DNA of 64,000 nucleotides from Embleya scabrispora (lineage in GTDB: Bacteria > Actinomycetota > Actinomycetes > Streptomycetales > Streptomycetaceae), in the NCBI RefSeq assembly GCF_002024165.1, contig NZ_MWQN01000001.1:3575365-3639364 (forward strand), read 5' to 3'. This document shows positions 1 to 64,000 of this stretch, piece after piece. The notes beneath the pieces were generated by a model. The model was given only the letters and a program-made list of their open reading frames with translations, searched no databases and was not told the DNA's origin. The first letter of the stretch is position 1; the number at the start of each line of letters is the position of its first letter. The position numbers and the translations under genes were made by a program.

Positions 1-237
1 ACCGCGCAGACCCCGGCCGCCGACTCGGCCGCGCTGGTGCCGATGCCGCCGGCGAAGGCGTCCGAGGGTGGCGGCATCTCGGGGCGGGCGTGGCAGAACC
101 TCGGATACACCGCGCAGTGGTTCGTGTTCGCCGGTGCCGCGGTGTTCGTGTGGTGGCGCGTGGTGCGCCGGGAAGCGGACGAGCGCGCCGAGGAGCAGGA
201 GGCGAAGCTGCTCGCGGAGCTGGGCGTCGAGACCTGA
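1..237 (+). CDS. SURF1-like cytochrome oxidase assembly protein, C-terminal end (partial)
   Basis: Only the last 78 codons are inside the window; the frame is open from base 1 and stops at TGA 235-237. The visible part has an Ala/Pro-rich linker, then a motif NLGYTAQWFVFAGAAVFVWW forming one transmembrane helix, then a basic and Glu-rich cytoplasmic tail. SURF1-family proteins of actinobacteria end with such an N-x-x-Y-x-x-Q-W helix after a periplasmic domain and assist cytochrome c oxidase assembly in the membrane. The assignment rests on this tail alone, so another two-helix membrane protein is possible. The gene converges on the S9 peptidase at 536. Confidence 0.65.
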   Translation, partial: TAQTPAADSAALVPMPPAKASEGGGISGRAWQNLGYTAQWFVFAGAAVFVWWRVVRREADERAEEQEAKLLAELGVET

Positions 238-497
238 GCGCCGGGCGCGGCACGAGCCCGGCCCGAGCGACCGAGGCCCAGCGAGCCGAGCCCGGGTGAC
301 CGGGGCGAGGCCGGAAGTGGGCGAGCCGAGCCGCCGGAGGTGCTGCGGAGCCCCGGCGAGCGGGTGAGCCGGAGCACGCCGAGCAGCCGGGCCCGCGAGG
401 CTCCGGGGCCTCACCGGACGCCGGGCCTTCGCCGGTGGACAGACCCGGCGCCCGGCCGCGCCGCACCGAGCCGAGTCCCGGCCCGACCGCAAGACCG

Positions 498-530
498 CGC
501 GGGCGGGCCGAACCGGTCGGCCCGCCCGCG
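498..530. terminator. Bidirectional terminator hairpin between convergent genes
   Basis: A perfect inverted repeat with 14-bp arms (498-511 and 517-530) and a 5-nt loop lies between the SURF1-like gene and the S9 peptidase, which converge. No clear T-tract follows, as is usual in high-GC actinomycetes. The rest of 238-497 is GC-rich low-complexity sequence in which I see no gene. Confidence 0.7.
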
Positions 531-535
531 GCGAC

Positions 536-2395
536 CTACGCGGGGTTGCGCACCGGCAGGCCGATGACCCCGTCGACGAAGGCGAACTCCTGGCGCATCT
601 GCCGGATTCGCTCCTCGACGACCAGCGAGCCGTGCCCCGCGTCGTAGCGGTAGACCTCGTGCGGCTTGCCCAACTGTTCCAGCCGCTCGACGTAGTTCTC
701 GATCTGCTTGATCGGGCAGCGCGGGTCGTTCTCGCCGGCGCTGATGTACACCGGCACCCGGACCTGCTCGACGTAGGTCAGCGGCGAGGAGGCGGCCCAG
801 CGCTCCGGGACCTCCTCGGGAGTGCCGCCGAGCAGCGTGCGGTCCATCGCCTTCAGCACGTCCATCTCGTCGTGGTAGGCGGTGACGTAGTCCGCCACCG
901 GCACCGCGGCCAGGCCCAGGGCCCACGCCTCGGGCTGCACGCCCAGGCCGAGCAGGGTCAGGTAGCCGCCCCACGAGCCGCCGGAGAGCACGATGCGCTC
1001 CGGGTCGGCCAGGCCCGACTCGACCGCCCACGCGCGGACCGCGCCGATGTCCTCCAACTCGATCAGGCCGATCCGCACCCGCAGCGCGTCGGTCCAGTCC
1101 TTGCCGTAGCCGGTCGAGCCCCGGTAGTTGACCCGGACCACCGCGAAGCCGTGGTCGACCCAGGCCGCGACGTCGGCGGCGAAGTGGTCGCCGTCGTGCG
1201 CGGTGGGCCCGCCGTGGATGTTGAACACGGTCGGGAACGGCCCCTCGCCCGCCGGCTTGGACACCAGCGCGTGCACCCGGCCGCCGGGGCCCTCGACCCA
1301 CGCGTCGGTGACCGGGACCGACCCGGGCGGGCGTTCGCCGGGCGGGGTGAGCAGCACGCCGCCCGCGGTCGAGCGCAATTCGGCGGGGGTCGAGCCGCTG
1401 GACCAGTGGTACTCGACGCTGCCGTCGGGCCGCGCGCCGGAGCCGCCGATGGTGCCGGGCGGGGTGTCGATCCGGGCGAGTTCGCCGCTCTCGAGGTCGT
1501 AGCGGTACAACTCGGAACGCCCGTGCTGCTCATGGTCGATCAGCAGCGCGCGGCCGTCGGGATACCAGTCGCCGGACACCTCGCCGGGCAGCCCGAGGTC
1601 GAGTTCGGTCTCGGTGCCGGACAGCGGCTCCCACAGCAGCAACTCGTCCCGGCCGCGCCGCTGGTGCACGACCAGCAGGCGCTGGTCGCCGGCGACGGGG
1701 GAGAAACCCATCGAGGACAGGTCGGAGTCCGGCCGGCCCCCCTCCGGGCCGTCGTGCAGGTCGGCCACCGGCGTGCCGTCCAGGCGCAGGACGCGCAGCG
1801 ACGAGCGCATCGCGTCGCCGTGCTCGTTGTGGGCGATGACCAGGTGCGTGCCGTCCTCGGACAGCCCCGACAACCAGGCCGACTCGGCGTGCCGGTACAC
1901 GGTCACCGGCTCGGCGCCGGGGCTCACGACGTGGATCGAGGAGCCCTCGTCGTCGCTCATCCGGCCGACCACCACGGTGCCGTCCATGGCGAGGCCGAGC
2001 CCGCCCGGGTAGGACGGCGCCAGGCCGGGCACGGCCGGCTCGTCCGCACCGCCGTCGAACGGCTGGCGCATCCAGATCCCGAACTCGTCGCCGTCGGTGT
2101 CCGCGAACCACCAGATCCAGCGCCCGTCGGGGCTGATCCGGGCCGACGCGGTGCCGTTGGGCCGGTCGGTCACCCGGCGCTGCTCGCCGGTGACGCGGTC
2201 CCACGCGTACACCTCGAACGTGCCGGAGGCGTTGGAGACGAAGACGGACTTCGCGGGCGCGTGGTCGGCCCAGCGCGGCAGGCTGATCCGAGCCGCCCGG
2301 TAGCGACGTTCCCAGGCGGGGACGGTCGGCGCGGGCTGGGCGATCGACGGTGTGGTCTCGACGGTGTCGGCGGCGGTGTTCTCGGGAGCGGGCAT
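536..2395 (-). CDS. S9-family prolyl oligopeptidase-type serine peptidase
   Basis: A cytoplasmic-type S9 peptidase of about 619 residues with no signal peptide. The first ~370 residues are WD/propeller-like (repeated SPDGRW and YPDGRALL motifs); the rest is an alpha/beta-hydrolase domain. The nucleophile lies in GGSWGGY (Ser at about 475), the acid in GENDPRCP (about 557) and the His in DAGHGS (about 588), so the triad is intact; HGGP supplies the oxyanion region. The family cleaves short peptides or acyl-amino acids. ATG 2395 is taken as the start; a TTG four codons upstream (2407) is also in frame and neither has a good ribosome site. Monocistronic by position. Confidence 0.9.
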   Translation of the reverse strand: MPAPENTAADTVETTPSIAQPAPTVPAWERRYRAARISLPRWADHAPAKSVFVSNASGTFEVYAWDRVTGEQRRVTDRPNGTASARISPDGRWIWWFADTDGDEFGIWMRQPFDGGADEPAVPGLAPSYPGGLGLAMDGTVVVGRMSDDEGSSIHVVSPGAEPVTVYRHAESAWLSGLSEDGTHLVIAHNEHGDAMRSSLRVLRLDGTPVADLHDGPEGGRPDSDLSSMGFSPVAGDQRLLVVHQRRGRDELLLWEPLSGTETELDLGLPGEVSGDWYPDGRALLIDHEQHGRSELYRYDLESGELARIDTPPGTIGGSGARPDGSVEYHWSSGSTPAELRSTAGGVLLTPPGERPPGSVPVTDAWVEGPGGRVHALVSKPAGEGPFPTVFNIHGGPTAHDGDHFAADVAAWVDHGFAVVRVNYRGSTGYGKDWTDALRVRIGLIELEDIGAVRAWAVESGLADPERIVLSGGSWGGYLTLLGLGVQPEAWALGLAAVPVADYVTAYHDEMDVLKAMDRTLLGGTPEEVPERWAASSPLTYVEQVRVPVYISAGENDPRCPIKQIENYVERLEQLGKPHEVYRYDAGHGSLVVEERIRQMRQEFAFVDGVIGLPVRNPA

Positions 2396-2453
2396 ATCGC
2401 CATTCAACTACGAGCGGGCCCGGTTGTGTTCCGTCACCGTGAGACGCGACCCG

Positions 2454-2954
2454 TCACGCTCCGGGGTTGGCGGGTCGGTCCCCGGCCGCGCGACACCGCT
2501 TCGCCCCGAGCAGCCGGGCGTACTGCGGCCGCGCCGCAAAATCGGCAAACCCCCAGATCGCGGGCCGCCCGACCTCCCGACACAGGTGCAACACCCGATC
2601 GGGCCCGAGGTACACCCCGACATGCGCCCCGTACCCCGGAGCCCGATCGGGTCGCGGCCCGCCGTCGAACAGGAGCAGGTCCAACGGCGCGAACTCGTCG
2701 ACCCGCGTGGTCGTGCTCTCATCGGCCCACAACTCCGACGACCGCAACGCCGGCGCGTGAAGCCCGTGGTGGGCGAGGAACGCGTAGGCGTAGAGCTGAC
2801 AGTTGGCCCCGGCGATCAGGTCGCCCGGCGCAACCGCGTGCGGGTGACGGGCGTAGACGTACGGGACGGCGCGAAAGCGCGGCGGAAGTACGGCCGGTGA
2901 CGGTTCGTGAGAGCGGTCGGTCATATCCGGGATCCAACCCTGTTGGGATCGCAC
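2454..2954 (-). CDS. NlpC/P60-like (CHAP-like) cysteine hydrolase, no signal peptide
   Basis: A 166-residue protein. A likely catalytic Cys sits in GANCQLYAYAF and a likely His in GYGAHVGVYLGPD, the spacing of NlpC/P60 and related papain-like folds; DLLLFDGGPR before the His strand is also typical of them. I see no signal peptide or membrane segment, which is unusual for a cell-wall hydrolase and suggests an intracellular amidase/peptidase or a different substrate. GTG 2954 is chosen as start because GGAGG lies 6 nt upstream on the minus strand; ATG 2924 is an alternative that would lose ten residues. Transcribed divergently from the HelD-like gene. Confidence 0.65.
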   Translation of the reverse strand: MRSQQGWIPDMTDRSHEPSPAVLPPRFRAVPYVYARHPHAVAPGDLIAGANCQLYAYAFLAHHGLHAPALRSSELWADESTTTRVDEFAPLDLLLFDGGPRPDRAPGYGAHVGVYLGPDRVLHLCREVGRPAIWGFADFAARPQYARLLGAKRCRAAGDRPANPGA

Positions 2955-3298
2955 CTTCCACCTCCGCCACTACGCACAGCATGCCGAACGCCCGCCGTCG
3001 GCAAAGGCACGGGCGGCGGCGCCCGGGCCGAGGTCCTCTGCCTTCGCACCTGTACAGAAGCGGAAACCGCGCGCCACGCCAGGGCCGTGTGGGGCATGCT
3101 CAGCCAGGGATGTCACTACCACCACTACGAACTCGGGCCCGCCGAGCACCAGTTGTGGATGTGGCGTGCAGAGGTGGGCCGGATCCTGCCCCCGTTCGGG
3201 CGCCGGACCGATCTTCGCGCGTCGCCACTCGCCGAGACGTCGGCACGGAGCCGGGATTCGACGCGTCGCAGCGTGGATACGCTGCCTGGAGGGGATAC
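2955..3298. other. Divergent intergenic region with a possible gene relic
   Basis: 344 bp between the divergent NlpC/P60-like and HelD-like genes. On the plus strand around 3040-3190 one frame reads like a real protein (AVWGMLSQGCHYHHYELG, then WMWRAEVGRILP), but I find no convincing start or ribosome site and the frame runs on into the HelD-like gene. I treat it as a possible relic of a small protein gene. Promoters for both flanking genes must lie here; no clear -10/-35 pair was identified. Confidence 0.3.
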
Positions 3299-6200
3299 GT
3301 GGGAACGAATTCACGGGACGCGGTCATCGCCGTCGAACAAAAGGCCGTCGATCACGCATACGCGTGCTACGAACGGCAACTGAGGCAGCTGACCGAGCAG
3401 TCGCCGGCCTCCGCATCGGCCAGCGGCAAGGACTCGATCGTCACCAAGGCCGACGCCGACAGGAAGGCCGCCGCGTACGGTGGCCTCGCGGGCGAAGCCC
3501 TGGTGATCAGTCGCGTGGACGTCCACGATCCGGGTGAGCCGCACCCGGAGACCTGGTACGTCGGACGGCGCACCGTGGCGGACCCCGAGACCGGGGACCG
3601 GCTGGTGGTCTCATGGACGACACCCTTGGCCGTGAAGTGGCACAACGCCCGCCCCGAGACTCCGGGTGAGCTGCTCTTGCGGAGGCAGTTGCGCTGCGTC
3701 GAGCGCACGGTCGAGGACTACTTCGACGAGATCTCCCGGGACTCCCCACTCGCCGTCGGTGTTCGGGACGGGGAACCGGTGATCGGCCCCGACGAGGTCC
3801 CGGTTCCCCCCACCATCACCGACGAACCGGCGGTCGACGACGGCCCGGCCCCCCGTTTCGTGCCCTCGCCCCGTGACGTCTCCGGCCGTCTTCGGAGAAA
3901 GCCCACGCAGGTGGACGAGTTCCTGCTGCGCGAACTCCACCGCTCGCGCAGCGGGCGTATGCGCGACATCGTCGAGACCATCCGACGCGATCAGATGGCG
4001 CTGGTCACCGGGTCGCCGACGGGTGTGCTCGTCGTGCAGGGCGGTCCGGGAACCGGAAAGTCCGCGGTCGGCCTGCATCGCGTGACCTGGCTCGTGAACA
4101 ACGACCACTTTCGGGCGCAGGACATCCTGGTCGTCGGTCCACACCAGGGATTCCTCGACTACGTGGGTCGCGTCCTGCCCACCCTCGGCACGCGGAACGT
4201 CACATCGGTTCAGCTTGCCCGTCTGTGGGCCGGCGACATCCGCGGCACCGACTCCGCGGCGACGCGGTTGGTCAAGTCGGACGACCGGATGGTGACGGTC
4301 CTGCGGCGACGCGTGGACTCCGAGCGCAGGCCCGGCGCCCTGGACGCTCTGTTCACCGCGCCCTCGGACGATCGGGACGAAGCCGCGTTCATGGTCACGA
4401 TAGGTAGTACGTCGCTGCGTCTGCCGCGGTCGGAGGTACTCGCACTCCTTCATGCCTCGGACGAGGCCGGCGGGGCCTACCGGGTGCGTCGCGACCGGTT
4501 CCGCCATGTGTTGGTGGATCGACTGTTGAACGCCTTGACCGAAGTCGCCCCGCGGCGCGGACGTGAGGCGACGGTGCGCCGCGACCTGGAGCGCAACAGG
4601 CACGTGGTGACCCTCGTCGAGCGGGCCTGGCCGACGCTCAGCCCGGAGGAGGCGCTGCGGAGCCTGTTCGACTCCGCGGACAGGCTCCGCGAGTGCGCGT
4701 CCGGGATCCTCGACGAGGCCGAGCAGGCCGCGTTGCGCAGGCCGAGGGCCAAGAGCGCGGCCGAGGAGGCGTGGACGCTCGACGATCTGGTCTGCCTGGA
4801 GGAACTGCGCCTGCTGATCGCGGGCGAGACACCACGACACTACCGACACATCGTGGTGGACGAGGCCCAGGATCTGACACCCATGCAGGCGAGGTCGTTG
4901 CGGCTGCGCTGCCCGACCGGCTCGATGACCGTGCTCGGCGACCTGGCCCAGGCCACCGGCCCGCACTCCTACGAGGACTGGGATCGGCTGGGTGCGCTCT
5001 TGACCGACCGGGGCGAATGGCGTGCGACCGAACTCGACATCAGTTACCGGGTCCCGGCCCAGATCATGGAATTCGTGGCCCCGCTGGCGCGGGCCATGGC
5101 GCCCTCGCTCACCTACCCGACAGCCGTACGGCGGGCCGAGGGCGAACCGGTGAGTCTGATGCCGACGGATTCGGATGAAGTGCCCGACGCGGTTCTCGCG
5201 CGCGTGCGCCGGCTCAACGGTACGGACGGTACGTCCCCGAGGTCGATCGCCGTCGTCGTACCGGACGATTCCCGGTGGTCGGCCGAGATCGAAGCGACTC
5301 TGGACCGCGAGGACGCCCTGACCCCGGAACAGCGCGCGACGGTGTCCGTGCTGGTCGCGAGCCGGACCAAGGGGATGGAGTTCGACCACGTCATCGCCTT
5401 GGACCCGGCGGCCATCGTGAACGGTGAATCGGCGGGCGCGCGGAAGCTGTACGTGGTCTTGACGCGCAGCACGCAGAGCCTGACCATCCTGCACACCTCG
5501 CCGCTGCCCGAGGTTTTGACCGGCGGCGGCCATCCAGGGGAGGTCGTGGCGGCCGGGGACGCTCAAACGGCGCCGGACACGGCCGAAGCGGTGACCCCTT
5601 CGGCGCCCGACACGTCGCAGAGCCCGAGCGAACCGGCAATCGGCGACCGAATCCGGGTCCGGGTCGTCGCCGGCAAGGGCTCCTACCGGAAGGTGCAGGC
5701 CATCCACCCGGCAACGACGCACCCCCTGTACCTCTTCGTGCGACACGGCGCCCCGCCCCCGCCGATCGGCGCGGACCTCGACTGCTGGGTGGTGCGTGTC
5801 GAGGCACGCCGCAGTCTGGTCTCGGCCAGTGAACACGGTCGCAAGCCGATCTCCCCGGGCATGGCGCAACGCTACGTTGCGGCGCTCGGTGTGCTGTCCG
5901 AACTCGCGCAGAACGAGGGCGAGTTCCCGCCGGACGCTGCCTCTCGCCTGGCGGAGCTGAGGGGGATGGCGAACCGGTGCCTGCGCCGAGACCAGTCGGA
6001 CTGGTTGATCGTGTGGCGCCTGCTCGGATCACCCGATACCGAACGCCTGACCGTCTTGCGCGACCTGGCCCAGCGCACCCGCGATGCGATCGGCAGGGGC
6101 GCCCCCGACCTGTCCACCGAACTTCGCTCCGATCCGGCGTCGACCGACTGGGCCGATGCCTTGTCCGCGGCCCGAGCCGCGCTGCGTGCGCGCCCCGACG

Positions 6201-6766
6201 AAGAGGTCGGGGTCGACACGCCTTTGGACCTGGAACCACGAACGCCCGAACCCCGGACCGAGAGTGCGGCGAAGGACATCGAATCCCACCATGACCAACA
6301 CATCCCGCACCCCCCGCAGGCCACGGTGAACCCCATGCTCCTGGACGAGTTGGCGATCGCGTCCGAGGCCGACCGGAACTGCAACACACACGAGGCGGTG
6401 CGCCACGAACTGAAGGCGGCTCTGTTGCGCGCGGGGCTGCGGCCGTCCGACTCGCCCACGGTCGACGTCAGCCGGGACGGCGGCGACGGGCACTTCGTGT
6501 ACGAGGTCCTCGGCGCCGGGTGCTCGGCCTACCCCGATCTCCGAGCCGGCGCCGCGCGCCTCCTGGAGATCGACCACACGTCGCCTCGCAAGGCCGACCG
6601 CCTCTACCTCGTGCTCTCCGAACCTCCCGCCCAGGACTGGGCCGCCGACACCGTACGCGGGGTCTTCGGCATCCATCTCCTGTGGCGAACTCCATCCGGT
6701 TGGGACGGCCCCGACATCGCGAGGGCCCTGGGAGTGGGAGGTGCCGCGGCCCCGCAGGACTCTTGA
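3299..6766 (+). CDS. HelD/HelR-like RNA polymerase-associated SF1 ATPase with long C-terminal extension
   Basis: 1155 residues from GTG 3299, chosen because GGAGG lies at 3290-3294. Residues 1-740 have HelD/HelR architecture: an N-terminal coiled region (AVEQKAVDHAYACYERQL), a Walker A motif GGPGTGKS (~247), DEAQD (~520), the SYRVP motif (~580), SRTKGMEFDHV (~687) and KLYVVLTRS (~716). HelD-type ATPases remove or recycle stalled RNA polymerase, and HelR is linked to rifamycin resistance. The usual length is 700-780 residues. Here about 410 extra residues follow: a beta-rich segment (RIRVRVVAGKGSYRKV, ~781), a helical segment and a C-terminal domain (~1012-1155) with YEVLG and RLYLVLSEPP. The extension's function is unknown. 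A dedicated defence or repair ATPase is an alternative. Confidence 0.82.
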   Translation: MGTNSRDAVIAVEQKAVDHAYACYERQLRQLTEQSPASASASGKDSIVTKADADRKAAAYGGLAGEALVISRVDVHDPGEPHPETWYVGRRTVADPETGDRLVVSWTTPLAVKWHNARPETPGELLLRRQLRCVERTVEDYFDEISRDSPLAVGVRDGEPVIGPDEVPVPPTITDEPAVDDGPAPRFVPSPRDVSGRLRRKPTQVDEFLLRELHRSRSGRMRDIVETIRRDQMALVTGSPTGVLVVQGGPGTGKSAVGLHRVTWLVNNDHFRAQDILVVGPHQGFLDYVGRVLPTLGTRNVTSVQLARLWAGDIRGTDSAATRLVKSDDRMVTVLRRRVDSERRPGALDALFTAPSDDRDEAAFMVTIGSTSLRLPRSEVLALLHASDEAGGAYRVRRDRFRHVLVDRLLNALTEVAPRRGREATVRRDLERNRHVVTLVERAWPTLSPEEALRSLFDSADRLRECASGILDEAEQAALRRPRAKSAAEEAWTLDDLVCLEELRLLIAGETPRHYRHIVVDEAQDLTPMQARSLRLRCPTGSMTVLGDLAQATGPHSYEDWDRLGALLTDRGEWRATELDISYRVPAQIMEFVAPLARAMAPSLTYPTAVRRAEGEPVSLMPTDSDEVPDAVLARVRRLNGTDGTSPRSIAVVVPDDSRWSAEIEATLDREDALTPEQRATVSVLVASRTKGMEFDHVIALDPAAIVNGESAGARKLYVVLTRSTQSLTILHTSPLPEVLTGGGHPGEVVAAGDAQTAPDTAEAVTPSAPDTSQSPSEPAIGDRIRVRVVAGKGSYRKVQAIHPATTHPLYLFVRHGAPPPPIGADLDCWVVRVEARRSLVSASEHGRKPISPGMAQRYVAALGVLSELAQNEGEFPPDAASRLAELRGMANRCLRRDQSDWLIVWRLLGSPDTERLTVLRDLAQRTRDAIGRGAPDLSTELRSDPASTDWADALSAARAALRARPDEEVGVDTPLDLEPRTPEPRTESAAKDIESHHDQHIPHPPQATVNPMLLDELAIASEADRNCNTHEAVRHELKAALLRAGLRPSDSPTVDVSRDGGDGHFVYEVLGAGCSAYPDLRAGAARLLEIDHTSPRKADRLYLVLSEPPAQDWAADTVRGVFGIHLLWRTPSGWDGPDIARALGVGGAAAPQDS

Positions 6767-6892
6767 GGGGGACAAGCCCGCCGTGGGCTGCCGGAGTCCT
6801 GAGCGGGGCGTCACCCGGATCGGGCGTCTCCTCATCGTTTCGCGTGTCGCGGTGGGTAGCCTGGGTCGACGGGGTGTGGTGGAGCAACGCCG

Positions 6893-9856
6893 TTGCGGGT
6901 GGTCGTGGGAGTGGGTGTGCGGGACGTGGGTGCGGTGGCGCGGGCCCGCCCGTCGGCGGAGGCGGAGCGGAATCGACCGGCTCCCCTCATCCCGGCCCTC
7001 GCCGCGGGTGAGGCGGTGTTCCTTCCGGCGGATCCGCCCCGCATGGGCCGAGTGGCGTTCTGGGTGCCCGGTGGTGAGCCACCGGATCTCGGCGTGGAGC
7101 CGGAGGAGCTCACGGTGGTTCGCCCGCACGGCACTTCCGTGCGCCGGACCCGCGTGATCGCCGCCGTGCTTCCGGTGGGGCAGGCGTTGCCGCTGCTGAC
7201 TCGCTGCCGCGCGCTCGCCGCCGACCATGACGAGCCGGCGTCGACCGGCGCACCGCCGGCCGGGAACGCCCCGCGTAGCGCCGCGTTTTGGGGCGCCGCC
7301 GCCCTGTACGGTCTGTGGCTGGTCGCCCGGGGCCGGGTCTTGCCCGGAGTCTCGCCCGGCGGCTTCGACGCGTGGCGCGTCGGCCCCCTGGACGTCGAGG
7401 ACCATGAGCGGCTGGCCTCCCTGGCCGCCGCCATGCCCCCCGAGGCCCGCGCGGTCGCGATCCCCGAACGCTCTCCTCTCACGCTCCCGGCGGTCGAGCC
7501 GCTGCTGCGAGCCTTCCTGGACGCCCTGGCCGATGCGCTGGCCCGCCCGCCTGCCGCTCGGCACGTGACCGGTGGCGCGGCCTTTGCGGTACACGTACCG
7601 CAGAACGTCCCCGAGCAGCGCGGGTGGGCGGCGGAGGTCGCGGCCGGCCGTGACGCGGGTCTGACCGTCTTGCTGCGGTTGGAACTGGACGGCGCGGACT
7701 CCTTCCGGGCCGTGGTCCAACTGCGCAGCCTGGCGGATCCCACGATGCTCGTCGACGCCGCGGACCTGTGGTCGGGGACGCACGGGGCACCCGAATCGTT
7801 CGGTCCACGGGCTCGGGTCGACACACTGCTGACGCTGCGCCGAGCCGCCCGGGTGTGGCCTCCGGCGGGACGGTTGCTGGACGCCGCCGCGCCCGTCGAT
7901 CTCGAGTTGACCGACCAGGAGGCCCAGGCGCTACTGGGCGACGCCGCCGAGAGTCTGGCCGCCGCCGGTGTCGCCGTGCACTGGCCCAAGCAACTGGTCC
8001 GCGAACTGACCGCGTCCGGCGTACTGGAGCCCGCTCGCCGACAGGGGACGCGGTCCTCGGCTGAGTCCTTCCTGTCCTCCGGCGAACTGCTGGACTTTCG
8101 CTGGCGAGTCGCGCTCGGGGACCGCGAACTCGACGAGGAGGAACTGGAACGGCTGGTCCGAGCACATCGACCGATCGTCCGGTTGCGCGACCAGTGGGTG
8201 GTCGTGGACCCGGAGTTGGTCCGTCGACTCCGACGAAGCGCGCGGGCCGAGACCGCCCCGGCCCCGCTCACCGCGATCGACGCCCTGGGCGCCGCGCTGA
8301 CCGGCAGCGTCGAGGTGGACGGGGTACAGGTGGCGATCAGCGCGAGCGGTGCACTCGAGGAACTGCGCTCGCGGATCGCCGACCCCGAGGCCCGCACCGC
8401 GCGCGAACCCCAGGGGCCGCCGAAGGCCCTGACCGCGACCCTGCGCGACTACCAACTGCGCGGTGTGAACTGGCTGTACCGGATGACGGCCCTCGGTCTG
8501 GGTGTCTGCCTCGCCGACGACATGGGTCTGGGCAAGACCGTCACCCTGATCGCGCTTCACCTGCGCCGCCAGGAACGCGAAGCCACCGCCGGTCCGACCC
8601 TGGTGGTGTGTCCCGCCTCGCTGCTCGGCAACTGGGAACGGGAGATCGGGCGCTTCGCACCCGCGACGCCGGTGCGCCGTTTCCACGGCACCGGCCGCGA
8701 CCTGGCCCACCTCGACGAGGACTCGGCCGGCGGCTTCGTCCTGACCACCTACGGAACCATGCGCCGCGACGCCGGCCGCCTCGCCGAGCACTCCTGGGGG
8801 CTGCTCGTCGCCGACGAGGCCCAACACGTGAAGAACCCGCACGCGCACACCGCTCGGGCGCTGCGGACGATCCCCTCGCGCGGGCGGGTCGCGCTGACCG
8901 GCACTCCGGTGGAGAACAATCTGTCCGAACTGTGGTCACTGCTCGACTGGACCACACCCGGTCTGCTCGGCACCCTCACCTCCTTCCGCGACCGCTACGC
9001 CCAGGCCGTCGAGGGCGACCGCGACGAACAGGCCGCTCATCGTCTGGCCGCGCTGGTCCGGCCCTTCCTGCTGCGCCGACGCAAGTCCGACCCGGGGATC
9101 GCGCCGGAACTGCCGGCCAAGACCGAGACCGACCAGCCGGTGCCGCTCACGAAGGAACAGGCGTCCCTGTACGAGGCGTTGGTCCGCGAACTGATGGCCG
9201 AGATCGAGGCGAGCCAGGGCATCGCCCGACGCGGCCTGGTGCTGAAGCTGCTCACCGGTCTGAAGCAGGTCTGCAACCACCCGGCGCAGTTCCTGAAGGA
9301 ACCGGCCGGCACGAAGCTCCCCGGCCGCTCGGGGAAGCTGGAGGTCCTCGACGAACTCTTGGACACCATCCTGGCCGAGGGCGGCTCGACCCTGGTCTTC
9401 ACCCAGTACGTGGCCATGGGCACTTTGATCGAGCGCCACCTGGCCGACCGTGGCGTGGACACTTTGTTCCTGCACGGCGGTATCGCGGTCAAGCGCCGCG
9501 AGGAGATGGTCGACGCCTTCCAGAACGGCGAGAAGAAGGTATTCCTGCTGTCCCTCAAGGCTGCCGGGACGGGCCTGAACCTCACCCGGGCCGGACACGT
9601 CATCCACTACGACCGCTGGTGGAACCCGGCGGTGGAGGACCAGGCCACCGACCGCGCGTACCGGATCGGACAGACGCAGCCGGTCCAGGTGCACAAGCTC
9701 ATCGCCGAGGGAACGGTCGAGGACCGGGTGGCCGAGATGCTGCGGCGAAAGCGGGAGTTGGCCGAGTCGGTGCTGGGCTCGGGGGAGGCGGCCTTCGGTG
9801 AGCTGAGCGACAGCGAACTGGCCGAGCTTGTCGCACTGCGAAGGGGGCGGCGATGA
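6893..9856 (+). CDS. SNF2-family DNA-dependent ATPase/helicase
   Basis: 987 residues from TTG 6893, with GGAG 9 nt upstream. The N-terminal 430 residues include the bacterial SNF2-associated region (LTDQEAQALLGDAAESLAAA onward). The ATPase core begins near 515: LRDYQLRGVNWLYRM, Walker A DDMGLGKTVTL, DEAQHVKNP, LTGTPVENNLSELWSLLDW. The second RecA lobe has VFTQYV, LFLHGG, LLSLKAAGTGLNLT and DRAYRIGQTQPVQVHK. Such proteins translocate on double-stranded DNA and remodel protein-DNA complexes. The stop overlaps the start of the SWIM gene (ATGA), so the two are translationally coupled and probably act together. The 126 bp before it hold no gene. Confidence 0.94.
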   Translation: MRVVVGVGVRDVGAVARARPSAEAERNRPAPLIPALAAGEAVFLPADPPRMGRVAFWVPGGEPPDLGVEPEELTVVRPHGTSVRRTRVIAAVLPVGQALPLLTRCRALAADHDEPASTGAPPAGNAPRSAAFWGAAALYGLWLVARGRVLPGVSPGGFDAWRVGPLDVEDHERLASLAAAMPPEARAVAIPERSPLTLPAVEPLLRAFLDALADALARPPAARHVTGGAAFAVHVPQNVPEQRGWAAEVAAGRDAGLTVLLRLELDGADSFRAVVQLRSLADPTMLVDAADLWSGTHGAPESFGPRARVDTLLTLRRAARVWPPAGRLLDAAAPVDLELTDQEAQALLGDAAESLAAAGVAVHWPKQLVRELTASGVLEPARRQGTRSSAESFLSSGELLDFRWRVALGDRELDEEELERLVRAHRPIVRLRDQWVVVDPELVRRLRRSARAETAPAPLTAIDALGAALTGSVEVDGVQVAISASGALEELRSRIADPEARTAREPQGPPKALTATLRDYQLRGVNWLYRMTALGLGVCLADDMGLGKTVTLIALHLRRQEREATAGPTLVVCPASLLGNWEREIGRFAPATPVRRFHGTGRDLAHLDEDSAGGFVLTTYGTMRRDAGRLAEHSWGLLVADEAQHVKNPHAHTARALRTIPSRGRVALTGTPVENNLSELWSLLDWTTPGLLGTLTSFRDRYAQAVEGDRDEQAAHRLAALVRPFLLRRRKSDPGIAPELPAKTETDQPVPLTKEQASLYEALVRELMAEIEASQGIARRGLVLKLLTGLKQVCNHPAQFLKEPAGTKLPGRSGKLEVLDELLDTILAEGGSTLVFTQYVAMGTLIERHLADRGVDTLFLHGGIAVKRREEMVDAFQNGEKKVFLLSLKAAGTGLNLTRAGHVIHYDRWWNPAVEDQATDRAYRIGQTQPVQVHKLIAEGTVEDRVAEMLRRKRELAESVLGSGEAAFGELSDSELAELVALRRGRR

Positions 9857-11181
9857 CCGGACGGACGGGGCCGGCCGGCCGTACCTTCGAAGCGCTGCCG
9901 TCGACCAAGGGCAGCCGCGCCCCCTTCGCCGAGTCCTGGTGGGGCCGCGAATGGCTGCGTTCCCTGGAAGAGTCCTCCCTCGACTCGGGCCGGCTCTCCC
10001 GCGGCCGGACCTACGCGCGCGGTGGCGCGGTCGGGGCGGTCACCGTCGCCGCCGGCTCGGTCGCCGCCATGGTGCGCGGCAGCCGACCCGCCCCGTACCG
10101 CGCCAAGGTCCGCGTCGAGCAGTTGACGGACCGGCAGTGGGACCGCCTGCTCGACGTGATCGCCGAGCGGGCCGCGAACATCGCCGCGCTGCTCGACGGC
10201 GACATGCCCGCGGGCCTCGCGGACGACGCCGCGGCCGCCGGCGTCCCCCTGCTGCCCGGCGCCCGGGACCTCGACCCCGCGTGCTCCTGCCCCGACTGGG
10301 GCTACCCCTGCAAACACGCCGCAGCCCTGTGCTACCAGGTGGCCCGGCTACTGGACCGCGACCCGTTCGTCCTGCTCCTGCTTCGAGGACGGGGGGAGCA
10401 CGAGTTGATGGACGAACTCGGCCGCCGCAACACGGCGCGCGCGGTGGCGGAAGCCGCCGCGAACCAGGCGCTCACCGGCGCCGGCGTGGGGCCGGCCGGG
10501 GGAGCGGGGTCGGCCGCGCCGCCGGCCTCCACGGGCGATCCCGCCGGGGCCGCCTTCGCCGCCCGAACCACGCGGGCACCCCTGCCCGCTCCGCCGCCGG
10601 TTCCCGAAGTACCCGGCCACGGACCGGCGTTGGTGGGCTCCGCCGACCCGGCGGCGGGCCTGGACCCGGCCGCACTCGAACTACTCGCCGCGGACGCCGC
10701 GACGCGTGCCCAGCGTCTGCTGGCGGCCGCCATCGCCCCCCGGCACGCCGATTCCACCCCACCCGCTCCGCTCACCGAGTGGCAGGACGCCGTCCGCCTC
10801 GCCGCCAACCACCCGACCACGGATATCCCGGCCCGGATCGCCGCGAACTGTGGCCGCACCCCGGCCGAACTCACCGCGGCCGTCCACGCCTGGCGCCACG
10901 GCGGGGCGGCATCCCTGGACGTCCTGGAAAACCCCTGGACCCCACCCACCGGCCGCCTGGACCGCGCTCGCGAGGCGCTGCGAGCAGACTGGGCCGACGG
11001 AAAACCACCCCGAATCCGCACCTGGCGCAACCGCTGGACCATCGACGGCCACAACGCCCAGCTACGCCTGAGCCGAGACGGCCTGTGGTACCCCTACGCC
11101 AAAAAGCAGGACACCTGGCACCCGACAGGCCCCCCGGACCCCGACCCCACCATCGTCCTGACAGCCCTCCTCGCCCAGTGA
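9853..11181 (+). CDS. SWIM zinc-finger protein partnered with SNF2 helicase
   Basis: 442 residues. A SWIM finger of the CxCxnCxH type is clear near residues 142-157: ACSCPDWGYPCKHAAAL. The flanking N-terminal part (TFEALPSTKGSRAPFAESWW, SRGRTYARGG) is typical of the family; the C-terminal half is an Ala/Pro-rich linker followed by WRNRWTIDGHNAQLRLSRDG. SWIM domains bind nucleic acid or protein, and in bacteria these genes commonly sit next to SNF2 ATPases. Start ATG 9853 overlaps the SNF2 stop by 4 bp. The biological role of the pair is not established. Confidence 0.92.
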   Translation: MTGRTGPAGRTFEALPSTKGSRAPFAESWWGREWLRSLEESSLDSGRLSRGRTYARGGAVGAVTVAAGSVAAMVRGSRPAPYRAKVRVEQLTDRQWDRLLDVIAERAANIAALLDGDMPAGLADDAAAAGVPLLPGARDLDPACSCPDWGYPCKHAAALCYQVARLLDRDPFVLLLLRGRGEHELMDELGRRNTARAVAEAAANQALTGAGVGPAGGAGSAAPPASTGDPAGAAFAARTTRAPLPAPPPVPEVPGHGPALVGSADPAAGLDPAALELLAADAATRAQRLLAAAIAPRHADSTPPAPLTEWQDAVRLAANHPTTDIPARIAANCGRTPAELTAAVHAWRHGGAASLDVLENPWTPPTGRLDRAREALRADWADGKPPRIRTWRNRWTIDGHNAQLRLSRDGLWYPYAKKQDTWHPTGPPDPDPTIVLTALLAQ

Positions 11182-11247
11182 GGCAACCACAACGCCGTCG
11201 GGCCCCAAGACCGCAACAGCGAGCCGCACCTATACAGCCACACCAAA

Positions 11248-11281
11248 AGAGGCCCTACCGGATCTCTCCGATAGAGCCTCT
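11248..11281 (-). terminator. Terminator belonging to the duplicated tRNA-Pro end
   Basis: Minus-strand hairpin: AGAGGCTCTATCGG (11281-11268) pairs imperfectly with CCGGTAGGGCCTCT (11261-11248), followed by TTTT. It is homologous to the hairpin at 12460-12493 behind the intact tRNA-Pro, so the duplication covers tRNA end plus terminator. Confidence 0.7.
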
Positions 11282-11288
11282 ACACCAC

Positions 11289-11333
11289 TGGTCGGGGTGG
11301 CGGGATTCGAACCCACGACCTCTTCGTCCCGAA
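11289..11333 (-). pseudogene. tRNA-Pro 3'-half duplicate (att-like)
   Basis: 45 bp nearly identical to the last 45 nt of the tRNA-Pro at 12501-12577, including CCA, acceptor 3' strand, T arm, variable loop and the 3' side of the anticodon stem-loop. I see two differences, one in the T arm and one before the variable loop. The 5' half is absent, so it cannot be a tRNA. Site-specific actinomycete elements integrate into tRNA 3' ends and leave exactly this kind of duplicate; here it would be the far attachment site of a decayed element that retains the TA pair. Confidence 0.75.
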
Positions 11334-11701
11334 TCAGGGGCAGGCTGGTTGCTGGAGTCATCTGCGCAGGTCAGAGGCGATGCCAGGTTCATTGACGGTC
11401 ACTGTCGGCGGGCCTGGTTGCGGTACTTTGCTGCTGTACTTTCACCCGTTGTCCGCTGGGACTCAGGCCGAGGGTGAGCTCGTCGAGCGCATCGGCCGGG
11501 ATCGCAGGCCGACCATCCTCCCATCCCGCTCGTCGCGCTCCCACGAAGCGGCGTCAGGTGCTCGTGCTGTCGGGGGAGCAGGCTACCCATCCGCAGCGAT
11601 CCGCCGCCGCCGGCGGCTGCCCGGTCGCGGTAATCGTCCAACCGCTTGCCGCACCATGAAGGTCGACGTACAGTTTCTTGTACGACGAGGAAGGGTCGGC
11701 T
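11334..11701. other. Gene-free remnant between att-like repeat and yefM
   Basis: 368 bp with no supported gene. It contains CTGCTGTACTTTC (near 11429), which recurs as TTGCTGTACTTTC near 12430 on the other side of the toxin-antitoxin pair, giving a second short direct repeat around the module. No integrase or excisionase fragment could be recognised on either strand. Confidence 0.4.
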
Positions 11702-11959
11702 ATGAAGACCATGACGTACTCCGAGTCTCGCGCGCGGTATGCCGAGGTGCTCAACTCCGTCAACGACGACCGCGAAGAGGTTGTCATCACTCGAGCCGGA
11801 CACGACCCGGTCGTCATTGTCTCCCTTGAGGACTACGAGTCCCTGAAGGAGACGGCTTACCTGTTGCGAAGCCCTGCGAACGCCCGGCGCCTACTCGCGT
11901 CCATCGACGAGTTGGAGAGCGGCGGCGGTACCGTACGCGAGCTGACGACCGACGCATGA
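11702..11959 (+). CDS. yefM: YefM/Phd-family antitoxin
   Basis: 85 residues beginning MKTMTYSESRARYAEVLNSV, the standard start of a YefM/Phd antitoxin DNA-binding domain, followed by VITRAGHDPVVIVSLEDYES. The C-terminal part (RLLASIDELESGGG) would wrap the toxin. ATG 11702 is preferred to the upstream in-frame ATG 11678 because a GAGGAAGGG ribosome site lies in between. It is 10 bp upstream of the YoeB toxin gene. Such antitoxins neutralise the toxin and autorepress the operon by binding its promoter. Codon use is visibly less G+C-biased than the neighbours, consistent with acquisition. Confidence 0.92.
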   Translation: MKTMTYSESRARYAEVLNSVNDDREEVVITRAGHDPVVIVSLEDYESLKETAYLLRSPANARRLLASIDELESGGGTVRELTTDA

Positions 11960-11969
11960 GGGCCGGCGA

Positions 11970-12230
11970 ATGAAGATCACCTTCTCCTCCCGCGCGTGGG
12001 AGGACTACCTCTGGTGGCAGCTTCAGGACCGGAAGATTCTGAAGCGCATCAATACGCTTATCGCGGACATCTCCCGGAACGGCAACGAGGGGATCGGCAA
12101 ACCGGAACCGCTCAAGCACGGGTTCCAGGGCTACTGGTCGCGCCGTATCAACGACGAGCACCGACTGATCTACAAGGCCGGCGAGGACACGGTCCTCATC
12201 GCACAGTGCCGCTACCACTACGAGAGCTGA
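11970..12230 (+). CDS. yoeB: YoeB/Txe-family mRNA interferase toxin
   Basis: 86 residues, the family's usual length. It begins MKITFSSRAWEDYLWWQ and contains the diagnostic IGKPEPLKHGFQGYWSRRI and DEHRLIYK, ending CRYHYES with the conserved C-terminal His-Tyr. YoeB is a ribosome-dependent endoribonuclease of the RelE superfamily that cleaves mRNA in the A site. The residues expected for catalysis (Glu in the KPEPL region, Arg in RRI/EHR, His/Tyr at the C-terminus) are present, so it looks active. It forms an operon with yefM inside the tRNA-bounded segment. Confidence 0.93.
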   Translation: MKITFSSRAWEDYLWWQLQDRKILKRINTLIADISRNGNEGIGKPEPLKHGFQGYWSRRINDEHRLIYKAGEDTVLIAQCRYHYES

Positions 12231-12459
12231 CGCGACCCCAGCGGATCGAGCGCGGTCCCGTAGTCGGATTCATCAGCCCACGGCACTTCTCCCAGTGGGC
12301 GATCAGGTGGGCGAACCCCCGCCTCACCGCTTGGGTCAGCCGTAGAGTTCCCGAACCGCCGTTCGCGGTGGGGAAGGTCGGCGAACAGGCGCAGCCGCCA
12401 GTGGATGAAAGCCGCGGGCAACCAGCGTGGTTGCTGTACTTTCGTGCCGGAAACGCGTC

Positions 12460-12493
12460 AGAGACCCCATCGGATTTCTCCGATGGAGCCTCT
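12460..12493 (-). terminator. Terminator of tRNA-Pro
   Basis: Minus-strand hairpin pairing AGAGGCTCCATCGG (12493-12480) with CCGATGGGGTCTCT (12473-12460), 7 nt downstream of the tRNA 3' end. It lacks a T-tract. The gene-free stretch 12231-12459 before it contains open frames on the minus strand but nothing I can support as a gene. Confidence 0.65.
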
Positions 12494-12500
12494 GTACCAC

Positions 12501-12577
<77 letters not shown>

Positions 12578-12673
12578 ATGCTGCGCGTTCAGCTTAGCGG
12601 GTCGGGGGGCTGAGGCGAAATCCGGTTTAGCGCGGGGTCGGGGCGGCGGTGCTGCCGGTGGACTGACGGGGGG

Positions 12674-13558
12674 TCAGGGTGAGGAGGGTGGCCTCGGGGG
12701 GCAGGCGAAGCGGAAGCGGGCGTAGCGGGAGGTGCCGCAGCCGGCGGAGACGTGGAGGTAGGCCTCGCGGTCGGCGGACAGGTGCTTCGACAGGCCCTTG
12801 GCGCGCTTGCGGTCGAGGTCGCAGTTGGTGGTCAGGGCGCCGTAGAAGGGGACGCAGACCTGGCCGCCGTGGGTGTGGCCGGCGATCACCAGCGGGTAGC
12901 CCTCGGCGGTGAAGGCGTCGAGGGCGCGCAGGTACGGCGCGTGCACCACGGCCAGCGAGATGTCGGCGCTCCGGTCGGGGCCGCCGGCCACCTGCTCGTA
13001 GCGGTCCCGGTCGATGTGCGGGTCGTCCAGGCCGACCAGCTCGATGTCCAGGCCGTCCACCTTGAGCCGGCCGCGCGCGTTGTTGAGGTTCGCCCAGCCC
13101 GCCGCGTCGAAGCCGTCGCGCAGGTCGGTCCACGGGTTCTCCCGGCCGAGCCGCCGCGTGCCGTCGTCACGACGCAGGTAGCCCGTGGGGTCCTTGGGGC
13201 GCGGGCCGTAGTAGTCGTTGGACCCGAACACGTATGCCCCGGGCCGACCGAGCAGCGGGCCCAGCGCGTCCAGCGTCTCCGGCACCGCCTCCGGGTCGGA
13301 CAGGTTGTCGCCGGTGTTCAGCACCATGTCGGGGTGCAGCGCGTCGAGCCGGCGCAGCCACTCCTGCTTGCGGCGCTGCCCGGACACCATGTGGATGTCG
13401 GACACCTGAAGGATCCGTACCGGCCGGGCGCCGCGCGGCAACACCGGCACCTCGACCCGGCGCAGACGGAACGAACGGGCCTCGTAGGCCGCCGCGTAGG
13501 TGAGGCAGGCGGCCCCGGTGGCGGCTACGGCTAGGGGGAAGGCTGAACGCGGTCGCAT
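12674..13558 (-). CDS. Metallophosphoesterase with C-terminal frameshift
   Basis: A membrane-anchored calcineurin-like phosphoesterase: an N-terminal hydrophobic segment ([19 protein letters not shown]), then metal-binding motifs VSDIHMV (D-x-H), NTGDNLSD (GDN), GSNDYYG (GN-D/H-like) and [10 protein letters not shown] (GHTH). As written the frame ends at 12674 in [14 protein letters not shown]. The neighbouring frame continues [15 protein letters not shown] and stops at 12627, which is the ending I would expect from homologues. The switch occurs at the G run 12696-12701, so one base appears lost there, by mutation, phase variation or sequencing error. The core enzyme is unaffected. ATG 13558 is taken as start. 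Confidence 0.88.
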
Positions 13559-13715
13559 CCCTCCATGCTGGCAGAGCCGACCGGTGCTCGGCAGTCTCGG
13601 CGGCGCACCCGATGTCGCGGGACGACGGGCGGGTCGGGGCGGGAGTGGTCGGGACGCACTCCGAGCGCGGTAATTCGGTACGGCCACACCGGCCACGGCT
13701 GCGACACTTGACCCC

Positions 13716-14171
13716 ATGAGCACCCTCAAGAGCCGTTTGCAGAGCGACCTGACCGCGGCCATCCGGTCCCGGAACGAACTGGTCTCCTCGACGCTGCGCC
13801 TCACCCTGACCGCGATCACCAACGAGGAGGTCGCGGGCAAGACCGCCCGCGAGCTGTCCGACGACGAGGTGCTGAAGGTCATCGTGCGCGAGGCCAAGAA
13901 GCGTCGAGAGGCCGCCGAGGCCTTCGCGAACGGCGGCCGTACCGACTCCGCCGCCCGCGAGCGCGCCGAGGGCGAGGTCCTGGCGGCCTACCTGCCGGCG
14001 CAGCTGTCGGACGACGACCTTCGCGCGATCGTCGCCGACGCCATCGCGCAGAGCGGCGCCGCCGGCCCGCAGGCGATGGGTCAGGTCATGAAGGTGGTCC
14101 GCCCCAAGGTCGGCGACCGGGCCGAGGGCGGCCGCATCGCCGCCGAGATCAAGAGCCAGCTGGCCGGCTGA
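13716..14171 (+). CDS. GatB/YqeY domain protein
   Basis: 151 residues, the full YqeY length, beginning MSTLKSRLQSDLTAAIRSRN. It is all-helical: REAKKRREAAEAFANGGR, AEGEVLAAYLPAQLSDDDL, and the family's C-terminal MGQVMKVVRPKVGDRAEGGR. The family shares the tail domain of the GatB amidotransferase subunit, which binds tRNA; the stand-alone protein's function is not well defined. It is monocistronic, divergent from the metallophosphoesterase and convergent with the PBP, an arrangement I recall from Streptomyces. Confidence 0.93.
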   Translation: MSTLKSRLQSDLTAAIRSRNELVSSTLRLTLTAITNEEVAGKTARELSDDEVLKVIVREAKKRREAAEAFANGGRTDSAARERAEGEVLAAYLPAQLSDDDLRAIVADAIAQSGAAGPQAMGQVMKVVRPKVGDRAEGGRIAAEIKSQLAG

Positions 14172-14228
14172 CCCCACGCGGCCGACCGCACCGGGCCGGC
14201 CGCTTCGCCCGACCCCCGCTCCACACGC

Positions 14229-14269
14229 CGATGGTGGTGCCCCCGAACACATCGGGAGCACCACCATCG
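14229..14269. terminator. Bidirectional terminator between yqeY and the PBP gene
   Basis: Inverted repeat CGATGGTGGTGC (14229-14240) with GCACCACCATCG (14258-14269), extended inside by CCCG/CGGG. It lies between convergent genes. Just after it (14278-14325) a degenerate 10-12 bp direct repeat related to CACGAGCGATCA occurs about four times. Confidence 0.8.
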
Positions 14270-14343
14270 ACATTTCCACGAGCGATCACGAGCGATCACA
14301 AGCGCTTACGAACGATCACGAGCGACCCCCGCGACCACCCCGC

Positions 14344-16698
14344 TCAGAACCCCTCGAAATCCCCACCCCCGACATCCCCCGTGCTCGGCGGCCGAGTGTG
14401 CCCCGGCGGCCGCTGCGTCTCCGGGGGCTTGGTGGCGCCGCCCCCGCCCGTGGGCGGCGTGGTCGGCGGCGTCACCGGCGGAGTCCACGGCGTCCACGGC
14501 GGCCGGGTGCTTCCGCCGCCCGGCGGCCGGTTCTGGTCGCGCTGGTTGGGCTTGCCGTCGTCCGGCTTCTTGTTGGGATCGGGCTTCGGCGGGATCGCGC
14601 CCGGCGGCGGGGCGGCGAAGTCCGGCGCGTCCACCCCCTTGAGCGCACCCGACATCGCGCTCTTCCAGATCGGTCCGGGGACCTGCCCGCCGTAGACCTT
14701 CTCGTACGTGGTCCCGGCGATCTTGATGTCGACCATCTCGACATCGTTCTTGGCGCCACCGATCCACACCGCGGTGGACAGGTTCGGCGTGTAGCCGACG
14801 AACCAGGCCGCCTTGCGCTCGTTGGTGGTGCCGGTCTTGCCCGCGTTGTCGCGGTCCTTGAGGCCGGCCTGGGTGCCGGTGCCGTCCTCGACCACTCCCT
14901 TGAGCAGGGTGTTGATGGTGTCCGCGGTGGACTGCTTCATCACCTGCTTGCAGCCCGCCTGGGGCACGGACAACTTGGTGCCGTCGAGCTTGGCCACCTC
15001 GGTGACCGCGATCGGCGTGCAGTACACCCCGCGGCTGGCGAAGGTCGCGTACGCCGCCGCCATGTTCATCGGCGCGATGGTGTTGGCGCCGAGCGTCATG
15101 CTGGGCACCTGCTTCAATGCCTCGCCGTTGCCCTGGTGCACACCCATCTGATCGGCCAGCGTCGCGATCGGACACAGCCCCACGTCCTTGGACAGCAGGA
15201 CGAAGTAGGTGTTGATCGACTTCTCCAGCGCGGTCTGCATGTTCCAGGTGCCGGTCTCGCTGCGGCTCTCGTTCTGCGGTTGGTACTTGGCGTCGCGCGT
15301 CGATTCGCCGCAGGTGCGGAACTTCTCCTTCCGCATGTCGATGTCGTAGCCGGTGGAGTACTCCTGGTCGACCTTCATCCCGTTCTCCAACGCCGCCGCG
15401 GCGGTGATCGGCTTGAACGTGGACCCGGTCTGGAAGCCGTACGTCGAGCCGCCCATGTTGTGGTCGACCGAGTAGTTGAGCGTGGTCTCGTAGTCGCCGA
15501 ACCCGTACGGCCGACTCTGCGCCATCGCCTTGATCTTCCCGGTGCCCGGTTCGACCATGACGACCGCGTCGGCGACCGGGTCCTTTTGGAGTACGCCCTT
15601 GGTTGCGGCGGTGTAGGCCGCCTTCTGGGCCTTTCGGTCCAACGTGGTGGTGATCCGCAGGCCGCCCTCGCGCCACATCTTGTCGCGTTCGTCCTTGTTC
15701 GCGCCGAATGCCGGGTCGTTCTTGACCACCCGTTCGACGTAGTCGCAGAAGAACGCGGCACCGTCGATCTGGTCGGCGGTGATGCAGCCGTTGGGCAACG
15801 GCTGGGTCTTCAGGTTGAGTTCGGTCGCCTTGGCCGCGTCGGCCTCGGCCTGGGTGATGACCTTCACCTCGGCCATGCGCTGCAACACGATGTTGCGCCG
15901 GTCCCGCGCGGCGTTCGGGTAACCGATCGGGTCGTACGCCGACGGCGCCTGCACCACGCCGGCCAGGGTGGCCGCCTCGGGCAGGGTCAGATCGGCGGCG
16001 TGCTTGCTGAAGTAGCGCTGCGACGCGGCCTCGACGCCGTACGCCTGGCGGCCGAAGAAGGTGATGTTGAGATACCGGGTGAGGATCTCGTCCTTCGACA
16101 GCCGTTGCTCCAGACCGATCGCGTACTTCAGCTCCTTGATCTTGCGGGAGACCTCCTGGGCCTGGGCCTTGGCCACCTTGGCCGGGTCGTTGCCGGCCTC
16201 CTCCACGAAGATGTTCTTCACGTACTGCTGGGTGAGACTGGATCCGCCCTGCTTGGATCCGGTGCCACCCGACTGCTGGTTGCGCAACAGGGCACGCAGG
16301 GTGCCCTTGAGGTCGATCGGACCGTGCTCGTAGTATCGCGAGTCCTCGATCGCCACGATCGCCTGACGCATGATCGGCGCGATCTGGTCGAAGGTCCGCA
16401 GAATGCGATACCGGTCGTAGACCATCGCGAGCTGGTTGCCCTCGGAGTCGAGGATGTACGACGGCTGCGAGAGGAACGGCTGGTCCAGATCGCCGGGCAG
16501 GTCGTCGAAGTTTTCCGACGCCGCCTTCGCGGACAGGCCGAGGCCGCCCACGAACGGCAGCGCGACTCCCGCGACCAGGGCGCCGGCGAGGATGCTCGCA
16601 CCCACGAACGCGGCGAACCGTCCCACGAAGCCCAGCGGGGATCGTGGACGGTACGAACCGCGTTTCGGGCGGGCCGAGCCGGAGGAAGTTCGGGCCAT
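14344..16698 (-). CDS. Class A penicillin-binding protein (PonA2-type)
   Basis: 784 residues, a bifunctional peptidoglycan transglycosylase/transpeptidase. After a basic N-terminus there is one membrane helix (~25-55). The glycosyltransferase domain has AIEDSRYYEHGPIDLKG (catalytic Glu) and GGSSLTQQYVKN. The transpeptidase domain has GSTFKP (SxxK serine), SINTYF (SxN) and AGKTGTTNE (KTG). The last ~90 residues are a Pro/Gly-rich tail. It lies head to head with wblA, as in the ponA2-whiB4 pair of mycobacteria, and probably makes wall during growth or stress. The 5' region is shared with the long wblA leader. Confidence 0.95.
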   Translation of the reverse strand: MARTSSGSARPKRGSYRPRSPLGFVGRFAAFVGASILAGALVAGVALPFVGGLGLSAKAASENFDDLPGDLDQPFLSQPSYILDSEGNQLAMVYDRYRILRTFDQIAPIMRQAIVAIEDSRYYEHGPIDLKGTLRALLRNQQSGGTGSKQGGSSLTQQYVKNIFVEEAGNDPAKVAKAQAQEVSRKIKELKYAIGLEQRLSKDEILTRYLNITFFGRQAYGVEAASQRYFSKHAADLTLPEAATLAGVVQAPSAYDPIGYPNAARDRRNIVLQRMAEVKVITQAEADAAKATELNLKTQPLPNGCITADQIDGAAFFCDYVERVVKNDPAFGANKDERDKMWREGGLRITTTLDRKAQKAAYTAATKGVLQKDPVADAVVMVEPGTGKIKAMAQSRPYGFGDYETTLNYSVDHNMGGSTYGFQTGSTFKPITAAAALENGMKVDQEYSTGYDIDMRKEKFRTCGESTRDAKYQPQNESRSETGTWNMQTALEKSINTYFVLLSKDVGLCPIATLADQMGVHQGNGEALKQVPSMTLGANTIAPMNMAAAYATFASRGVYCTPIAVTEVAKLDGTKLSVPQAGCKQVMKQSTADTINTLLKGVVEDGTGTQAGLKDRDNAGKTGTTNERKAAWFVGYTPNLSTAVWIGGAKNDVEMVDIKIAGTTYEKVYGGQVPGPIWKSAMSGALKGVDAPDFAAPPPGAIPPKPDPNKKPDDGKPNQRDQNRPPGGGSTRPPWTPWTPPVTPPTTPPTGGGGATKPPETQRPPGHTRPPSTGDVGGGDFEGF

Positions 16699-16788
16699 GG
16701 CCGACAGCCTACGTGCCGAAACACCCTACGCGGCGAAGGGACTTCGCTTAAGCTGGCCGAGCAGCCGGGGGATTCGTGTCATCACGCA

Positions 16789-16808
16789 TTTCACTCTTTG
16801 GAGTGAAA
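16789..16808. promoter_or_regulatory. Inverted repeat upstream of wblA and the PBP gene
   Basis: TTTCACTC (16789-16796), a 4-nt loop, then GAGTGAAA (16801-16808): a perfect 8+8 inverted repeat in the 369-bp divergent region 16699-17067. A further GAGTGAA occurs near 16865. It resembles sites of dimeric regulators such as BldD-type proteins, but the half-site spacing does not match closely, so the binder is unknown. Nothing else gene-like is seen in this stretch. Confidence 0.5.
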
Positions 16809-17067
16809 GTCGCCGGATGTCGGGTCCCGCTGCCGTCTCTCGTGCCTCCGACGTGCCCTCTTCCGAGTGAAGCCCGGACCCAAAGCGCAAGAGCATTCAC
16901 CCGGACGGGTGGGTCCATATTTGCGCATAGTCCTTCCGGGCCATCGATGACTGCCCGCGCAGGGGCTGTTGCGCGTGCCCAGGGTTTCGTACCGTCCTGC
17001 TTGGCATCGGGAATTCCCGGCGCCGCCGTTGGGGGAGCCTCGAAAATCGGGAGAGGACGGCACCAGC

Positions 17068-17382
17068 ATGAGCTGGGTTACCGACTGGAGCACGCAGGCC
17101 GCCTGCCGGAGTACCGATCCGGATGAGCTGTTCGTGCAGGGGGCGGCGCAGAACCGCGCCAAGGCGGTGTGCACCGGATGTCCGGTCCGCACCGAGTGCC
17201 TGGCCGACGCGCTGGACAACCGGGTGGAGTTCGGCGTCTGGGGCGGCATGACCGAGCGGGAGCGGCGCGCGCTGCTGCGCCGCCGGCCGATGATCACCTC
17301 GTGGCGTCGGCTGCTGGAGACCGCGCGCGAGGAGTACGAGCGCGACATCCACGGAGACGAGGAGTTCCGGGTCGCCGGCTGA
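17068..17382 (+). CDS. wblA: WhiB-family [4Fe-4S] regulator, WblA/WhiB4 type
   Basis: 104 residues from ATG 17068. Four cysteines at 13, 35, 38 and 44 (C-x21-C-x2-C-x5-C) would bind a [4Fe-4S] cluster; the FGVWGG beta-turn and basic ERERRALLRRRP DNA-contact region follow. The start MSWVTDWSTQAAC and the position between the PBP and an ArsA pair match WblA of Streptomyces and WhiB4 of Mycobacterium. In Streptomyces WblA promotes the switch to sporulation and represses antibiotic production; WhiB4 is redox-sensitive. A weak GAG(AG)GACGG site precedes the start. The longer open frame from 16969 is not supported by a ribosome site. Confidence 0.96.
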   Translation: MSWVTDWSTQAACRSTDPDELFVQGAAQNRAKAVCTGCPVRTECLADALDNRVEFGVWGGMTERERRALLRRRPMITSWRRLLETAREEYERDIHGDEEFRVAG

Positions 17383-17482
17383 ACACGTGTCGGCACACGT
17401 GGCGCAACACGTGTGGACGACCCGGGGTCGGCACCCTCGAACACCGCCGCATCCGCAACGCCATCGCGCGCGAACGTCACCG

Positions 17483-17520
17483 CCCGCCGGGGCCGGGAGT
17501 CAGGCCCGGGCCCCGGCGGG
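17483..17520. terminator. Terminator between wblA and the convergent ArsA operon
   Basis: CCCGCCGGGGCCGGG (17483-17497) pairs with CCCGGGCCCCGGCGGG (17505-17520) with a single bulged base. It lies between convergent genes and probably serves both. Confidence 0.8.
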
Positions 17521-17596
17521 GTGGTGACGAGACGTCGGGCGGTGGGTCACCGCGGCCCGGATCACCCGGGCCCGCGGGTCCGGCCCGGCCGCGAGG

Positions 17597-18778
17597 TCAG
17601 CCGGAGCCCAGGCTCTCGCCGATGACGCGCAGACCCGCCAGGTCGTGCACGTCCCCGGGCAGTGCCGGGACCTCGGTCACCCGTACCTCGGGGTGGATCG
17701 ACGTGAAGCGGGTCCGCATGCGCTCCTCGCGGTCGATCACCCGCAGCCGCTCGGCGTGCAGCGTGAGCAGCCCCGCGACCAGCCGCAGATCGGCGGGTTG
17801 CGGCGCGTCGTCGGCCGATTCCCCGCTACCGGGGTCGCCGAGATCGTCGGCCCGCTCGGTCAGCGACTCGGCCGCCGCCAGGCTCCGCTCCGCGGACAGC
17901 CGCCCCGCGCTCGTGGCGTGCACCCGGTTGAGCACCAGACCGGCCAACGGCATGCGCTCGGTGCCGAGCCGGTCGACGAAGTACGCGGCTTCACGCAGCG
18001 CGTCCTTCTCCGGCGCGGCGACCACCAGGAACGAGGTGCCCCGCGCCTGGAGCAGCCGGTACGTCGCGTCGGCCCGCTTGCGGAAACCGCCGAAGGTGGT
18101 GTCGAGCGCCGCCACGAAGGTCTGGATGTCGGTCAGCAGGTGGGTGCCGACCACCTTGCTCAGCGCGCCGGTCATCATGCCCATGCCCGCCGACAGGAAC
18201 TTCAGCGCGCCGCGTCCGCCGACCTTGGCGGGGGCGGACAGTATCCGGATCAGCCGGCCGTCCAGGAACGAGCCCAGCCGCTGGGGGGCGTCCAGGAAGT
18301 CGAGGGCGGAGCGACTCGGCGGGGTGTCCACCACGATCAGGTCCCACTCGCCGGTCGCGTGCAACTGGCCCAGCTTCTCCATCGCCATGTATTCCTGCGT
18401 GCCGGCGAAGCTGGAGGACAACGACTGGTAGAAGGGGTTGTCGAGGATCTGCCGCGCGCGCTCGGGGTCGGCGTGTTGTTCGACGATCTCGTCGAACGTG
18501 CGCTTCATGTCGAGCATCATCGCGTGCAGGCTGCCGCCCTTGGTCTCGTCGACGTCGACGACCCGGCGGGGCGTGTTGTCCAACTCGGTCAGCCCCATCG
18601 ACTGGGCGAGTCGGCGCGCCGGGTCGATGGTCAGCACCACGACGTCGCGACCACGTTCGGCCGCGCGCAGCCCGAGCGCCGCGGCCGTGGTGGTCTTGCC
18701 CACGCCGCCCGAGCCGCAGCACACCAGGATGCGGGTGCCCGGGTCGTCGAGCAGCGCGTCGATCTCCAGCCTGTTCAT
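17597..18778 (-). CDS. ArsA/GET3-type ATPase, second of pair (Rv3680/BagB-like)
   Basis: 393 residues from ATG 18778, which overlaps the stop of the upstream ATPase (ATGA). It has the deviant Walker A GSGGVGKTTTAAALG near residue 22, the switch DPARRLAQSMG, and VVDTPPSRSALDFLDAP as the A-loop/Walker B region. This is the SIMIBI-class ArsA/GET3 family. Actinobacteria carry two adjacent copies next to whiB4; in mycobacteria (Rv3679/Rv3680, BagAB) the pair is reported to act as a heterocomplex in stress and envelope-related functions rather than arsenite export. No ArsA Cys triad is visible and no ars genes are nearby. Confidence 0.92.
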   Translation of the reverse strand: MNRLEIDALLDDPGTRILVCCGSGGVGKTTTAAALGLRAAERGRDVVVLTIDPARRLAQSMGLTELDNTPRRVVDVDETKGGSLHAMMLDMKRTFDEIVEQHADPERARQILDNPFYQSLSSSFAGTQEYMAMEKLGQLHATGEWDLIVVDTPPSRSALDFLDAPQRLGSFLDGRLIRILSAPAKVGGRGALKFLSAGMGMMTGALSKVVGTHLLTDIQTFVAALDTTFGGFRKRADATYRLLQARGTSFLVVAAPEKDALREAAYFVDRLGTERMPLAGLVLNRVHATSAGRLSAERSLAAAESLTERADDLGDPGSGESADDAPQPADLRLVAGLLTLHAERLRVIDREERMRTRFTSIHPEVRVTEVPALPGDVHDLAGLRVIGESLGSG

Positions 18779-19869
18779 GCCATCCCCTGCTCGCGCAGCG
18801 CTTCGGCGAGGCGGTACAGACCGCCCAGATCCATTCCGTCGGCCAGCAGCGGCAGTTCGTAGACCGGCAGATCCAGGCCGCGGACCAGGGCCCGGCCGGT
18901 GCTCTCCAACTCGATCCGGCTCGCGTGCTCGTCGGCCTCGCCGAGCAGCGAGGCGACCAGCGGCCGGGTGGGCTTGATCCCGCCGGCGAGCAGCCCGGCC
19001 TCGAGCAGTTCGGGCGTCAGCCGCCGGCCGGTGTCGCTCTCGTCCTCGGCCTGGAGCGGCGGGCGGGCCATGTTGATCACCACCCCGCCGGTGGGCAGGC
19101 CCGACGCGCGCAGTTCGGCGACACCGTCCACGGTCTCCTGGACCGGCATCTCCTCGAGCAGGGTCACCAGGTGCACCGCGGTCTGCGCCGAGCGGATCAC
19201 CCCCATCACCGCCTCGGCCTGGGTGTGGATCGGGCCGAACCGGGCCAGCCCGGCCACCTCGGTGTTGACGTTGAGGAACCGCGCGATGCGCCCGGTCGGC
19301 GGCGCGTCCATCACCACCGCGTCGTAGGCGAACGCCCCCTGCACCCGCCGCCGGGCCGACTCGCACGCCTTCCCGGTCAGCAGCACGTCGCGCAGACCGG
19401 GCGCGATGGTGGTGGCGAAGTCGATCGCGCCCAGCTTCTTCAGGCCCTTACCGGCCCGACCCAGGTGGTAGAACATGTCGAGGTATTCGAGCAACGCCTC
19501 CTCCGGGTCGATGGCGAGCGCGTACACCTCGCCACCCCCCGGGGCGACCGCGATCCGGCGGTCCTCGTAGGGCAGATGCGGACAGTCGAAGAGCTGCGCG
19601 ATGCCCTGCCGACCCTCGACCTCCACCAGCAGCGTGCGCCGCCCGCCGGTGGCCAGTGCCAGGGCGAGGGCGGCGGCCACGGTGGTCTTGCCGGTCCCGC
19701 CCTTGCCGCTGACCACGTGCAGGCGCACGCCCTCCCAATCGGCGTCGCCGTCGGTCGTGCGTGCGCCCGCCGGCCACGTCGTCACGGCAGCCGCCCGGCG
19801 GGACGGGACGGCGCGCTCGGCTCGGGGCGGCGGCATGCCCGGATCCCTGCCCTCGAAGGCTTGCGCCAT
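18775..19869 (-). CDS. ArsA/GET3-type ATPase, first of pair (Rv3679/BagA-like)
   Basis: About 364 residues. Walker A is VSGKGGTGKTTVAAALALAL; the family motifs VEVEGRQGIAQLFDCPHLPY, LEYLDMFYHLGRAGKGLKKL and MDAPPTGRIARFLNV identify it as the Rv3679-type partner. It is the first gene of a two-gene operon, coupled to the second by a 4-bp overlap. The start is uncertain: ATG 19869, ATG 19887 and GTG 19785 are all in frame with poor ribosome sites, and similarity begins only at WEGVRLHVVSGKGG, so the true protein could be shorter by about 28 residues. The two proteins probably form a complex. Confidence 0.9.
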   Translation of the reverse strand: MAQAFEGRDPGMPPPRAERAVPSRRAAAVTTWPAGARTTDGDADWEGVRLHVVSGKGGTGKTTVAAALALALATGGRRTLLVEVEGRQGIAQLFDCPHLPYEDRRIAVAPGGGEVYALAIDPEEALLEYLDMFYHLGRAGKGLKKLGAIDFATTIAPGLRDVLLTGKACESARRRVQGAFAYDAVVMDAPPTGRIARFLNVNTEVAGLARFGPIHTQAEAVMGVIRSAQTAVHLVTLLEEMPVQETVDGVAELRASGLPTGGVVINMARPPLQAEDESDTGRRLTPELLEAGLLAGGIKPTRPLVASLLGEADEHASRIELESTGRALVRGLDLPVYELPLLADGMDLGGLYRLAEALREQGMA

Positions 19870-19984
19870 TCGGCCGCACGCGTGCAACCGCCGGACCCGT
19901 GTGACCTCGCACCCAAACTCACGAGTCGAGCCTAACCACCCGCTCCCCGCCCGGTCGGAGGTGATCCCCCCGGGGTGACCCGCG

Positions 19985-21280
19985 TCACGTCACCGTCGAC
20001 CGAACGGCGTAGCGCGCGTCCTTGTACGCCCCCGTCTCCAGGATGTCTCCGAGCACCCGCGCGGCCTCGACCACGTCGGCGTGTCCGATGTAGAGCGGGT
20101 TGAAGCCGAAGCGCAGCACGTCCGGCGGTCGCACGTCGCCGATCACCCCCCGGTCGATCAGCGCCGCCATCACCGCGTGCGCCTCGGGGTGGCGCACCGC
20201 GACCTGGCTACCGCGCCGGGCGTGCTCGGTCGGGGTCAGCGTCTCCAGGCCCAAGTCGTCCACGCAGGCGATGAACAGGTCGGTCAGCGCCAGGCCCTTG
20301 GCCCGCACCTCGGCCATGGACACCCCGTCGTAGGCGTCGAGCGCGGCCTCCAGGGCGAGCATGGACAACAGCGGTGGCGTGCCGATCCGGGCCCGCTCGA
20401 TGCCGGGCGCCGGGGCGTAGCCGGCCTCCATGCCGAACGGGTTCGCGTGCCCGTGCCAGCCGGTCAGCGCGGGCTCGAACGCGGCGATGTGCCGCTCGGC
20501 GACGTAGACGAACGCCGGCGCGCCGGGTCCACCGGACAGGTACTTGTAGCCGCACCCCACCGCGAGGTCCACCTCGTGCGCGTCCAGGTCGATCGGGAAC
20601 GCGCCCGCGGAGTGGCACAGGTCCCACAGGGCCAACGCGCCGGCGGCGTGCGCGGCGGCGGTCAGGCCGGGCAGGTCGCGCAATTCACCGCTGCGGTAGT
20701 CGACGTGGTTGTACGCGATCACCGCGATCGTGTCGCCGTCCGCGCGCAACACCTCGGCCGCCTCACCGACCGGCACCCGGCGCACCTCGGCACCGAGCAG
20801 GCCGGCGATCGAGTCGGCCAGGTAGAGGTCGGTCGGGAAGCTGTCCGGGTCGGCCAGCACCACGCGGCGCCCCGGGCGCAGCCGCAGCGCGCCCGCGATC
20901 GCGTTGAAGATCTGTATCGACGTCGAGTCGCCGCAGACCACCCGGCCGGGCGCGGCGCCGATCAGCGCGCCGATCCGGTCGCCGATCCGCGCGGGCGCGC
21001 CCCACCAGTCGTTGGCGTTCCAGGAACGGATCAGGTCCGTGCCCCACTGCCGGTGCACCGCGTCTCGCAGCGCCTCGGGCACGCCGGCGGGCAGTGCGCC
21101 GAGCGAGTTGCCGTCGAGGTAGATCACGCCCTCCGGCAGCAGGAACCGCTCGCGCACGTGCGCCAGCGGATCGGCGGCGTCGAGGCCGGCCGCGGTGGTG
21201 CTCCGCCCGGCCGCGAGGCCGGAGGTCGAGCGTTGGTCCGACGAATCGTCGGCGACCGCGTTCAACAAGGAATCCGACAT
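19985..21280 (-). CDS. kynU: Kynureninase
   Basis: 431 residues, a PLP-dependent fold-type I enzyme that cleaves L-kynurenine to anthranilate and alanine. Seen are the N-terminal IYLDGNSLGALP, DSTSIQIFNAIAGALRL (phosphate-binding cup), DLCHSAGAFPIDL (Asp contacting the PLP ring) and GCGYKYLSGGPGAPAFVY with the PLP Schiff-base Lys. ATG 21280 is chosen because it lies just 22 bp after the tryptophan dioxygenase stop; an upstream in-frame ATG at 21358 would overlap that gene. Together with the dioxygenase it gives oxidative tryptophan breakdown, feeding anthranilate or NAD/secondary metabolite precursors. A separate formamidase is not seen here. Confidence 0.95.
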   Translation of the reverse strand: MSDSLLNAVADDSSDQRSTSGLAAGRSTTAAGLDAADPLAHVRERFLLPEGVIYLDGNSLGALPAGVPEALRDAVHRQWGTDLIRSWNANDWWGAPARIGDRIGALIGAAPGRVVCGDSTSIQIFNAIAGALRLRPGRRVVLADPDSFPTDLYLADSIAGLLGAEVRRVPVGEAAEVLRADGDTIAVIAYNHVDYRSGELRDLPGLTAAAHAAGALALWDLCHSAGAFPIDLDAHEVDLAVGCGYKYLSGGPGAPAFVYVAERHIAAFEPALTGWHGHANPFGMEAGYAPAPGIERARIGTPPLLSMLALEAALDAYDGVSMAEVRAKGLALTDLFIACVDDLGLETLTPTEHARRGSQVAVRHPEAHAVMAALIDRGVIGDVRPPDVLRFGFNPLYIGHADVVEAARVLGDILETGAYKDARYAVRSTVT

Positions 21281-21302
21281 GCTCCACCAGTCTTTCGATG
21301 AA

Positions 21303-22166
21303 TCAGGACTTCGATGGTTCGACCAAGGTGCGCATGGTCCACAACTCGGGAAAAACACGCACGCGTACGGTCTGTTCCAACCAAGAAGCGCCGGTCGAAC
21401 CGCCCGTTCCCGGTCGATTCCCCAGCGCTCGCAGTGTGGCGGCCAGGTGTCGCTCGCGCCAGCGGGTCCAGCGCTCGGAGATGTCGGTCAACACCTCGCC
21501 GAGGGCGACCAGATCGTGCACCCCGTCGGTGTAGGCGTCCGCCCACGCGCGTTCCACGTCCTCCGTCGGCGCGTAGGGCCGGCTCGGGTCGGGCCGCCCG
21601 CTCGCGGCCTTGCGCAGGCCACGGCGGGCGAGCAGGTCGAGCGCGTGGTCGTACAGGCTCGGCGCCCGCAACGCCCGATCCAGCTCCGCGTGCACGTCCG
21701 GGGCGCCCACGTAGCCCCGCAGCACTCCCGCGCGCTTGATCCCGAGCAGGAACTCCAGGTGCCGGTACAGGTACGACTGGAAGCCGGACGCCTCGCCCAG
21801 CTCCTCGCGGAACGCGCCGAACTCGCCGGGGGTGAGCGTGGCGAGCAGGTCCCACGTGGACACCAGCACGTCCAACTCGCGCACGCTGCGCCGCAGCGTG
21901 TCGGTCGCGCCCGCCACGTCGTCGGCGTCGAGCCGCTCGCCCGCGATCGTCCACTCGTGCCGCAGCAGTGCGAACAAAAGTTCCATCACCTGGGACGCGA
22001 TCAGGAACGACATCTCGGCGGGCACGTCGGTGCGGGTGCGCTGGAGGGACAGCAGGCTCTCGAGCCGCACGTAGTCCGCGTAGGGGATCGCGTCGGGTCG
22101 CCGCGCGTCCGGCGGGTGGACGCCGTGCGCCGGTTCGCTCCGGGGCGTCGGTGCGCCGACCGCCAT
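21303..22166 (-). CDS. kynA: Tryptophan 2,3-dioxygenase
   Basis: 287 residues from ATG 22166. A heme dioxygenase that opens the indole ring of tryptophan to N-formylkynurenine. Diagnostic motifs are SFLIASQVMELLF, SGFQSYLYRHLEFLLG and RWRERHLAATLRALGNRPGTGGSTG, containing the distal/proximal heme region and the GTGGS loop; HEWTIAGERLDADDV is also typical. First gene of the kyn operon, followed 22 bp later by kynureninase, and divergent from an Lrp/AsnC regulator that probably controls it. Longer open frame upstream (to 22991) runs antisense to the regulator and is a shadow. Confidence 0.94.
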   Translation of the reverse strand: MAVGAPTPRSEPAHGVHPPDARRPDAIPYADYVRLESLLSLQRTRTDVPAEMSFLIASQVMELLFALLRHEWTIAGERLDADDVAGATDTLRRSVRELDVLVSTWDLLATLTPGEFGAFREELGEASGFQSYLYRHLEFLLGIKRAGVLRGYVGAPDVHAELDRALRAPSLYDHALDLLARRGLRKAASGRPDPSRPYAPTEDVERAWADAYTDGVHDLVALGEVLTDISERWTRWRERHLAATLRALGNRPGTGGSTGASWLEQTVRVRVFPELWTMRTLVEPSKS

Positions 22167-22309
22167 ACGTCCACCTCTCACGCCGGGCCCGCCGGGGGCC
22201 GGTCGGGGAGTGCCCACATGCAATCGTGCGACGGCTCGGTTGGGAATGGGTGTCGAACCTCGGAACGGCGGATTCGGTTTACGCTCGCAACGTGTCGGAC
22301 GGCATACCC

Positions 22310-22321
22310 TCACGATCGTGA
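22310..22321. promoter_or_regulatory. Candidate Lrp/AsnC operator in kyn divergent region
   Basis: A perfect 12-bp palindrome TCACGATCGTGA, centred about 20 bp before the regulator's ATG, within the 168-bp divergent region 22167-22334. Related half-site CAATCGTG occurs near 22222. Lrp-type regulators usually act on such sites to control the divergent catabolic operon and themselves. Confidence 0.5.
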
Positions 22322-22334
22322 ACGGAGGGCGAAC

Positions 22335-22787
22335 ATGGACGCGATCGACCGCAGACTGCTCGCCGAACTGCAACGCGACGCCCGGACCTCGCTCAACGAA
22401 CTGTCCCGGCGGATCAACCTCTCCGCGCCGGCGGTGGCCACCCGGGTGCGCCGGCTCGAACACAGCGGCGTGATCACCGGCTATCACGCGCACGTGGACC
22501 CGGCCGCGGCCGGCCGCGGCGTGGTCGCCCTGGTCCGGATGAACTGCTACGGCCCGGGCTGTCTGCTGCGCCGCGACGCGGACACGGTGCGCGAATGGCC
22601 CGAGGTGCTCCAGGTGCACCGGGTCACCGGCGACGCGTGTTGCCTGCTGATGGTCGCGGTCGCCACCATGGCCGACTTCCAGGTGCTCATCGACCGGCTC
22701 GCCGAGCACGGCAAACCCTCCAGCACGATGGTGTTGTCCTCGCCGGTGGCGTGGCGCCCCGTCGAACCGCCGGAGGTGTCGGTCTAA
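22335..22787 (+). CDS. Lrp/AsnC-family transcriptional regulator of the kyn operon
   Basis: 150 residues. N-terminal winged HTH (IDRRLLAELQRDARTSLNEL, then RRINLSAPAVATRVRRLEHS) and a C-terminal RAM ligand-binding domain (VHRVTGDACCLLMVAVATMADFQVL). ATG 22335 follows GGAGGGCGAAC. It faces the tryptophan dioxygenase-kynureninase genes, so tryptophan, kynurenine or anthranilate is a plausible effector by analogy with KynR regulators. It has 11 bp to the DUF4177 gene and may be cotranscribed with it. Confidence 0.92.
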   Translation: MDAIDRRLLAELQRDARTSLNELSRRINLSAPAVATRVRRLEHSGVITGYHAHVDPAAAGRGVVALVRMNCYGPGCLLRRDADTVREWPEVLQVHRVTGDACCLLMVAVATMADFQVLIDRLAEHGKPSSTMVLSSPVAWRPVEPPEVSV

Positions 22788-22798
22788 AGTCTGGACCC

Positions 22799-22963
22799 AT
22801 GACGAAGTGGGAATACGTGACCGTCCCCCTGCTGGTGCACGCGACCAAGCAGATTCTGGACAACTGGGGCGACGACGGCTGGGAACTCGTCCAGGTGGTG
22901 CCGGGTCCGAACCCGGAGAGCCTGGTGGCCTACATGAAGCGGGCGAAGCAGGTGGCGGCGTGA
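22799..22963 (+). CDS. DUF4177-type small protein (Rv3678A-like)
   Basis: 54 residues: MTKWEYVTVPLLVHATKQIL, then DNWGDDGWELVQVVPGP. The W-E-Y-V, W-G-x-x-G-W-E-L-V pattern is the signature of DUF4177/DUF4287-like small proteins, whose function is not known. Its stop overlaps the GTG start of the RidA gene, a pairing conserved in actinobacteria (Rv3678A-Rv3678c), so it may work with RidA. Confidence 0.88.
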   Translation: MTKWEYVTVPLLVHATKQILDNWGDDGWELVQVVPGPNPESLVAYMKRAKQVAA

Positions 22964-23427
22964 GCGAGGTACACCCCGAACAGCGCATCATCGACCTGGG
23001 CCTGACGCTGCCCGGCGTGGTGCCCCCGGTCGCGGCCTACGTGCCCGCGATCCGCACCGGCAACTACATCCACACCTCCGGCCAGTTGCCGATGATCGAG
23101 GGCAAGCTGCCGGCGACCGGCAAGGTCGGCGCCGAGGTCACCGCCGAGGAGGCGAAGGAGCTCGCGCGGCAGTGCGCGCTCAACGCGCTCGCGGCGGTCA
23201 AGGCCGAACTCGGCGACCTCGCGCTGGTACGCCGGGTGGTCAAGGTGGTCGGCTTCGTGGCCAGCGCCCCCGACTTCACCGGGCAGCCCGGCGTGATCAA
23301 CGGCGCCAGCGAACTGCTCGGCGAGGTCTTCGGCGAGGCGGGTCGGCACGCGCGCAGCGCGGTCGGCGTGGCGGTGCTGCCGCTCGACGCCCCGGTCGAG
23401 GTGGAGATCCTCGTCGAGGTGGTCTGA
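22960..23427 (+). CDS. RidA family (YjgF/YER057c/UK114) protein
   Basis: 155 residues from GTG 22960, overlapping the DUF4177 stop. Motifs: RTGNYIHTSGQLPMIEG, ARQCALNALAAVKAELGDL, VVKVVGFVASAPDF, and the C-terminal RSAVGVAVLPLDAPVEVEIL with the conserved Arg that binds substrate carboxylate. RidA proteins hydrolyse reactive enamine/imine intermediates made by PLP enzymes; the sequence is of the actinobacterial long RidA type. It ends the small operon before a strong terminator. Confidence 0.93.
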   Translation: MSEVHPEQRIIDLGLTLPGVVPPVAAYVPAIRTGNYIHTSGQLPMIEGKLPATGKVGAEVTAEEAKELARQCALNALAAVKAELGDLALVRRVVKVVGFVASAPDFTGQPGVINGASELLGEVFGEAGRHARSAVGVAVLPLDAPVEVEILVEVV

Positions 23428-23462
23428 CCCGAACGGCGCACGCCCATGCCGAGAGGCGCGCG

Positions 23463-23497
23463 GAGCGGACCCGCACCCGAAAGGGGCGGGTCCGCTC
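23463..23497 (+). terminator. Terminator after ridA
   Basis: GAGCGGACCCGC (23463-23474) pairs perfectly with GCGGGTCCGCTC (23486-23497) around an 11-nt loop, followed by GGTTTC, 36 bp after the RidA stop. Confidence 0.85.
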
Positions 23498-23515
23498 GGT
23501 TTCAGGGGGTCAGGG

Positions 23516-24427
23516 ATGGAACTTGACTCGGTCAGGCGTACGATCCGGCGCATGGCCGAAACGGGGAGCACGCAAGCCGGAAACGCCCAGGCGGGCATGC
23601 CCGCGTCCTGGGTCGAGCGGGCCCGCGCGATTATCGCCGGCGAGGCCGAACCGGTGCCCCCGCGCCGCGCGGCGACCGTGGTGCTGCTGCGCGAGCGCCC
23701 CCGAGGGGCCGAGGCCTATCTGCTGCGCCGGCACACCACGATGAAGTTCGCGGCCGGGATGTACGCCTTCCCCGGCGGCGGGGTCGACCCCCGTGACGCG
23801 GACTCCTCGCCCGCCTGGGCCGGACCCGAACCCGCCGAGTGGGCCGAACGGCTGGGCACCACGGTCGCCGAGGCCCGCGCGATCGTCTGCGCGGCGGTCC
23901 GGGAGACCTTCGAGGAATCCGGCGTGCTGCTCGCCGGGCCCGACCCCGGCACCGTGGTCTCGGACACCACCGGCGCCGACTGGGAGGCCGACCGCGCCGC
24001 GCTGGTGGCCCGCGAGCGCACCTTCACCGAGTTCCTGGCCGGCCGCGACCTGGTGCTGCGCTCCGACCTGCTCGGCGCGTGGGCGCGCTGGATCACCCCC
24101 GAATTCGAGGATCGGCGCTACGACACGTGGTTCTTCGTCGCGGCGCTGCCCGCCGGACAACGCACCCGCGACGTCTCGGGCGAGGCGGACCGGGTCACCT
24201 GGGCCCGCCCCGCCGACGCGCTGGCCCAACATCGTGCGCAGGAGATGGCGATGTTGCCCCCCACCATCGACACGCTGCGCCACCTGGCCGAACTCGCCGA
24301 CCCCGCCGCGGCGCTGGCCGCCGCCGCGGACCGCGAGATCAGCCCGATCATGGCGCGGGGACGTTTCGACGGGGACCGCCTCGTGCTCGAATGGCCCGGC
24401 ATCGCGGACCCGTTCGGTCTGCGCTGA
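23516..24427 (+). CDS. Nudix hydrolase
   Basis: 303 residues. The Nudix fold is marked by AATVVLLRERPRGAEAYLLR, AAGMYAFPGGGVDPRD and the split Nudix box ending CAAVRETFEESGVLL (REx2EEx). An insertion of about 30 residues separates the GG and REUxEE parts, as in the NUDT7/NUDT19-like long forms. Such enzymes hydrolyse nucleoside diphosphate-linked compounds, often CoA derivatives; the substrate is not predictable here. Start ATG 23516 follows AGGGGG; ATG 23552 is possible. It sits between RidA and MBL genes. Confidence 0.92.
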   Translation: MELDSVRRTIRRMAETGSTQAGNAQAGMPASWVERARAIIAGEAEPVPPRRAATVVLLRERPRGAEAYLLRRHTTMKFAAGMYAFPGGGVDPRDADSSPAWAGPEPAEWAERLGTTVAEARAIVCAAVRETFEESGVLLAGPDPGTVVSDTTGADWEADRAALVARERTFTEFLAGRDLVLRSDLLGAWARWITPEFEDRRYDTWFFVAALPAGQRTRDVSGEADRVTWARPADALAQHRAQEMAMLPPTIDTLRHLAELADPAAALAAAADREISPIMARGRFDGDRLVLEWPGIADPFGLR

Positions 24428-24496
24428 GCCGCGTCGGCGCCCCGGGGGCCGATTCGCAACGATCCACCGTTCGGTCCCGGGCACCCGAGGTACAGG

Positions 24497-25330
24497 ATGG
24501 CGACCATGAACGCACAGCCCCTGCCGGGCAACCCCCGCGCCGGCATCGGCGGACCCGCGAGCGCGCGGGTGACCTGTCTGCTGGCGCCCAACCCGAGTGC
24601 GATGTCGCTCGACGGCACCAACACCTGGATCGTGGCCGAGCCCGGCGCGGACACCGCCGTGGTGATCGATCCGGGCCCCGACGACGAGGGCCATCTGCGC
24701 GCGATCGTCGCCGCGGTCGAGGCCGAGGGCCGCCGGGTGGGCCGGATCCTGCTCACCCACGGCCACCCCGACCACTCGGCGGGCGTGGCGGGCCTGAAGG
24801 CGCTCACCAACGCGGTGGTGCACTCGGTCGACCCGCAGTGGCGCTACGGCGGCGAGGGCCTGACCGACGGCCAGGTGATCGACGACGGCGGGCTCGACCT
24901 GCGCGTGCTGGTCACACCCGGCCATTCGGGTGACTCGGTGTGCTTCGTGGTGGCCCAGGACCGGTTCGTGATCACCGGCGACACCGTGCTCGGCCGCGGC
25001 ACCACGGTGGTCGCGCATCCCGACGGCCGCCTGGGCGACTACCTGGACTCGCTGCGCCGGCTGCGCGCGCTGGCCGAATCCGGCGAGATCACCGCCGTAC
25101 TGCCCGCGCACGGCCCGATCCTGGACGACGCGGCCGGCGTGCTCGACTTCTACCTGGCGCACCGGGCGGCCCGGCTGGCCCAGGTCGAGGCCGCGGTCGC
25201 CGCGGGCGACACCACCGCGGAGGAGGTCGTCCGGCGGGTCTACGCCGACGTGGACCGGGACGTGTGGTGGGCCGCCGAGATGTCGGTCCGCGCCCAATTG
25301 GAGTACCTGGCCGAGCGCGCCGACGCCTGA
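24497..25330 (+). CDS. Metallo-beta-lactamase-fold hydrolase (Rv3677c-like)
   Basis: 277 residues. Zinc motifs HGHPDHSAG (HxHxDH), TPGHSGDSVCF (third His), ITGDTVLG (bridging Asp) and LPAHGPI (last His) make a complete dinuclear site. The C-terminal helical part (LAHRAARLAQVEAAVAAGD to YLAERADA) is a LACTB2-like winged helix, found in a family of RNA endonucleases and thioesterase-like hydrolases. It faces the crp gene as in mycobacteria. ATG 24506 is an equally good start. Confidence 0.93.
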   Translation: MATMNAQPLPGNPRAGIGGPASARVTCLLAPNPSAMSLDGTNTWIVAEPGADTAVVIDPGPDDEGHLRAIVAAVEAEGRRVGRILLTHGHPDHSAGVAGLKALTNAVVHSVDPQWRYGGEGLTDGQVIDDGGLDLRVLVTPGHSGDSVCFVVAQDRFVITGDTVLGRGTTVVAHPDGRLGDYLDSLRRLRALAESGEITAVLPAHGPILDDAAGVLDFYLAHRAARLAQVEAAVAAGDTTAEEVVRRVYADVDRDVWWAAEMSVRAQLEYLAERADA

Positions 25331-25349
25331 GCGCGCCGCCGCCCGAACA

Positions 25350-25384
25350 CGACCGTGGGCCCGCCGACGGCGGGCCCACGGTCG
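25350..25384. terminator. Bidirectional terminator between MBL and crp
   Basis: 17-bp perfect arms CGACCGTGGGCCCGCCG (25350-25366) and CGGCGGGCCCACGGTCG (25368-25384) around one base, so the effective loop is 3-5 nt. It separates convergent genes. Confidence 0.85.
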
Positions 25385-25397
25385 ATGTGTCGAAGTG

Positions 25398-26072
25398 CTA
25401 CCGCGAGCGGCGCGACAACCGCTCGACGTCCATCAGGACCACCGCACGCGCCTCCAGCCGCAGCCAACCCCGGCTCGCGAAGTCGGCCAGCGCCTTGTTG
25501 ACCGTCTCCCGCGAGGCGCCGACCAGCTGGGCCAGCTCCTCCTGGGTGAGGTCGTGCGCCACGTGGATGCCCTCGTCGGCCGGCACGCCGAACCGGCGGG
25601 ACAGGTCGAGCAGCGCCTTGGCCACCCGGCCGGGCACGTCGGAGAAGACCAGGTCGCCCAGGCTCTCGTTGGTCCGCCGGAGCCGACGGGCTATCGCCCG
25701 CAGCAGCGCCGCGGCGACCTTGGGCCGACCGGTCAGCCACGGCTGCAGGTCGGAGTGGCCCAGGCCGAGCAGCCGCACGTCGGTCAGCGCGGTCGCGGTC
25801 GCGGTACGCGGTCCGGGATCGAACAGCGACAACTCGCCGAACATCTCGCCCGGGCCGAGCACCGCGAGCATGTTCTCCCGGCCGTCGTTGGAGCTGCGGT
25901 GCAGCTTGATCTTGCCCTCGATCACCACGTAAAGCCGGTCGCCCGGGTCACCTTCGTGGAAGAGCGAGTCCCCGCGCTCGAGCCCGACCTCCGTCATGGA
26001 GGCCCGCAGCTCGGCGGCGTCCTCATCTTCGAGCGCCGCGAACAGCGGAGCCCGCTGCAAAACGTCGTCCAC
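25398..26072 (-). CDS. crp: Crp/Fnr-family cAMP-responsive regulator
   Basis: 224 residues from GTG 26072, set by an AGGAGG site 7 nt upstream; the longer frame to 26171 lacks one. The N-terminal cyclic-nucleotide domain holds the phosphate-binding cassette FGELSLFDPGPRTATAT (PRTAT) and the C-terminal wing-HTH is DLTQEELAQLVGASRETVNK. It matches Streptomyces Crp and Rv3676 in sequence and place. In Streptomyces Crp controls germination, colony development and antibiotic synthesis. Convergent with the MBL gene and divergent from endonuclease III. Confidence 0.96.
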   Translation of the reverse strand: MDDVLQRAPLFAALEDEDAAELRASMTEVGLERGDSLFHEGDPGDRLYVVIEGKIKLHRSSNDGRENMLAVLGPGEMFGELSLFDPGPRTATATALTDVRLLGLGHSDLQPWLTGRPKVAAALLRAIARRLRRTNESLGDLVFSDVPGRVAKALLDLSRRFGVPADEGIHVAHDLTQEELAQLVGASRETVNKALADFASRGWLRLEARAVVLMDVERLSRRSR

Positions 26073-26289
26073 GAGGTTCCTCCTAGGCCGGCCTGGTCGA
26101 CACCAATGAAGCCGGACGGTCAAACAGTGCGATCGGTCACAGTCTGACGCACCGGTACCCGCAATCATCACGCGGGGTGGCCTGGATCACGAACGGGCGG
26201 ATCCACAGTAACCGGACATGTCGCTCCTGTGATCGAGCGTGTGCGGACTGCTCGACCGTAGTGCCCGCGCATCTGCGTACTCTGGCCGG

Positions 26290-27207
26290 GTGTCGAGCAA
26301 CGAGACGGAGCCCGCGCCGCGCAGGTCGCGAGGCACCGCGAAGGTCGTGAAAGCCGCGAAAGCCGGGAAGGGCGAGTCCCGCCTGGCCCTGGTGCGCCGT
26401 GCGCGCCGGATCAACCGCGAGCTGGGCGAGATATACCCGGGCGCACACTGCGAACTCGACTACGGCGACGCGTTCCAACTGCTGGTCGCCGTGGTGTTGT
26501 CCGCGCAGACCACCGACCGCCGGGTCAACACGGTCACCCCGGCGCTGTTCGCCCGCTTCCCCGACGCCGCCGCCATCGCCGCGGCGGAGCCCGCGGAGCT
26601 GGAGTCGATCATTCAGCCGACCGGGTTCTTCCGGGCCAAGACCCGCTCGCTACAGGGCCTGGCCCAGGCGATCCTGGACCGCTACGCCGGCGAGGTGCCT
26701 GGCCGGCTCGCCGACCTCGTCACCCTGCCGGGGGTCGGCCGCAAGACCGCCAACGTGGTGCTGGGCGAGGTCTTCGACGTCCCCGGGATCACCGTCGACA
26801 CCCACTTCGGGCGACTGGCCCGCCGCTTCGGGTGGACCACCGACGACGATCCGGTCCGGATCGAGACGGAGGTCGGCGCGCTCTTCCCGCGCCGCGACCT
26901 GACCCTGCTCTCGCACCGGGTGATCTTCCACGGCCGCCGGGTGTGCCACGCCCGCCGGCCCGCCTGCGGGGCCTGCCCGATCGCGCCGCTGTGTCCGGCC
27001 TACGGCGAGGGCGAGACGGACCCGATCAAGGCCCGGGCCCTGCTCAAGTACGAGATGGCCGGACAGCCCGGCCAGCGGCTCAAGCCGCCGGCCGAACCGG
27101 TGCTGGGCAGGCCGGTCGAGCAGGCCGAGCCGACGCGGGATGCACCAAAGGCACCAAGGGCACCAAGGGCACCAAAGGCACCGAAAGACGAGGGGGACGC
27201 CGGGTGA
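26290..27207 (+). CDS. nth: Endonuclease III
   Basis: 305 residues from GTG 26290. DNA glycosylase/AP lyase for oxidised pyrimidines: HhH motif [15 protein letters not shown] with the catalytic Lys, [13 protein letters not shown] with the catalytic Asp, and the [4Fe-4S] ligands [17 protein letters not shown] (C-x6-C-x2-C-x5-C). An N-terminal basic stretch (~30 residues) and a C-terminal ~50-residue tail flank the ordinary 210-residue enzyme. The tail ends in five AP(K/R) triplets encoded by a 9-bp tandem repeat. The stop overlaps the Nudix start, so the TlpA-like gene that lies between them in mycobacteria is absent here. Confidence 0.96.
27142..27186 (+). repeat. 9-bp tandem repeat in nth 3' end
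   Basis: GCACCAAAG/GCACCAAGG repeated four times in exact 9-bp register (27142-27177) plus a degenerate fifth copy, encoding Ala-Pro-Lys/Arg triplets. The copy number can change without breaking the frame. Confidence 0.85.
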
Positions 27208-27932
27208 CGCAGACCGGGACCGGGATCCAGACCTGGGCCGAGGCCGATCTGCCGGAGTGGCTGCGCCCGGTGGCGCGCGCCGCCCGGACGGTCACCCCCG
27301 AACAACTCAGCCGCTTCCTGCCGCCCGCCGAGGGCGGCCGGCGCTCCGCCGTACTGATCCTGTTCGGCGAGGGCCCCGAAGGACCCGACCTGCTGCTGCT
27401 CCAGCGTGCCGCGACGCTGCGCTCACACGCGGGCCAGGCCGCCTTCCCCGGCGGCTCGGTGGATCCGGGCGACGACGGGCCCGAGGGCACCGCGCTGCGC
27501 GAGGCGCAGGAGGAGGTCGGGCTCGACCCCGCCGGGGTGCGGATCTTCGGCCGACTGCCCGACCTGTACATCCCCGTCAGCGACTTCGTGGTCACGCCCG
27601 TGCTCGGCTGGTGGCACCGGGAGAGCGAGGTGGCCCCGGGCGCGCCCGAGGAGGTCGCGCGGGTGTTGCGGGTGTCCATCGCCGAACTCGCCGACCCGGC
27701 CAACCGGGTCCGGCTGCGGCATCCCGGCGGCCATCTGGGACCGGCGTTCGAGGTGCAGGACCTGGTGGTCTGGGGGTTCACCGCGGGGCTGATCGACCGG
27801 GTGCTGCACCACACCGGGTGGGAGCGGCCGTGGGACCCCCGGCGGGAGATCGCCCTGTCCGACGCCGAGGATCGACTGGCGCGGCGCGGCTTCGATCCGT
27901 ACGAGGAGACTGCGTCGGAGCCTGGGGGATGA
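27204..27932 (+). CDS. Nudix CoA pyrophosphatase (NudL-like)
   Basis: 242 residues from GTG 27204, overlapping the nth stop. The Nudix box reads [25 protein letters not shown], preceded by the NudL/YeaB signature [20 protein letters not shown]. The family cleaves CoA and acyl-CoA to phosphopantetheine and 3',5'-ADP. Matches Rv3672c in position, between nth and marP. The last codons and the stop lie inside the first unit of the tandem repeat at 27918, so the C-terminal residues (TASEPGG) are shaped by repeat sequence. Confidence 0.92.
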
Positions 27933-28076
27933 CTTGTTGGGCGCTTGCGCCGGCTCGCGAGGGGACCGGGTGCGAGCCTGGGGGGTGACTTGTTGGGCGC
28001 TGTGCGCCGTGCGAGGGGACCGGGTCCAGCATGAGGGATGACTTGTTGGGCGCTTCGCGCCGGCTCGCGAGGGACC
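27918..28076 (+). repeat. Three tandem ~55-bp units leading into the structured element
   Basis: GACTTGTTGGGCGC occurs at 27931, 27987 and 28040 (periods 56 and 53), each followed by a GCGCCGG/GCGCCGT hairpin arm and GCGAGGGGACC or GCGAGGGACC. The third unit is the head of the ~210-bp structured element. The first overlaps the end of the Nudix gene. Confidence 0.8.
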
Positions 28077-28250
28077 ACTTTTTTCTCTCCCCCGCTTCGC
28101 TCCTCCGAGAAAAAAGCGGCCCCTCGCTCGGGGCCGGGTGCTCCTCCGCTTCGCTCCGGGTCACCCGGCCCAAACTTTGCGGCTCCCGCCGCTCTCCGCG
28201 CTGCGCGCGTCGATCGCGTGGGTGGCCCGGGTCGGGGGCGCTGACGCGCC
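28041..28250 (+). repeat. Structured intergenic repeat, copy 1
   Basis: About 210 bp, homologous end to end with the reverse complement of 50681-50889. It is a chain of hairpins: GGCGC/GCGCC; CTTTTTTCTC (28078-28087) with GAGAAAAAAG (28107-28116) around a 19-nt loop; GGCCCC/GGGGCC; GGCCGGGTG/CACCCGGCC; and CGCGCTGCGCG. The long hairpin has an identical loop but a different, still fully paired stem in copy 2. No ORF is preserved between copies. The remainder up to marP (28251-28430) shows nothing recognisable. Confidence 0.85.
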
Positions 28251-28430
28251 TGGGAGTGGCCGCGGCGGGGGCGTTGGGGTGTTTGGGGTGGGGATGTGGC
28301 CAGGGGGTTCGCGTTGTGCGGGGGTGGGCTGATGGTGCGTCAACAGCGGGTTCGTACGGCTGTGTCACCGGTGTTCGACGAACCGGCACGGCTGCGGACA
28401 GCGCGGGCTCGCACGTGAGAACGTGAGCGC

Positions 28431-29615
28431 GTGAATGTCCTGGACCTGTTGCTGCTCGCCGCCGCGGTGGCCTTCGCCATCTCCGGATACCGGCAGGGCT
28501 TCATCGTCGGCGTGCTCTCGTTCCTGGGCTTCATCGGCGGCGGCGTGTTCGGCATGTGGCTGGTGCCCTCGCTGCTGAACCGGTTCGAGCCGGGGCTCGG
28601 GCCCTCGATCGCGGCGATCTGCGTCGTGCTCGTGCTGGCCACCGCGCTCCAGGCGTTGACCACCGCGGCCGGCAACCGACTGCGCCGCCAACTCACCTGG
28701 CGACCGGCGCGCCTGGTGGACGCGGCCGGCGGCGCGATCGTGAGCGTGTGCGCGCTGTTGATCGTGGTGTGGCTGATCGGCTCCTCCGTCGCGGGCGCGT
28801 CGATGCCCACCGTCTCGCGCGAGGTGCGCTCGTCCCAGGTGCTCGGCGGCGTGCAGAAGGTGTTGCCCCGGGGCGCGGACACCTGGTTCTCCTCGTTCGG
28901 CAACCTGCTCGATCGCAACGGCTTTCCGCAGGTGTTCAGTCCGTTCGTGCGCGAGGACATCCCGCAGGTGCCGCCGCCGGACCCCAAGTTGTTGTCGATG
29001 CCCGCGGTCCGGGACAGCCAGGACAAGATCGTCAAGATCGTCGGCACCGCGAAGAGTTGCGGCAAGGTGATCGAGGGCTCCGGCTTCGTCTACGCGCCGC
29101 AGCGGGTGATGACCAACGCGCACGTGGTCGGCGGCGTGCGCAAGCCGACCGTGCAGATCGGCGGCGAGGGCCGGGCGTACGAGGCGGAGGTCGTGCTCTA
29201 CGACTGGAAGCGCGACATCGCGGTGCTCAAGGTGCCCGGACTCAAGGCCACCCCACTGCTGTTCGAGCCCAAGGTGGAGAGCGGCGCGGACGCGATCGTG
29301 GCGGGCTTCCCGGAGAACGGCGCCTTCCACGTCGAGGCCGCGCGCGTGCGGGCCCGGATCCAGGCCGGCGGTCCGGACATCTACAAGCGCGGCACGGTCA
29401 GTCGCGACGTCTACTCGCTCTACGCGAAGGTCCGCCAGGGCAACTCCGGCGGACCGCTGATCTCGCCGAACGGCAAGGTCGCCGGGGTGATCTTCGCCAA
29501 GTCGCTCGACGACGAGTCCACCGGATACGCGCTCACCGTCGAGGAGGTCCGCGCGGACGCCGAGGCGGGCGCGGTCGCCGACCGCCCCGTGGACACGCAG
29601 AGTTGCGCGATGTGA
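28431..29615 (+). CDS. MarP-type membrane-anchored serine protease
   Basis: 394 residues from GTG 28431. N-terminal CvpA-like region with four membrane helices (1-125), then a periplasmic chymotrypsin-fold protease: His in MTNAHVVGG (~230), Asp in KRDIAVLKV (~261), Ser in RQGNSGGPLIS (~340). Cys near 210 (SCGKVIEG) and near the C-terminus (TQSCAM) match the regulatory disulfide of mycobacterial MarP (Rv3671c), a protease needed for acid resistance and acting on cell-wall hydrolase maturation. Position after the CoA pyrophosphatase is also conserved. Confidence 0.94.
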   Translation: MNVLDLLLLAAAVAFAISGYRQGFIVGVLSFLGFIGGGVFGMWLVPSLLNRFEPGLGPSIAAICVVLVLATALQALTTAAGNRLRRQLTWRPARLVDAAGGAIVSVCALLIVVWLIGSSVAGASMPTVSREVRSSQVLGGVQKVLPRGADTWFSSFGNLLDRNGFPQVFSPFVREDIPQVPPPDPKLLSMPAVRDSQDKIVKIVGTAKSCGKVIEGSGFVYAPQRVMTNAHVVGGVRKPTVQIGGEGRAYEAEVVLYDWKRDIAVLKVPGLKATPLLFEPKVESGADAIVAGFPENGAFHVEAARVRARIQAGGPDIYKRGTVSRDVYSLYAKVRQGNSGGPLISPNGKVAGVIFAKSLDDESTGYALTVEEVRADAEAGAVADRPVDTQSCAM

Positions 29616-29658
29616 CGTCGAACCGCCGGGCCGCCGGCCCACGCGGGCCCGTGACGGG

Positions 29659-29892
29659 TCAGCGCGGGAAGCGCAGACGCAACGTCAACCAGCGCGCTCG
29701 CCGGCGCAATATCCCCATCAGCCCCGGGAAATGATCCTCCCGTTCGGCAACCGCGCCGGCCGGCGCCCCTCGCTCGTGCTCGAACCCTTGGGTACCGGTG
29801 GTGTGGATCTCAACCATGAGGGTCTCTGCCGTCTCCGACCGGGTGTCCCCGGCCCCCGCCGCCATGCTCGGAGCGTTGTACGTCCGGCTCAT
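29659..29892 (-). CDS. Small hypothetical protein
   Basis: 77 residues from ATG 29892: MSRTYNAPSMAAGAGDTRS at the N-terminus and LAEREDHFPGLMG-like AEREDHFPGLMGILRRRARW near the end. Third codon positions are strongly G/C and the sequence is not low-complexity, which supports coding. I recognise no domain, and no good ribosome site is visible. It lies alone between marP and the epoxide hydrolase. The frame stays open to 30012. The remaining 29893-30043 holds no other gene. Confidence 0.45.
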   Translation of the reverse strand: MSRTYNAPSMAAGAGDTRSETAETLMVEIHTTGTQGFEHERGAPAGAVAEREDHFPGLMGILRRRARWLTLRLRFPR

Positions 29893-30043
29893 ACGGGGTC
29901 GCCTACCCGGGCCACCGACGGCGTAATCGCGCCGCCCGCCGGGCCGGAAACGATTCCCGAGCCGACTCGGGGCGATCCGTACGGAAGTGTCGGATATGCC
30001 CATCGAGATCACACAACGAAGACCCGAAAGCGCTGTCGGAACT

Positions 30044-30964
30044 TCAACGCTCGGGTTCCGGATCCTTCAGCCAGCCCAGCAGTTCCTCGGTGAACATCGC
30101 GGGTTGTTCCTCGTGCGGGAAGTGCCCGACGCCGTCCAGCAGTCGCCAGCGGTACGGCGCCTCCACGTAGCGCCCGGAACCGGCCGCCGTGCGCGGCAGG
30201 ATCACCGGATCGAGGGCGCCGTGCAGATGCAGCGTGGGCACCTCGACGGGAGCCTTCATCCGGGCCGAGTACTGGATGCCGTCCGGGCGCGGGATGGAGC
30301 GGATCAGCCACCGGTAGTGCTCGGCCGCGCAGTGCGCGGTGCCCGGCACCAGCATCGCCTGGCGATAGCGGGTGAACGACTCGTCGACCGGCCGGCCCGG
30401 CGCCGACCACGCGCGCAGCATGTCGCCCACCATCGCCGCGTCGTCGCGGATCAGTTGCCGCTCGGGCACCCACGGCCGCTGGAAACCGAAGATGTGCGAA
30501 CTCGCCGCCATCTGGTGACGGTCCGTCAGCAGCGCGCCGCGCAGTCGCCGGGGGTGCGGCATCGACACCGCGACCAGTCGGCGGACCACCTTGGGCCGCA
30601 ACACCGCGGCGGTCCACCCCAGGTAGGCGCCCAGGTCGTGGCCGACCACGATCGCGTCCGGCTCGCCGAGTGAGCGGATCACCCCGGTCACGTCCAGGGC
30701 CAGGGTGATCGGATCGTAGCCGCGCGGGGTGCGGTCGCTGCCGCCGTAGCCGCGCAGGTCCATCGCGACCGCGCGGTAGCCGGCCCGGGCCAACGCCTGC
30801 ATCTGGTACCGCCAGGTCCACCAGAACTGCGGGAATCCGTGCAGCAGCAGCACGACCGGTCCCTCGCCCGTCTCGGCGATGTGGAACCGCGCGCCGTTGG
30901 CGGCGATGTCGCGGTGCGTCCAGGGCCCGGCCACGTTGACCACGGTGCTCTCGGGAACCGTCAT
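30044..30964 (-). CDS. Alpha/beta-hydrolase, epoxide hydrolase type (EphE-like)
   Basis: 306 residues. HGFPQFWWTWRYQ is the oxyanion-hole HGxP motif of epoxide hydrolases; the nucleophile elbow is VGHDLGAYLGW with Asp rather than Ser, which marks epoxide hydrolase or dehalogenase chemistry. HGALDPVI and GVGHFPHEEQP carry the acid and His. Lid-domain Tyr candidates are present (FTRYRQAML). The position between marP and the holin-like gene matches ephE (Rv3670). Likely detoxifies lipid or xenobiotic epoxides in the cytoplasm. Confidence 0.92.
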   Translation of the reverse strand: MTVPESTVVNVAGPWTHRDIAANGARFHIAETGEGPVVLLLHGFPQFWWTWRYQMQALARAGYRAVAMDLRGYGGSDRTPRGYDPITLALDVTGVIRSLGEPDAIVVGHDLGAYLGWTAAVLRPKVVRRLVAVSMPHPRRLRGALLTDRHQMAASSHIFGFQRPWVPERQLIRDDAAMVGDMLRAWSAPGRPVDESFTRYRQAMLVPGTAHCAAEHYRWLIRSIPRPDGIQYSARMKAPVEVPTLHLHGALDPVILPRTAAGSGRYVEAPYRWRLLDGVGHFPHEEQPAMFTEELLGWLKDPEPER

Positions 30965-31040
30965 GCCGAGCAGGGTTGCACACTCGCGATCGCACTCCTG
31001 TTTCCGCGCCCGGTTTCCCCGGCCCGGGCGCGCCGCGGGG

Positions 31041-31460
31041 TCAGCCGACGTTCTTGAGCGTGGTGATCGTGTCCTGGGTGGTGGTGATCGTGCGCTCCGG
31101 CGGCCGGACCTTCTTGAACGACGCGATCCCGTAGTACCCGAGCGCGCCCGCGAGCAGCAGGTAGAAGCCGCCGACGATCAGGAAGCTCCACGCCACACCC
31201 AGTCCGAGGGCGTGGATTCCGTACACGACCGCGAAGCTCAGGAAGACGAACGCGAACACGCCGACGAAGGCCGCCGCGCCGAACGCGCCGCCGCCCTTCG
31301 CGACGTTGACCACGCTGACCTTGACCTCGCTCTTGGCGAGCGCGATCTCGCTGCGCACCAGGGTGGACATGTCCTTGCTGGCGGACGAGAACAGCTCGCC
31401 GAGGGATCGCTGTGCGTCGACGGGCACGTCCTGGGCCGGGGACCTGTCGGTGCCTGCCAT
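31041..31460 (-). CDS. Phage holin-like (Holin-X type) small membrane protein
   Basis: 139 residues from ATG 31460, with GAGGAG six nt upstream. A helical N-terminus (LGELFSSASKDMSTLVRSEIALAKSEVKVSV) is followed by two membrane helices (GAAAFVGVFAFVFLSFAVVYGI and AWSFLIVGGFYLLLAGALGYYG). This is the actinobacterial Phage_holin_3_6/Holin-X family, chromosomal and conserved next to ephE (Rv3669); despite the name it is not evidence for a prophage. Function unknown. Confidence 0.88.
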   Translation of the reverse strand: MAGTDRSPAQDVPVDAQRSLGELFSSASKDMSTLVRSEIALAKSEVKVSVVNVAKGGGAFGAAAFVGVFAFVFLSFAVVYGIHALGLGVAWSFLIVGGFYLLLAGALGYYGIASFKKVRPPERTITTTQDTITTLKNVG

Positions 31461-31577
31461 GGTCACTCCTCGTACCGGTATGGATAAGCCGAACCCCGAT
31501 CATGCCCTGCTGCGGCGATACGTATCCACCGGGGCACGTCGTACGAGTGTTTCGGATGGGAAACGAAGCAATCCGGA

Positions 31578-32894
31578 CTACGCGAGCTTGTCCCGGCGCA
31601 GCCGATCGGCGTCGCCTTGATACACGTCGGGGATACCGTCGCCGTCGTCGTCGCGGTTCTCCTCGGCACACAGCCGGGCGTAGGTGTTGTTGCGTATCCG
31701 CAGGACGACCGTGGCCGCCGCGGCGGAGAGCACCGAGCCGATCAGGACCGCGGCCTTCGCCTGTTCGGTGAGCACCGGGTCGTCGGTGAACGCGAGTTCG
31801 CTGATCAGCAGCGACACGGTGAAGCCGATGCCGGCCAGCATGGACATGCCGAACACGTCGGGCCAGGCCAGGTCGTCGCTGAGTTGGGCCCGGGTGAACC
31901 GGGCGACCAGCCAGGTGCCGACGAAGATGCCGACCACCTTGCCCGCCATCAGGCCGAGCAGGACGCCGAGCGTGGGCCGGTGGGTGAACACGTCGCCGAG
32001 CACCGGGCCGGAGACCGCGACACCCGCGGACAGCAGCGCGAAGATCGGCACCGCCAAGCCGGCGGAGACCGGCCTGACCAGGTGTTCGACGTGCTCGGCG
32101 GGCGAGGTGCGCTCGTCCCGGTCCGGGACCACCCGCATCAGCAGGCCCATCGCCACACCGGCGACCGTCGCGTGCACCCCGCTCTCGTGCATCAGCGCCC
32201 AGATCACCAGCGCGAGCGGTACGTAGAACCACCAGCCGCGCACCCGCCGGCGCTGAAGCAGCCAGAAGACCACGAGCAGCGCGAATGCTCCGGCCAGGGC
32301 GAGGAAGTTCACCGAATCGGTGAAGAAGATCGCGATGATCAGGATCGCGCCCAGGTCGTCCACCACGGCCAGGGTGAGCAGGAACGAGCGCAGCGCGGAC
32401 GGCAGGTTGGTGCCGATCACCGCGAGTACGGCGAGCGCGAACGCGATGTCGGTCGCGGTGGGGATGGCCCAGCCGTCCGGCGAGCCGCCGCCGGTGTTCA
32501 CCGCGAAATAGAACAGCGCGGGGGTGAGCATCCCGCATCCGGCGGCGACCACCGGCAGGATCGCCTGGGCCGGATTGCGCAGGTCGCCCACCACCAACTC
32601 GCGCTTGAGTTCGATGCCGGCCACGAAGAAGAAGACGGCGAGCAGCCCGTCGGCGGCCCAGGTGCTCAGCGACAGGTCGAGGTGCAGCGCCGAGGGGCCG
32701 AACCGGAAGTCGCGCAGGTCCTGGTAGGCGTCGCTCCACCCGGTGTTCGCCCAGACCACCGCGACCACCGCCGCGATCAGCAACAGCGCGCCGCCGACCG
32801 TTTCGGTGCGCAGCGCGTCGGCGATGAAGTTCCGCTCGGCCAGGGTGGACGGACGCCGAAAGAACTTGTTGCGTGGTGCGGACTCGGCACCCAC
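31578..32894 (-). CDS. nhaA: Na+/H+ antiporter NhaA
   Basis: 438 residues with about eleven membrane helices, from GTG 32894 (GGAGG 5 nt upstream). NhaA signatures: FFFVAGIELKRELVVGDL, NTGGGSPDGWAIPTATDIAFALAVL with the paired Asp region (LAVVDDLGAILIIAIFF) that carries the two Asp of the ion site, and GIGFTVSLLISELAF. It exchanges cytoplasmic Na+ for external H+. The C-terminal tail ends with DDDGDGIPDVYQ, a calcium-loop-like DxDGDGxxD motif outside the transport core. It precedes the holin-like gene on the same strand. Confidence 0.95.
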   Translation of the reverse strand: MGAESAPRNKFFRRPSTLAERNFIADALRTETVGGALLLIAAVVAVVWANTGWSDAYQDLRDFRFGPSALHLDLSLSTWAADGLLAVFFFVAGIELKRELVVGDLRNPAQAILPVVAAGCGMLTPALFYFAVNTGGGSPDGWAIPTATDIAFALAVLAVIGTNLPSALRSFLLTLAVVDDLGAILIIAIFFTDSVNFLALAGAFALLVVFWLLQRRRVRGWWFYVPLALVIWALMHESGVHATVAGVAMGLLMRVVPDRDERTSPAEHVEHLVRPVSAGLAVPIFALLSAGVAVSGPVLGDVFTHRPTLGVLLGLMAGKVVGIFVGTWLVARFTRAQLSDDLAWPDVFGMSMLAGIGFTVSLLISELAFTDDPVLTEQAKAAVLIGSVLSAAAATVVLRIRNNTYARLCAEENRDDDGDGIPDVYQGDADRLRRDKLA

Positions 32895-33116
32895 GGGACC
32901 TCCAGGTCGGCTGCGGCTCGCGGGCGTATACCGCCCTGCGAAAACGACAAAACAGCGCCGACCAGACTTCCCGGCATGTCTCCCGACGGGGAAGACCCAC
33001 GACGCGGGAGCGGTGCGAACCGCACCCGGTCCCCGTCAGTGTATCGACAAGATTTTCGATCCTGCCGAGTCGATGCGGGACGCGGCGCGCATCATGGCCC
33101 GCCGCGGGCGGCAACA

Positions 33117-33158
33117 CGAGGGCCCCGTACCGAGGTTGCGCTCGGTACGGGGCCCTCG
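33117..33158. terminator. Strong terminator hairpin
   Basis: 18-bp perfect arms (33117-33134 and 33141-33158) around GTTGCG, just past the end of the deacetylase-like gene (minus strand) and upstream of nhaA. No T-tract. The stretch 32895-33116 has no supported gene. Confidence 0.85.
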
Positions 33159-33181
33159 TGAAGCAGCGTGTCGCCGGTCGG

Positions 33182-34516
33182 TCAGTCCTGTCGGCGCGTC
33201 GGCAGCGCGTTCTCCTCGACGGACAGCGCCCGGTTCGCGGCGGGCTTGTTCGGGCCCTGCGCGGCGGTGATGATCGAGTTCCAGTCCGCCGGAGCCTGGC
33301 CCACGCCCAGCCCCTGGAGCTTGGTGATCACCGCGGGGTCCTGCCCCTCGAGCCAGTCGGTCAACTGACGGAACGTCACGCAGCGTACGTCGGCCTTGGT
33401 GCAGACCGAGGTCACCGTGTCCCGGACGGCGTTCATGTAGATGCCGCCGCTCCAGTCCTCGAAGTGATTCCCGATGAACAGTGGAGCGCGGTTGGTGGTA
33501 TAGGCGCGCTGGAATCCGTTCATGTAGAACTCGTGGGCCTCTTTCTCCCACGCGTCCTTCTTGGACGGGTCGTATTTACCGTGCCGCTGCTCCTGCTCGT
33601 ACATGATGTTGTAGTCCATGGAGAGCTGCGACTTGTTCGGGTCACCCGGCCACGGCAGCGACTGCAGCGGGAAGTCCCAGATTCCCGTCTCCTTGCCGCG
33701 CTTGGGCCACACCTGAAGACCGCCGGCCGAACTCGCGTCGTAGCGGAATCCCATCTCCTTGCCCGCCCGCATCAGGTTCGTCTGGCCCTCCAGGCACGGC
33801 GCGCGGCCACCGATGAGCTCCTTCCCCGGTGCGTAGTCGAACGGCAGCGGCGGAAGGTCGGCGTAGCCGGTGTTGGTCTTCCAGTTCTGGACGAATTTCA
33901 CCGCCTGCTCGGTTTCGTTCTTCCAGTCGGCCGGGCTCCAACTCTTGCCGCTCGTGGCGCTGTTGCAGAAGTGGCCGTTGAAGTGCGTACCGACCTCGTT
34001 GCCCTTGAGCCAGACCTCGCGCATCTGGATGATCGTGTTGCGCACGGTTTCGTCGGACATGAAGTTGATGTCCGACTGGCCCGCGGTGTGCTTCGGGCCG
34101 GTGTACATGGCCTTCTTCGCCTTCGGGAGCGTGTAGATACCGCTCAGGAAGTACGTCATCTGGGCCTTGTTCGCCTCGGACAGCTTCAGGAATTGCGAAA
34201 CCAGCTTGTTGCCGTCCTCGGCCGCGCCATCCCACGAGAACACGACGAACTGCGGCGGTTTCTCCCCCGGCTTGAGCTTCTCCACCTTGGGCTGGTTCGG
34301 CTGGGGACCGGTGTCGGCGGTCGAGCCGTCACCGATCGGTTTGACCGGACCCCTCGGTTTGTCCGATTCCTTACCCGGATCGCTCGGATTTCCGCTGCCA
34401 GGGTTCTTTGCAGAGGAGTTGCCGGAATCTTTCCCGTCCTTTGCGAAAACCACGAAACCGATAGCGGCCAGGACTGCGACAACGACGAGCACCGCAGCGC
34501 CGCGGACAGTTCGCAC
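33182..34516 (-). CDS. Secreted/membrane-anchored polysaccharide deacetylase-like protein
   Basis: 444 residues from GTG 34516 (GGAAGAGG upstream). One N-terminal membrane helix (AAVLVVVAVLAAIGFVVFA), a Lys/Pro/Ser-rich linker (~25-75), then a NodB-like domain: FVVFSWDGAAEDG (metal Asp region), NEVGTHFNGHFC (H-x3-H ligands) and FRYDASSAGGLQVWP. The layout is that of a carbohydrate esterase 4 fold, but the motifs deviate (usual TFDDGP and HTxxH), so another sugar or peptide substrate is possible. Acts outside the membrane. Codon use in the linker is less G/C-biased. Monocistronic. Confidence 0.75.
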   Translation of the reverse strand: MRTVRGAAVLVVVAVLAAIGFVVFAKDGKDSGNSSAKNPGSGNPSDPGKESDKPRGPVKPIGDGSTADTGPQPNQPKVEKLKPGEKPPQFVVFSWDGAAEDGNKLVSQFLKLSEANKAQMTYFLSGIYTLPKAKKAMYTGPKHTAGQSDINFMSDETVRNTIIQMREVWLKGNEVGTHFNGHFCNSATSGKSWSPADWKNETEQAVKFVQNWKTNTGYADLPPLPFDYAPGKELIGGRAPCLEGQTNLMRAGKEMGFRYDASSAGGLQVWPKRGKETGIWDFPLQSLPWPGDPNKSQLSMDYNIMYEQEQRHGKYDPSKKDAWEKEAHEFYMNGFQRAYTTNRAPLFIGNHFEDWSGGIYMNAVRDTVTSVCTKADVRCVTFRQLTDWLEGQDPAVITKLQGLGVGQAPADWNSIITAAQGPNKPAANRALSVEENALPTRRQD

Positions 34517-34723
34517 AGTTCACCTCTTCCCATGGACATGCCGGACCGGGCTGTATTCCCTATCGATACATACGCACGCCGAGGTCACCCGGTTGCGTGC
34601 GTCCCCGGTCCGCTTCCCCGCGTACCCGGGCCGGGATCCATCGGATCGTCCGGAGCGCGTGAGCGCGGACACATCACCGTACGGGGCGTCGGGCCCCGGA
34701 AGCGATCCGGCGTCACCCTCCGG

Positions 34724-35749
34724 TCACGGGTCGGCGCGGAACTCGATCCGCCCGCCGTACATGCCCATCGCACAGGTCCAGTCGATCGTCCCGGGGTGCG
34801 GTACGCCCAGGTCGATCGTGGTCTCGCCGGTCACCGGCAGGACCTGCTGCCGATCGCGCGCGGGCAGGACGAAGCCCCGGGTGCAGCCGGTGGTGTGGTC
34901 GGTGCGCAACACCAGGACGGTGGGTACGCCGGCCCGGGCCAGCGCACGGGCCGGGTGGTAACCCTCGTTCGCCACTCGGACGGTGACGCGCTGCACACCG
35001 TCGGGCCCGGTGCTCGCCGCCGCGTGGTCGACCGCGCCGCGGGCCGTAGGAGTCCACCAGCCGGCCAGGCGCAGTCCGGAGCCGACCGTCCACGCGGCCA
35101 CCACGAGCACCAACACGCCCAGGGCGGCGGTCAGTCGCCCGCGCAGCACCCGACCCGACGCGCCCACGAGCAGCCCCAGGACGGTGAACAGCGGGATGGT
35201 GCCGAGTACGAATCCGGTCAGCACGGCGGCGCCGCCGAGCGCGTTCTGCGAGGTGACGGCGACCAGTTCGGCGCCCAGCGTCACCCCGCACGGGACGAAC
35301 ACGGTGGCCGCGCCCAGGAGCAGCGGCCCGCGCCCGGCGCCGCGGGTCGAACCCCGCGGCAACAACCGGGCCACGCCGGGCACGCCGAGCATGGCCGATC
35401 CGAACAGCGCCATCAGCGCGGCGGCCAGGAGCATCAGGACCGCCCGGGTGCTCGGCGCCGGTTGGATCGCGCCGCCGAGCAGGCCGAGCAGTGCGCCCAG
35501 AACGGCGTGGGCGAGGAGCTTCGCGCCCAGGAAGGCGGCCAGCGCGCGGGGGAGCGGGCGGCGCGAGGGAGGCGCGGCGCAGTCGGCGGCTCCGGTGCGG
35601 TCGGCGCAATCGGTGGGCCCGATGACCGAGGTCGGCCCACACGGGCGAACCGCGCCGACCAGAAGGCCGCCCTGGACCGCCGCACAGGACGCGCCGCCCG
35701 CGGCGAACCCCGCACCGAGCCCGGTCGCGAACAGCGTGAGCACCTGCAC
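34724..35749 (-). CDS. TauE/SafE (UreH-like) membrane protein with C-terminal cupredoxin-like domain
   Basis: 341 residues. Six membrane helices of the DsbD_2/UreH-like type with two short Cys motifs (GGASCAAVQGG and ATVFVPCGVTLG), then from ~245 a periplasmic domain (RVTVRVANEGYHPARALARAGVPTVLV; TIDWTCAMGMYGGRIEF) of the EfeO-type cupredoxin family. The Cys-Met-rich CAMGM end suggests copper or heme handling. A loop of ~40 residues with CGPTS and DCADRTGAADCAAP (residues ~35-60) adds more cysteines. Divergent from the SulP-carbonic anhydrase gene across a region with several palindromes. Metal export or cofactor assembly is inference. Confidence 0.82.
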   Translation of the reverse strand: MQVLTLFATGLGAGFAAGGASCAAVQGGLLVGAVRPCGPTSVIGPTDCADRTGAADCAAPPSRRPLPRALAAFLGAKLLAHAVLGALLGLLGGAIQPAPSTRAVLMLLAAALMALFGSAMLGVPGVARLLPRGSTRGAGRGPLLLGAATVFVPCGVTLGAELVAVTSQNALGGAAVLTGFVLGTIPLFTVLGLLVGASGRVLRGRLTAALGVLVLVVAAWTVGSGLRLAGWWTPTARGAVDHAAASTGPDGVQRVTVRVANEGYHPARALARAGVPTVLVLRTDHTTGCTRGFVLPARDRQQVLPVTGETTIDLGVPHPGTIDWTCAMGMYGGRIEFRADP

Positions 35750-35786
35750 GGCACCACCCCCACTCCGGGGAGATTACGGGCCATCA

Positions 35787-35875
35787 CACACAGTGTGGAA
35801 GGTGCGCGGTGTGAAACATCTGTTTCACCCATATGGGTGCACATTTTACGTTCCGAAAAGGATAGCCTTACCGTG
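35787..35875. promoter_or_regulatory. Stacked operator-like palindromes in TauE/SafE-SulP divergent region
   Basis: Three inverted repeats follow one another: CACAC/GTGTG (35787-35797), GTGAAAC with GTTTCAC (35811-35828) and CACCCATATGGGTG (35826-35839). An iron-box-like AGGATAGCCTTACC follows at 35858-35871. The second and third overlap, so their binders would compete. The sequence here is unusually A+T-rich for this window. GGAGG at 35987 serves the SulP gene. Confidence 0.5.
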
Positions 35876-35999
35876 ACGAGATAAATACTCAGAGTCAAGT
35901 CGGCCTATCCGGCCCGGACACTCTGCTTTCGACCCGCGCGCCGCCACCCCTGCGGCAGCCATGCCCGCCATGACATGACTGACCCCGGAGGACACGGAC

Positions 36000-38348
36000 A
36001 TGCCCGTTGCCCCTGTCGCCACGCCCGCGCCGGTTTCCAGGGCCGCGTCCGCGCGGGCCGATCTCGGTGCCTCGCTGGTGGTTTTCCTGGTCGCCGTTCC
36101 GCTCTCCCTCGGCATCGCGCTCGCGGCCGGCGCCCCGCTCGGCGCCGGCATCATCTCGGCCGTGGTCGGCGGCATCGTGGTCGGCCTGCTCGGCGGCGCG
36201 CCGCTCCAGGTGAGCGGCCCCACCGCGGGCCTGACGGTGATCGTGGCCGGTCTCGTACAAAACCACGGCTGGCGGGTGACCTGCCTGGTCACCGTCGGCG
36301 CCGGCCTGCTGCAGATCCTGCTCGGCGTGGCCAGGGTGGCCCGGGCCACCCTGGCCCTGTCGCCGGCCGTCGTGCACGGTGTCGTGGCCGGCATCGGCGT
36401 GGTGATCGCGCTGGCCCAACTGCACGTGGTCCTGGGCGGCGCGCCGCAACACTCGGCCTGGGAGAACCTGCGCGAACTGCCCCGTCAGGTCGCGGGCCTG
36501 CACACCCCCGCGGTCGCCGTCGGGATGATCACCGTGGCCCTGCTGCTCGGTTGGCCGCTGCTCGGCCGACTCCCCGGCCGCGGCGCGGCGTTGCGCCGAG
36601 TGCCGGCGCCGCTGGTCGCGGTCTCCCTGGCCACCGCGTGCGCGAGCGTGCTGCACCTGGACGTGGCGCGGGTGGACCTGTCCTCGGTCGTGTTCACCAC
36701 CCCGGTGCTGCCCCCGTCGGGCGCGTGGGGCGCGATCGCGGTCGGCGTGGTCAGCGTGGCGCTGGTCTCCGGGATGGAGTCGCTGCTCTCGGCCGCGGCG
36801 GTCGACCGGCTGCACGACGGGCCGCGCGCCCGACTCGATCGTGAACTGATCGGCCAGGGTGTGGGCAACGTGGTCTCCGGCGCGATCGGCGGCTACCCCG
36901 TCACCGGCGTGGCGATCCGCTCGGTGACCAACGTGCGGGCCGGCGCGGTAACTCGGGCCGCGACGATCCTGCACGGTGTGTGGGTGATGGTGTTCGTGGT
37001 CCTGCTCGGCACGCTCGTCGAGCGCATTCCGCTCGCCGTGCTGGCCGCCCTGGTGATGGCGGTCGGCCTCCAGATGGTCAGCCTCGCGCACATCCGGCAT
37101 GTACACCGCCACCGCGAATTCCCGGCCTACGCCGCGACGATCGCGGGCGTGGTCCTGGCCGGGGTGCTCCAGGGTGTGCTGCTCGGCGTGGTGGTCGCGG
37201 TGTGCACCGCGCTGTACCGGCTCAGCCGCAGCACCGTGCGGGTCCACCCCGGCGACGGGGTGCTGCACGTGGAGGTGCACGGCTCGCTCACCTTCCTGTC
37301 GGTGCCGCGACTGTCGCGCGTGCTCGCCAAGTTGCCGCCCGGGGAGCACGTGGTGGTGGACATGACGGTGGACTACCTCGACCAGGCCGCGTTCGAGGCC
37401 GTGCACTCGTGGCGTGCCGGCTACCTCGCGCGCGGCGGCCGGGTGGACATCGAGGAGATCCACGACGGTTGTTACGAGCGGGCCGCCGGCGGCGCCCCGG
37501 GGCCTCGGCGCTCCCGACTGACCCCGTCGCCGCGCTGGTTCGCGCCGTGGTGGCACTGGCAGCGCGCGTGTCCGCGCGAGGACGGCACCGCGTCCCAGGC
37601 CCTGGTGGCCGGCGCCCGCGAGTTCCGGCAGCGCACCGCGCCCCTGGTCCAACCGTTCCTGGAACGACTCGCGCTGGAGGGGCAGAAGCCGGCGCAACTG
37701 TTCATCACCTGCGCCGACTCGCGGATCGTGCCGAACCTGATCACCGCGAGCGGTCCCGGCGACCTGTTCACCGTGCGCAACGTCGGCAATCTGGTGCCGC
37801 GCGGCGACACCTCCCGGGTCGACCCGGGCACGGGCGACGCGTCGGTGGGCGCGGCGATCGAATACGCGGTGTCGGTGCTCGGAGTGCGCAGCATCACCGT
37901 GTGCGGGCACTCCGGCTGCGGGGCGATGAAGGCGCTGCTCGACAAGGTCGGCACGGTGCCGGACCCCGGATCGGGGTCCGGTGCCACGCCGCACCTGGAT
38001 CGCTGGCTGCGGCACGGCGACGCGTCGCTGGCCCGCTTCACCGCCGAGTCCGCGCCGACCGTGACCGGTCGTACCGTGCCGCCGGTGGAGCGGTTGTGCC
38101 TGACCAACGTGGTCCAGCAACTGGACAACCTGCTCGACCACACGGTGGTCGCGCAGGCGGTGGCGGCGGGCCGACTGCGGTTGTTCGGGCTCTACTTCGA
38201 CCTCGCGTCCGCGCAGATGCACCTCTACGACGCGGTGCGTGGCGACTTCGGTCCGGTGGACGCGGAACGGGCCGAGTCCGGGGCGCTCCCGGAGGTCGTC
38301 CCGACGGGCGCCGAAGATCACACTTTTCCGGCCCTCAACCCCGGATAG
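36000..38348 (+). CDS. SulP-family transporter fused to STAS and beta-carbonic anhydrase domains
   Basis: 782 residues. Residues ~20-400 form a SulP anion transporter (GASLVVFLVAVPLSLGIALA, GPTAGLTVIVAGL, GGYPVTGVAIRSVTNVRAG). A short STAS domain follows (~415-490: LHVEVHGSLTFLSVPRLSRV). From ~540 a beta-carbonic anhydrase has the zinc site FITCADSRIVP (Cys, Asp) and VCGHSGCGAMKALLD (His, Cys). Such fusions are thought to couple bicarbonate transport with CO2/bicarbonate interconversion at the membrane. No other domain is missing. GGAGG lies 8 nt before ATG 36000. Confidence 0.95.
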   Translation: MPVAPVATPAPVSRAASARADLGASLVVFLVAVPLSLGIALAAGAPLGAGIISAVVGGIVVGLLGGAPLQVSGPTAGLTVIVAGLVQNHGWRVTCLVTVGAGLLQILLGVARVARATLALSPAVVHGVVAGIGVVIALAQLHVVLGGAPQHSAWENLRELPRQVAGLHTPAVAVGMITVALLLGWPLLGRLPGRGAALRRVPAPLVAVSLATACASVLHLDVARVDLSSVVFTTPVLPPSGAWGAIAVGVVSVALVSGMESLLSAAAVDRLHDGPRARLDRELIGQGVGNVVSGAIGGYPVTGVAIRSVTNVRAGAVTRAATILHGVWVMVFVVLLGTLVERIPLAVLAALVMAVGLQMVSLAHIRHVHRHREFPAYAATIAGVVLAGVLQGVLLGVVVAVCTALYRLSRSTVRVHPGDGVLHVEVHGSLTFLSVPRLSRVLAKLPPGEHVVVDMTVDYLDQAAFEAVHSWRAGYLARGGRVDIEEIHDGCYERAAGGAPGPRRSRLTPSPRWFAPWWHWQRACPREDGTASQALVAGAREFRQRTAPLVQPFLERLALEGQKPAQLFITCADSRIVPNLITASGPGDLFTVRNVGNLVPRGDTSRVDPGTGDASVGAAIEYAVSVLGVRSITVCGHSGCGAMKALLDKVGTVPDPGSGSGATPHLDRWLRHGDASLARFTAESAPTVTGRTVPPVERLCLTNVVQQLDNLLDHTVVAQAVAAGRLRLFGLYFDLASAQMHLYDAVRGDFGPVDAERAESGALPEVVPTGAEDHTFPALNPG

Positions 38349-38494
38349 CCGGCCCGTACCCTCGCCCGGTCGGCCACGATGCGTCCTGTGTCTCGAAGTG
38401 GTCTAAACCAATCTCCGTGCTCCTCTTGCCGGCTCGGGCCGGTCCCTGATGAGCTACGGCAGAGAAGAGACCGCAGCCGCACGGAGGAGTACGC

Positions 38495-40480
38495 GTGAGC
38501 AACGCAGACCGGAACACGGGAGACAAGGCCGGCGAGGCACTGTCGAACCTGCTGCGCGAGGAGCGCCGCTTCGCACCTCCGCCCGCGCTCGCGGCCGACG
38601 CCAACGTCAAGGCCGACGCGTACGACCGGGCGGAGGCCGATCGGCTCGGCTTCTGGGCCGAGCAGGCCCGGCGGCTCGACTGGGCGGTCGAGCCGCAGGA
38701 GACGCTGGACTGGTCGACGCCCCCGTTCGCGAAGTGGTTCGCCGACGGCAAGCTGAACGTGGCCTACAACTGCGTCGACCGGCACGTCGAGGCGGGTCAC
38801 GGCGACCGGGTCGCGATCCATTTCGAGGGCGAGCCGGGCGACACCCGCACGCTCACCTACGCCGACCTCAAGCGCGAGGTCTCCAAGGCGGCCAACGCGC
38901 TGACCTCGCTGGGCGTCGAGGCGGGCGACCGGGTGGCGATCTACCTGCCGATGATCCCGGAGGCGGTGATCTCGATGCTGGCGTGCGCGCGCATCGGCGC
39001 CCCGCACTCGGTGGTCTTCGGCGGCTTCTCCGCGGACGCGGTCTCCTCACGTGTCACCGACAACGACGCGCGGATCGTGATCACCGCCGACGGCGGCTAC
39101 CGGCGCGGCAAGCCGTCGGCGCTCAAGCCCGCCATCGACGAGGCGCTGACGTCCTGTCCGGACGTGCGCAACGTGCTGGTCGTGCGGCGCACCGGCGGCG
39201 ACGTCGCGTGGACCGAGGGCCGCGACATCTGGTGGCACGACCTGGTCGACGCGCAGTCGGAGGAGCACGAGCCGCAGCCGTTCGACGCCGAGCACCCGCT
39301 GTTCATCCTGTACACGTCGGGAACCACCGGTAAGCCCAAGGGCATCCTGCACACCTCCGGCGGCTATCTGACCCAGGCGAGCTACACCCACCACGCGGTC
39401 TTCGACCTCAAGCCCGAGACCGACGTGTACTGGTGCACCGCCGACATCGGCTGGGTCACCGGACACTCCTACATCACCTACGGCCCGCTCTCCAACGGCG
39501 CCACCCAGGTCATGTACGAGGGCACGCCCGACACCCCGCACCAGGGCCGCTGGTGGGAGATCGTGGCGAAGTACGGGGTCACGATCCTGTACACCGCGCC
39601 CACCGCGATCCGCACCTGCATGAAGTGGGGCGACGACATCCCCGCCAAGTTCGACCTGTCCTCGCTGCGCATCCTGGGCAGTGTCGGCGAGCCGATCAAC
39701 CCCGAGGCGTGGATCTGGTACCGCGAGCACATCGGTGCCGGGAAGACCCCGATCGTGGACACCTGGTGGCAGACCGAGACCGGCGCGATCATGATCAGCC
39801 CGCTGCCGGGCGTCACCTCCACCAAGCCGGGCTCCGCGCAGCGCGCGCTGCCGGGCATCTCGGCCAAGGTCGTCGACGACACCGCGACCGAGGTCGGCAA
39901 CGGCGGCGGCGGCTACCTCGTCCTGGACCAGCCGTGGCCGTCGATGCTGCGCACCATCTGGGGTGACGACCAGCGGTTCAAGGACACCTACTGGTCGCGC
40001 TTCGAGGACCTGTACTTCGCCGGCGACGGTGCGAAGAAGGACGACGACGGCGACATCTGGCTGCTCGGCCGGGTCGACGACGTGATGCTCGTGTCGGGCC
40101 ACAACATCTCCACCACCGAGGTCGAGTCGGCCCTGGTGTCGCACCCCAAGGTCGCCGAGTCGGCGGTGGTCGGCGCGACCGACGCGACCACCGGGCAGGC
40201 GATCGTGGCGTTCGTGATCCTGCGCGGCAGCGCCTCGGAGTCGGCCGAACTGGTCGCCGAACTGCGCGAGCACGTCGGCAAGGTGCTCGGCCCGATCGCC
40301 AAGCCGAAGCGGATCCTGCCGGTGGCGGAGCTGCCCAAGACCCGCTCCGGCAAGATCATGCGCCGACTGCTGCGCGACGTGGCGGAGAACCGCACGCTCG
40401 GCGACGTCACCACGCTGACCGACTCGTCGGTGATGGACCTGATCTCGTCGCAGCTGCCGTCGGCCCCGACGGAGGACTGA
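38495..40480 (+). CDS. acsA: Acetyl-CoA synthetase
   Basis: 661 residues, the usual length, from GTG 38495 with GGAGG 7 nt upstream. Adenylate-forming motifs: ILYTSGTTGKPKGILHTSGG (P-loop), WWQTETGAIM, YLVLDQPWPSM, and the C-terminal LPKTRSGKIMRR with the Lys that is acetylated in regulated Acs enzymes. It makes acetyl-CoA from acetate through acetyl-AMP in the cytoplasm. Single gene, ended by a hairpin at 40497. Position matches acs in the conserved actinobacterial block. Confidence 0.97.
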   Translation: MSNADRNTGDKAGEALSNLLREERRFAPPPALAADANVKADAYDRAEADRLGFWAEQARRLDWAVEPQETLDWSTPPFAKWFADGKLNVAYNCVDRHVEAGHGDRVAIHFEGEPGDTRTLTYADLKREVSKAANALTSLGVEAGDRVAIYLPMIPEAVISMLACARIGAPHSVVFGGFSADAVSSRVTDNDARIVITADGGYRRGKPSALKPAIDEALTSCPDVRNVLVVRRTGGDVAWTEGRDIWWHDLVDAQSEEHEPQPFDAEHPLFILYTSGTTGKPKGILHTSGGYLTQASYTHHAVFDLKPETDVYWCTADIGWVTGHSYITYGPLSNGATQVMYEGTPDTPHQGRWWEIVAKYGVTILYTAPTAIRTCMKWGDDIPAKFDLSSLRILGSVGEPINPEAWIWYREHIGAGKTPIVDTWWQTETGAIMISPLPGVTSTKPGSAQRALPGISAKVVDDTATEVGNGGGGYLVLDQPWPSMLRTIWGDDQRFKDTYWSRFEDLYFAGDGAKKDDDGDIWLLGRVDDVMLVSGHNISTTEVESALVSHPKVAESAVVGATDATTGQAIVAFVILRGSASESAELVAELREHVGKVLGPIAKPKRILPVAELPKTRSGKIMRRLLRDVAENRTLGDVTTLTDSSVMDLISSQLPSAPTED

Positions 40481-40496
40481 GCGGTACGGAGTGGAT

Positions 40497-40533
40497 GCGG
40501 GGCGGTCCGTCTCTGGTGGGCGGGCCGCCCCGC
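40497..40533. terminator. Terminator between acsA and the CooC-like gene
   Basis: GCGGGGCGGTCC (40497-40508) pairs with GGGCCGCCCCGC (40522-40533) with one mismatch, between convergent genes. Confidence 0.8.
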
Positions 40534-40669
40534 GTCGTGGGGATCGGGGCTTCGGAGCCGGGCTCGGGGTCGCGCTTCGGACGGGGCGTGTCGAACCGGC
40601 GCTTCTGCGAGGCGTTTCGAACCGGTGCTTCGGGCAGGAGGCCCCGGGTCGGTGTCTCGGACCGGTGTC

Positions 40670-41650
40670 TCAGACCGGTGTGGAGATTGCCTGCGGACCG
40701 AGGACGAACGTCGAGTCGACCTGCTCGGCCAGGTCGACGCCGGTCTTCGCGTTGGCCCAGCCGCGGGCGTTCCGCAGGTGGAACTCGACCATCTGCGCGG
40801 TGTATCGCCCCCAGTCGCGGCGCTCGAAACCGGCGTCGGCGGCGTCCACCAACTCGTCCAGCGCGGCCCGGTTGACCGGTTCCAGGCTGTCGAAGTCGGG
40901 GGAGTGGCCCTTCTCCAGGGCCCGTACGTAGTCGGACTGCACGGTCCAGGTGAGCAGGTCGTCGCCGACGTGCTCGCGCAGGAACTCGACGTCGTCGGGG
41001 CCCTGGACCTTGTTGCCGACCACCGCGAGCGAGACGCCCCAGTCGCGGGCGTAGTCGCGGTATTGCCGGTAGACGCCCACACCCTTGCGGGTCGGCTCGG
41101 CGACCAGGAAGGTCAGGTCGAACCGGGTGAACAGCCCGGAGGCGAACGAGTCGGAGCCGGCGGTCATGTCGACCACCAGATACTCGCCCGCGCCGTCGAC
41201 GAGGTGGTTGAGGTACAACTCCACCGCGCCGACCTTCGAGTGGTAGCACGCGACACCGAGATCGGACTCGGCGAACGGCCCGGTCGCCATCAGCCGCAGT
41301 CCGGGCAGGCCGGGCACCTCGCGCGCGCACGCCGCGTGGATCGGGTTGTCCTCGGTGAGTCGGATCAGCCGCGAACCCCGGCCCGGCGGGGTGGTCTTGA
41401 CCATCTGCTCGGTCGAGCCGATCCGCGGGTTGTCGCCGCGCAACCAGTCCTTGATCGTGGGCAGGCGGGCGCCCATCGCGGGCATCGCCGCCGCGGCCTG
41501 CTCGTCGAGGCCGAGCGCGGCGCCGAGGTGCTGGTTGATGTCCGCGTCCACGGCGACCACCGGACGGCCGGCGGCCACCAGATGCCGGATGAACAACGAC
41601 GAGAGCGTGGTCTTGCCGCTGCCGCCCTTGCCGACGAAGGCGATTTTCAC
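40670..41650 (-). CDS. CooC/MinD-like P-loop ATPase (putative metallochaperone type)
   Basis: 326 residues from GTG 41650, set by GGGAGAGG upstream. The deviant Walker A KIAFVGKGGSGKTTLSSLF and VVAVDADINQHLGAALGL place it in the MinD/ParA/CooC class; YLVVDMTAGSDSFASGLF and VAEPTRKGVGVYRQ are the switch and base-binding parts. CooC-type ATPases help insert metal (nickel) into enzymes, but here no nickel enzyme is adjacent. A Zur-like box covers the promoter region, which points to zinc control. Convergent with acsA. The exact client is unknown. Confidence 0.82.
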   Translation of the reverse strand: MKIAFVGKGGSGKTTLSSLFIRHLVAAGRPVVAVDADINQHLGAALGLDEQAAAAMPAMGARLPTIKDWLRGDNPRIGSTEQMVKTTPPGRGSRLIRLTEDNPIHAACAREVPGLPGLRLMATGPFAESDLGVACYHSKVGAVELYLNHLVDGAGEYLVVDMTAGSDSFASGLFTRFDLTFLVAEPTRKGVGVYRQYRDYARDWGVSLAVVGNKVQGPDDVEFLREHVGDDLLTWTVQSDYVRALEKGHSPDFDSLEPVNRAALDELVDAADAGFERRDWGRYTAQMVEFHLRNARGWANAKTGVDLAEQVDSTFVLGPQAISTPV

Positions 41651-41674
41651 GGCCTCTCCCTTGATATATGAGTT

Positions 41675-41689
41675 TGACAATCGTTTTCG
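41675..41689. promoter_or_regulatory. Zur-like box
   Basis: TGACAATCGTTTTCG on the plus strand, 25 nt before the GTG of the CooC-like gene. It matches 13 of 15 positions of the remembered streptomycete Zur pattern (TGAAAATCGTTTTCA type) in an A+T-rich patch. It could also reach the divergent gene at 41853. Confidence 0.55.
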
Positions 41690-41852
41690 ATAGGATCATC
41701 CGTTGCGGACCGTGATCACGTCAAGTCGGAAAGTAGTCGCAGTGTCGGCCGGGAGAGTGTCGGCCGGGAGGGCGTCACCACGCGCGGGCGCGGTCGGGCT
41801 CGGCGCGGGCCCGCGTCACGGGGAATTCCCGGCCCGGCGTAGGGTCGCTCGG

Positions 41853-42659
41853 GTGAGCACCGCAACCGATCCCCTCGCCGCCCTCGCGCTCCTGCCCGGC
41901 GTGCCGGAGTCCGTCGAGGACACCCGCACGGCGGTGGACCGGCTGCTCGGCCACCGCACGATGCGCCGCCGCAGCATGGACATCAGTGCCGAATCCGCGC
42001 TTCGGGGCGCGCGGGCCAGTGCCGCCCTGGAGGGCGTCGACTGGTCGCTGGAGGAGATTCGCCGGCGAACCGACTACTCGTCCTCGCTCGACGACGGCGG
42101 TGCGGTGGTCGCGGGCGCGTTGCGGCTGTCCGCCGAGATCGGCACGCTCCTCGGCACCTGGGGGCACAGTCCGCTCCAGGTGCTGGCCCGGCTGCACGTG
42201 GTCGCCGCGGCCGACGCGGTGCCCGCCGAGGTGCTGGGCCGGCCGCGTCGGGACGACGAGTCGTCGGCCGGGCAACTTCCGGCGGACGAGGTGGCGGCCC
42301 GGCTCGACGGGCTGTCCCGACTGCTGCTCGCGCCGTCCGCCGCGCCCGCCGTCGTGGTCGCCGCGGTCACCCACGGGGAGATCCTGAGCCTGGCCCCGTT
42401 CGGCTGGGGCAACGGGTTGATCGCCCGCGCCGCGCAGCGGATCGTGCTGATCACCCGGGGCCTGGACCCGAAGGGCGCGGCGGTGCCGGAGGTCGGCCAC
42501 CTGGAACTGGGCGTGGATGCCTACGCCGAGGCGCTGCGGGCGTACGAGAGCGGTACCGCCGAGGGCGTGGCGACCTGGATCCGGCATTGCGCGGAGGCGA
42601 TGACGTTGGGCGCGCGCGAGAGCGTCGCGGTGTGCGAAGCGGTGATGCGCGGGATCTGA
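41853..42659 (+). CDS. Degenerate Fic-like protein (often annotated oxidoreductase)
   Basis: 268 residues from GTG 41853. Mostly helical. The segment LAPFGWGNGLIARAAQRIVL aligns with the Fic core HPFxxGNGRxxR but has Ala in place of the catalytic His and Leu in place of the phosphate-binding Arg. Upstream helices (ALRGARASAALEGVDWSLEE) resemble the Fic N-terminal region, where an S-A-x-x-E-G motif is common. AMPylation is therefore unlikely; a structural or regulatory role is more plausible. I recall homologues beside acs in Streptomyces. The open frame extends to 41703 without a ribosome site. Confidence 0.65.
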   Translation: MSTATDPLAALALLPGVPESVEDTRTAVDRLLGHRTMRRRSMDISAESALRGARASAALEGVDWSLEEIRRRTDYSSSLDDGGAVVAGALRLSAEIGTLLGTWGHSPLQVLARLHVVAAADAVPAEVLGRPRRDDESSAGQLPADEVAARLDGLSRLLLAPSAAPAVVVAAVTHGEILSLAPFGWGNGLIARAAQRIVLITRGLDPKGAAVPEVGHLELGVDAYAEALRAYESGTAEGVATWIRHCAEAMTLGARESVAVCEAVMRGI

Positions 42660-42897
42660 CGCCCGGCGGAGCGGGGTCGGCTCGGGGCGGGGGCGTCTCG
42701 GATGGGCCCGGCCCGGCCCGGCTCGGTGCGGTTCGTTGCGGCGGGTTGTTTCGGGTTGTTTCGGACTGTCTCGGGTCCGGACGTACGAGACGGCGGCGCC
42801 CGCGAGGACGCCGCCGCTGTGTCACTTCCGCCGGGGTATCAGGCGCGTACCCGTTATGACGATCGGCCCCTGCATGCGCATCCACGGGGGGAAGAAC

Positions 42898-42990
42898 ATG
42901 CAGGTCGTCCGACGCGTTCGGCCCCTACGAGGGTCGGTCGCACGTGGGTTCCCGGCGGTCGTGCTCGATCCGTCCCGGCCACCCGGGTGA
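42898..42990 (+). CDS. Possible 30-residue micro-ORF with start in a hairpin
   Basis: ATG 42898 to TGA 42990 encodes a short Arg/Pro/Val-rich peptide starting MQVVRRVRPLRGSVARGF. A GGGGGGAAG ribosome site precedes it. CCTGCATG (42869-42876) can pair with CATGCAGG (42897-42904), putting the ribosome site in the loop and the start codon in the stem. No homologue is recognised. It lies in the otherwise gene-free 42660-43136, where I see no other gene or RNA. Confidence 0.3.
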   Translation: MQVVRRVRPLRGSVARGFPAVVLDPSRPPG

Positions 42991-43136
42991 GCGGGGGCCG
43001 TACGGGCCGTTGGTCCCTTTTCTAGTGGGTTGCCGAGAGGAGGGGAACCCCTGACCCAAGATCTTTACTTTCGGCCTTTGTCGGATTTGCTCCGCTGTCG
43101 GCGATCGTCCGGCGTCACCGCGGCCTTGCCGCGTGG

Positions 43137-43943
43137 TCAGCGGCGCTTCCTGGCGAGGTACCAGACGAAGCCGGCCGCGGTGGCGCCCGCGCCGATCGCG
43201 GTCGCGGCGAGCACGGGGCGCGAGGGCACCGAGAGGCTGGGCACCCGCTGGCGCAGCGCCACGGGGCGGCTGAAGACCAGTACGGGCCACCCGCGGGCGG
43301 TCGCCTCGCGACGCAGGCCGCGGTCCGGGTTGACCGCGTACGGGTGGCCGACCTCCAGGAGCATCGGCAGGTCGGTGACCGAGTCGCTGTACGCGTAGCA
43401 GGAGGTGAGGTCGTAGCCCTCGGTGCGGGCCAACTCCTTGACCGCCGCGGCCTTGTTGGGCCCGTACGCGTAGAAGTCGATCTCGCCGGAGTAGCGGCCG
43501 TCCTCGACCACCATCCGGGTGGCCACCACGCGGTCCGCGCCGAGCATGTCGCCGATGGGCTCGACCACTTCGGCCCCGGACGAGCTGACGATGACCACGT
43601 CGCGGCCGGCCGCGTGGTGTTCCTCGATCAGCGACGCGGCCTCGTCGTAGATGATCGGGTCGATCATGTCGTGCAGGGTCTCCGCGACGATCTCGCGCAC
43701 CTGCTGCACGTCCCAGCCGCGGCACAGCGCGGACAGGTATTCGCGCATACGCTCCATCTGGTCGTGATCCGCGCCGCCGACGAGGAAGACGAACTGGGCG
43801 TAGGCGCTCTTGAGGACGGAGCGGCGATTGATGAGTCCGCCGTGGTAGAAGGATCTGCTGAACGCCAGCGCACTGGACCTGGCGATGATGGTCTTGTCGA
43901 GGTCGAAGAAGGCTGCTGTCCGCTTCGGCGCCTGGGTTTCCAC
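43137..43943 (-). CDS. HAD-IB family phosphatase (SerB-like, Rv3661-type)
   Basis: 268 residues. HAD motif I FFDLDKTIIARSSALAFSR (DxDKT), motif II VVIVSSSGAEVVEP, motif III-IV SYAYSDSVTDLPMLLEVG. It belongs to the subfamily IB group with SerB-like phosphatases; a C-terminal membrane helix (AATAIGAGATAAGFVWYLA) and basic tail tether it to the membrane. Actinobacterial members adjoin the ssd/tad genes and are named for a role in morphological differentiation or septation, though a substrate is not known. Divergent from the micro-ORF at 43988. Confidence 0.92.
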   Translation of the reverse strand: METQAPKRTAAFFDLDKTIIARSSALAFSRSFYHGGLINRRSVLKSAYAQFVFLVGGADHDQMERMREYLSALCRGWDVQQVREIVAETLHDMIDPIIYDEAASLIEEHHAAGRDVVIVSSSGAEVVEPIGDMLGADRVVATRMVVEDGRYSGEIDFYAYGPNKAAAVKELARTEGYDLTSCYAYSDSVTDLPMLLEVGHPYAVNPDRGLRREATARGWPVLVFSRPVALRQRVPSLSVPSRPVLAATAIGAGATAAGFVWYLARKRR

Positions 43944-43987
43944 AGTTCACGAGGATAAGGGCAGCCATTCGGCGTAAACTCCGCGTC

Positions 43988-44053
43988 GTGGGTTTGCTAG
44001 AGAACCCCCTCGGGTACATCCTGGAAGTCACGGATCGTTCGCGACCGTGCTAA
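43988..44053 (+). CDS. Putative leaderless micro-ORF (21 residues)
   Basis: GTG 43988 to TAA 44053 encodes a 21-residue peptide with LLENPLGYILEVTDRS. A -10-like TAAACT (43975-43980) lies 7 nt before the GTG, which would make the transcript leaderless; no good -35 is seen. The ORF is followed at once by two crossing hairpins and a T6 tract. I do not recognise the peptide. It could be a free small protein, a leader peptide or a chance ORF. Confidence 0.4.
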   Translation: MGLLENPLGYILEVTDRSRPC

Positions 44054-44059
44054 CCCGGT

Positions 44060-44146
44060 CCGACTCCTCCCCCCCCGAGTCGGCCGCGGAGACGACCCCC
44101 GCTCTCCCCCCCGGCGGGGGTCGTCGCTTGTCCGGGGGGCTTTTTT
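44060..44146 (+). terminator. Multi-hairpin, pseudoknot-capable terminator
   Basis: First CCGACTC (44060-44066) pairs with GAGTCGG (44077-44083). Next GACGACCCCCG (44091-44101) pairs with CGGGGGTCGTC (44115-44125). Its loop contains CCCCCCGG (44107-44114), which pairs with CCGGGGGG (44132-44139) directly before C and six T (44141-44146). The last two pairings cross, so they form a pseudoknot or are alternatives. Nothing gene-like is seen from 44147 to 44594 apart from the 10-bp repeat. Confidence 0.75.
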
Positions 44147-44230
44147 GCGTCCCGATGCGAGTGGACGCGGGTTTTGTTCGGGCGTAGTCGCCGGGGTGGT
44201 AATCCCCGATGCGGGTCGGTTCCCTCGTGA

Positions 44231-44289
44231 TTGTCGGCGGTTGTCGGCGGTTGTCGGCGGTTGTCGGCGGTTGCTGGCGGTTGCCGGCG
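44231..44289 (+). repeat. 10-bp tandem repeat
   Basis: TTGTCGGCGG four times without change (44231-44270), then TTGCTGGCGG and TTGCCGGCG. It lies in the upstream region of the ssd-tad operon. Confidence 0.9.
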
Positions 44290-44594
44290 TTGCGCGTTGT
44301 CGCGGGGAATCGGGGCGGATTTCGGGGTCGCGGGTGGGCGACGGCGCCGGGGCCATGCCGTGGGGTGGGTGGGCGCGAGGGCCCGTGGGGGTGGGCCCTC
44401 GGGTCGGGGTCGAGGTCGGGGTGGGGTCGGAAGGGCTCGGGTGTACCTCACGCGAGTGAATCCGTGATCCACAGTCGCGGGCTTGTCCACAGGTGGGAAC
44501 CACCCGCTCGGCGGAGCGCGCGATCGCCGCGACGGTTGGGGTCAGTTCCCGGGAGGGCCGGTTCGGCCGGACCTCCCCGACCCCTGGAGGTTCC

Positions 44595-45686
44595 GTGGCA
44601 GCCCTTTCTCCACCTCGGCCGGCTCGTCCGCTCCTGGTGACCGGCGATCCGGCCCTGCTCGACGAACTGCTGCGGCTGTGCGCGGTGGCCGGGATCGAGC
44701 CGGAGGTGCAACCGGACGCGGGTGCGGCGCGGGCCGCCTGGCCGGGGGCGCCGTTGGTGATCGTCGGCGACGACGTGACGCCGGGGTTGGCCCGGTGCGG
44801 GCTGCCGCGCCGTGAGGACGTGGTGCTGATCGGCGACGACCTGGACGACGGCGACGTGTGGCGGCGGGCGGTGGACGTGGGCGCGGACCATGTGGTGTTC
44901 CTGCCCGACGCGGAGCACTGGATCGTCGATCGGCTCGGCGATGTCGCCGAGGGCACCGGGCCCGACGCGCACACCATCGCGGTGCTCGGCGGGTGCGGCG
45001 GCAGCGGGGCCAGCACGCTGGCCTGTGCGCTCGGGGTGGCGGCGGTGCGGACCGGGCTGGCCACCGCGCTGGTGGACGTGGACCCGCTGGGCGGCGGCCT
45101 CGACGTGCTGCTCGGCGGCGAGGACGAGAGTGGGCTGCGCTGGTCCGATCTGGCGAGTGCGCGCGGGCGGATCGACGGGGGTGCGCTCTCCGATGCGCTG
45201 CCGCACCTGCACGGGTTGACCGTGTTGTCCTGGGATCGGGACCGGCCGCCCGCGATCCCGCCGGAGACGGTGCGCTCGGTGGTGCGGGCGGTGCGCAGAC
45301 GGCACGACGTGGTGGTGCTCGACGTGCCCCGGCATGCCGATCCGGCGACGGCGGAGGCGCTGCGGCTGTGCGACACGGGGCTGTTGGTGGTGCCGGCCGA
45401 GGTGCGGGCGCTGGCCGCGGCGGCGCAGGTTGCCGGCCGGGTGGGGTCGATGGTGCGCGACCTGCGGGCGGTGGTGCGGCAGCCGAGTTCGTCGGGGCTG
45501 ACCTCCGAAGCGGTCGCGCGGGGACTGGGGCTGCCGCTCGCGGGGGAGTTGCGGCCCGAGGCGGGGTTGGCGGCGGCCACCGAGCGGGGTGATCCGCCGG
45601 GGCTGCGCACGCGGGGGCCGCTGGCCCGGTTCTGCCGCGACTACCTCGCGGGCAATCCGGCCGGCGTGGCGCGGGAGGCGGCGTGA
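44595..45686 (+). CDS. ssd: Septum site-determining-like protein (CpaE/Ssd type)
   Basis: 363 residues from GTG 44595, set by GGAGG 5 nt before; the frame is open to 44493. A receiver-like N-terminal half (LLVTGDPALLDELLRLCAVAG) precedes a MinD-like domain. The P-loop reads LGGCGGSGASTLACALG, lacking both lysines of a normal deviant Walker A, as I recall for mycobacterial Ssd (Rv3660c), so ATP binding may be weak or absent. CpaE-like proteins localise Tad secretion machinery; Ssd affects septation. First gene of the tad operon, overlapping tadA by 4 bp. Confidence 0.9.
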   Translation: MAALSPPRPARPLLVTGDPALLDELLRLCAVAGIEPEVQPDAGAARAAWPGAPLVIVGDDVTPGLARCGLPRREDVVLIGDDLDDGDVWRRAVDVGADHVVFLPDAEHWIVDRLGDVAEGTGPDAHTIAVLGGCGGSGASTLACALGVAAVRTGLATALVDVDPLGGGLDVLLGGEDESGLRWSDLASARGRIDGGALSDALPHLHGLTVLSWDRDRPPAIPPETVRSVVRAVRRRHDVVVLDVPRHADPATAEALRLCDTGLLVVPAEVRALAAAAQVAGRVGSMVRDLRAVVRQPSSSGLTSEAVARGLGLPLAGELRPEAGLAAATERGDPPGLRTRGPLARFCRDYLAGNPAGVAREAA

Positions 45687-47053
45687 GCGCGCGCGAGATG
45701 CCGCCGATGCCGCCGTTCCCGCCGCCGGGCGCGCCGCCGCTGCCGCCGAGGGGCGTGCGGTCGGGGCGGGTGCCGCAGCCGCCGCCGTGGCCGGTGCCGG
45801 CGCCGCCGGTCGGGGGCACCGGGGTCTTCTCCGCGCCGCAGCCGCGACCGGTCGCGGTGCCGGTCGCGGAAGCCGGCCCGGTGATCGCTCCGCCGCCGGA
45901 TCCGGAGTTGGTCGAGGCGGTGCGGGCGCGGTTGGCCGCCGGTGGGCACGAGCCGACGCCCGCGGCGGTGGCCGCGGCGTTGCGGGCCGAGGGGCGGGTG
46001 CTCGGTGAGGCGGCGCTGCCGGACCTGGTCCGGGCGCTGCGGTCGGAGATCGCCGGGGCCGGACCGTTGGACGTGCTGCTGCGCGACCCCGAGGTGACCG
46101 ACGTGCTGGTCAACGCGCCCGACGAGGTGTGGATCGATCGGGGCGCGGGCCCGCAGCGCACGCCGGTGACCTTCGCCGACGACGCGGCGGTGCGGCGGTT
46201 GGCCCAGCGGTTGGCGAGCGGGGTCGGGCGGCGGTTGGACGACGCCTCGCCGTACGTGGACGCCACGCTCGCCGACGGTGTGCGGCTGCACGCGGTGTTG
46301 CGGCCGGTCGCGGTGCGCGGTACGTGCCTGTCGTTGCGGGTTCCTCGGCGTACCTCGCTGGGGGTGGCCGATCTGGTGCGGGCCGGCTCGTTGTCGCCGG
46401 CTGCCGCCGAACTGCTGTGTGCGGTGGTCTCGGCGCGGGCCGCGTTCCTGGTCTCGGGCGGTACCGGGTCGGGCAAGACCACGCTGCTGGGGGCGTTGCT
46501 GGGTTGTGCGCATCCGGCCGAACGGCTGCTGCTCGCCGAGGACTCGGCCGAGCTGACGCCGCGTCACCCGCATGTGGTGCGGCTGGAGTCGCGGCCGGCC
46601 AACGTCGAGGGCGCGGGCGAGGTCACCCTGCGCGACCTGGTTCGCCAGGCCCTGCGGATGCGGCCGGACCGGCTCGTGGTCGGCGAGGTGCGGGGTGCCG
46701 AGGTGGTGGAGCTGCTCGCGGCCCTGAACACCGGGCACGAGGGCGGCTGCGGCACGGTGCACGCGAACTCGGCGGCCGATGTGCCTGCGCGGTTGGAGGC
46801 GTTGGGGGCGCTGGCCGGTCTCGGCCGGGACGCGGTGCACAGCCAGGTGGCGGCCGCGCTCGATCTGGTCGTGCATGTGGTGCGCGAGCGCGACGGGTTG
46901 CGGCGAGCGGCCGAGGTCCATGTCCTGGAACGGGACACGGCGGGCTGGGTACGACCGGTGCCGGCGGTGAGCTTCGAACGCGCCGGCGGCTGCCGCCCGG
47001 GCCCGGGCCACGGCAGGTTGGCCGCGCTGCTCGCGGGGTGGTGGCGCGGATGA
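45683..47053 (+). CDS. tadA: TadA/CpaF-family secretion ATPase
   Basis: 456 residues. A Pro-rich N-terminus (~80 residues) is followed by the all-helical N-domain and the ATPase: [23 protein letters not shown], Walker [19 protein letters not shown] (~270), the Asp box LLAEDSAEL, Walker B region [19 protein letters not shown] and [14 protein letters not shown] with the His box. It powers Flp-type pilus or Tad secretion from the cytoplasmic face. GTG 45683 overlaps the ssd stop. Its downstream partner tadB is pushed away by ~690 bp of repeat DNA. Confidence 0.95.
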
Positions 47054-47090
47054 CAACGACCTCGAAGGCCGGCGGGTCGGCCCGACTGGG

Positions 47091-47545
47091 GCGTCCTCAA
47101 GCGCCGGACGGGCTGGGTGGGTTGCGTTCACCGGTTCGGGTGGCGGTTTTCGGGGGTCTGCGGCGGGCGTCCTCAAGCGCCGGACGGGCTGGATGGGGTT
47201 GTGTTCGCCGGTTCGGGTGGCGGTTCCCGGGGCCTGCGGTGGGCGTCCTCAAGCGCCGGACGGGCTGGTGTTCGCCCGTTTGGGCGGCGGTTCGCGGGCG
47301 CCTGCGGTGGTTGTCCTCAAGCGCCGGACGGGCTGGGTGGGTTGCGTCCACCGGTTCGGGTGGCGGTTTCCGGGGGCCTGCGGTGGGCGTCCTCAAGCGC
47401 CGGACGGGCTGGATGGGGTTGTGTTCGCCGGTTCGGGTGGCGGTTCTCGGGGGCCTGCGGCGGGCGTCCTCAAGCGCCGGACGGGCTGGGGTGGGTTGCG
47501 TCCACCGGGGGGTGCGGTGGTTGTCCTGATGCGCCGGACGGGTGG
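47091..47545 (+). repeat. Seven-copy ~76-bp tandem array between tadA and tadB
   Basis: Each unit starts with GTCCTCAAGCGCCGGACGGG (or a close variant) at about 47092, 47168, 47244, 47312, 47388, 47465 and 47522, and continues with GGTTCGGGTGGCGG and a GGCCTGCGG end. Spacing is 76, 76, 68, 76, 77 and 57 bp. The core is a well-known dispersed intergenic motif of Streptomyces genomes, here amplified in tandem. 47546-47746 is G-rich and holds no gene apart from the tadB ribosome site. Confidence 0.9.
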
Positions 47546-47746
47546 ATGAGGTCGTGTTGGCCGGTTCGGGCGGTGGTTTTTGGGTGCCTGCGGGGGGCGT
47601 TCTCGGGCGCCTGGGTGGGTGGGGGTCGCTGGGGTGGTTGGGGCGGTGGGGCGGCTTGGTTGTGGGTGGTGTCGGGGGTGTGGGAGCCGTGCGGGGCCGG
47701 ATGGTGGTGGGGGTGTTTTTGGTGGCGGTTGGGTGGAGGTGGGTGG

Positions 47747-48586
47747 GTGATTTACGTGGTAATGGGGGCGTTTGGGGTTGGTGGGGTGGTGTGGTGGTCC
47801 ATGGATCGGGTGGGGCCTGGGCGGGTGGCTGGGGTGTTGGGGGTTTCGGGCGAGCTCCGGCGTGGGTGGGGGGCTTGGGTGGGGGTGGTTGGGCGGCGTC
47901 GGTCGGTTGTTGCGGTGTTGGCCGTGGGGGGCTTGGTGGCTCTGGCGCTGGGGTCCGCGGTGCCTGTGCTGGTGGCTTTGCCGGGAGCCTGGGTGGTGCG
48001 ACGGCGGCGGGATCGTGCCCGAGGTGAGCGGGATGCCGGGGCGGTGCGTTGTGGCGTGGTGCGGCTGTGTGCGGCGCTGGCGGGGGAGTCGCGCGCCGGG
48101 CGCACACCGGCACAGGCGTTGGCCGCCGCGGCGCATGCGGTGGATGGGCCGATCCTGGCCGTGGTGGGCGAGGCGATCGGGACCGCCCGAGTGGGTGGCG
48201 ACGTGCCGGACGCGCTGGATCGTGCGGCGGCCGCGCCCGGGGCGGCCGGGCTGCGTCGGATCGCCGCCTGCTGGCGGATCGCGACCGGGCGAGGCGCCGG
48301 GTTCGCACCGGCCCTGGAACGGATCGCGGCGGGTCTGCGGGCCGAGGAGGACGCCCACGAGGAGGTGATCGCCGAACTCGCCGGGGTCCGCTCGACCGCG
48401 CAGGTCCTGGCCGCGCTGCCGGTGTTCGGTCTGTTCCTGGGCAGCGCCCTGGGGGCTCGGCCGGTGGAGGTGTTGTTGCGCACGCCGGTCGGGATCGGGT
48501 GCCTGTGCGCGGGGCTATCGCTCGTGGTGGTCGGTCTGGAGTGGACCGATCGCCTGGTGGCTCGAGCCGGTCCGGTGCCGGGATGA
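47747..48586 (+). CDS. tadB: TadB-family membrane protein
   Basis: 279 residues from GTG 47747 (GGAGG at 47735). Membrane helices near the N-terminus (VVMGAFGVGGVVWW; SVVAVLAVGGLVALALGSAVPVLVALPGAWVV) and C-terminus (VLAALPVFGLFLGSALG; CAGLSLVVVGLEW), with the GspF/T2SF cytoplasmic helical domain between (RTPAQALAAAAHAVDGPILA; ALERIAAGLRAEEDAHEEV). It forms the inner-membrane platform of the Tad apparatus together with TadC, which overlaps it by 4 bp. The open frame reaching back to 47117 is translation of the repeat array. Confidence 0.9.
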   Translation: MIYVVMGAFGVGGVVWWSMDRVGPGRVAGVLGVSGELRRGWGAWVGVVGRRRSVVAVLAVGGLVALALGSAVPVLVALPGAWVVRRRRDRARGERDAGAVRCGVVRLCAALAGESRAGRTPAQALAAAAHAVDGPILAVVGEAIGTARVGGDVPDALDRAAAAPGAAGLRRIAACWRIATGRGAGFAPALERIAAGLRAEEDAHEEVIAELAGVRSTAQVLAALPVFGLFLGSALGARPVEVLLRTPVGIGCLCAGLSLVVVGLEWTDRLVARAGPVPG

Positions 48587-49296
48587 GCGCGACGGCGGTG
48601 CTGGTGGCGGTCGTCGCGGCGGCGGGCGGCGCGGCCGGCGCGGTGCGGGGGCGGGGCCCGGAGCTCCGCCGGCCGTCGGCGCGGGGGCGGGATCCGGCGC
48701 TTGGTCGGCGGGCCGCGGCGGGGCTCGGCGGGGTTGCGGTGTTCGCGCTGCTCGGAGGCTGGCTCGGGGGTGCGGCCGGGCTCGTGGTGGCGGTCGTCCT
48801 GAACCGGCGGCTGACGGGCCTGGAGTCGCGGTCCGGACGGGCCCTGCGGGATCGGCTGCGGGCCGATCTGCCGCCCGCGGCCGACCTGTTCGCGGCGTGC
48901 CTGGTGGCGGGCAGCACACCGGCGGACGCGGCCGATGCGGTCGCGCACGCGGTCGGCGGGCCGCTGGCGGGCCGACTGCGGCCGATCGTGGCCTCGTTGC
49001 GGCTCGGTGGCGACCCCGGGCGGTGCTGGCTCGGGCTGACGGACGACCCCGTACTCGCGCCGCTGGGGCGGGTGTTGGCCCGGGCGGCGACCGGGGGTGT
49101 GCCCGCGGCGGTCCTGGTCGCCGGGATGGCCGACGAGCAACGGGCCGAGCAGCGCCGGGCGGCGACTTCGGCCGCCCGCCGGGTGGGGGTGCGCGCCACG
49201 ATCCCGCTCGGATTGTGCTTCCTGCCCGCGTTCCTGCTGGTCGGGGTGGTCCCGATCGTGATCGGCCTGAGCACGTCGCTGCTGCGGTCGAGGTGA
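48583..49296 (+). CDS. tadC: TadC-family membrane protein
   Basis: 237 residues from ATG 48583. Helices at the N-terminus (TAVLVAVVAAAGGAAGAV), middle (AAAGLGGVAVFALLGGWLGGAAGLVVAVVL) and C-terminus (LGLCFLPAFLLVGVVPIVIG), with a T2SF domain (PPAADLFAACLVAGSTPADA; MADEQRAEQRRAATSAARRV). It is the second platform protein of the Tad system. Translationally coupled to tadB. A 76-bp gap with the pilin ribosome site follows. Confidence 0.9.
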   Translation: MSATAVLVAVVAAAGGAAGAVRGRGPELRRPSARGRDPALGRRAAAGLGGVAVFALLGGWLGGAAGLVVAVVLNRRLTGLESRSGRALRDRLRADLPPAADLFAACLVAGSTPADAADAVAHAVGGPLAGRLRPIVASLRLGGDPGRCWLGLTDDPVLAPLGRVLARAATGGVPAAVLVAGMADEQRAEQRRAATSAARRVGVRATIPLGLCFLPAFLLVGVVPIVIGLSTSLLRSR

Positions 49297-49372
49297 GTCG
49301 GCGAGGGCTTCAACCGAAAAACCCACATTAATGCAGGTTTCATGCAGTTCCGTATCGATGAGGGGGAGACTC

Positions 49373-49570
49373 ATGCGCATGTTGATTCCGAGCGCACGTC
49401 GAGTGTGGTCGTGGCTGCGTGTCGACACCGGGATGACCACCGCGGAATACGCGGTCGGCACGGTCGCCGCAGTGGCGTTCGGCGCGGTGTTGTTCAAAAT
49501 CGTGACGAGTCCGGGAGTCGCTGCAGCGCTCGCCAAGGTGATCACCAAGGCGCTCGATGTCTCGTTCTGA
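49373..49570 (+). CDS. DUF4244 Flp-pilin-like protein
   Basis: 65 residues from ATG 49373, with GGGGGAGA upstream. A short basic leader is followed by GMTTAEYAVGTVAAVAFGAVLFKIV: the G-M-T-x-A-E-Y start, with Glu five residues after the Gly, is the pattern of Flp prepilins cleaved by a prepilin peptidase and assembled by the Tad machinery. No prepilin peptidase gene is in this operon. Overlaps the TadE gene by 14 bp. Confidence 0.88.
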   Translation: MRMLIPSARRVWSWLRVDTGMTTAEYAVGTVAAVAFGAVLFKIVTSPGVAAALAKVITKALDVSF

Positions 49571-49988
49571 GGCTCGCGACGAGGCGGGAACGGGTGCGCG
49601 TGCGGATGCCGGCCGCGCGGCGATGCGGGTGCTTCGCGGGGCGGACGGATTCGTGACCGCGGAGACCGCCGTGGTGTTGCCGGTCCTGGTGGTGGTGACC
49701 GCCGTGCTGACGGCCGGGATCGGGGCCGCCACCGCGCAGATCCGCTGCGTGGACGCGGCCCAGGCGGGGGCGCGTGCGCTGGCGCGGGGCGAGCCGACCG
49801 AGGTCGCGGTGGCGCGGGCCACGGCCGCCGGGCCGACCGGTGCGCGGACGGGGGTGTCCGGTGGGGACGGCCTGGTGCGCTTCCGGGTCACCGCCGAGGT
49901 CGGCGTGCCGGGTGCGGCCTGGGCCGGGATCACGTTCCACGTGGAACATACGGCGGTGGCGGCCGTCGAGGCGGAGGCGCCGCCGTGA
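49557..49988 (+). CDS. TadE-family pseudopilin
   Basis: 143 residues. After a charged leader, GFVTAETAVVLPVLVVVTAVLTAG is a pseudopilin-type helix with the conserved Glu, followed by CVDAAQAGARALARGEPTEVA and an extracellular beta part (RFRVTAEVGVPG). Minor pilin-like component of the Tad apparatus. Start ATG 49557 lies inside the preceding gene, and the stop overlaps the next start. Confidence 0.88.
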   Translation: MSRSEARDEAGTGARADAGRAAMRVLRGADGFVTAETAVVLPVLVVVTAVLTAGIGAATAQIRCVDAAQAGARALARGEPTEVAVARATAAGPTGARTGVSGGDGLVRFRVTAEVGVPGAAWAGITFHVEHTAVAAVEAEAPP

Positions 49989-50542
49989 GGGCAGGCCGGT
50001 CGGGACAGGAGGGCTCGGCCACGTTGTGGGTGCTTGCGTTCGCGCTGGTCCCGATGTGCGCGGCGGCGTTCGTCTTCGTCTTCGCCGGAGCGGTCGCGGC
50101 CCGACACCGCGCCGGTGCCGCCGCCGACCTGGCCGCACTGGCCGCCGCAGCTCGATCCGCCGGCGGCTCCGGCCCCGACGAGGCCTGCGCCTGGGCCCGC
50201 CGAGTGGCCCGAGCCCAGCAAACGAGTCTGACAAGCTGCCGCCTCACCAACGGCTTCGCCGAGGTCCGAGTATCGGCCCCCACCCGAATCGGCACAGCCC
50301 ACGCCACCGCCCGAGCCGGCCCGGCCGCCGAACCACCGCAGCCCACCCCAACCAGCCCACCCACTCGACACCCGGCGTCCCCGCACGAGCCCCAGCCGAA
50401 CCGAACGGCGCCGAACCGCCCAAAAAACAACCACCAACCACGCCGACCGACCCCGTCCCGGCCGCGGCACGGGTCGCGGGAGGGGTGCGCCGACCCGCCC
50501 CGTGGCCGGGTGCGATGCGCGTCTGCTTCGCAGCCGGGATGA
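49985..50542 (+). CDS. TadE-like helicase/secretion neighbourhood protein (Rv3654c type)
   Basis: 185 residues from GTG 49985. The conserved part is residues 1-~115: GSATLWVLAFALVPMCAAAFVFVFAGAVAARHRAGAAADLAALAAA (membrane anchor and Ala-rich helix) and CRLTNGFAEVRVSAPT. Homologues end soon after the ARAGPA that closes this part; here the frame continues ~70 residues through Pro/Arg/Thr-rich sequence into the intergenic region, so the stop was probably lost or moved. Last gene of the tad operon. Confidence 0.82.
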   Translation: MRAGRSGQEGSATLWVLAFALVPMCAAAFVFVFAGAVAARHRAGAAADLAALAAAARSAGGSGPDEACAWARRVARAQQTSLTSCRLTNGFAEVRVSAPTRIGTAHATARAGPAAEPPQPTPTSPPTRHPASPHEPQPNRTAPNRPKNNHQPRRPTPSRPRHGSREGCADPPRGRVRCASASQPG

Positions 50543-50680
50543 AGTCCCACGCCGCAGGCGGCGACGCGTGTCCGCCACGCGGCCCGACGGTGTGGCGCTG
50601 CGCACATGGCACCCGTCCGCCACGCGGCCGAGGCAGACGGCCAACTCCCGACTTCACCCGCCCAGGTCGGCCCCCCACTG

Positions 50681-50889
50681 GGCGCGTCAGCGCCCACGAC
50701 TCGGGCCACCCACGCGATCGACGCGCGCAGCGCGGAGAGCGGCGGAGCCGCCAGTTTTGGGCCGGATGGCCCGGAGCGAAGCGGAGGGACAGCCGGCCCC
50801 GAGCGAGGGGCCGCTTTTCTGCGGAGGAGCGAAGCGGGGGAGCAGAAAAGTGGTCCCTCGCGAGCCGGCGCGAAGCGCCCAACAAGAAG
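50681..50889 (-). repeat. Structured intergenic repeat, copy 2
   Basis: Reverse-complement copy of 28041-28250, about 209 bp. Read on the minus strand, CTTTTCTGC (50850-50842) pairs with GCAGAAAAG (50822-50814) around the same 19-nt loop as copy 1, TCCCCCGCTTCGCTCCTCC. It sits between the tad operon and the minisatellite. 50543-50680 has only two short direct repeats of CGTCCGCCACGCGGCC and no gene. Confidence 0.85.
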
Positions 50890-50904
50890 CAACGCTGCGG
50901 AACA

Positions 50905-52110
50905 CGACCCGGGTCTCGTGTCGTGTTCGGGTCGCGACCCGGGTCTCGTGTCGTGTTCGGGTCGCGACCCGGGCCCCGTGCCGTGTTCGGGTCGCGACCC
51001 GGGCCCCGTGCCGTGCCGGGTTGCGACCGAGGCCCCGTGCCGTGTTCAGGTTGCGATCGAGGTCTCGTGCCGCGTTCGGGTTGCGACCGGGTCTCGTGCC
51101 GTGTCGGGTCGCGACCCGGGCCTTATGCCGCGTTCGGGTTGCCACCGAGGTCTCGTGCCGTGCCGGGTTGCGACCAGGGTCTCGTGCCGTGTCGGATCGC
51201 GACCGAGGCCCGTGCCGTGTCAAGTCGCGATCCGGAGTTCCGTGCCGTGTCGGGTCGTGTCCGGGGTCTCGTGTCGTGTTCGGGTCGCGACCGGGGCCTG
51301 TGCCGTGTCGGGTCGCGACCGGGGTCCCGTGTCGCGTTCGGGTTGCGACGGGGGTCCCATGCCGTGTCAGGTCGCGACCGGGTCCCGTGCCGTGTCGGGT
51401 CGTGTCCGGGGTCTCGTGTCGTGTTCGGGTCGCGACCGGGGCCTGTGCCGTGTCGGGTCGCGACCGGGGTCCCGTGTCGCGTTCGGGTTGCGACGGGGGT
51501 CCCATGCCGTGTCAGGTCGCGACCCGAGGCCCGTGCCGTGTCAAGTCGCGACCCGGAGTCTCGTGCCGTGTTCGGGTCGCGACCGGGTCCCGTGCCGTGT
51601 CGGGTCGCGACCGGGTCCCGTGCCGTGTTCGGGTCGCGTCCGGGGTCTCGTGTCGTGTTCGGGTCGCGACCGGGGCCTGTGCCGTGTCGGGTCGCGACCC
51701 GGAGTCCCGTGTCGCGTTCGGGTGGCGACGGGGGTCCCGTGCCGTGTCGCGTTGCGACCGGGGTCCCGTGTCGTGTTCGGGTCGCGACCAGGGCCTGTGC
51801 CGTGTCGGGTCGCGACCCGGAGTCCCGTGCCGCGTTCGGGTGGCGACGGGGGTCTCGTGTCGCGTTCGGGTCGCGCCCAGGCCAGTGCTGTGTCGGGTCG
51901 CGACCGGGGTCCCGTGCCGTGTTCGGGTGGCGACGGGGGTCCCGTGCCGTGTCAGGTCGCGACCCGGGCCTGTGCCGTGTCAGGTCGCGACCAAGACCCC
52001 GAGCCGTGTTCGGGTCGCGACCGGGGTCCCATGCCGCGATCGGATCGCGACCGGAGTCCCGTGTCCTATCCGGCCCACAACCCAAAGTCCCGTGTCCTAT
52101 CCGGCTCACA
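50905..52110. repeat. ~1.2-kb minisatellite of 27-30 bp units
   Basis: About 40 imperfect units of the type GGTCCCGTGCCGTGTTCGGG followed by TCGCGACC, each containing GGTCGCGACC (a 10-bp palindrome) or a variant. 51241-51379 is repeated exactly at 51386-51524. Units have no unique spacers, so it is not CRISPR. Several frames are open on both strands only because the units lack stops. 52111-52375 before the helicase end is Pro-codon-like C-rich sequence with no gene seen. Confidence 0.93.
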
Positions 52111-52375
52111 ACCCAACACCCCATGCCCTGTTCGGCTCCCCACCCCCGCCCCGTCGCTGCGTCCGAGTCGCGATCCCGGTGCCATCGGACCACCTCTGAC
52201 CACCCCCGCCCACCGCGCTCGTCCCATCCGATGTGCTTCGCCGGGCCACCCCTATGGCTCGCTCGGGGTTGGCCACCCCCGGGTCGGTTCACCGCTCGAC
52301 CGGCCCCGGCCGGCTCCCGCCCGCCCCACCCCGGCCGGGCCCCGCTCACCCCCGCCCCGCCCCGCTCCGCCCCGC

Positions 52376-54733
52376 TCAGCCACTCCCTCCGCCCGTGCCC
52401 CGGGCCTCCCCCAGCAGCGCGTCCAGCAGGGCGATCGCTGCCGGCTTGTTCAAAGGCTGGTTGCCGTTGCCGCATTTCGGGGACTGGATGCAGCTCGGGC
52501 AGCCGTGGTCGCATTCGCAGGAGGCGATGGCCTCCCTCGTCGCGGTCAGCCAGGTGTCGGCGGTGACGTAGGCGCGTTCCGCGAAGCCGGCGCCGCCCGG
52601 GTGGCCGTCGTAGACGAAGACGGTCGGCAGCCGGGTGTCCGGGTGCAGCGACGTGGACACCCCGCCGATGTCCCAGCGGTCGCAGGTGGCGAACAGCGGC
52701 AGCAGGCCGATCGAGGCGTGCTCGGCGGCGTGTGCGGCGCCGGGCAGGTCGGTCGGGTCGATGCCCGCCTCGGCGACCTGCTCGGGCGTCACCGTCCACC
52801 ACACGGCCCGCGTGCGCAGGCAGCGTTCGGGCAGGTCCAGCTTGTGCTCGCCCAGCACCTCCCCGGTGACGATCCGCTTGCGCTGGAAGGAGACCACCCG
52901 GCCGGTCACCTCGACCGAGCCGAAGTGCAGGCGGGCCGCGCCCCACTCCCGGCTGCGCACCGTCTCCAGGATCCGGATCTCGGTGACCTCGCGCGCACTG
53001 GTGGTCCAGTCCGGATTCGCGGGCCGCACCAGCGCCACCCCCTCGCCGAGGTCGAGCTCGCGGACCAGGTAGGTGTCACCCTGGTGCAGGTGTACCGCCC
53101 CCGGGTGCACCGCCGAGTGCGCGGCGGGCGCGTCGACCGTGCCCAGGATGCGGCCGGTGTCCTGCTCCACCACCCGCACCGCCGGCCCGCCCGCGCCGCG
53201 GATGTCGGTCAGGTCGGTGGCCCGCTCCCGGCTGGTCCAGTACCAGCCGGTGGACCGCCTGCGCAGCAGCCCGCGCCGTTCCAGACCCGGCAACAACTCG
53301 GCGGCCACCGGCCCGAACAGCTCCAGGTCCTCGTCGGTCAGCGCGAACTCGGCCGCGGCCGCGCACAGGTGCGGGGCCAGCACGTACGGGTTGTCCGGAT
53401 CGAGCACCGTCGCCTCGACCGGCCGATCGAACAGCGCCTCGGGATGGTGCACCAGGAACGTGTCCAGCGGATCGTCCCGCGCCACCAGCACGGCCAGCGC
53501 CTCCCGCCCGGCCCGTCCCGCGCGCCCGGCCTGCTGCCACAGCGAGGCCCGGGTGCCGGGGTAGCCCGCGATCAGCACCGCGTCCAAGCCGGAGATGTCC
53601 ACCCCCAACTCGAGCGCGGTGGTCGCGGCCACCCCCAGCAGGCTGCCGTCGTGCAGCGCCCGCTCGATCGCCCGCCGCTCCTGGGGCAGGTAGCCCGCGC
53701 GATAGGTGGCCACCCGGTCGGCCAACCCCTCGTCCACCCGGGCCAGGCGGTCCCGGGCGATCACCCGCACCACCTCCGCGCCGCGCCGCGAGCGCACGAA
53801 CGCCACCGTGCGCACCCCGTCGAGCACCAGGTCGGTGAGCAGATCGGCGGTCTCGGCGGTCGCGGTACGCCGTACGGGCGCCCCGTGTTCACCCTCGTGG
53901 CCGGTCAGCGGCGGCTCCCACAGGGCGAACACCAGTTCGCCGTGCGGCGAGCCGTCCTCGGTCACCGCGACCACCGGCGCGCCGATCAACCGCTCCGCCG
54001 CGACGGCCGGATCGGACACCGTGGCCGACGCCAGGATGAATACCGGCTCCGATCCGTACCGGCGACACACCCGACGCAACCGACGGATCAACTGGGCCAC
54101 ATGCGAGCCGAAAACCCCGCGATATGTGTGGCATTCGTCGATCACCACGTAGCGCAGCGTGCGCAGAAAGGAACCCCACGAGCGGTGCCCGGGCAACAGC
54201 GCGCGGTGCACCATGTCGGGATTCGTCAGGACGTACGACGCGTGCGCGCGAACCCATTGGCGGACCTCCACCGGGGTGTCACCGTCGTACGTGGCGGTGC
54301 GGACACACCCGAGCGCGGGATTCGCGGCGCGCAACTCCTCGACGGCGCGCGCCTGATCCGAGGCCAGCGCCTTGGTCGGAGAGAGGTAGAGTGCGGTCGC
54401 ACCGCGCCCGCTGGGCGCGCCCGCGCCCTCGACCAGGGTCGTGAGAACCGGCAACAGATAGGCGAGGGACTTGCCCGAGGCGGTGCCGGTGGCGATCACG
54501 ACCGAGCGGCCGGATGCCGCAACAGAGGCGGCGCGGGCCTGATGTTCCCACGGCAGTACGATACCCGCGCCGCGAAACGCGTCGCCCACCTCCGGCCGAA
54601 CCCAATCGGGCCAGGCCGAGGTGACGCCTTCGCGAGCGGGTATGTGCCGGACGTGCGTCACTCGTTCGGGTCGATCCCGACCCGCCACAAGGCGGCCGAG
54701 AAGACCTTCCGGGGGGCGTGTACTGGGCTGCAT
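52376..54733 (-). CDS. DEAD/DEAH-box helicase with Zn-binding C-terminus (MrfA/YprA-like, Rv3649 type)
   Basis: 785 residues. SF2 motifs: Q-like [31 protein letters not shown] (Walker A), [27 protein letters not shown] (DECH box), [10 protein letters not shown], and in lobe two [22 protein letters not shown] and [10 protein letters not shown]. The DUF1998 C-terminal domain ends with [17 protein letters not shown], a metal-binding cysteine cluster as in MrfA, a 3'-5' DNA helicase of mitomycin repair. Encoded opposite to tad and divergent from bldG, as in the conserved order. The 126 bp before bldG hold the promoters. Confidence 0.94.
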
Positions 54734-54859
54734 CGGGCACCAGTGTTACATCCAATGTCGCGGGATTCATCGTCCCCTAGTGCCCATAAGTGGTTGAATG
54801 CCTTGGCGGCTGCCGATCCATGGGGGGCGACCGCTCAAGAGCAAGGTGCTGGAGGATCC

Positions 54860-55201
54860 GTGGACTTGTCCCTGTCGACCCGAACCGAGGGCGGTCGTAC
54901 GATCGTCGAGGTGGGCGGCGAGATCGATGTATACACCGCACCCAAGCTGCGCGAGCAACTGGTGGAACTCGTCAACGAAGGCCAGTTCCACCTGATCGTC
55001 GACATGGAAGCAGTCGACTTCCTGGACTCGACCGGGCTCGGCGTGCTGGTGGGCGGCCTGAAGCGGGTGCGTGCCCACGAAGGGTCGCTGCAGTTGGTGT
55101 GCACTCAGGAGCGCATCCTGAAGATCTTCCGCATCACCGGCCTGACCAAGGTCTTCCCGATTCATCCGTCGGTGGCCACGGCCATCGAGGCGTCCGACTG
55201 A
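54860..55201 (+). CDS. bldG: Anti-sigma factor antagonist BldG
   Basis: 113 residues from GTG 54860 (GGAGG at 54851). STAS fold of the SpoIIAA type: [20 protein letters not shown] and [19 protein letters not shown] with the phosphorylatable Ser57. The sequence and place match Streptomyces BldG, which is required for aerial growth and antibiotic production and acts through partner switching with anti-sigma factors such as UshX/RsbW-like proteins. The next gene encodes an ATP-binding partner, so the two form a switch module. Confidence 0.97.
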
Positions 55202-55280
55202 CCGACCGTACGTCCTGACCGGACGCACATCGCACCCGCGCGAATCCGGGCGGGTGCACGCACGGCTGGGGGAACGAACC

Positions 55281-55748
55281 ATGGCCATCGTCGAGCTGCG
55301 CTTCAGCGCGCTGCCCGAACACGTCCGCACGGCGCGGCTCGTCGCCGCCGCCGTGGCGCGGCGAGCGGGGGTTGCTGAGACGGTGCTCGACGAGGTGCGC
55401 CTCGCCGTCGGCGAGGCGTGTTCCCGCGCCGTCGGGATGCACCGGAGCCGGGCGGACGACGACCGCCCGGTCACGGTCACCCTGGACGACGGCGACGGCC
55501 GCTTCAGTATCGAGGTCAACGACGGCGTGCCGCAGCCGGCGTTGACCGAGGCGGGCCTCGCGGAGGGGGCCGGGCTGGTGCCCGACCTGTCCGCGAACGG
55601 CTCCGGCCTCGACCTGATCGAGAACGAGATGGGTCTGGCCGTGATTCTCGGCCTCGTCGACGATCTCGACGTGCGGGCCGGCGCCGAGGGCGGCGTGATC
55701 CGCATGTCGTGGCCCTCCGGCGCCAAGTCCGCCGAGACCGTGGGCTGA
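55281..55748 (+). CDS. HATPase-type anti-sigma factor-like protein (BldG operon partner)
   Basis: 155 residues from ATG 55281 after GGGGGAACG. Serine kinase/anti-sigma (RsbW/SpoIIAB) fold: ALPEHVRTARLVAAAVARRA, then the N box LDEVRLAVGEACSRAV and the G box region ANGSGLDLIENEM. The N-box Asn is replaced (EACSRA rather than EAVTNA), so kinase activity is doubtful, as I recall for the SCO3548 group. Lies 79 bp after bldG and is probably cotranscribed. Confidence 0.9.
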   Translation: MAIVELRFSALPEHVRTARLVAAAVARRAGVAETVLDEVRLAVGEACSRAVGMHRSRADDDRPVTVTLDDGDGRFSIEVNDGVPQPALTEAGLAEGAGLVPDLSANGSGLDLIENEMGLAVILGLVDDLDVRAGAEGGVIRMSWPSGAKSAETVG

Positions 55749-56031
55749 CCCGGGGCCCGTCCGGCCCCGCCCCGCTCCACCACGTCACCCCGCTCCACCG
55801 CATCGCCTCCGGGACACCCGGGGGCGATTTTCGGCGTTCCCGTGTATCCCGATTTCCGGGTCGTAAAACCTGATTCCGGATCGATACGCCGATTTTGGGA
55901 ATCGCGCCCGGATTTCATCGGTAATTTGATCCGATCATGGCGATTCCCATGGTCTGATCTTGATCATTTGCATACACTCCTTTCGCATTGAGAAGTCCCG
56001 ATCTGAAAGTGCTCCTAGCCAAGGAGGACGA

Positions 56032-58386
56032 ATGTCCGGGATCCACCCCTCCGAACTCCAACTCGCCTCGGACGTGTCCGTGTCCGGCGGCAATCTCACC
56101 TATGTCGTGATCGTCGCGGTGATCGCCCTCGGTGCCCTGGGCGTCGCCGCCGGACTCGTGCGTCAAGTGCTCGGCGCCGACGAGGGCACCGATTCCATGC
56201 GCCGGATCGCCGTCGCGATCCAGGAAGGCGCGGCGGCCTACCTCACCCGGCAGTTCCGCACGCTCGCCGTGTTCGCGGCGGGTGTCTTCTTCCTGCTCAT
56301 GCTGTTGCCGGCCGACGACTGGAACCAGCGCATCGGCCGCTCGCTGTTCTTCCTGGTGGGCGCGGTCTTCTCGGCCGTCACCGGGTACGTCGGCATGTGG
56401 CTCGCGGTGCGCAGCAACGTGCGCGTGGCCGCGGCCGCCCGAGCCGGCGCCGGCAGCCGGGACACCGCGATGCGGATCGCCTTCCGCACCGGCGGGGTCG
56501 CCGGCATGTTCACCGTCGGCCTGGGCCTGTTCGGCGCCGCGCTCGTGGTCATCCTGTACCGCGAGAACGCGCCCAAGGTGCTGGAGGGCTTCGGCTTCGG
56601 CGCGGCGCTGCTGGCGATGTTCATGCGCGTCGGCGGCGGCATCTTCACCAAGGCCGCCGACGTCGGCGCCGACCTGGTCGGCAAGGTCGAGCAGGGCATC
56701 CCCGAGGACGACCCGCGCAACGCCGCGACGATCGCCGACAACGTCGGGGACAACGTGGGCGACTGCGCGGGCATGGCCGCCGACCTGTTCGAGTCGTACG
56801 CGGTCACCCTGGTCGCCGCGCTGATCCTGGGCAAGGCGGCGTTCGGTGACGCGGGCCTGGTCTTCCCGCTGATCGTGCCGGCGATCGGGGTGCTGACCGC
56901 CGTGGTGGGCATCTACACGGTCGCCCCCCGTGCGGGCGACCGCAGCGGGATGAGCGCGATCAACCGGGGCTTCTTCGTCTCGGCGGTCATCTCGCTGATC
57001 CTGGTCGCGGGCGCCGCGTTCCTGTACCTGCCGAGCAAGTTCTCGGACCTGGACGGGCTGACCGACCAGGAGATCCTCGCGCACGACGCCGACCCGCGCG
57101 TGTTCGCGCTGGTGGCGGTGCTGATCGGGATCGTGCTCGCCGCGGTCATCCAGCAGTTGACCGGCTACTTCACCGAGACCAGCAGGCGACCGGTGCGCGA
57201 CGTCACCAAGACCTCGCTGACCGGTCCGGCCACGGTGATCCTCTCCGGCATCGCGCTCGGTCTGGAGTCGGCGGTGTACGCGGCGGTGCTGATCTCGGTC
57301 GCGGTGCTCGGCGCGTATCTGCTCGGCGCCGGCATCGTCATGCTCGCGCTGTTCGCGGTGGCGCTGGCGGGCACCGGTCTGTTGACCACGGTCGGGGTGA
57401 TCGTGGCCATGGACACCTTCGGGCCGGTCTCCGACAACGCGCAGGGCATCGCGGAGATGTCCGGCGACGTCGAGGGCGAGGGCGCGCAGGTGCTCACCGA
57501 ACTCGACGCCGTCGGCAACACCACCAAGGCGATCACCAAGGGCATCGCCATCGCGACCGCCGTGCTCGCGGCGACCGCGCTGTACGGGTCCTACCGGGAC
57601 GCGGTGCGCACGGCCGTGGACGAGGCGGGCGGCCTGGACGCGGCGTCCAAGCTCACCTCGCTCTCGTTCGCCACCGACATCACCCAGCCGAACAACCTGG
57701 TCGGGCTGATCCTGGGCGCGGCCGTGGTGTTCCTGTTCAGCGGCCTGGCGATCAACGCGGTCTCCCGCGCGGCGGGCGCGGTGGTCTTCGAGGTGCGCAA
57801 CCAGTTCCGCACCCGACCCGGGATCATGGACGGCAGCGAGTCGCCCGAGTACGGCCGGGTGGTGGACATCTGCACCCGCGACTCGCTGCGCGAGTTGGCC
57901 ACGCCCGGACTGCTCGCGGTGATGGCCCCGATCGCGGTCGGCTTCACCCTGGGCATCGGCCCGCTGGCCGCGTTCCTCGCCGGGGCGATCGGTACCGGCA
58001 CCCTGATGGCGGTCTTCCTGGCCAACTCCGGCGGGGCCTGGGACAACGCCAAGAAGATGGTCGAGGACGGCAGCTACGGCGGCAAGGGCTCGGCCGCGCA
58101 CGAGGCCACCATCATCGGCGACACGGTCGGCGACCCGTTCAAGGACACCGCCGGCCCGGCGATCAACCCGCTGCTCAAGGTGATGAACCTGGTGTCGCTG
58201 CTGATCGCGCCGGCGGTGGTCAAACTGAGCATCGGCGCGGACGAGAACGGCGCCCTGCGGGCCCTCGCGGCGGCCTTCTCGGTCGTGGTGATCGTGGGCG
58301 CGGTCTGGTACAGCAAACGCAAGTCGGTGGTCGTCGGCGACGGCGACGCGGACCGCGAGGAGCAGCCGACCAAGGCGGCGGCCTGA
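56032..58386 (+). CDS. hppA: Membrane H+-translocating pyrophosphatase
   Basis: 784 residues with about 16 membrane helices, from ATG 56032 (AAGGAGG 5 nt before). Active-site motifs GADLVGKVEQGIPEDDPRN, ADNVGDNVGDCAGMAADLFE and GDTVGDPFKDTAGPA hold the Asp/Lys residues that bind Mg-PPi. GNTTKAITKG has Lys where K+-dependent enzymes have Ala, so a K+-independent proton pump is predicted. It uses PPi hydrolysis to pump H+. The 283 bp upstream (55749-56031) include an A+T-rich stretch with repeated TGATC but no gene. Confidence 0.97.
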   Translation: MSGIHPSELQLASDVSVSGGNLTYVVIVAVIALGALGVAAGLVRQVLGADEGTDSMRRIAVAIQEGAAAYLTRQFRTLAVFAAGVFFLLMLLPADDWNQRIGRSLFFLVGAVFSAVTGYVGMWLAVRSNVRVAAAARAGAGSRDTAMRIAFRTGGVAGMFTVGLGLFGAALVVILYRENAPKVLEGFGFGAALLAMFMRVGGGIFTKAADVGADLVGKVEQGIPEDDPRNAATIADNVGDNVGDCAGMAADLFESYAVTLVAALILGKAAFGDAGLVFPLIVPAIGVLTAVVGIYTVAPRAGDRSGMSAINRGFFVSAVISLILVAGAAFLYLPSKFSDLDGLTDQEILAHDADPRVFALVAVLIGIVLAAVIQQLTGYFTETSRRPVRDVTKTSLTGPATVILSGIALGLESAVYAAVLISVAVLGAYLLGAGIVMLALFAVALAGTGLLTTVGVIVAMDTFGPVSDNAQGIAEMSGDVEGEGAQVLTELDAVGNTTKAITKGIAIATAVLAATALYGSYRDAVRTAVDEAGGLDAASKLTSLSFATDITQPNNLVGLILGAAVVFLFSGLAINAVSRAAGAVVFEVRNQFRTRPGIMDGSESPEYGRVVDICTRDSLRELATPGLLAVMAPIAVGFTLGIGPLAAFLAGAIGTGTLMAVFLANSGGAWDNAKKMVEDGSYGGKGSAAHEATIIGDTVGDPFKDTAGPAINPLLKVMNLVSLLIAPAVVKLSIGADENGALRALAAAFSVVVIVGAVWYSKRKSVVVGDGDADREEQPTKAAA

Positions 58387-58406
58387 TCCTTCGATCCGAG
58401 GTACGT

Positions 58407-58443
58407 ACGGGCGCGGAACCGGAGAAACCGGGACCGCGCCCGT
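58407..58443 (+). terminator. Terminator after hppA
   Basis: ACGGGCGCGG (58407-58416) with CCGCGCCCGT (58434-58443), plus an inner CCGG/CCGG pairing, 20 bp past the hppA stop. Confidence 0.8.
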
Positions 58444-58533
58444 GCCGCGTCCGGGCCCGCGGTTTGACCGGACACCTTCACGCTGTGCGAGTCTGCGTCC
58501 GGCTCCGAGGGAAGTCCGAACGAAGGTGGAAGC

Positions 58534-59304
58534 GTGTCGAGGAAGTTCCTGGTGGTCTCCGCGCTGGTCCTGGCGTCGGCCCTGACCGCGTGCGGCGGCG
58601 GCGACGGCAAGAGCGACGAGGACAAGAAGAAGCAGGCCGACCTGAAGGCGTGGGCCGCCAAGGTCTGCGCGACGGAGGTCACGGCGCGGATCGACGAGGC
58701 CCGGGCGGCGCTCGCCGACGTGGACAAGGTGGTCCCCAACGAGCCGCCCACGACCCTGCGCACCCGGCTCGCGGTGGACGTGTCCCGGCTCGCGGACGCG
58801 GACAACGCGCTGGCCGACGCGATCGACAAGGCGTCCATACCGGCGGTGCCCGACGGCGCCACGCTGCGCATGTCCGTGGTCGACGAACTGCGCAACGCGG
58901 CCAAGGGCTGGACCGGGATCCAGCACCGGATCGAGGGCCTGGCGACCGACCAGCAGAACGTGTTCGCCGACGGGCTGCGCTCGCTGGGGCCGGAGATCGA
59001 CGCGCTGCGCGCGTCCTCGAACACCGCGCTGAACAAGCTGCACCGCGGCGAGGCGGGCAAGGCGCTCGCGTCGGTGCCGGGCTGCGCGGCGGGCAAGGCC
59101 GATGTGATCCCGACCGCGCCGGCGACCTCCGTGCCCACCACCGGCGCGTCCCCGAGCGGCACGCCGAAGGGGTCCACGGCGCCGAGTTCGCCCGCCGCGT
59201 CCGGATCCACCGCGCCGAGCAGCCCGCCGCCGTCGAGCGCCGGCACGGACTCCTCGTCGCCGCCGCCGAGCGGCACCACGAGCGCGCCGCCGGCGACGGG
59301 CTGA
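58534..59304 (+). CDS. Secreted lipoprotein, SCO3546-like
   Basis: 256 residues from GTG 58534. Signal peptide with lipobox LTAC and lipidated Cys at position 20, followed by GGGDGKSDEDKKKQ, a helical domain (~35-190: RIDEARAALADVDKVV, SRLADADNALADAIDKA, GLRSLGPEIDALRASSNTAL) and a Ser/Pro/Thr-rich tail (~200-256). No catalytic motif is visible. Exported and anchored to the outer face of the membrane. 148 bp after hppA with a terminator between. Confidence 0.9.
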   Translation: MSRKFLVVSALVLASALTACGGGDGKSDEDKKKQADLKAWAAKVCATEVTARIDEARAALADVDKVVPNEPPTTLRTRLAVDVSRLADADNALADAIDKASIPAVPDGATLRMSVVDELRNAAKGWTGIQHRIEGLATDQQNVFADGLRSLGPEIDALRASSNTALNKLHRGEAGKALASVPGCAAGKADVIPTAPATSVPTTGASPSGTPKGSTAPSSPAASGSTAPSSPPPSSAGTDSSSPPPSGTTSAPPATG

Positions 59305-59340
59305 CGTGCGGGCCGACCGGCAGCGGGCAGGATGGTGCGC

Positions 59341-60864
59341 GTGACCATGAACGACACCTCACAGGTGGCCCGCCTCCGCGAGGCCCTGATCGCGGCCGGC
59401 TACACCGTCGACGGCTGCCTCGACGCGCTCGGCCCGCAGGCGTACGCGGCGCTGTCGCGCGGTGAGACCGTGCCCGCGCTGCGCGCGCTGCGGGCCGACG
59501 CGGCGAGCCCGCTCGCGGTGCTGATCCGGATGTTCCTGCTCCAGACCTCGGCGCCCGAGGCGCACGTGCGGCGGGCCCTGCCGCTCGAGGAGGCGCTCTC
59601 CGGCGGCCTGTTGGCGCGGGACGGCGACGCGGTGCGGCCGCTGGTGGACATCCGGCCCTACGGCGAGGCGGACACCGACTGGTGGGTCGTGTCGGACCTC
59701 GGCGCGGGCATCGGCGGGGTCAGCGGCCCGATGCGCGCCGATCACGTGCTCGGCATCGGCGGCGCCTCCACCACGCTCGCCGGGATCACCGTGCGCGAGC
59801 CGGTGGGCCGCGCGCTCGACCTGGGCACCGGGTGCGGCGTCCAGGCCCTGCACGCGTCGCGCCACGCCGAGTCGGTGCTGGCCACCGACGTGAACAAGCG
59901 GGCGCTCGACCTGACCCGGCTGACCATGGCGCTGTCCGGGGTGGGCAACGTCGGCCTCGCCGAGGGCAGCCTGTTCGAGCCGGTCGAGGGCGAGCGGTTC
60001 GACCTGATCGTGTCCAACCCGCCGTTCGTGATCACCCCGGTGGGTGAGCGGTACACCTACCGCGACGCGGGCCTGCCCGGCGACGAGGTGTGCCGGCTGC
60101 TGGTCGCGCAGGCGCCCCGCCACCTCGCCGACGGCGGCTACTGCCAACTGCTGGCCAACTGGCAGCACCTGCGCGGGCAGGACTGGCGGGACCGGCTGGC
60201 CGCCTGGCTGGCGCCCACCGGGTGCGACGCGTGGGTGGTCCAGCGCGACGTCCAGGACCCGGCGCAGTACGCCGAGCTGTGGTTGCGCGACTCGGGCGAC
60301 CACCGCGGCGAGGCGTACGCGCAGCGGTACGACGCGTGGCTGGCGGCGTTCGAGCGCGACGGCGTGGAGGGGATCGGATTCGGCTGGATCACGCTGCGCG
60401 CGTCGGGCGCCGACACACCGACGGTGCGCGTCGAGGACTGGCCGCACGCGATCGAACAACCGCTCGGCGCGGAGGTGCACGCCTGGTTCGACCGGCAGGA
60501 CCGGCTCGCCCGGACGGACGACGACGGGCTGCTCGACGTCGCCTTCCGACTCGCGGACCACGTGGTCCAGGAGCAGACCGGCGCGCCCGGCGCGGAGGAC
60601 CCGGAGAGCGTGGTGCTGCGTCAGCGGCGCGGGATGTGCCGGGCGGATCGGGTGGACACGGTCGGCGCGGCGCTGGCCGGGGCCAGCGACGGGCGGCTTC
60701 CGGCCGGCGTCATCGTGGACGCGATCGCCCAGTTGCTGGAGGAGGACCCGGCCGCCCTGCGCGACGCGGTGCCCGGCGAACTGCGGGGTCTGGTGGCCGA
60801 CGGATTCCTGCTCTTTCCCGAGGTCGGCGACGCCCCGGCGGCGCGGTCGCACACCGCCGACTGA
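59341..60864 (+). CDS. Class I SAM-dependent methyltransferase (RlmG/HemK-like fold)
   Basis: About 507 residues. An N-terminal helical domain (LREALIAAGYTVDGCLDALG) precedes the Rossmann fold: LDLGTGCGVQALHASRHA (SAM loop), LATDVNKRALDLT and LIVSNPPFVITP, the N-P-P-F motif of N-methyltransferases acting on rRNA bases or glutamine. The last ~150 residues are an actinobacterial addition. The start is uncertain among ATG 59332, GTG 59341 and ATG 59347. The RNA or protein target is not predictable. Confidence 0.88.
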   Translation: MTMNDTSQVARLREALIAAGYTVDGCLDALGPQAYAALSRGETVPALRALRADAASPLAVLIRMFLLQTSAPEAHVRRALPLEEALSGGLLARDGDAVRPLVDIRPYGEADTDWWVVSDLGAGIGGVSGPMRADHVLGIGGASTTLAGITVREPVGRALDLGTGCGVQALHASRHAESVLATDVNKRALDLTRLTMALSGVGNVGLAEGSLFEPVEGERFDLIVSNPPFVITPVGERYTYRDAGLPGDEVCRLLVAQAPRHLADGGYCQLLANWQHLRGQDWRDRLAAWLAPTGCDAWVVQRDVQDPAQYAELWLRDSGDHRGEAYAQRYDAWLAAFERDGVEGIGFGWITLRASGADTPTVRVEDWPHAIEQPLGAEVHAWFDRQDRLARTDDDGLLDVAFRLADHVVQEQTGAPGAEDPESVVLRQRRGMCRADRVDTVGAALAGASDGRLPAGVIVDAIAQLLEEDPAALRDAVPGELRGLVADGFLLFPEVGDAPAARSHTAD

Positions 60865-61045
60865 GCGCGGCTTGGCCCGGTGCACCGTGATCCGGGCCGA
60901 CACGCCTGTACAGTCGCAGGTGTTGTCCCCACCGGATGCTCCTTGCCGTTGCCAAGAAAATGTGTTGTATGGAGGCGGCGGCTCCCGACTCGGCCGCGAA
61001 CCACGCCCGGCCGCGAACCAACGGGGTCGGGAGGCGGGAACCGCG

Positions 61046-61228
61046 ATGCGCGCGTTACCGTTCGAGGGGCGTGGGACCCGGCCGTCGGAGAGTAATCGCC
61101 GGATCCGGGGGGACCGTCCGGACGGACAGCCGCGCCGGGACGACTCCGCGACGCAAGCCGAGCAGTACCGGTTTGACACACGGGGCCGACCACCGGTCAC
61201 GCTCCGCCACAGGTCAACCGCAACATGA
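61046..61228 (+). CDS. Possible small Arg-rich protein upstream of topA
   Basis: ATG 61046 to TGA 61228, 60 residues, beginning MRALPFEGRGTRPSESNRRI and including EQYRFDTRGRPPVTLRHR. GGGAGG lies 12 nt before. It occupies the 437-bp gap between the methyltransferase and topA (60865-61301), where S. coelicolor has one small predicted gene by my recollection. No domain is recognised. The gap also has TTGACA at 61173, with no clear -10. Confidence 0.4.
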   Translation: MRALPFEGRGTRPSESNRRIRGDRPDGQPRRDDSATQAEQYRFDTRGRPPVTLRHRSTAT

Positions 61229-61301
61229 ATACGAATCCCGCAGTACGGCCCTGCCCGATCGGGCACGGCCGCAGCCGACGACGATGGAGAGAGAAGCGAA
61301 G

Positions 61302-64000
61302 GTGTCCCCGAGCAGCGAGACCGCGCGCGACGGCCTGAGACTCGTCATTGTCGAGTCCCCGGCCAAGGCGAAAACGATCAAGGGCTATCTCGGCCCCGGT
61401 TACGTGGTCGAGGCGAGCGTGGGACACATCCGCGACCTGCCCAACGGCGCCGCCGAGGTGCCGGCCGAGTACGCCGGCAAGCCGTGGGCCCGTCTGGGTG
61501 TCGACGTCGACGCCGACTTCGAGCCGATCTACGTGGTCAACGCGGACAAGAAGGCCCAGGTCGCCAAGCTCAAGAAGCTCCTCAAGGACGCCGACGAACT
61601 CTTCCTCGCGACCGACGAGGACCGCGAGGGCGAGGCCATCGCCTGGCACCTGCTGGAGGTCCTGCGGCCCAAGGTGCCGGTGCACCGCATGGTGTTCCAC
61701 GAGATCACCAAGGACGCGATCCGCACCGCGGTGAACAACCCCCGCGAGCTCAACCAGCGCCTGGTCGACGCGCAGGAGACCCGGCGCATCCTGGACCGCC
61801 TCTACGGCTACGAGGTCTCGCCGGTCCTGTGGAAGAAGGTCGGCCCGCGCCTGTCGGCCGGCCGCGTGCAGTCGGTGGCCACCCGCCTGGTGGTCGAGCG
61901 CGAGCGGGAGCGCCGCGCGTTCACCTCGGCGTCCTACTGGGACCTGCTCGGCGTGTTCGGCACCGGCCGCCCCGGCGACCCGACCGACCCCAGCACGATG
62001 AACGCGCGCCTGGTCTCCCTCGACGGCAAGCGGGTCGCCTCGGGCCGCGACTTCGGCCCCGACGGCAAGCTCAAGAACGCCGGCGTGCTCCAGTTGGAGG
62101 AGGCCGGCGCCCGGGCGCTGAGCGCCGCGCTCGAATCCGCCGCGTTCTCGGTGCGCGCCGTCGAGCGCAAGCCCTACCGCCGCTCTCCGTACGCGCCGTT
62201 CCGCACCACCACGCTCCAGCAGGAGGCCTCGCGCAAGCTCGGCTACGGCGCGAAGCGGACCATGCAGGTCGCGCAGAAGCTGTACGAGAACGGCCACATC
62301 ACGTACATGCGTACCGACTCCACCACGCTGTCCGACACGGCCGTCACGGCCGCCCGGGCGCAGGTGCGGGACCTGTACGGCGCCGAATACCTGCCGGACG
62401 CGCCCCGGGTGTACGCCGGCAAGGTCAAGAACGCGCAGGAGGCGCACGAGGCGATCCGTCCCTCGGGCGAGAGCTTCCGCACCCCGGCCGAGACCGGTCT
62501 GTCCGGCGACGAGTTCCGGCTGTACGAGCTGATCTGGATGCGCACCGTCGCGTCGCAGATGAAGGACGCGATCGGCCAGTCGGTCACCGTGCGCATCGGC
62601 GGCATCGCCCAGGGCGCGGACCTGCCCGGGCGGGACGCGGAGTTCACCGCGAGCGGCAAGATCATCACCTTCCACGGCTTCCTCAAGGCGTACGTCGAGG
62701 GCTCCGACGACCCGGACGCGGAGCTGGACGACCGCGAGCGCCGGTTGCCGATGGTCACCGAGGGCGACGCGCTGAGCGCCGACCAGCTCACCCCGGAGGG
62801 CCACGCGACCAAGCCGCCGGCCCGCTACACCGAGGCGTCGCTGATCAAGGAGCTGGAGGACCGGGAGATCGGTCGTCCGTCGACCTTCGCCTCGATCGTC
62901 GGCACCATCCTCGACCGCGGCTACACGTTCAAGAAGGGCACCGCGCTGGTGCCGTCCTTCCTGGCGTTCGCGGTGGTCGGGCTGCTCGAGGGCCACTTCG
63001 CCACGCTGGTCGACTACGACTTCACCGCGAAGATGGAGGACGACCTCGACCGGATCGCGCGCGGCGAGACCGAGGCCGTGCCGTGGCTGCGCAGGTTCTA
63101 CTTCGGCGACGAGAGCCGGCCCGACGAGGACCACCTCGGCGGCCTCAAGGCCCTGGTCACCGACCTCAGCTCGATCGACGCCCGCGAGGTCAACTCGTTC
63201 CCGGTCGGCGAGGGCATCGTGCTGCGGGTGGGCCGCTACGGTCCCTACGTCGAGCGCGGCGACCGGCGTGCCGACGTACCCGACGACCTGCCGCCGGACG
63301 AGCTGACCGTGGCCAAGGCCGAGGAACTGCTCGACAAGCCCAGCGGCGACCACGAGTTGGGCGTCGACCCGGTCAGCGGCCACATGATCGTGGCCAAGGA
63401 CGGGCGCTACGGCCCGTACGTGACCGAGGTGCTGCCCGAGCCCGAGGCCCCCGCCGCGCCCGCCCCGGCCGCGGACGGCGCCAAGGCCGACGGCGCCAAG
63501 CCGGCGAAGAAGACCGCCAAGAAGGCCGCCGCGAAGAACGGTCCCAAGCCGCGCACCGCGTCGTTGTTCAAGTCGATGTCGCTGGACACGGTGACCCTCG
63601 ACGACGCGCTGCGGCTGTTCACCCTGCCGCGGGTGGTCGGCAAGCACCCGGAGACCGGGACCGAGATCACCGCGCAGAACGGCCGCTACGGCCCGTACCT
63701 CAAGATGGACACCGACTCGCGCTCCCTGGAGAGCGAGGACCAGCTGTTCACGGTGACCCTCGAGGAGGCGCTGGCGATCTACGCCCAGCCCAAGGCGCGC
63801 GGTCGGGCCGCGGCCAAGCCGCCGCTCAAGGAACTGGGCTCCGACCCGGTCAGCGGCAAGGCGGTCACGGTCAAGGACGGCCGCTTCGGCCCGTACGTGA
63901 CCGACGGCGAGACCAACGCCACGCTGCGCGCGGGCGACGCGGTCGACACGATCACCCCCGAGCGCGGCTACGAGCTGCTCGCCGAGAAGCGGGCCAAGGG
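61302..64000 (+). CDS. topA: DNA topoisomerase I, type IA (partial)
   Basis: About 900 residues are visible and the frame is open to the window end. TOPRIM: LVIVESPAKAKTIKGYLG and FLATDEDREGEAIAWHL (metal DxDxE). The relaxase core holds the catalytic Tyr in ITYMRTDSTTLSD and GRPSTFASIVGTIL. From ~610 the C-terminal repeats (GRYGPYVERGD, GRYGPYVTEV, NGRYGPYLKMD, GRFGPYVTDGE) follow, with a Lys-rich insert (AKKTAKKAAAKNG) as in streptomycete TopA. It relaxes negative supercoils and is essential in Streptomyces. GTG 61302 is preferred to ATG 61284 because homologues begin with a Met-Ser-Pro type start. Confidence 0.97.
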   Translation, partial: MSPSSETARDGLRLVIVESPAKAKTIKGYLGPGYVVEASVGHIRDLPNGAAEVPAEYAGKPWARLGVDVDADFEPIYVVNADKKAQVAKLKKLLKDADELFLATDEDREGEAIAWHLLEVLRPKVPVHRMVFHEITKDAIRTAVNNPRELNQRLVDAQETRRILDRLYGYEVSPVLWKKVGPRLSAGRVQSVATRLVVERERERRAFTSASYWDLLGVFGTGRPGDPTDPSTMNARLVSLDGKRVASGRDFGPDGKLKNAGVLQLEEAGARALSAALESAAFSVRAVERKPYRRSPYAPFRTTTLQQEASRKLGYGAKRTMQVAQKLYENGHITYMRTDSTTLSDTAVTAARAQVRDLYGAEYLPDAPRVYAGKVKNAQEAHEAIRPSGESFRTPAETGLSGDEFRLYELIWMRTVASQMKDAIGQSVTVRIGGIAQGADLPGRDAEFTASGKIITFHGFLKAYVEGSDDPDAELDDRERRLPMVTEGDALSADQLTPEGHATKPPARYTEASLIKELEDREIGRPSTFASIVGTILDRGYTFKKGTALVPSFLAFAVVGLLEGHFATLVDYDFTAKMEDDLDRIARGETEAVPWLRRFYFGDESRPDEDHLGGLKALVTDLSSIDAREVNSFPVGEGIVLRVGRYGPYVERGDRRADVPDDLPPDELTVAKAEELLDKPSGDHELGVDPVSGHMIVAKDGRYGPYVTEVLPEPEAPAAPAPAADGAKADGAKPAKKTAKKAAAKNGPKPRTASLFKSMSLDTVTLDDALRLFTLPRVVGKHPETGTEITAQNGRYGPYLKMDTDSRSLESEDQLFTVTLEEALAIYAQPKARGRAAAKPPLKELGSDPVSGKAVTVKDGRFGPYVTDGETNATLRAGDAVDTITPERGYELLAEKRAK

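Follow-up and report, generated by a model that had tools for sequence, protein, structure and literature searches.

The window (the whole 64,000-nucleotide stretch of Embleya scabrispora DNA that was analysed) holds two copies of a dispersed repeat of about 207 bp, which we read, at roughly even confidence, as a mobile non-coding element confined to Embleya that acts as folded single-stranded DNA of the telomere type. One strand of the element folds into a row of six hairpins, M1 to M6, and one of these modules, the M4 core, matches the telomeres of streptomycetes. Among the genomes searched the family is restricted to the genus, some of its sites are empty in sister species, and some copies are laid out as facing pairs.

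Copies in the window and in the genome

The preliminary description reported that 28041-28250 (+) is homologous over its whole length to the reverse complement of 50681-50889, and the two do align from end to end, the second copy occupying 50681-50886 (-), with 92% identity by blastn. The stems it gave, CTTTTTTCTC/GAGAAAAAAG and CTTTTCTGC/GCAGAAAAG, read as described, and the 19-nt loop TCCCCCGCTTCGCTCCTCC is identical in both window copies. The main hairpin is thus a real stem that was drawn too short, as it runs outward via GCGAGGG../..CCCTCGC to 20-21 bp, and five further hairpins (M1, M2, M3, M4 and M6), not four, are common to both copies. A covariance model scored copy 2, which is outside its 33-sequence training set, at E 9e-64 (211 bits) and copy 1, which is inside that set, at E 2.9e-63 (209.4 bits); the next-best match within the window has E 0.27. 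The features are as follows.

28043..28250, minus (folded strand; M1 at 28250, M6 at 28049): element copy 1, by blastn, covariance model and DNA fold
28237..28250, minus: M1 of copy 1, GGCGC(GTCA)GCGCC, by sequence read and DNA fold
28197..28209, minus: M2 of copy 1, CGCGC(GCA)GCGCG, by sequence read
28179..28192, minus: M3 of copy 1, GCGGC(GGGA)GCCGC, where most copies have GGA, by sequence read and loop census
28132..28170, minus: M4 of copy 1, with the GGA-GC(GAA)GC-GGA core, the module shared with streptomycete telomeres, by covariation and core searches
28067..28127, minus: M5 of copy 1, 21-bp stem (the earlier main hairpin plus its outer extension), by covariation and DNA fold
28049..28061, minus: M6 of copy 1, GGCGC(GAA)GCGCC, on the side where a DNA end would lie, by sequence read and DNA fold
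27934..28025, plus: two extra partial M6-end copies in tandem, adjoining copy 1, by sequence read; one is a partial blastn match (27932-27963)
50681..50886, plus (folded strand): element copy 2, by blastn, covariance model (211 bits) and DNA fold
50681..50694, plus: M1 of copy 2, by DNA fold
50722..50734, plus: M2 of copy 2, by DNA fold
50739..50751, plus: M3 of copy 2, by DNA fold
50759..50799, plus: M4 of copy 2, by DNA fold
50803..50861, plus: M5 of copy 2, by DNA fold
50867..50879, plus: M6 of copy 2, by DNA fold
50905..52063, no strand: satellite array beside copy 2, at its M6 side, 30-bp unit, 39.6 copies, by repeat analysis

A search of the whole genome, proposed earlier as a check, replaced the picture of two copies with one of at least 52 full-length copies. 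This tally is made up of 46 copies from blastn, one read singly and five pair partners confirmed by a further check; since the blastn count rests on 40 scored candidates out of 248, there may be further copies. Degenerate copies and fused copies are also present.

The folded strand and covariation

The strand that folds is the opposite of the one written out in the preliminary description, and the A.C mismatches which the extended stem of copy 1 shows on that strand become G.T pairs on the other. Across the distinct stem pairs (41 distinct M5 and 24 distinct M4 arm pairs), the folded strand carries G.T 77 times vs A.C 3 times and G.A 43 times vs T.C once, with nine of the ten G.A mismatches in M5 occupying the two outermost positions. 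Folding as DNA gave z values of -3.75 (copy 1) and -3.98 (copy 2) for the folded strand vs -2.46 and -2.35 for the other. On the folded strand of copy 2 all six hairpins appear in the minimum-energy fold, and the centroid agrees; the other strand forms versions of five of the six hairpins in copy 1 and a different fold in copy 2. We would like to note that RNA accommodates G.T pairs no worse than DNA does.

The six hairpins are mostly closed by GNA or GTNA loops. Over 78 distinct copies, M1 has a GTNA loop in 73 (5 unparsed), M2 has GAA in 47 and GCA in 28 (3 unparsed), M3 has C(GGA)G in 75 (3 other), and M6 has C(GNA)G in 66, with 2 departing and 10 unparsed.

In an alignment of 33 copies, 96.0% of cells were paired vs 90.2% in shuffles, 19 of 57 pairs were changed on both sides (12.7 +- 1.5 in shuffles), and doubly changed cells numbered 100 (33.0 +- 4.2 in shuffles); none of 500 shuffles reached the observed values for pairing or double change, and slid controls were 33-53% paired. 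Further pair types, at 39 vs 36.0, did not go beyond chance in these copies, as 51 of 500 shuffles reached that number. Some M5 helix columns (154-156) of this alignment are misaligned, the stems differing in length. The stem changes on both sides with pairing maintained, first seen in two copies, hold across the aligned copies (100 doubly changed cells vs 33.0), and the strand bias together with the covariation backs the earlier claim of a structure conserved in RNA or single-stranded DNA. An element limited to two copies and free of covariation, which would have spoken against that claim, is not what was found.

The preliminary description further called the double changes strong evidence of selection, and here pairing is indeed kept, while part of the double change reflects the copying of whole arms and not independent compensation. 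Stem types are swapped between copies, orthologous loci bear different stem types, and the copy C1:4223542 is a hybrid with one arm of each type, from which the arm copying follows. Between orthologues, M5 stems show 0 broken pairs in 8 orthologous pairs, and the apparent broken M4 pairs are mostly relocated G.A mismatches. The rarity of mismatched hybrids still speaks for the maintenance of pairing, whether through selection or through hairpin-templated repair.

Mobility and genomic setting

By model search the family turned up in each of the 4 Embleya genomes and in none of the 57 others, the latter searched under stricter filters with no more than 40 candidates scored per genome. By blastn, 10 of these 57 genomes gave one short match each (28-62 bases, E 5e-5 to 1e-3), none spanning the element. 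At the locus of copy 1, 3 of 3 sister species lack the element, marP there being 99, 93 and 89% identical, and the presence of the element at given sites differs between sister species; the copies are mobile. Thirteen composites consist of two elements that face each other around a spacer, with M6 outward in 13 of 13, and every one pairs an arm with an ATCACCA linker and an arm without it. The arms of the composites are inverted. No clean target duplication was seen at the element flanks, whose low complexity would hide one. A hexamer related to the copy-2 satellite is enriched at the M6 ends of composites (118 vs 23.2 expected) and weakly so beside single copies (34 on the M6 side and 20 on the M1 side, 17.9 expected). 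Orientation relative to the replichores, judged by eye, follows no pattern. A duplication boundary at the element in E. hyalina contigs C57/C58 was set aside as an assembly artefact, because the first 12 kb show 0 differences and an N run lies inside the element. Phage or viral origin was also rejected: a viral-contig pattern scan was empty, and phage records gave six weak matches, four in tail genes and two in an RNA ligase gene.

The strand-specific fold rich in G.T pairs and the covarying stems would also suit a structured RNA element, whose folded strand would be transcribed, e.g., in 3' UTRs, and serve in stability, in termination or in binding a protein. A gene finder based simply on codon usage predicted no gene overlapping the element at 33 loci, and the element is non-coding as far as seen. 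Where a neighbour was predicted on either side, at 25 loci (11 convergent, 10 tandem, 4 divergent), convergent placement is more frequent than among adjacent gene pairs in the window (11 of 25 vs 9 of 41, P 0.012), which counts for this reading. Against this, Rfam returned no match at gathering scores and none in five loci at E up to 0.1, and membership in an Rfam family was rejected on that ground; flanks beyond M1 are not conserved across copies, so no shared promoter was seen; the two copies of a composite point opposite ways; site occupancy varies among sister species; and the M4 core is shared with telomeres. We consider an RNA role fairly unlikely.

Telomere likeness and known systems

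PMC8743542 describes streptomycete telomeres with GNA-type loop hairpins, the loop type matching that of the element, which is likewise a one-strand array of hairpins with 3-4-nt loops of this type. According to PMC4513846, GCA loops are closed by a sheared G:A, Tap binds such hairpins, and the archetypal telomere minimum is 167 bp with seven palindromes. Queried with the M4 core, 152 plasmid records matched, and placement was counted among the 96 listed: the best place lay <450 bp from a record end in 18 of 26 Streptomycetaceae records (8 internal) and near an end in 1 of 70 others. All 18 terminal streptomycete matches among those listed are on the 3'-overhang strand, eight of them being S. 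anulatus records and not independent. The reversed core matched 17 records, none near an end. With the whole element as query, 4 of 4 non-Embleya Streptomycetaceae matches fell within 220 bp of an end, and four records of this kind are linear. E-values are 0.01-0.6 for the whole element and 0.1-6 for the core. The covariance model matched six stretches of telomere sequence (best E 1.7e-6 to 0.027), five of which had been picked for likeness; of 14 contig starts taken from 8 relatives, it matched just two, both from one relative. With M2+M3 as query, none of the 5 streptomycete records among the 40 listed of 101 had a terminal match, and the likeness to telomeres depends on a single short module, the M4 core.

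The element is not the current telomere of Embleya strain NBC_00888, both ends of which have GNA-type loops in other sequence and no model match. All element loci found are internal, none at the end of a linear replicon; the outer 3 kb at both ends of all 8 own contigs, which may lack true telomeres, and of NZ_CP108785 gave no model match at E <=0.1.

We infer that DNA rather than RNA is the active form. One strand, when single-stranded during replication, repair or the element's own copying, would fold into six mostly GNA- or GTNA-looped hairpins, the architecture of the streptomycete telomere 3' overhang. A hairpin-binding protein, most likely a relative of the host telomere proteins, would recognise this strand. 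Two Tap-Tpg pairs are reported for E. australiensis (PMC13152386). Copying would probably have spread the element as single copies and as composites of two facing elements around a spacer, a layout resembling a miniature linear replicon whose two sides each carry an inverted end.

About as improbable as the RNA role is a REP- or MITE-like repeat mobilised in trans by an ordinary transposase, its telomere likeness being convergence on stable GNA hairpins. The copies are dispersed intergenic palindromes, some of them in inverted pairs, with empty sites, as such a repeat would be. Plasmids of Xanthomonas, Burkholderia and Klebsiella carry the core too, and the model matches an internal Dactylosporangium locus (E 0.00036) and seven alphaproteobacterial loci (E 0.008-0.032, 49 bases each), all picked for the motif; convergence is possible because of these matches in unrelated bacteria. 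On the other side, most streptomycete matches lie at the end of a replicon and on the overhang strand, and Y1_Tnp (PF01797), the one family examined, is absent from 4 of 4 Embleya genomes, the same search being positive in 5 of 14 control genomes; REP/RAYT was rejected on this absence. A bolder version of the telomere-type reading, which we hold tentatively and think unlikely, is an escaped functional telomere design made mobile, whose composites would be integrated miniature linear replicons recognised by Tap/Tpg-like proteins and whose internal copies could serve the linear chromosome as spare ends, priming sites or exchange points. That the copies are mere relics, i.e., captured ends of lost linear replicons homogenised by recombination and now without function, would accord with the telomere-like motif and layout, the arm exchange and the degenerate and fused copies, and is very improbable given a family of at least 52 full-length copies whose pairing is maintained and the recent insertion at copy 1, which speak for present activity.

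A telomere-type element acting as folded DNA would join two things normally separate, replicon ends and dispersed repeats, and the literature searched yielded no published description of dispersed internal telomere-like repeats. Its more than 50 natural variants could teach which features telomere hairpins require, and it would offer a testable handle on the rearrangement and homogenisation of linear streptomycete genomes, here in a genus for which a large secondary linear replicon has been reported.

As in the preliminary description, no known repeat class matched. REP and BIME sequences with RAYT (Y1) transposases are dispersed intergenic hairpins in inverted pairs, as is the element, and REPs carry a GTAG box; unlike them, the element is about 207 bp long with six hairpins and lacks a Y1 transposase in the four Embleya genomes. 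ERIC, BOX and other MITE-like repeats are >100 bp, intergenic, structured and lineage-specific. The element shares all of this and differs in its telomere-type loops, strand-specific wobble and two-copy composites with a spacer. With streptomycete telomeres (archetypal and other classes; Tap/Tpg, Tac/Tpc) it shares hairpins packed closely together on the 3'-overhang strand, their GNA-type loops of 3-4 nt, the core GGAGCGAAGCGGA and a similar size (the 167-bp archetype minimum in PMC4513846). In contrast to these telomeres, its stems and module order differ, and it is internal, dispersed in more than 50 copies, mobile and without a free end.

Copies of the element and their hosts

The two copies in the window are homologous by sequence reading and by blastn, as the preliminary description had held. 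A covariance model built for the family gives both copies 209-211 bits, and its next match in the window is at chance level. Their positions, with the strand that folds, are as follows:

28043-28250, minus strand: copy 1, beside marP and the CoA pyrophosphatase gene
50681-50886, plus strand: copy 2

The whole-genome search proposed in that description finds far more than two copies in the host's own genome, i.e., at least 52: 46 near-full-length copies by blastn, one read separately, and five partners located via the palindrome of the first hairpin (M1) and confirmed with the model. Truncated, fused and degenerate copies are present in addition. The M1 palindrome alone (GGCGCGTNAGCGCC) occurs 61 times in this genome versus 4 times for a control pattern. 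When one truncated copy on contig C2 is left out, the 7.0-Mb contig with dnaA at 3.33 Mb carries 30 of the 33 loci (P = 0.00045 versus an even spread).

At a threshold of E 0.001, the model finds the family in 4/4 Embleya genomes, Streptomyces sp. SID3343 being counted among them, and in 0/57 genomes from outside the genus; filters in this search were stricter, and no more than 40 candidates were scored in any genome. In 10 of the 57, blastn gave a single short match each. On the 5.73-Mb linear replicon of Embleya sp. NBC_00888, one place matches the element in a blastn search of plasmid records. The repeat is established as mobile and genus-specific.

Hairpins and the folding strand

The element folds into six consecutive hairpins on the strand opposite to the one that had been written out in the preliminary description, as judged by mismatch asymmetry and DNA folding.

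Hairpin modules in order along the folded strand
M1: GGCGC(GTCA)GCGCC
M2: CGCGC(GAA or GCA)GCGCG
M3: GCGGC(GGA)GCCGC
M4: core GGA-GC(GAA)GC-GGA
M5: 20-21-bp stem, core GGAGGA-GC(GAA)GC-GGGGGA
M6: closed by C(GAA)G or C(GGA)G

Across copies, the stems are swapped and the hairpin loops are almost invariant. The M4 stem varies from GGCCGGGTG via GACGGTGTG and GACTTCGTG to GACTTCGGG, every variant with its own complement, and M6 stems read GGCGC, GGCGAC, GGCGCC or GGCGGC. A regular M6 is missing from some copies in Streptomyces sp. SID3343, where symmetric G.A/A.G pairs also replace two G-C pairs of M2. Over 33 copies, 96.0% of the cells are paired and 19 pairs have changed on both sides, with a covariation score of 0.198 versus 0.095; further pair types, counted alone in these copies, do not exceed shuffles. 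Such changes had been taken as selection for structure. What is established is retention of the fold on one strand, whether selection or hairpin-templated repair is the cause.

In the M4 and M5 stems of the folded strand, non-Watson-Crick sites, counted over distinct arm pairs and so not as independent events, are mainly G.T (77) and G.A (43), which on the opposite strand would read A.C and T.C. On the folded strand itself, these two mismatches are very rare, with counts of 3 and 1, and another 14 sites are G.G or A.A. The asymmetry is too large for strand-neutrality, and it fits RNA and single-stranded DNA equally. In DNA folding, the folded strand of copy 2 yields all six hairpins, and z-scores favor the folded strand over its complement in both window copies.

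A separate copy in the same genome (L243, contig C2 at 718366) has M4 and M5 fused at their shared GGAGCGAAGCGG core, as if by template switching or recombination between both hairpins.

Insertion sites, composites and exchange

Copy 1 has no counterpart in three sister species: their short spacers between the CoA pyrophosphatase gene and marP contain no element when read directly and give no model match. The site is empty in E. hyalina despite 99% identity of marP between the two genomes. In the host's own genome, the final pyrophosphatase codons are different and copy 1 is preceded by two additional, partial M6 ends; the C-terminus of this CoA pyrophosphatase (window 27204-27932) is changed versus three sister species, coinciding with the insertion. 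At the site of copy 2, the element is absent from E. hyalina and is partial and degenerate in E. scabrispora (model E 2.6e-8); the SID3343 contig stops too soon for this site to be judged. Both flanks match around an element at 9/33 loci in E. hyalina, with flank identity of 79-98%.

Thirteen composites consist of two elements facing each other around a spacer, M6 outward, each with one arm carrying an ATCACCA linker and one arm without it. The spacers measure 114-117 bp in 11 composites and 141 and 150 bp in the other two, with a mean pairwise identity of 79%. The opposite arrangement does not occur in the own-genome list of M1-palindrome sites. At one composite site, SID3343 was the sole sister genome to give a verdict, and it has no element there. 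M5 differs at 8/8 compared orthologous loci with no M5 pair broken. M4 types are reassorted between composite arms, and segments have therefore been exchanged between copies.

A satellite (window 50905-52063; 30-bp unit x 39.6) with CGGGTCGCGACCCG-like palindromes adjoins the M6 end of copy 2, and a hexamer related to it is enriched beside composites. Elsewhere in the window, 44054-44129 matches 6C RNA (RF01066), barely over the gathering score. The E. hyalina contigs NZ_BIFH01000057 and 58 (L202-L205) share the same start and diverge at an N run inside an element, which looks like an assembly error in the public entry.

Likeness to streptomycete telomeres

Independently of the published loop types given below, a whole-element blastn search of 72,556 plasmid records found matches outside Embleya in four Streptomycetaceae records; all four matches are on the overhang strand, no more than 220 bp from the left end. 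The M4 core alone matched 152 plasmid records, and positions were taken from 96 of them (the 60 best and 36 further). Among these listed matches, 18 of 26 in Streptomycetaceae lie within 450 bp of a record end (8 of the 18 being S. anulatus) and 8 are internal; all 18 near-end matches are on the overhang strand, and 1 of the 70 other records matches near an end. A reversed-sequence control matched 17 records, none near an end. Counting against the likeness, a query of M2 plus M3 had no terminal match in the five streptomycetes among the matches listed.

Six telomere stretches score with the model (L200, L198, L197, L190, L189 and L199), and of 14 contig starts from relatives it matches just the two of one genome (G033). 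Also counting against the likeness, the model matches one Dactylosporangium locus, which is internal, and gives weak matches to seven alphaproteobacterial loci pre-selected for the motif. In the non-streptomycete Dactylosporangium sucinum, one stretch (L135:2160-2245) holds two hairpins with the CCGGAGCGAAGCGG core.

The element likely works as single-stranded DNA folded like a telomere, and we infer that telomere proteins would recognize it. In E. australiensis, PMC13152386 reports that the chromosome is linear, that a secondary replicon of 4.2 Mb is linear as well, and that two Tap-Tpg pairs are present; telomere machinery is therefore likely at hand. The commonest hairpins across all six streptomycete telomere classes are reported to be GAA, GGA and GTA (PMC8743542), and Tap is reported to bind GCA loops with sheared G:A closure (PMC4513846). 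Both ends of NZ_CP108785.1 from Embleya sp. NBC_00888 (L195 and L196) are identical, with three palindromes whose overhang-strand loops are GTA, GGA and GTA. The telomere of this strain shares the loop type of the element but differs from it in sequence, which also counts against the likeness.
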